The notes beneath the pieces are model-generated. The model saw nothing but the letters and a program-made list of their open reading frames with translations. It was not told the origin of the DNA and made no database searches. From Nitrososphaerota archaeon (GTDB taxonomy: Archaea > Thermoproteota > Nitrososphaeria > Nitrososphaerales > CADDZS01), in the NCBI GenBank assembly GCA_027886785.1, contig JAPCJV010000010.1, forward strand, positions 1 through 14,087: a stretch of 14,087 nt of DNA, read 5' to 3'. This document shows positions 1-14,087 of the stretch, in pieces (within the stretch, counting starts at the first letter, position 1; every line of letters begins with the position of its first letter). Made by a program: the position numbers and the translations under genes.

Positions 1-878
1 ACAGGTCGCCCGGTTTTAAGCGAAAGAGCGGCACAAATGTGCGCCACCTCCATCGTAGATTTCGCACCGTAGCTACCTCCAACCATCGGGACGATCAGGC
101 GCACTTTCGAGGGAGGAAGGTTTAGGACGCGGGCTAATTCTCCCCGTAACCTGTGAGGAAGAACGGACTCGGCCCAGACGGTTATTCCCCCGTCGAACTC
201 TACCCTCGCCAGTGCCGCGTGTGGTGCCATGGGACAAGACTGAGCCTTTGCGGTGGTGAATTTGTTTTCAAAAAGATAATCTGCAGTCTCAAACGCACGC
301 TCCGGATCTCCGACATTGACAACAGCGAATCCCGAGACATTCTTCTTCGGAGCGCCCACGCTCGCATGATGCGTTCCGGATTTCGCTTTGTCTTGGGGAA
401 CCTTCTTTTGGTATTTTTGATAATCAGGATGCAGCACTATCTTTTCATCTTCGGCAATGGCCCGCTCGGCATCGAATATTGCTGGCAACGGATCATACTG
501 TACTTCAATCAGCGACAACGCTTTCTGAGCAATCTGTGGTGAGTCAGCTGCCACCGCAGCCACTGCTTCGCCCACGTATCTGACCCGGTCTTTCGCGAGC
601 ACGTACCTATCCTGTACAATGCTTCCGTAGCGCACTTCGGGCAAATCTCTCGCAGTTAAGACCGCGATCACGCCCGGAAGCTTCTCAGCTTTCTTAGTGT
701 CAAACGACACTATGTTTGCGTGAGGTTGCGAGCTCCTCAGAATTGCTCCGTGCAACATCCTGGGCAGCTCCATGTCAGCGGCGTACATGGTTTTACCAGT
801 GACGATGTATCGAGTCTCTTCCCTCGCGTGGGACAAGCCGATCTGAGATGTTTTCTCGACCTGCTTCTGGAGGGACAT
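1..878 (-). CDS. Molybdopterin-binding subunit of a xanthine/aldehyde dehydrogenase-family Mo hydroxylase (partial, C-terminus beyond left edge)
   Basis: This reading frame is open from an ATG at 878 to the left edge: 292 codons, against roughly 750-800 residues usual for the family. The N-terminal hammerhead domain is at about residues 20-140, with G-T/K-x-x-Y-A-A-D at 28-35, H-x-x-I-L-R-S at 43-49 and YVGEAVAAVAAD at 101-112. The molybdopterin domain then begins, with M-x-P-H-A at 217-221 and VGGSYGAK at 266-273, the counterpart of the usual GGGFGGK loop. Residues about 143-185 form a Lys/His-rich insertion not typical of the family. Such subunits oxidise aldehydes, purines, CO or N-heterocycles by water-derived hydroxylation, together with FAD and 2Fe-2S subunits. 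Neither partner is in the window; they may lie past the left edge. A CTTAT box sits 37 nt upstream. Family assignment is secure; the substrate is unknown. Confidence 0.9.
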   Translation of the reverse strand, partial: MSLQKQVEKTSQIGLSHAREETRYIVTGKTMYAADMELPRMLHGAILRSSQPHANIVSFDTKKAEKLPGVIAVLTARDLPEVRYGSIVQDRYVLAKDRVRYVGEAVAAVAADSPQIAQKALSLIEVQYDPLPAIFDAERAIAEDEKIVLHPDYQKYQKKVPQDKAKSGTHHASVGAPKKNVSGFAVVNVGDPERAFETADYLFENKFTTAKAQSCPMAPHAALARVEFDGGITVWAESVLPHRLRGELARVLNLPPSKVRLIVPMVGGSYGAKSTMEVAHICAALSLKTGRP

Positions 879-910
879 GATTTTTCACAAATTATTCAGA
901 GTAGCCGCCC

Positions 911-915
911 ATAAG
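911..915 (-). promoter_or_regulatory. Probable archaeal TATA-like box of the Mo-hydroxylase gene
   Basis: On the minus strand this reads CTTAT (context CCTTATGGG), with its first base 37 nt upstream of the ATG at 878. A start site about 26 nt downstream would leave a leader of under 10 nt. The same box occurs at similar distances before several other genes here. The A/T-rich TTTTTAGATA just upstream is an alternative box. Confidence 0.4.
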
Positions 916-927
916 GATATCTAAAAA

Positions 928-940
928 TTGGGTCAACGAT
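928..940 (-). promoter_or_regulatory. Upstream element ATCGTTGACCCAA, one of two near-identical copies
   Basis: On the minus strand this reads ATCGTTGACCCAA and ends 50 nt before the ATG of the Mo-hydroxylase gene. A copy identical at 12 of 13 positions (ATCCTTGACCCAA) lies at 7184-7196, 47 nt before the ATG of the fused E1 gene, on the same strand. Matching orientation and distance suggest a shared activator site or an extended promoter element. The function is inferred. Confidence 0.35.
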
Positions 941-964
941 CCATTCGAACTTGGATACATCTGT

Positions 965-980
965 CTTCCAAAAGTGGAAG
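965..980. repeat. Perfect inverted repeat between BKACE and the Mo-hydroxylase gene
   Basis: CTTCCA-AAAG-TGGAAG: a 6-bp stem with a 4-nt loop, 29 nt beyond the BKACE stop codon. No T-run follows on the minus strand, so it is not a standard terminator. The half-sites TTCCA/TGGAA recur with a 2-nt spacer at 1974-1985, which favours a protein-binding site or an RNA-processing hairpin. Confidence 0.4.
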
Positions 981-1008
981 GCAATGAAACCCATATGTCG
1001 TTCGTAAT

Positions 1009-1905
1009 CTAAATGCCTAAAATCTCACGCGCTTCCTTTGGCGTGGCAACTTCATATCCCAATTCTTTCATAATCCTCACTGCCTTAGAAACAAGATCTA
1101 CGTTGGACTTTGCGACCTCAGTCTTGCTCAAACGTATATTGTCCTCGAACCCCACTCGGATCCCATTTGCATCCAGCAAGAGGGCCTGGGTGATCATGGG
1201 AAATTCGTCCCTGCCCATGGCGCACGTTGACCAGATAGAACCCTTTGGCAGCGCTTCGTAAAAAGTGATCAGATTCTTTGGCGTCGCCGGAGTCACGATC
1301 GACATGACGAATTGGCAATACAGCGGCGTATCCAGCGTCCCCTCCTCCGCCAGCTCTTTTGCTACCTGAATGTGTCCTAAGTCGTAAATTTCCAGCTCCG
1401 GTTTCACTTTGTATTTTTTCATGAGGCGCACGAGTTCCCGCAGCCACGGAACAGTGTTGAACGAAATCGTGCCCCACTTTGCTATTTGTCTGCCCGGCAA
1501 TTCCGCCTTAGGGCGTCTTGCGATCGGCCCCATGTTGAGAGACGCAATGTCCGGTTTCAGCTTGAACCTTTCCTCGAAGATCTCAAAGTCCGTCTCGGGA
1601 TTGCCCCACAGTACTCCGTCAGGGCCGTATGCCGATCTCCCGTTTCCCGTACTCACGTTGACCAGGATGTCGCACCTCTTTCGGATTGCGGGGATGTACT
1701 CCTTATTGATCGCATTCATTTTCTTGCCGTCGAAGACGTGTAACCCACTAACCGGATCACGCGCATGCAGGTGAACAACCGAAGCACCTGCTTCGTAGCA
1801 CCTGTAGATTTCGTCTACGATCTCGTCCACCGTCACTGCAAGAGTTGGTACTTCCTTTCTTGAAATGAAACCAATCGGGGTAACTGTGATGATTGTTTTC
1901 GGCAT
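1009..1905 (-). CDS. Beta-keto acid cleavage enzyme (BKACE, DUF849; Kce-like)
   Basis: 298 residues, the normal length for the family. BKACEs are Zn-dependent TIM-barrel enzymes that condense a beta-keto acid with acetyl-CoA, giving acetoacetate and a shortened acyl-CoA; Kce of lysine fermentation is the founding member. Visible motifs are H-L-H-A-R-D-P at 45-51, whose two histidines match the Zn ligands, NVSTG at 83-87, E-I-Y-D-L-G at 172-177 and VGFEDN at 251-256, whose Glu matches the third Zn ligand. I chose ATG 1905 over the in-frame TTG at 1923. A TATA box at 1932-1939 predicts transcription from near 1909, leaving 1923 outside the message. The gene diverges from the E1 alpha/beta operon and is followed on its own strand by the Mo-hydroxylase gene. 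The substrate cannot be read from the sequence. Confidence 0.93.
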   Translation of the reverse strand: MPKTIITVTPIGFISRKEVPTLAVTVDEIVDEIYRCYEAGASVVHLHARDPVSGLHVFDGKKMNAINKEYIPAIRKRCDILVNVSTGNGRSAYGPDGVLWGNPETDFEIFEERFKLKPDIASLNMGPIARRPKAELPGRQIAKWGTISFNTVPWLRELVRLMKKYKVKPELEIYDLGHIQVAKELAEEGTLDTPLYCQFVMSIVTPATPKNLITFYEALPKGSIWSTCAMGRDEFPMITQALLLDANGIRVGFEDNIRLSKTEVAKSNVDLVSKAVRIMKELGYEVATPKEAREILGI

Positions 1906-1931
1906 GCGACTAACACAAGCCAATTGTCCAC

Positions 1932-1939
1932 TTTATAAG
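1932..1939 (-). promoter_or_regulatory. TATA box of the BKACE gene
   Basis: On the minus strand this reads CTTATAAA (context GCTTATAAAG), with a purine-rich CGAAAAG upstream that could be a BRE. Its first base is 34 nt before ATG 1905. The predicted start site near 1909 gives an almost leaderless mRNA. It is one of the clearest archaeal promoters in the window and decides the BKACE start codon. Confidence 0.65.
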
Positions 1940-1973
1940 CGACACTTCTCTTTTCGGAAAGAATTTAGAATGG

Positions 1974-1985
1974 TTCCATTTGGAA
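1974..1985. promoter_or_regulatory. Dyad TTCCA-tt-TGGAA in the BKACE / E1 divergent region
   Basis: A perfect 5-bp inverted repeat with a 2-nt centre, lying between the divergent BKACE and E1 alpha genes. It could be an operator controlling one or both. The same half-sites occur at 965-980. A looser TTCCAATATTTTTGG lies before the fused E1 gene at 7174-7188. No regulator gene is visible in the window. Confidence 0.35.
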
Positions 1986-2007
1986 AATAAATCCGAGGGC
2001 CTCACTT

Positions 2008-3018
2008 TTGTCCATTCCTCCAACACAAGAAATGAAAAACTGGCTTCGCACAATGCTTCTAATTAGGCGGTTTGAAGAAGCTGCGAGCCGTCTACTAGAC
2101 GAAAAGAAGATCGTAGGAGGTCACCCCCTGTACATCGGACAAGAGGCTACGGCAGTCCCGGCAATCTCCCAGCTGGGAGTAGACGATTATCTTTTTTCTG
2201 CGCATCGCAACGTCGGTCACCTTCTATCGAAAGGATTTGCCCCAGGAAAGGTGATGGCAGAAGTGTTAGGGCGTTCCACCGGATACAACGGGGGCAGAGG
2301 GGGAAGCTATCATGTGTCTAGCGCTATGCTTGGCGTTCCCACAACCTCGGCAATAGTCGGTGCAAACATTGGACTTGCAGGTGGAGCGGCATACGCGGCA
2401 AAGTCCCTAGGAAACGGAAGAATTGCAATGTGCATGATAGGCGACAGCGTGCCAGAGGAGGGTTCATTTTATGAGTCGGTGAATATCGCAAGCCTCCTAG
2501 TGCTTCCCGTCGTGTACATTTGTGAAAATAACAGTGGAAGCATAAAGACACCCACGCTTGTTGCTAGCGAGATTATCGATACGGTAAAGCCCTTCAAAAT
2601 CCCCGCCGTCGCTGTCGACGGTTCCTCTATAGGAGAAGTGTACCGTGAAGCAAAATTAGCCGTCGAGCGCGCGCGAAGAGGGGACGGTCCGTCCTTGATC
2701 GAAGCAAGAACTACTGTGCTGACAAAAGGTGAGACGGGAGGGTATCGACCGCCTTCTTTTGAAACGGACGTTAGGGCAGCTTGGGACGATTCTCTTGCGC
2801 CAGCTGCATTTAGAGACTGGTCTTTGCATCAGGATGGATTGGTTCGCTTTATCCGAGAGGTACTCGGCTCGGGCGTGAGCAAAGACGAGATAATCAATAT
2901 CGACAGACAAGTCCAACACGAAATGCAGGATGCCCTGCAGTTCGCAATGGACAGCCCGTGGCCCAAACCAGAGAGCTCCCTAGAAGGGCTGTATCCCTCG
3001 AGTGCTTCGCAGAGATAA
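2008..3018 (+). CDS. Divergent E1 alpha subunit, ThDP-dependent 2-oxoacid/acetoin dehydrogenase family (AcoA/PdhA-like)
   Basis: 336 residues, normal for E1 alpha. In the family this subunit binds thiamine diphosphate and decarboxylates a 2-oxoacid (or acetoin) with E1 beta, then passes the acyl group to an E2 lipoyl domain. The fold is clear: RTMLLIRRFEE near residue 14, IGQEA at 43-47, GGRGGSYH at 95-102, then GDS(145-147)...ENN(173-175), the ThDP/Mg motif. Three catalytic histidines seen in the fused E1 of this window (its H41, H70, H246) align here with P40, V69 and L238, and GDG has become GDS. Activity may be altered or lost. The TTG start at 2008 gives the family's usual N-terminal length, with GAGGG 8 nt upstream; ATG 2032 is the alternative. 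E1 beta follows after 15 nt. Confidence 0.88.
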   Translation: MSIPPTQEMKNWLRTMLLIRRFEEAASRLLDEKKIVGGHPLYIGQEATAVPAISQLGVDDYLFSAHRNVGHLLSKGFAPGKVMAEVLGRSTGYNGGRGGSYHVSSAMLGVPTTSAIVGANIGLAGGAAYAAKSLGNGRIAMCMIGDSVPEEGSFYESVNIASLLVLPVVYICENNSGSIKTPTLVASEIIDTVKPFKIPAVAVDGSSIGEVYREAKLAVERARRGDGPSLIEARTTVLTKGETGGYRPPSFETDVRAAWDDSLAPAAFRDWSLHQDGLVRFIREVLGSGVSKDEIINIDRQVQHEMQDALQFAMDSPWPKPESSLEGLYPSSASQR

Positions 3019-3033
3019 GGAAGGTAGGAAATC

Positions 3034-4011
3034 ATGCGCGAGTCATCCTATTCAGACGCATTGATTCAGTGCTTCGAGCGTGTTCTCCTGAAGGACGATC
3101 GCGTTTTCATCCTTGGGGGCTCTCTCTTCTTCGGTGTGACACCAACAGCCGAATTGTTCCGAAAACTGGTAGACAAATATCCCAAACGCATCCTCCGTCC
3201 TCCCACATCGGAGTTCGGCTTTTGCGCGTTGGCCGTTGGAGCGGCGATGTCAGGAATGAGGCCCATCGTCGATATCGGGACTGCCAGCTTCGTGTTCAAC
3301 GCGTGGCCGGTTGTGATCAACGAGGCTAGCAACGCGCATTATTTGAACAACGGTCAAACGAAGGTACCGATAATTTTTCACATGATGCATGGGATACGCG
3401 GAGGAGCCGGAGTTCAACATTCCCACAGCCCGCAGAGTATGCTCTGGAACACCCCCGGACTGGAAATCATGCTTCCCTCTTCTCCCGCGGATCTGATCGG
3501 TCTGTTCCAGACTGCCCTAAATAGGGAGAATCCGGTTGTATTCATAGACCATGCCAAACTGTTCGGCACAAGTGGGCAAGTACCTGACGAAGTTGGTTAT
3601 TCGATTCCCTTTGGCAAAGGAGAAATCAAACGAGAAGGGCGAGATGTTACCATGGTTGCTACTTCTCTGATGGTTCAAACAGCAATAAGAGCAGCTACGA
3701 AGCTGTCTGCTGAAGGCATCGAGGTTGAGGTTGTTGATCCCAGAACTATTGTTCCCTTGGACAAGGAAATTATTCTGAATTCGGTTGCAAAAACTGGACG
3801 TCTGATTGTGGCTGATGAGGGTCAGCGAAGTTGTGGGATTGCGTCGGAAATTTCAGCCATAGTTGCAGAGGAGGGATTCAAAAGCCTGAAGTCCGGAATT
3901 AAGCGAGTTACTATTCCGGATATTCCGGTCGCATTCAGCAAACCCCTCGAAGAGTACGTCAGCCCCTCCGAAGATCGTATTATCGCGGCAGTCCGTTCCG
4001 CTGTCAAATAA
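3034..4011 (+). CDS. E1 beta subunit, ThDP-dependent 2-oxoacid/acetoin dehydrogenase family (AcoB/PdhB-like), partner of the divergent E1 alpha
   Basis: 325 residues, the usual E1 beta length. It should form the alpha2beta2 E1 with the gene immediately upstream. The ThDP-pyrimidine glutamate is present in P-T-S-E at 57-60, followed by LAVGAAMSGMRPIVD at 66-80. The substrate-side histidine is in GVQHS at 126-130, and the C-terminal transketolase domain contains V-V-D-P-R-T-I-V-P-L-D and VADEG. The early GED motif of canonical E1 beta chains is replaced by GGS at 28-30. The gene is translated from an ATG with an SD-like AAGGTAGG a few bases upstream, as expected inside an archaeal operon. A T-rich terminator follows. 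No E2 or E3 lies nearby, so the acyl acceptor is unknown. Confidence 0.9.
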   Translation: MRESSYSDALIQCFERVLLKDDRVFILGGSLFFGVTPTAELFRKLVDKYPKRILRPPTSEFGFCALAVGAAMSGMRPIVDIGTASFVFNAWPVVINEASNAHYLNNGQTKVPIIFHMMHGIRGGAGVQHSHSPQSMLWNTPGLEIMLPSSPADLIGLFQTALNRENPVVFIDHAKLFGTSGQVPDEVGYSIPFGKGEIKREGRDVTMVATSLMVQTAIRAATKLSAEGIEVEVVDPRTIVPLDKEIILNSVAKTGRLIVADEGQRSCGIASEISAIVAEEGFKSLKSGIKRVTIPDIPVAFSKPLEEYVSPSEDRIIAAVRSAVK

Positions 4012-4032
4012 CACAGCTCAGGGGGATGGATA

Positions 4033-4061
4033 TTTTTTAACACCCCGTTATCCGTCTTTTT
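4033..4061 (+). terminator. Probable T-rich archaeal terminator after the E1 alpha/beta operon
   Basis: TTTTTT at 4033-4038 and TTTTT at 4057-4061 begin 21 nt after the E1 beta stop. A weak GGATA/TATCC inverted repeat lies between and around them. Archaeal transcription commonly ends at oligo-T tracts, so this likely separates the operon from the next gene. That gene would need its own promoter in 4062-4133. Confidence 0.45.
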
Positions 4062-4133
4062 AGCATGATAGATCTTTCATTGTTTTATCCATCACGCACT
4101 TTTTGTTTTCGAGCGGAGAGCGCGAAATAACCA

Positions 4134-5135
4134 TTGCAATTTGGCGTAATGCTTCCAGTCCAGGGCCCTGTTACAAACGCGAGAGCGATCGGCGAAGCTG
4201 CCAAGGAGGCAGAGTCACTGGGTTACATTTCTGCTTGGGTGCATGACGGTCACCTCACTCGACAAACCAATCAAAAATTCTCGGTTTGTGGATCTGTCGA
4301 GTCCTTCAAGGAGGGATCAGATCCCGATTTCTACGAGCCAATGACTACCCTAAGCTACGTCGCAGGAGCTACGAGATCGGTGAAGCTGGGCAGCTGCACC
4401 TTCATCCTGCCACTTTATGACCCCATCATCCTCGCCCGGCAGGCAGCAGCTCTGGACAATCTTTCGAATGGGCGTCTAATATTTGGCGTTTCGATTGGGG
4501 GTAGTCCCGCGCTTGGAAAATTCTTCAAGATTCGCAACCTGACTTTTGAGGAACGCGGCAAGATCTTTGACGAATATTTGCGAGCAATCCGAGCGCTGTG
4601 GTCCGAGCCGATCAGCTCCTTTCAGGGAAACTACATAAAATTCTCAGACGTTGAGGTCTATCCCAAGCCGCGGAGCAAGAAAATATACGTTGGGGCCTCC
4701 ACGAAACCCAGGGGGATCAGAAGGCTCGCTGAGCTCGCGGACGGCTGGATGCCGTCACACACGCTCACGCCGAAGGAAATCAGACAAGCTGTGCTGCGAA
4801 TAAAGGAAAAACAAAAGTTCTACGGCCGGGACAAGATCGATTTCGAAGTAATCCAGCGCAGTTACGCTTGCGTAGCCGAAACAACGCAGGAAGCTTGGGA
4901 AATTTCGGCAAAGACGGTGGGCCTAAGGGCACCTCAGGGAGAAGAAAAAGAATCCAGCGGCGCCCTAATCGGAACAAAGCAGGACGTACTCGATCGAATT
5001 CAAGAGTTCAAAGAAGCTGGGATCTCGCATCTGGGCATCTATCCTATTTTCAGAGGCTCAGAATCCGAGGACTTGTACCGATCGATGAAAACTTTTGCAG
5101 AAGAAATAATTCCGCATTTCGATTCCGACAATTAG
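4134..5135 (+). CDS. LLM-class (luciferase-like, F420- or flavin-dependent) oxidoreductase
   Basis: 333 residues, typical of the bacterial-luciferase/Mer-like family, whose members use F420 or FMN. The TIM barrel opens with MQFGVMLP and continues with EAAKEAESLGYISAWVHD at 22-39. It then shows VKLGSCTFILPLYDPIILA from residue 84, LSNGRLIFGVSIGG near 109-122 and the C-terminal GTKQDVLDRIQEFKEAGI segment with its usual G-x-x-x-x-V pattern. The TTG at 4134 is preferred because family members begin M-x-F-G; ATG 4149 would cut into the first strand. CTTTTTGTTTTC, 35 nt upstream, may be a degenerate TATA box. The gene converges on the fused E1 gene, with 16 nt between stop codons. Cofactor and substrate are not determinable; F420 would fit an archaeon. 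Confidence 0.9.
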   Translation: MQFGVMLPVQGPVTNARAIGEAAKEAESLGYISAWVHDGHLTRQTNQKFSVCGSVESFKEGSDPDFYEPMTTLSYVAGATRSVKLGSCTFILPLYDPIILARQAAALDNLSNGRLIFGVSIGGSPALGKFFKIRNLTFEERGKIFDEYLRAIRALWSEPISSFQGNYIKFSDVEVYPKPRSKKIYVGASTKPRGIRRLAELADGWMPSHTLTPKEIRQAVLRIKEKQKFYGRDKIDFEVIQRSYACVAETTQEAWEISAKTVGLRAPQGEEKESSGALIGTKQDVLDRIQEFKEAGISHLGIYPIFRGSESEDLYRSMKTFAEEIIPHFDSDN

Positions 5136-5151
5136 CTAATAGGAAAAAGAG

Positions 5152-7137
5152 CTATTCAGACATAGTCTTCAGGCATGCCTCGGCTATTTTCTGAGTGGAA
5201 GGAACAAATTCCCGTTCGAGCGTTGGACTGAAAGCCAGCGGTAGATCAGGCGAGGTAACTCTGCGCACAGGATGTTCCAAGAAATAGAGGCATTTCTCGG
5301 CGACGAGGGCGGCTACTCTATTCCCCCATCCCCCAGCGTTCGGAGATTCATCCACAATGACTACCGTCCCGGTCTTTTCCACCGAAGAAATGATCGTAGC
5401 CTCGTCCAACGGAACAAGGGTTCTGAGATCTAATACTTCCGCCGAAATACCCCTAGCACTGAGGTAGTCTGCAGCTTCCAAAGCCTCACTCACCATCCAC
5501 ATGTTAGCTACTATTGTGAGATCGGACCCTTCCCGCGCGATCCTCGCTTTTCCCAGCGGAAGCGTATAGTAATCGAAGGGAACACTGGACGACTTCGAGT
5601 AAAGGTGCTTGTGCTCAAAGAAAATTACCGGGTCGTTGCCGGAGAGAGCCGCGCAGAGCAGTCCCTTGGCGTCGTACGCATTTGAGGGAGTGACGATCTT
5701 TATTCCGGGTGTCGCTGAAAACAGATTGTCCAGGACCTGCGTGTGGGTCGCGCCCCAGCCCTCTTGGAATCCGCATGCAGTTCGGATCACGAGCGGTACG
5801 CTAGACTTTCCCCCGCTTATCCAGCGCTTTTTTGCGATTCCATTTCCAATCGCATCCATTGCCAGCATGATAAAATCGGAGTACATGATCTCCACAACGG
5901 GCCTGTAACCGGCAAGCGAGAGCCCCAGGGCGACGCCCAGCATGGAACCCTCCGAAATGGGCGTGTCCCAAATTCGCTTTGGACCGAATGCCTCGAGTAA
6001 ACCCTCGGTCACTTTGAAGACACCTCCCCACTTTGCCACGTCTTCCCCGAATATCAAGATCCTCTGATCCTTCTCCATAGATAGTTTCAGAGCCGAGTTT
6101 ATCGCGGCCCGCATAGAGACCCTTCCCTCGGCCGGATTCTTGGGAAGTACGGCATCGTATTTCTGATCAGAATAGAGTATTTGTTCCATGTGCAAAGGGT
6201 CAGACGGGGGAGCGTCGAGTGCGCTTTGTAATGCGGTGTTTACTTCCTCCTCAACCGAGCGATGGAGTGTTGCGTCGAGCGCTTCGCTCAAGAGCCCTTT
6301 GTCAAAAAGTTTCCTTTGGTAGATTGCAATCGGATCCCTGGTTTTCCAAGCTTGTTCCTGCTCTTCGTATCCTGTCTCCTTGTTTTTATCGCGTAGTGCA
6401 TGCCCTGTCATTCGATAAGTTTTGAACTCAATGGCGAAGGGCCCTCCCTCCTTCCTGATGTGTGCGAGCGCCCTAACTGTTGCAGCTTTGACTTCCTCTA
6501 CATCATTTCCCCCGGAGCTCTCCGCGGAAATCCCAAATTCTCTGATTAGATGCGTAAGTTCTTCTACTTTCGTCGTTTCTGACCTGGAGGTGTGTTCACT
6601 GTAAAGATTATTCTCTACTACAAAGATCACCTTCGAACCGAACAGGGCGGCCATGTTCATCGATTCGTAAAAATATCCGATGTTCGTCGCTCCGTCACCG
6701 AAAAAGCAAACTGCAACGGCGTCACTGTCCCAGCGTAACTTCAATCCGAGGCCAAGGCCCGTCGCCACCGGAATCCCTCCGCCGACCACCGAGAAGTTTC
6801 CTATGAATCCAATTCTTTCTTCCGTAAGATGCATCGAACCCCCATAACCGCCATTGCTCCCGGTGGCCTTACCGAGGACTTCTGCAATGATTTCGTTCAT
6901 CGGAACTCCCTTTGCAAGTGCGGCGACATGTCCGCGGTAGGTGCCGACCACGAGGTCATTCTTCGTAAGACACGAAATTACCCCGACGGAGACCGCCTCT
7001 TGCCCGATCCCTAGATGGGTCGTCCCTTGAACCACCTTCTTCTCGAAAAGTTTTGAAATCTCCTCCTCCATTCTTCGTGCCCGGATCAGATCAACGTAAA
7101 CTTCAATCTCGGGACTATTGTACCCCGTGTCGGGCAT
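5152..7137 (-). CDS. Fused E1 alpha-beta 2-oxoacid dehydrogenase component (canonical active site)
   Basis: 661 residues, joining E1 alpha (about 1-325) and E1 beta (about 338-661) in one chain. Fused E1s of this size are known in several bacteria. They perform ThDP-dependent decarboxylation of pyruvate, branched-chain or related 2-oxoacids. The alpha half is canonical: T-H-L-G-I-G-Q-E-A with H41, Y-R-G-H at 67-70, GGSMH at 99-103, GDGATN at 147-152 with ENN at 175-177, and T-G-H-A-L-R-D at 244-250. In the beta half, FGEDVAKWGG is at 363-372, D-T-P-I-S-E at 391-396 carries the ThDP glutamate, and H465 matches the E1 beta histidine. The ATG at 7137 begins about 30 nt after CACTTTTTTC, a weak TATA candidate. 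No E2, E3 or lipoyl-protein gene is visible, so it must use a partner encoded elsewhere, or another electron or acyl acceptor. Confidence 0.93.
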   Translation of the reverse strand: MPDTGYNSPEIEVYVDLIRARRMEEEISKLFEKKVVQGTTHLGIGQEAVSVGVISCLTKNDLVVGTYRGHVAALAKGVPMNEIIAEVLGKATGSNGGYGGSMHLTEERIGFIGNFSVVGGGIPVATGLGLGLKLRWDSDAVAVCFFGDGATNIGYFYESMNMAALFGSKVIFVVENNLYSEHTSRSETTKVEELTHLIREFGISAESSGGNDVEEVKAATVRALAHIRKEGGPFAIEFKTYRMTGHALRDKNKETGYEEQEQAWKTRDPIAIYQRKLFDKGLLSEALDATLHRSVEEEVNTALQSALDAPPSDPLHMEQILYSDQKYDAVLPKNPAEGRVSMRAAINSALKLSMEKDQRILIFGEDVAKWGGVFKVTEGLLEAFGPKRIWDTPISEGSMLGVALGLSLAGYRPVVEIMYSDFIMLAMDAIGNGIAKKRWISGGKSSVPLVIRTACGFQEGWGATHTQVLDNLFSATPGIKIVTPSNAYDAKGLLCAALSGNDPVIFFEHKHLYSKSSSVPFDYYTLPLGKARIAREGSDLTIVANMWMVSEALEAADYLSARGISAEVLDLRTLVPLDEATIISSVEKTGTVVIVDESPNAGGWGNRVAALVAEKCLYFLEHPVRRVTSPDLPLAFSPTLEREFVPSTQKIAEACLKTMSE

Positions 7138-7183
7138 GATTCGTTTTCTTGTTATGTGAAGAAAAAAGTGTATTCCAATATTT

Positions 7184-7196
7184 TTGGGTCAAGGAT
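7184..7196 (-). promoter_or_regulatory. Upstream element ATCCTTGACCCAA (second copy)
   Basis: On the minus strand this reads ATCCTTGACCCAA and ends 47 nt before the fused E1 ATG. It matches the element at 928-940 at 12 of 13 positions, with the same orientation and nearly the same distance to its gene. It is immediately followed by AAAATATTGG, which could be the TATA region. It is a candidate co-regulation site. Confidence 0.35.
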
Positions 7197-7216
7197 GGAT
7201 CCTTTGAAGTCATCTC

Positions 7217-7252
7217 AAAAAAACTCCTAACGAGTACGCTCAGTCAAAAAAA
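7217..7252 (-). terminator. Probable tandem oligo-T terminators after the flavoprotein gene
   Basis: Read on the minus strand, there are two runs of seven T, at 7252-7246 (preceded by CCGGCC) and 7223-7217. They lie about 80 and 110 nt beyond the flavoprotein stop codon. Tandem oligo-T tracts are typical archaeal transcription ends. They suggest that the fused E1 gene is transcribed from its own promoter. Confidence 0.5.
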
Positions 7253-7329
7253 GGCCGGAAATCTCATTTCATTTTAGTCGACAAGTCGTCGAAGACAAAA
7301 GCATTTGCTAGATCAAGTTTTGATTTTCT

Positions 7330-8718
7330 TCAGGGCTCTTTCGCAACCTGTTTCACTGCCTCAGATCCAGCTATCCGACCAAACACAAGAGATCTCATGA
7401 CAGAAGATCCTCCAGTGTAGTGATGATAATTTAGTCCCACCATTTCGCCTGCCGCATAGAGGCCAGGGATGGGAGCGTCATTGGTTGCAAGTACCCTCGC
7501 ACGGGTGTCAGTTGCGATTCCGCCCCAGGTAAACTCTACTGTGCTTCCGACTGGATAGCAGTAGTAGGGGGCTCGATCAATGGACAGGGCGCGACTGGAC
7601 TTTCTAGGAAAAATTCCGGTCGTTTGCATTTCATCGAGCTTCGTTGGCTCAGTCGTTTGGACTGCCACATTGAATTTCTTCACGGTGTCCAGCAAAGTAT
7701 CGGATGGTACGTGGATCAACTTGGACAGCTCTTCTAAGCTCGCCGCCTCGATTGGTGGGATATCGCCGCCAATCCGCGCATCAAAATTCGGCAGTGACCT
7801 GGCCTTGTGATCCATGATGAGAAAGGCTCTGTTCAAAGGCTGCTGCAGAATGTTTCGCGAAATGGATTCCAGAGAATCGAATGGTACCCCTTCATCGGTG
7901 AACCGGACTCCCTCGATGTTTACCAGAATTCCATAAGCTAATCCAAGAATAGGCGGGGGCGCGGGGGAATCACTCCTTACATCTACAGCAAAACCGTGGA
8001 ATCCGGAATACTCTCCCGATGGAGCGGCTCCGGCTTCTAATGCCATGTTGATGCACTCTCCCATATGCATCTTGGTCCCGGGTACTTCCCACCGAACGGA
8101 AGTTGCTTCCTTGCTAATGTATCGGGTGAGCATTTCGAGGTTGCCCTCGAACCCTCCCCCTGCCAAGATCGTCGCCCGGCTTGCCAATCTTTCCGTCTTG
8201 CCGTCTCGATGCCGCACCCATATTCCATCGATCTTTCCATCGTCATTTTGCGAGAATTTGAAAGCAGTAGATTCTAGAAGTACACTCACTCCTAGCTTTT
8301 CAGCTTCACTCCGCAGCGCAGCAATTACGGCGTACCCACCACCGACTGGGGCCATCCTCGGTCGACTCGTGGGAAGGTCGAGCTTCTCGAAGACTACTCC
8401 TTTTCCGCAAACCCATCCCACCGCGGCCGCTGCTTCCTTAACTATAATTGACGCATACTCTTTGTCCATCCTTCCCTGGGAATCTTCGAGCAGGTCTTCA
8501 TACAGAGTGGGATTCACTTGATCCACTTTTGTCATTTGAAAATTCGCTGTCGTCCATCGAGAGTTGCCGCCCCATGCACTTTCGTCTCCTCTTTCGACTA
8601 TACCAACCTTCAGCGTTTTCCCAAGATCTTTTGCAGTTTCGCACGCACTGACAGCCGCCGAGGTACCGGCAGCTCCTGATCCAATAACGATTACATCAAA
8701 AGATTCTTGCGAATTCAT
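7330..8718 (-). CDS. FAD-dependent fumarate reductase/tricarballylate dehydrogenase-like flavoprotein (TcuA-like)
   Basis: 462 residues, the usual size for TcuA-like members of the fumarate reductase/succinate dehydrogenase flavoprotein family. The N-terminus carries the dinucleotide-binding motif DVIVIGSGAAGTSAAVSA at 8-25, then E-R-G and WGGNSRWTTANF at about 48-59. ILAGGGFEGN lies mid-protein, and W-G-G-I-A-T-D and GLYAAGEMVGLNYHHYTGG lie near the C-terminus. These are the flavin-contact signatures of the family. Such enzymes oxidise or reduce C-C bonds next to carboxylates (tricarballylate, fumarate-like acids, ketosteroids). No signal peptide or membrane segment is seen, so it is probably cytoplasmic. 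A CTTAT box lies at 8756-8760. The exact substrate is unknown; a role in reducing or oxidising an unsaturated diacid from ring cleavage is only an inference from the neighbours. Confidence 0.9.
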   Translation of the reverse strand: MNSQESFDVIVIGSGAAGTSAAVSACETAKDLGKTLKVGIVERGDESAWGGNSRWTTANFQMTKVDQVNPTLYEDLLEDSQGRMDKEYASIIVKEAAAAVGWVCGKGVVFEKLDLPTSRPRMAPVGGGYAVIAALRSEAEKLGVSVLLESTAFKFSQNDDGKIDGIWVRHRDGKTERLASRATILAGGGFEGNLEMLTRYISKEATSVRWEVPGTKMHMGECINMALEAGAAPSGEYSGFHGFAVDVRSDSPAPPPILGLAYGILVNIEGVRFTDEGVPFDSLESISRNILQQPLNRAFLIMDHKARSLPNFDARIGGDIPPIEAASLEELSKLIHVPSDTLLDTVKKFNVAVQTTEPTKLDEMQTTGIFPRKSSRALSIDRAPYYCYPVGSTVEFTWGGIATDTRARVLATNDAPIPGLYAAGEMVGLNYHHYTGGSSVMRSLVFGRIAGSEAVKQVAKEP

Positions 8719-8755
8719 TTGCTTTTTCAGTTATCCGGTCTGGAGAAGAGTAAGC

Positions 8756-8760
8756 ATAAG
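8756..8760 (-). promoter_or_regulatory. TATA-like box of the flavoprotein gene
   Basis: On the minus strand this reads CTTAT (context TCTTATGCTTAC), beginning 42 nt before ATG 8718. Transcription about 26 nt downstream would leave a leader near 10 nt without an SD. This places the flavoprotein gene under its own promoter, separate from the hydratase-lyase gene upstream. Confidence 0.4.
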
Positions 8761-8824
8761 ACATTCACAGCTTCAGTTAAGTTGGCTGGAATCTTCAGAG
8801 GTAGAAGTCTCGTGCTACGAGATA

Positions 8825-8839
8825 GGTGACTTAATCACC
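8825..8839. repeat. Hairpin after the hydratase-lyase gene
   Basis: GGTGA-cttaa-TCACC, a perfect 5-bp inverted repeat just past the stop codon of the hydratase-lyase homologue. It has no adjacent T-run. It could help end that transcript or be an operator for the flavoprotein gene; the sequence does not decide. Confidence 0.3.
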
Positions 8840-8845
8840 CATGTC

Positions 8846-9715
8846 TTACTCTTTTTCCTTCTCCTTTCGTTTTTCTTTCTCCCAGTTGAAGGTTTCAAAT
8901 CCTGGGCGATACTTTTTCTCCGTGATAAACTGTTCAACACCTTTCTTCCATCGACCTCCTGTTTTGAGGCCCAAAATTTCGTATTGTGACATGCTGAAAC
9001 GCTCGATCTGCTCATAGTTCATGTCCTGCCCGGCAATGAAAGCTTCTTTCGTAGCTCTCAGAGCCTCGGGATCTTTTTCTCTGATCTTACTTGCAATTTT
9101 CCAAGTGAATTCTTTCAGTTGGGAGCGTGGAACGGAAAAGTTCACAAATCGAATATTCTCGGCCTGTTTACCGTTGAAAGTTTCTCCGGTAAAAGCATAG
9201 TACAAACAGTCTCTAAAACTTACCCAGGTGGGCCATTCTTTGGGTATAACGCCCCCTGGCATTATACCCCAATTAATTTCGGAAAGACCGATAGTTGCTT
9301 CGTCTGCCGCCACTGCCAGATCGCACGTGAGCGCAACTCCCGTACCCCCTCCGAAACAATAGCCATTTATCATGGCGATGGTAGGCGCTGGAAAATATCT
9401 AAGAAGACGATGCCGCCACAAATAGGAAGCCGTTGTCGCTCGCATTCTCGCGACAGGATCATTGGCGGTATCATAGAAATATTCCTTAACGTCCTGACCA
9501 GCAGTAAAAGATTCATCACCCGCACCAGTGAGTATGAGAACTCTTGTTTTGCCCTGCGTAGCTTCAAGGGTTAATTCTTCCAGAGCCTCCACCATTTCGT
9601 GGTGCATCGTGGGATTCATTGCATTGCGTTTTTCTGGTCGGTTGAAAGTAAGAGTAACTATTCCATCATCATTTGTTATCTTGATCGTCTTGAATTGGTA
9701 CTTTTCCGATTGCAT
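8846..9715 (-). CDS. Hydroxycinnamoyl-CoA (feruloyl/coumaroyl-CoA) hydratase-lyase-like crotonase
   Basis: 289 residues. It resembles hydroxycinnamoyl-CoA hydratase-lyase, which hydrates feruloyl- or coumaroyl-CoA and cleaves it to the benzaldehyde and acetyl-CoA. Shared blocks with Pseudomonas HCHL, as I recall it, are NRPEKRNAMNPT at 25-36, LTGAGDESFTAG at 62-73, KEYF at 77-80, PTIAMINGYCFGGG at 111-124, LSEINWGIMPGG at 144-155 and the C-terminal GGR...KGVEQF...KYRPG. E146 matches catalytic Glu143, and Y79 matches the phenol-binding Tyr75. Ser123 is replaced by G126. By my alignment Tyr239 corresponds to M242. The para-hydroxyl pocket may therefore differ. The last 11 residues are an unusual run of Lys, Glu and Arg. 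A TATA box 32 nt upstream makes the message essentially leaderless. A general enoyl-CoA hydratase is the alternative. Confidence 0.8.
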   Translation of the reverse strand: MQSEKYQFKTIKITNDDGIVTLTFNRPEKRNAMNPTMHHEMVEALEELTLEATQGKTRVLILTGAGDESFTAGQDVKEYFYDTANDPVARMRATTASYLWRHRLLRYFPAPTIAMINGYCFGGGTGVALTCDLAVAADEATIGLSEINWGIMPGGVIPKEWPTWVSFRDCLYYAFTGETFNGKQAENIRFVNFSVPRSQLKEFTWKIASKIREKDPEALRATKEAFIAGQDMNYEQIERFSMSQYEILGLKTGGRWKKGVEQFITEKKYRPGFETFNWEKEKRKEKEKE

Positions 9716-9736
9716 AACTAAATTTCAAGTTAAATC

Positions 9737-9747
9737 ATTTATTTAAT
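9737..9747 (-). promoter_or_regulatory. TATA box of the hydratase-lyase-like gene
   Basis: On the minus strand this reads ATTAAATAAAT, starting 32 nt before ATG 9715. Its centre is about 26-27 nt from the start codon, which predicts a leaderless transcript. It is a strong archaeal-type promoter match. Confidence 0.55.
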
Positions 9748-9816
9748 GGTTTGTCGTTTTTCAGAACAAGCTAAAATCGATATGCCGAATGAGGCGAAAT
9801 AATTGTTCACACCTCG

Positions 9817-9828
9817 ATGAAATTTCAT
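9817..9828. promoter_or_regulatory. Perfect 12-bp palindrome in the divergent intergenic region
   Basis: ATGAAATTTCAT lies in the 224-nt gap between the divergent hydratase-lyase-like and DUF3891 genes. It is about 100 nt from one start and 112 from the other. Its position suits a shared operator, but A/T-rich palindromes arise easily by chance. Confidence 0.3.
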
Positions 9829-9875
9829 TTTCATTTTCGCCAAGTTAGGAATTGAAATTGATTAATCGTACAATC

Positions 9876-9884
9876 CATAAATAG
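9876..9884 (+). promoter_or_regulatory. Candidate TATA box of the DUF3891 operon
   Basis: CATAAATAG, which would start transcription near 9906 and leave a leader of about 34 nt. An alternative box, CAATTTAGG at 9909-9917, would give a leaderless message. I cannot choose between them from sequence. Confidence 0.3.
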
Positions 9885-9939
9885 CAACTCCAATCGTTGC
9901 GTCTCATTCAATTTAGGGAAAAGTGATTTAGCTAGCGAG

Positions 9940-10782
9940 ATGCTCTTCATTGAAAATAACGAAAAGATCGTAATTGTGTTCCAGCACGACCACGCCGATC
10001 TTTCGGGTCAAATCGCCGCGCACTGGGGCAACGAGCGATTCGCACAACCAACGCCATTTGAAGAGATTGTATACACATCTGCCGTACATGACATGAGCTG
10101 GATCTTCTGGGATTACTATCCGCTCAAACTAACCAGTGATCAGAAGCCGATTCCTTGGCTTCAGATGAGAAAGTATGCCTTTGAGGAGTTTTCGAGATTT
10201 TATGGAATACAAATTCGAGGGGTCGGCCCGCACCATCAGTATGCAACACTGTTGCTCGCGATGCACGCGGCGGGTCTGTACAAGGGCAGATATGGAACTC
10301 AACCGTCTCATTCTTCGTTGCAGACCGTAACAAGGCCAGAGTGGCAGGATGACATTGACCAACTGGAAAAATTACAGCGAGAAGCAAAGCATCATCTGCT
10401 GAAATCGCCGGATAGTGCTGAATGGATCTCTGACAAGATCCTGTGGACTAATTACAAGCTGCTCGAGGTGTGGGATCGCCTTTCACAATATTTTATCGGA
10501 CGGGACGACAACATAGTGAACAGTACACTCAATCCGGTGCCGCTCTCTTACGACGGCAGGGAGACCCAGCTGAAATTGCAAAGAGGCGACAACGAGAGAA
10601 TAGACCAACCCCATAAATCAGTCAAAATTTCTCCCTATCCTTTTGTCGAGGATCCTCAGACCTTTTTCTTCAAAGCGGTGGAAATTCCCAACAGGAGTTA
10701 CTCCAATGAGAAAGAGTTGACAAAATCGATTTTGAAAGGAAAAAGGATAAACTTTGAGATGACTGCTACTGCTGGCAGTTGA
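9940..10782 (+). CDS. DUF3891 family protein, function unknown
   Basis: 280 residues, matching the DUF3891 family in length and motifs. It has QHDHADLSGQIAAHWG at 15-30, a His-Asp pair in SAVHDMSWIFWD at 47-58 and PHHQYATLLLAMHAAGLY at 97-114. The conserved His and Asp residues and the helical character are reminiscent of metal-binding HD-like hydrolases, but I know of no demonstrated activity. No signal peptide or membrane segment is seen. The Gfo/Idh/MocA gene follows after 24 nt on the same strand, so the two are probably co-transcribed. The C-terminal 80 residues are Lys- and Arg-rich. The operon context suggests a catabolic accessory enzyme; that is inference. Confidence 0.82.
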   Translation: MLFIENNEKIVIVFQHDHADLSGQIAAHWGNERFAQPTPFEEIVYTSAVHDMSWIFWDYYPLKLTSDQKPIPWLQMRKYAFEEFSRFYGIQIRGVGPHHQYATLLLAMHAAGLYKGRYGTQPSHSSLQTVTRPEWQDDIDQLEKLQREAKHHLLKSPDSAEWISDKILWTNYKLLEVWDRLSQYFIGRDDNIVNSTLNPVPLSYDGRETQLKLQRGDNERIDQPHKSVKISPYPFVEDPQTFFFKAVEIPNRSYSNEKELTKSILKGKRINFEMTATAGS

Positions 10783-10806
10783 ATAACGTAAGATAGGTAG
10801 CAAACC

Positions 10807-11820
10807 ATGAGTCAACCCTTTGATCCTGTTGGAGTGGCGATAGTAGGGATTGGCTTCGGACCCTGGAGCGCATCTGGAAGACACGCCAAAGCCCTGAAGC
10901 AAAATAAGAAAATGAAACTCGTCACCTGCTACAGCCGGTCAGAAGAAAAAAGAAAGAGATTCAGTCAGGAGAACGGGTGCGAAGCCAACCAAAGCTATCA
11001 AGCTGCACTGGCGAGGAGCGACGTCGAAGCAATCATTCTTGCGACTCCTAACAGCACCCACGCGGGTCTGGCAATTGAAGCGCTACAAAGCAGAAAGCAC
11101 GTCTTCATCGAGAAGCCTCTCGCCACCACTTTTCGAGACTGTATGAGAATTAAGGATGCAAACCGCAGCGTAGGCTCGGTAATAGCAGTGGGTCAGTTCT
11201 GGCGCTTCCTTCGCAGACATCGTTTGCTGAAATCCATGATCGATGAAGGCAAACTCGGAACTCTGCTTATGGCCGAGGGAAACGAGTCCGTTAGGGCGGC
11301 GATGAATTTGACCGAAAATAATTGGCGCTGGCACGCGACTGAGAGAGAACTGGTCTTGTTCAACTCGGCAATTCACCCCCTCGATACTCTTCGCTATTTG
11401 CTCGGGGAAGTGGAGGACGCGTGTGGGTTTCTGACGAAGCGGGTAACTCAGGGTGAGCTGGATGATACTGCGTGTACATCTTTGAAGTTCAAATCGGGGG
11501 TCCTTGCATCCTTGATCGCGACCTACGCTTCCCCCCGAAGAACCTACCTCAACATCTACGGAACCGAAGCCAACGCCTTCGCCGACGAATCCGGTTTGTC
11601 TGTCATGACGAAGGATGCGAAGCAACCTGAAAGTGTCTCACTTACCGAGTTAGATCCGATCGAAGCTGAGCAAGTAGACTTTGCCGAAGCTATCAGACTC
11701 AAGCGGAAACCGGAAGTGGACCTGGACGAAGGATCGGCGAATGTGGCAGTTGTAGAAGCCCTAATAAGATCCTTTGAAAAGCGCCGGTATGTATCTATCA
11801 GTGAAGTACTCGAAGAATAA
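10807..11820 (+). CDS. Gfo/Idh/MocA family NAD(P)-dependent oxidoreductase (possible LigC role)
   Basis: 337 residues. An N-terminal Rossmann domain carries VAIVGIGFG at 10-18, ATPNSTHAGLA at 79-89 and the family's E-K-P at 102-104. The C-terminal alpha/beta domain has AIHPLDTLRYLLG at 188-200, where H190 and D193 occupy the usual catalytic positions. The family oxidises sugars, inositols and related substrates. It also contains LigC, the dehydrogenase for the hemiacetal of 4-carboxy-2-hydroxymuconate semialdehyde, the ring-cleavage product of LigAB. The LigA-like gene begins 50 nt downstream, so a LigC-like role is attractive but rests on context only. ATAGGTAG 6 nt before the ATG may serve as an internal SD, consistent with translation from the DUF3891 message. 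Confidence 0.9.
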   Translation: MSQPFDPVGVAIVGIGFGPWSASGRHAKALKQNKKMKLVTCYSRSEEKRKRFSQENGCEANQSYQAALARSDVEAIILATPNSTHAGLAIEALQSRKHVFIEKPLATTFRDCMRIKDANRSVGSVIAVGQFWRFLRRHRLLKSMIDEGKLGTLLMAEGNESVRAAMNLTENNWRWHATERELVLFNSAIHPLDTLRYLLGEVEDACGFLTKRVTQGELDDTACTSLKFKSGVLASLIATYASPRRTYLNIYGTEANAFADESGLSVMTKDAKQPESVSLTELDPIEAEQVDFAEAIRLKRKPEVDLDEGSANVAVVEALIRSFEKRRYVSISEVLEE

Positions 11821-11840
11821 ACATTGACTCCTCCGAAGGG

Positions 11841-11848
11841 CTTATTTG
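11841..11848 (+). promoter_or_regulatory. TATA box of the LigA-like gene
   Basis: CTTATTTG, starting 30 nt before the GTG at 11871, with purine-rich CCGAAGGG just upstream as a possible BRE. The predicted transcript begins at or next to the start codon. This gives the small gene its own promoter despite the 50-nt gap from the upstream gene. Confidence 0.5.
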
Positions 11849-11870
11849 TTTCTACGACTCGTTCTAGCCT

Positions 11871-12185
11871 GTGAGCGTCAGCGGAGTCAGCAAATTCATC
11901 TTTGAATTGTACGCAGCTGACCTGACCGAACTAAGGAAGTACAAAGCATCACCCGAAGAAGTGTTGAGTCGTTACGAGCTTTCTTCCGAGGAAAAGAAGG
12001 CAATTCTTGCAAAGGACTACGCAACACTGTACTGCCTGGGAGTCCATCCCGTTCTCATCAGTCACATAGTGCAAATCGATGAGGTCGCAAACGAGAGGAA
12101 CGCGAACGAGGCTTACACAAAAGAGTACTTTTCAAGAATAAAGGAATGCTCTAACGATTATCAAGACTATTACGAAAAAAACTGA
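11871..12185 (+). CDS. LigA-type small subunit of a LigAB-family extradiol dioxygenase
   Basis: 104 residues starting at GTG. The LigA fold is a small helical subunit capping the active site of protocatechuate 4,5-dioxygenase. Family features are KFIFELYAADLTELRKYKAS at about 8-27, then P-E-E-V-L-S-R-Y-E-L-S-x-E-E at about 28-41 and the signature L-Y-C-L-G-V-H-P-V-L near 53-62. About 35 further residues, rich in Glu, Asn and Tyr, extend past the core. Database entries of this family are often mislabelled protocatechuate 3,4-dioxygenase. The likely partner is the LigB-like protein on the opposite strand, with only 17 nt between stop codons. Such subunits are normally co-directional or fused, so convergent placement is odd. 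A stem with T-rich tail follows the stop. Confidence 0.85.
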   Translation: MSVSGVSKFIFELYAADLTELRKYKASPEEVLSRYELSSEEKKAILAKDYATLYCLGVHPVLISHIVQIDEVANERNANEAYTKEYFSRIKECSNDYQDYYEKN

Positions 12186-12204
12186 CCCCTAAAGGGTTTT
12201 CTTT
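12185..12204 (+). terminator. Hairpin plus T-rich tail between the convergent LigA-like and LigB-like genes
   Basis: ACCC-ctaaa-GGGT followed by TTTTCTTT, beginning at the last base of the LigA-like stop codon and running into the LigB-like stop codon. It would end the plus-strand transcript before it runs antisense through the LigB-like gene. Confidence 0.4.
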
Positions 12205-13030
12205 ACACGTTCCAAGCGACCGTGGGACACGTTCCCCATCGTGGCACTCGCGGGCACTCGACCAATTCAGGCTTGGTGTCACCTACAACTCCGAGAAGTG
12301 AAAGATAATTTAGAAATTCGGCCGTCGCGTTGCCCGCCCTGAAAATCCTACGCAGGTCCATTTTATCATAAAATTCCTCAGGAGTGCCAGCCTTCATCAG
12401 GTTTAGGGCAAGATCGTCAAATTCGTCGTCACTTTTAGCGTGCCTTGGCCCTGCTAGGTCCAAAGAAAGATTGATGCTGCCGAGAACGGCTACCCTTTCA
12501 TGCCCGCGATACTGCTCAATCGCTTTGGAGATGACCCTACCCAGGAAATGAAATCTCTGCATCGAAGGGATTGGCGGAACGAGGACGTTTGTAAAGATAG
12601 GAACTATAGGAATCTGGCCGCCAGGAGACATGAAGCTCAGGGGAACTACGAATGCATGATCCATTCTAAAATCGCTTATGCGTGCAAAGTCAAGATTGCT
12701 TCTGATCCCCTCTTTGAGCATGAATCGGGAAAGGTCTTCACTCACCGCACCTTCGTAGGTCGGAATGCCCTGTTCATGTTCTATGGGGAAGGGACCCTGC
12801 GCCCGGTTTGTAATCCCCACGCAAAAAGAGGGCATGTTATCCAGGAAAAACTGGTCAATGTGATCGTTAGCAATGATGACTATGCAATCCGGCGAAGATT
12901 CCTCGAGCCTTTTTCTTAATTTGCCGAATGACTCCAGCGCGGAATTTTTGGCAGCTTCCGGTGCAGAATCCCAGTTTCTGTAGATCGTCGGCCGATGAGT
13001 CATGCCCAATGTCGCAACTAAGCGAGCCAA
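12203..13030 (-). CDS. LigB-type extradiol ring-cleavage dioxygenase catalytic subunit, catalytic histidine replaced
   Basis: 275 residues of the LigB superfamily, whose Fe(II) enzymes open catecholic rings. Compared with LigB of Sphingobium, as I recall it, the iron ligands are conserved: H12 in GMTHRP, H57 in A-N-D-H and E238 in RAGNATAEF. H125 in MDHAFVVPLS also matches. The catalytic-base segment, GTGGMSHQLQGPR in LigB, reads GSINLSLDLAGPR here, so His195 is replaced by L190 (codon TTG at 12461-12463, checked in the DNA). Iron binding is expected but normal ring cleavage is doubtful. The TTG start at 13030 fits the family N-terminus and lies 35 nt after a CTTAT box. The LigA-like gene converges on it. 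It may act on an unusual substrate or by a different mechanism. Confidence 0.85.
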   Translation of the reverse strand: MARLVATLGMTHRPTIYRNWDSAPEAAKNSALESFGKLRKRLEESSPDCIVIIANDHIDQFFLDNMPSFCVGITNRAQGPFPIEHEQGIPTYEGAVSEDLSRFMLKEGIRSNLDFARISDFRMDHAFVVPLSFMSPGGQIPIVPIFTNVLVPPIPSMQRFHFLGRVISKAIEQYRGHERVAVLGSINLSLDLAGPRHAKSDDEFDDLALNLMKAGTPEEFYDKMDLRRIFRAGNATAEFLNYLSLLGVVGDTKPELVECPRVPRWGTCPTVAWNV

Positions 13031-13056
13031 ACTGTTGAGACGGAACTCCGCTCATT

Positions 13057-13065
13057 ATTCATAAG
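13057..13065 (-). promoter_or_regulatory. TATA box of the LigB-like gene
   Basis: On the minus strand this reads CTTATGAAT with purine-rich AGGAAGG upstream. It starts 35 nt before the TTG at 13030, and transcription near 13034 gives an almost leaderless message. This supports the TTG as the true start. Confidence 0.55.
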
Positions 13066-13179
13066 CCTTCCTAAAACTCAAGAAAAATCTATTCGCTTGA
13101 AACTCTTCCGAGTCGCTAGTTTGCCCTAAAGAAACATATTAACTTCCAAATCGCATCCCTCAGAAAATTCCTTTCAAAT

Positions 13180-13210
13180 TTAGAATTCTTTGTTACACGA
13201 TGAATTCTAA
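13180..13210. repeat. 9-bp perfect inverted repeat, candidate operator
   Basis: TTAGAATTC (13180-13188) and GAATTCTAA (13202-13210) are separated by 13 nt, with arm centres 22 nt apart, about two helical turns. It lies in the 240-nt gap between the divergent LigB-like and deacetylase-like genes and ends 28 nt before the TATA box of the latter. That placement suits an activator or repressor site. Confidence 0.4.
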
Positions 13211-13237
13211 CCCAGTGGATTGAAGATCTAGGAAACG

Positions 13238-13246
13238 CTTATGTAA
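13238..13246 (+). promoter_or_regulatory. TATA box of the deacetylase-like gene
   Basis: CTTATGTAA preceded by purine-rich AGGAAACG (possible BRE). It starts 33 nt before ATG 13271, which places the transcription start at about 13269. The message would be leaderless. Confidence 0.55.
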
Positions 13247-13270
13247 TCTAATCAATCACGCCGTTTTCTG

Positions 13271-14087
13271 ATGACTCTCCCAGGAAGGAGGCAGCCAATC
13301 AAATGGCCAAATGATGCGCTGTTACTTGTTTCACCTACTCTAGCATTTGAAACGTGGCCAGAAGATCTGGGAATGCCTGGCTCACTCAACGTGGGTATCG
13401 GAAAGCCACTTCCAAGGTCGGCCGTGTTCAAAAAAGACATTCTCACAATTTCTGACAGACAGTTTGGGGAACGAGTGGGAATTTACAGGTTATTGGACAT
13501 CTTTGAAAAACATGGTATCAAAACCACAGTTTTCTTGAATGGCAGAACGGTGGAAAGGTTACCTGAACTAAGCAAGGAACTAGACAAGTTAGGGCATGAG
13601 CTTGCTTCGGAAAGTTACATCCACGATTACAGCTACATGAAGACTCTGGAAGAAGAGAAGTTCGATCTGCATCGGAATGTGCAGGCTTTCAAAAATATCG
13701 TTGGAAAACCACCACTGGGGTACCTCTCGATGGGAGAAAGACCTTCGAATAATACTCCGCAGCTTGCTTTCGACGAAGGGTACACTTACTGGGTAGATCC
13801 GCAGCATGAGGAGCTCCCGTACACCCTGCAAGTGGATGGTGGCGAGCTGACCGTCATTCCATACATCCAGTACTTGAATGATTATGCTACGTTCTTAGGC
13901 GACGGAGGATCTCCCAGGCAGCTCTTGCAGACCTGGAAGGATACTTTCGATCAACTGTATAGCGAAGCGAGGACGAATCCCAATGTGATGATGTGGGGCA
14001 TGCATCCGTTCCTGACCGGGAGGCCTCACCGTGCCAAAGTTTTAGATGAGTTTTTAGAATATGTGGACGGCTTTCCACAAGTAGAAT
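13271..14087 (+). CDS. Polysaccharide deacetylase / PuuE (allantoinase)-like protein (partial, C-terminus beyond right edge)
   Basis: 272 codons are open to the right edge; relatives have about 280-320 residues, so most of the protein is present. It belongs to the NodB-fold branch containing PuuE allantoinase and HpPgdA-like amidohydrolases. The shared blocks are FGERVGIYRLLDIFEKHGIK at 65-84, VFLNGRTVERLP at 87-98, LGHELASES at 107-115, GKPPLGYLS at 145-153, D-E-G-Y-T-Y-W at 168-174 and IPYIQYLNDY at 196-205. The usual H-x-x-x-H metal motif reads ESYIH (114-118), so its first His is Glu. PuuE itself is described as metal-independent, which would fit. No signal peptide is visible, arguing for a cytoplasmic amide-hydrolysing role rather than cell-wall editing. 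A leaderless ATG follows a clear TATA box. Confidence 0.85.
   Translation, partial: MTLPGRRQPIKWPNDALLLVSPTLAFETWPEDLGMPGSLNVGIGKPLPRSAVFKKDILTISDRQFGERVGIYRLLDIFEKHGIKTTVFLNGRTVERLPELSKELDKLGHELASESYIHDYSYMKTLEEEKFDLHRNVQAFKNIVGKPPLGYLSMGERPSNNTPQLAFDEGYTYWVDPQHEELPYTLQVDGGELTVIPYIQYLNDYATFLGDGGSPRQLLQTWKDTFDQLYSEARTNPNVMMWGMHPFLTGRPHRAKVLDEFLEYVDGFPQVE

What the first reader, a model, noticed from the sequence alone, without database searches (positions are those of the whole stretch)
1..14087. Possible archaeal catabolic island for aromatic/hydroxycinnamate-type acids
A hydroxycinnamoyl-CoA hydratase-lyase homologue, LigA- and LigB-type dioxygenase subunits, a Gfo/Idh/MocA enzyme of the family that contains LigC, a Mo hydroxylase, BKACE, a TcuA-like flavoprotein and two E1 enzymes sit within 14 kb. 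Each could process an aromatic acid or its ring-opened product. Such a combination in an archaeon would be unusual. The CoA ligase, monooxygenase and lower-pathway hydratase/aldolase are missing here, so the pathway is incomplete as seen.
Basis: inference. Interest (0 to 1): 0.7.

Follow-up and report, generated by a model that had tools for sequence, protein, structure and literature searches.

The report
Archaeal-looking ring-cleaving enzyme lacking catalytic histidine
A DNA stretch that looks archaeal does hold a group of aromatic-type degradation genes, but key enzymes lack residues needed for the lignin-acid pathway suggested; instead its ring-opening enzyme belongs to a branch, not described in anything read here, in which an essential histidine is gone from one subunit while the partner subunit carries a conserved histidine of its own.

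Summary
The gene list is confirmed. The contig is probably archaeal: GCTTAT boxes lie 31-36 nt before four starts and 48% of Arg codons are AGA/AGG. No marker gene settles this.

A hydroxycinnamate-to-protocatechuate meta-cleavage pathway is not supported. The LigB-like protein keeps the LigB fold, Fe ligands and His127, but the essential base His195 is Leu190. The 74 such proteins among 102 tree rows form one side of a branch (100/98). The Gfo/Idh/MocA protein lacks two of three LigC/PmdC histidines. The crotonase passes the hydroxycinnamoyl-CoA hydratase-lyase cut-off, with changed pocket residues. No CoA ligase, phenol monooxygenase or LigI/J/K lies in the window. All 41 related loci are bacterial; 33 have a LigA-like gene, none the crotonase, BKACE, E1, TcuA or Gfo homologues nearby. 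Relatives of LigB and crotonase share a 200,930-bp contig length.

New: LigA partners of His195-less LigBs carry His-Pro (16 of 17) where canonical LigA mostly has Asn (His in 3 of 21). A catalytic histidine may have moved between subunits.

The parts
12203..13030 (-). LigB-like class III extradiol dioxygenase subunit; His12, His57, Glu238 (Fe ligands) and His125 kept, canonical base His195 replaced by Leu190
12461..12463 (-). codon for Leu190, at the place of LigB His195 / DesB His192 / MhpB His179
11871..12185 (+). LigA-like small subunit, convergent with LigB
   Evidence: Pfam PF07746 31.9 bits; homologues near LigB in other loci
12045..12047 (+). codon for LigA-like His59 (His-Pro motif), at the place of LigA Asn88
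8846..9715 (-). crotonase of the p-hydroxycinnamoyl-CoA hydratase/lyase subfamily; Tyr75- and Glu143-equivalents kept, Ser123 to Gly, Tyr239 to Met
   Evidence: NCBIfam NF006588 305 > 276; PDB HCHL 241 bits; residue table
10807..11820 (+). Gfo/Idh/MocA oxidoreductase, not LigC-like by catalytic motif
   Evidence: Pfam; PDB search, PmdC 9azo only 55.6 bits; motif from PMC11489326
9940..10782 (+). DUF3891 protein, 24 nt before the Gfo gene
   Evidence: PF13030 116.9 bits
7330..8718 (-). FAD-dependent dehydrogenase of the TcuA/flavocytochrome c group
   Evidence: NF006130 319.8 bits, below cut-off 369
5152..7137 (-). fused 2-oxo acid dehydrogenase E1 alpha-beta
4134..5135 (+). luciferase-like, probably F420-dependent oxidoreductase
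   Evidence: PF00296; TIGR03619 162.6 vs cut-off 166.9
2008..3018 (+). E1 alpha subunit (reads GDS where the fused E1 reads GDG)
3034..4011 (+). E1 beta subunit
1009..1905 (-). BKACE (beta-keto acid cleavage enzyme), start probably ATG at 1905 (first start codon of the frame: TTG at 1923)
   Evidence: PF05853 248 bits
3..878 (-). xanthine dehydrogenase-type Mo hydroxylase large subunit, incomplete
13271..14086 (+). PuuE-like polysaccharide deacetylase, incomplete
   Evidence: PF01522; TIGR03212 118 vs cut-off 425
11840..11845 (+). GCTTAT box 31 nt before the LigA start
13061..13066 (-). GCTTAT box 36 nt before the LigB start (TTG)
13237..13242 (+). GCTTAT box 34 nt before the PuuE-like start
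1935..1940 (-). GCTTAT box 35 nt before the BKACE start taken as 1905
9740..9746 (-). TTAAATA box 31 nt before the crotonase start

Best explanation
The window is part of the genome of an O2-using, probably archaeal heterotroph. It holds a loose cluster of short transcription units for breaking down organic acids. Its most distinctive part is a two-subunit class III ring-cleaving dioxygenase (LigA-like + LigB-like) of a branch that lacks the canonical LigB base. Shown by sequence and model: the fold, the 2-His-1-Glu iron ligands, the retained acid/positioning His125, absence of His195, and a His-Pro motif in the LigA partner. Inferred: Fe(II) binds a ring substrate and O2, and the ring is opened extradiol-fashion. 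The missing base is either supplied by LigA His59 or not needed because the substrate is not a simple catechol (for example a hydroxypyridone, hydroxypyrrole or aminophenol). The HCHL-type crotonase, BKACE, flavoprotein, E1s and F420 enzyme would handle other acyl-CoA and oxo-acid steps. That they act in the same pathway is not shown.
Against: No member of the branch is characterised in anything I read. The histidine exchange is confounded by shared ancestry and has exceptions: L020 has Gln in LigA, and L015:10930-11226, L017:6613-6927 and L030 have His in LigA although their LigB keeps His195. I could not place LigA His59 in space. The LigA-like proteins of L003 and L006 do not reach Pfam LigA at E 0.001. 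Six of 75 branch members also lost the Fe carboxylate (Gly 4, Gln 2), so some may not be oxygenases. No E1-fusion hit listed has the shared contig length.
Confidence: 0.5

Rival explanations
1. One reading: hydroxycinnamoyl-CoA is cleaved by the crotonase to a benzaldehyde, oxidised to protocatechuate or a relative, opened by LigAB and oxidised by the Gfo/Idh/MocA enzyme acting as LigC.
For: Crotonase passes the NCBIfam HCHL cut-off and keeps Glu143 and Tyr75. LigA and LigB are present. LigB and crotonase relatives share a contig length. One bacterial locus of the LigB branch (L006) has an AMP-binding ligase-type gene about 8 kb from LigB.
Against: LigB base His195 is Leu; DesB His192Phe has <0.01 U/mg against 116.1 (PMC3962378, passages). 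Gfo lacks two of three PmdC/LigC histidines. Crotonase Ser123 and Tyr239 equivalents are changed. No CoA ligase, aldehyde dehydrogenase, phenol monooxygenase or ligI/J/K in the window.
Confidence: 0.1
2. No shared pathway: an archaeon with many catabolic genes, and these are neighbours by chance in a gene-rich oxidative region.
For: Five strand switches and several separate upstream boxes. In the 41 loci no crotonase, BKACE, E1, TcuA, Gfo or DUF3891 homologue lies near LigB; Mo hydroxylase (L008, L009, L018, L025, L027), LLM (L009, L013) and PuuE (L002) homologues are scattered. No listed E1-fusion hit has the shared contig length.
Against: LigB and crotonase relatives at 62% and 82% identity have the same longest contig of 200,930 bp and both count two contigs, which suggests linkage within 200 kb.
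Confidence: 0.32
3. The LigB-like protein is no longer a dioxygenase but a metal-dependent enzyme of other chemistry (for example hydrolysis or lyase) on the same fold.
For: Absence of the base in a whole branch, loss of the Fe carboxylate in 6 of 75 members, and distant metal-binding relatives such as MEMO1 on the same fold.
Against: In the window's protein all three Fe ligands and His125 are kept, and the LigA partner is kept.
Confidence: 0.12
4. The contig is bacterial.
For: All titled relatives of LigB are bacterial. The few taxa named among the 120 listed crotonase hits (at 48-51% identity) and the one among the 120 listed E1-fusion hits (Actinomycetes, 40%) are bacterial.
Against: Archaeal-type boxes at similar distance before starts, and 48% AGR arginine codons vs 2-14% in 20 bacterial loci, which are higher in GC.
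Confidence: 0.22

Closest known systems
LigAB protocatechuate 4,5-dioxygenase (Sphingobium SYK-6, 1B4U/1BOU)
   Different: 21% identity; base His195 is Leu; LigA Asn88 is His followed by Pro; LigA and LigB genes convergent
DesB gallate dioxygenase (3WKU) and MhpB (8K04)
   Different: DesB His192 / MhpB His179 absent (needed for activity in DesB, PMC3962378); no fused LigA domain
Class III extradiol family proteins of Alphaproteobacteria, Armatimonadota and Vulcanimicrobiota (L001-L011), no characterised member known to me
   Same: No His195, Fe site kept, LigA with His-Pro motif in 10 of 11 loci (L007 starts at its contig end)
   Different: Bacterial, at most 45% identical; ABC transporter genes nearby and, in L003 (Pfam) and L002 (by eye), HpaB-type monooxygenase and flavin reductase
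p-hydroxycinnamoyl-CoA hydratase/lyase (Pseudomonas fluorescens 2J5I; NF006588)
   Same: Subfamily score over cut-off; Glu143 and Tyr75
   Different: Ser123 Gly, Tyr237 Phe, Tyr239 Met; its 13 nearest listed relatives are 54-82% identical and share the Gly; no CoA ligase in the window
PmdC/LigC CHMS dehydrogenase (9AZO)
   Same: Gfo/Idh/MocA superfamily; His181 and the following Asp kept
   Different: His177 and His178 replaced by Asn and Ser; other Gfo enzymes score higher (3db2 150 vs 55.6 bits)
PydA, annotated 3,4-dihydroxypyridine dioxygenase of Rhizobium TAL1145 (PF02900, named in PMC7356986)
   Same: LigB-family protein thought to cleave a hydroxypyridine/pyridone ring
   Different: Sequence not available here; whether it lacks His195 was not tested

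Membership tests
Protocatechuate 4,5-dioxygenase / canonical LigAB | LigB fold over the whole length | tested here: met
Protocatechuate 4,5-dioxygenase / canonical LigAB | 2-His-1-Glu Fe(II) site (His12, His61, Glu242) | tested here: met
   window H12, H57, E238
Protocatechuate 4,5-dioxygenase / canonical LigAB | Acid/positioning histidine (His127) | tested here: met
   window H125
Protocatechuate 4,5-dioxygenase / canonical LigAB | Catalytic base His195 | tested here: not met
   window L190; need for it from PMC3962378 passages
Protocatechuate 4,5-dioxygenase / canonical LigAB | LigA partner subunit | tested here: met
   PF07746 over cut-off; homologous to LigA-like proteins near LigB in related loci
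Protocatechuate 4,5-dioxygenase / canonical LigAB | NCBIfam score over the curated cut-off | tested here: not met
   best PRK13364 124.5 vs 290; PRK13372 79.1 vs 837
Hydroxycinnamoyl-CoA hydratase-lyase | NF006588 over cut-off | tested here: met
   305 vs 276
Hydroxycinnamoyl-CoA hydratase-lyase | Catalytic Glu143 (role recalled) | tested here: met
   kept in all 120 listed proteins (the window's own included)
Hydroxycinnamoyl-CoA hydratase-lyase | Phenol-contacting Tyr239 (role recalled) | tested here: inconclusive
   Met here, but not Tyr in most of the 120 listed proteins either (A 28, G 27, S 18, R 14, E 10 ...), so not diagnostic
Hydroxycinnamoyl-CoA hydratase-lyase | CoA ligase and aldehyde dehydrogenase nearby | tested here: not met
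   none in the window; outside the window not testable
LigC/PmdC CHMS dehydrogenase | WHHxxHxxD motif with His177, His178, His181 | tested here: not met
   window FNSAIHPLD, placed by eye from the translation and the motif in PMC11489326
Protocatechuate 4,5-cleavage pathway | LigI, LigJ, LigK | tested here: not met
   absent from the window; beyond the window no genome is held
Archaeal genome | Archaeal-type promoter boxes at similar distance before starts | tested here: met
   GCTTAT in -45..-23 of 4 of 13 genes, intergenic resampling 0.0009; CTTAT 6 of 13, 5e-5; motif chosen after looking, starts partly chosen (GTG, TTG, BKACE ATG)
Archaeal genome | Archaeal marker genes or placement among archaeal genomes | not testable with these tools
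   no tRNA or Rfam match in the window; no genome held

The most novel reading that the evidence does not exclude
A whole branch of two-subunit class III dioxygenases, with a probably archaeal member here, has moved its catalytic histidine from the large subunit (LigB position 195) to the small one (LigA position 88, His-Pro motif), so that the small subunit becomes a catalytic partner and the enzyme opens a non-catechol (possibly N-containing) ring.
Probability: 0.2. Interest if true: 0.7.

Novelty: new variant of a known kind. Interest (0 to 1): 0.45.

Why it matters
If archaea open aromatic or heteroaromatic rings with a LigAB variant, they take part in a step of carbon turnover usually credited to bacteria and fungi. 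If the catalytic histidine has moved between subunits, this is a clean, testable case of active-site residue migration in a well-studied enzyme family. It also warns that several metagenome proteins named 'protocatechuate 4,5-dioxygenase beta chain' (for example P0001, P0005, P0007, P0011) lack the residue that reaction needs.

Tried and rejected
Whole-genome search failed because no genome is held. I found no archaeal centre for the genome search: all 41 genome loci are bacterial by title, and the control genomes were named without handles. The E1-fusion search was meant to name the lineage and to test linkage; it did neither. Bacterial sigma-70-like sites (15, shuffles 11.9, sd 2.9) and terminators (9, shuffles 14.6) are not clearly enriched. 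tRNA and Rfam searches found nothing. Tyr239 as a diagnostic for HCHL was dropped after seeing that most listed relatives lack it. Literature: ten full-text searches were made, nine with listings and one with no paper. In their listings and in the passages I opened I saw no description of a His195-less LigB branch or of an archaeal HCHL + LigAB cluster; most subscription papers are not in that library. A hadal Thaumarchaeota paper reports catechol 2,3-dioxygenase and dihydroxyphthalate decarboxylase genes (PMC10773090, passages), so aromatic genes in archaea are not themselves new. In the Gagatemarchaeaceae and Angelarchaeales papers the words 'aromatic' and 'dioxygenase' do not occur in the main text (PMC10640624, PMC9038741, term counts and passages). 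Thermal-swamp paper PMC8027834: the passages opened place protocatechuate cleavage in Proteobacteria. Dropped rows: L020 from the residue table (its match was split in two pieces; one piece examined); P0060, L040 (short) and MhpB (partial) from the tree. L012 and L014 hold a further LigB-like gene each, examined but in no count.
Full report
What is there. Thirteen genes fill the 14,087 bases. The genes form several short units on both strands (five strand switches) rather than one operon. No tRNA and no Rfam family at gathering score is present.

Is it archaeal? No genome is held, so this rests on the window. GCTTAT occurs 8 times on both strands. Four of these lie 31-36 nt upstream of a start on the sense strand (BKACE, LigA, LigB, PuuE-like), and TTAAATA lies 31 nt before the crotonase start. 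GCTTAT falls in the -45..-23 stretch of 4 of 13 genes; resampled intergenic stretches reach this in 0.0009 of 20,000 trials. The shorter CTTAT falls there in 6 of 13 genes (5e-5). The motif was picked after looking at the upstream sequences, and three of the four starts are choices (GTG for LigA, TTG for LigB, an inner ATG for BKACE). Boxes at this spacing fit leaderless archaeal transcripts (general knowledge). AGA+AGG make 48% of arginine codons, against 2-14% in 20 bacterial loci of the LigB family, which are richer in GC. Bacterial promoter-like sites are not clearly enriched. Against: the named relatives are bacterial. I put archaeal origin at about 0.75.

LigA. The partner is a LigA homologue. 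Of the 17 loci whose LigB lacks His195 (L001-L014, L016, L018, L020), 16 have a related small protein within about 2 kb of LigB; L007 starts at its contig end and shows none. At the position of LigA Asn88 the count is: His in 16 of 17 LigA-like partners of His195-less LigBs (the window, L001-L006, L008-L014, L016, L018; L020 has Gln), each His followed by Pro, and His in 3 of 21 partners of His195-bearing LigBs or solved references (L015:10930-11226, L017:6613-6927, L030; the others Asn 14, Ala 2, Ile 1, Cys 1). This fits a histidine supplied in trans. But the two groups are also two sides of one branch, so shared ancestry alone could give the pattern, and I could not measure where the residue sits. 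The LigA-like proteins of L003 and L006 do not themselves reach Pfam LigA at E 0.001.

Neighbourhood of the branch. Pfam was run on 10 ORFs of L003 and on 10 from L006, L008 and L012. L003 has LysR, an ABC permease and NMT1-type binding protein, DUF2848, flavin reductase, HpaB-type monooxygenase, amidase and a borderline cupin. L006 has an amidohydrolase, an HbpS-like protein, a luciferase-like protein, an alpha/beta hydrolase and an AMP-binding ligase. L008 has RidA-type and gamma-glutamyltransferase proteins. L002 looks like L003 by eye. Such genes suit an N-containing ring (inference), though the ligase in L006 would also suit an acyl-CoA route. PydA, a PF02900 protein, is linked to cleavage of 3,4-dihydroxypyridine (PMC7356986, passages); I had no PydA sequence to test.

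Crotonase. It scores 305 (cut-off 276) for p-hydroxycinnamoyl-CoA hydratase/lyase, next family 130. Among solved structures HCHL entries come first (241 bits), then 6p5u, named enoyl-CoA hydratase (219), a feruloyl-CoA hydratase/lyase (172) and other crotonases from 115 down. Glu143 and Tyr75 are kept; Ser123 is Gly, Tyr237 Phe, Tyr239 Met. The 14 top-listed proteins (54-100% identity, the window's own included) all share the Gly. It may still act on a phenylpropenoyl-CoA, but a hydroxycinnamate cannot be assumed.

Gfo/Idh/MocA. Its best solved relative is a putative NADPH-dependent oxidoreductase (3db2, 150 bits); PmdC scores 55.6. The PmdC motif with His177, His178 and His181 (PMC11489326, passages) reads FNSAIHPLD here: two of three histidines are lost. 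It is not a LigC by this test.

Conservation. The scan of 84,980 species genomes found 41 loci, none archaeal by title, best 45%; an exact match to one of two peptide patterns was required, so relatives without them are missed. In those loci no crotonase, BKACE, E1, TcuA, Gfo or DUF3891 homologue lies near LigB; Mo hydroxylase homologues occur in L008, L009, L018, L025 and L027, LLM in L009 and L013, PuuE in L002. With a profile, 33 of 41 loci show a LigA-like protein. In the 5.8-billion-protein set, a LigB at 62% (P0005) and a crotonase at 82% (P0063) both list a longest contig of 200,930 bp and two contigs. Linkage within 200 kb is likely; adjacency is unknown. No E1-fusion hit among the 120 listed shows that length.

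Verdict. The specific hydroxycinnamate/protocatechuate pathway fails three tests (LigB base, LigC motif, missing pathway genes in the window). What remains of interest is a LigAB variant branch, and its presence in a probably archaeal contig.

Noticed in passing
L012, L013, L014, L016, L018: Within the His195-less LigB branch these members also lost the Fe-binding Glu242 (Gly in four, Gln in L018). L012 has a class II aldolase beside LigA; L014 and L016 have Rieske-like proteins nearby by eye.
   Followed up: partly
L025, L027; L015:5549-6295, L017:1282-2028: Other LigB relatives keep His195 but have Glu or Asp in place of His127, the reverse of the window's branch.
   Followed up: partly
window 2008-3018: The stand-alone E1 alpha reads GDS where the fused E1 (5152-7137) reads GDG in the thiamine-diphosphate motif (motif recalled); no E2/E3 gene is in the window.
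   Followed up: no
window 9940-10782: DUF3891 (unknown function) lies 24 nt before the Gfo gene; PF13030 was found in 1 of 7 searched genomes that hold related LigB genes.
   Followed up: partly
window 13271-14086 and L002:251-877: A PuuE-like deacetylase lies near LigB both here and in L002 (33% identical, about 9 kb away there).
   Followed up: no
L002, L003, L006, L008: A recurring bacterial gene set around His195-less LigAB (ABC transporter, LysR, DUF2848, HpaB/flavin reductase, amidase, RidA, amidohydrolase; not all in every locus) looks like an uncharacterised catabolic cluster.
   Followed up: partly
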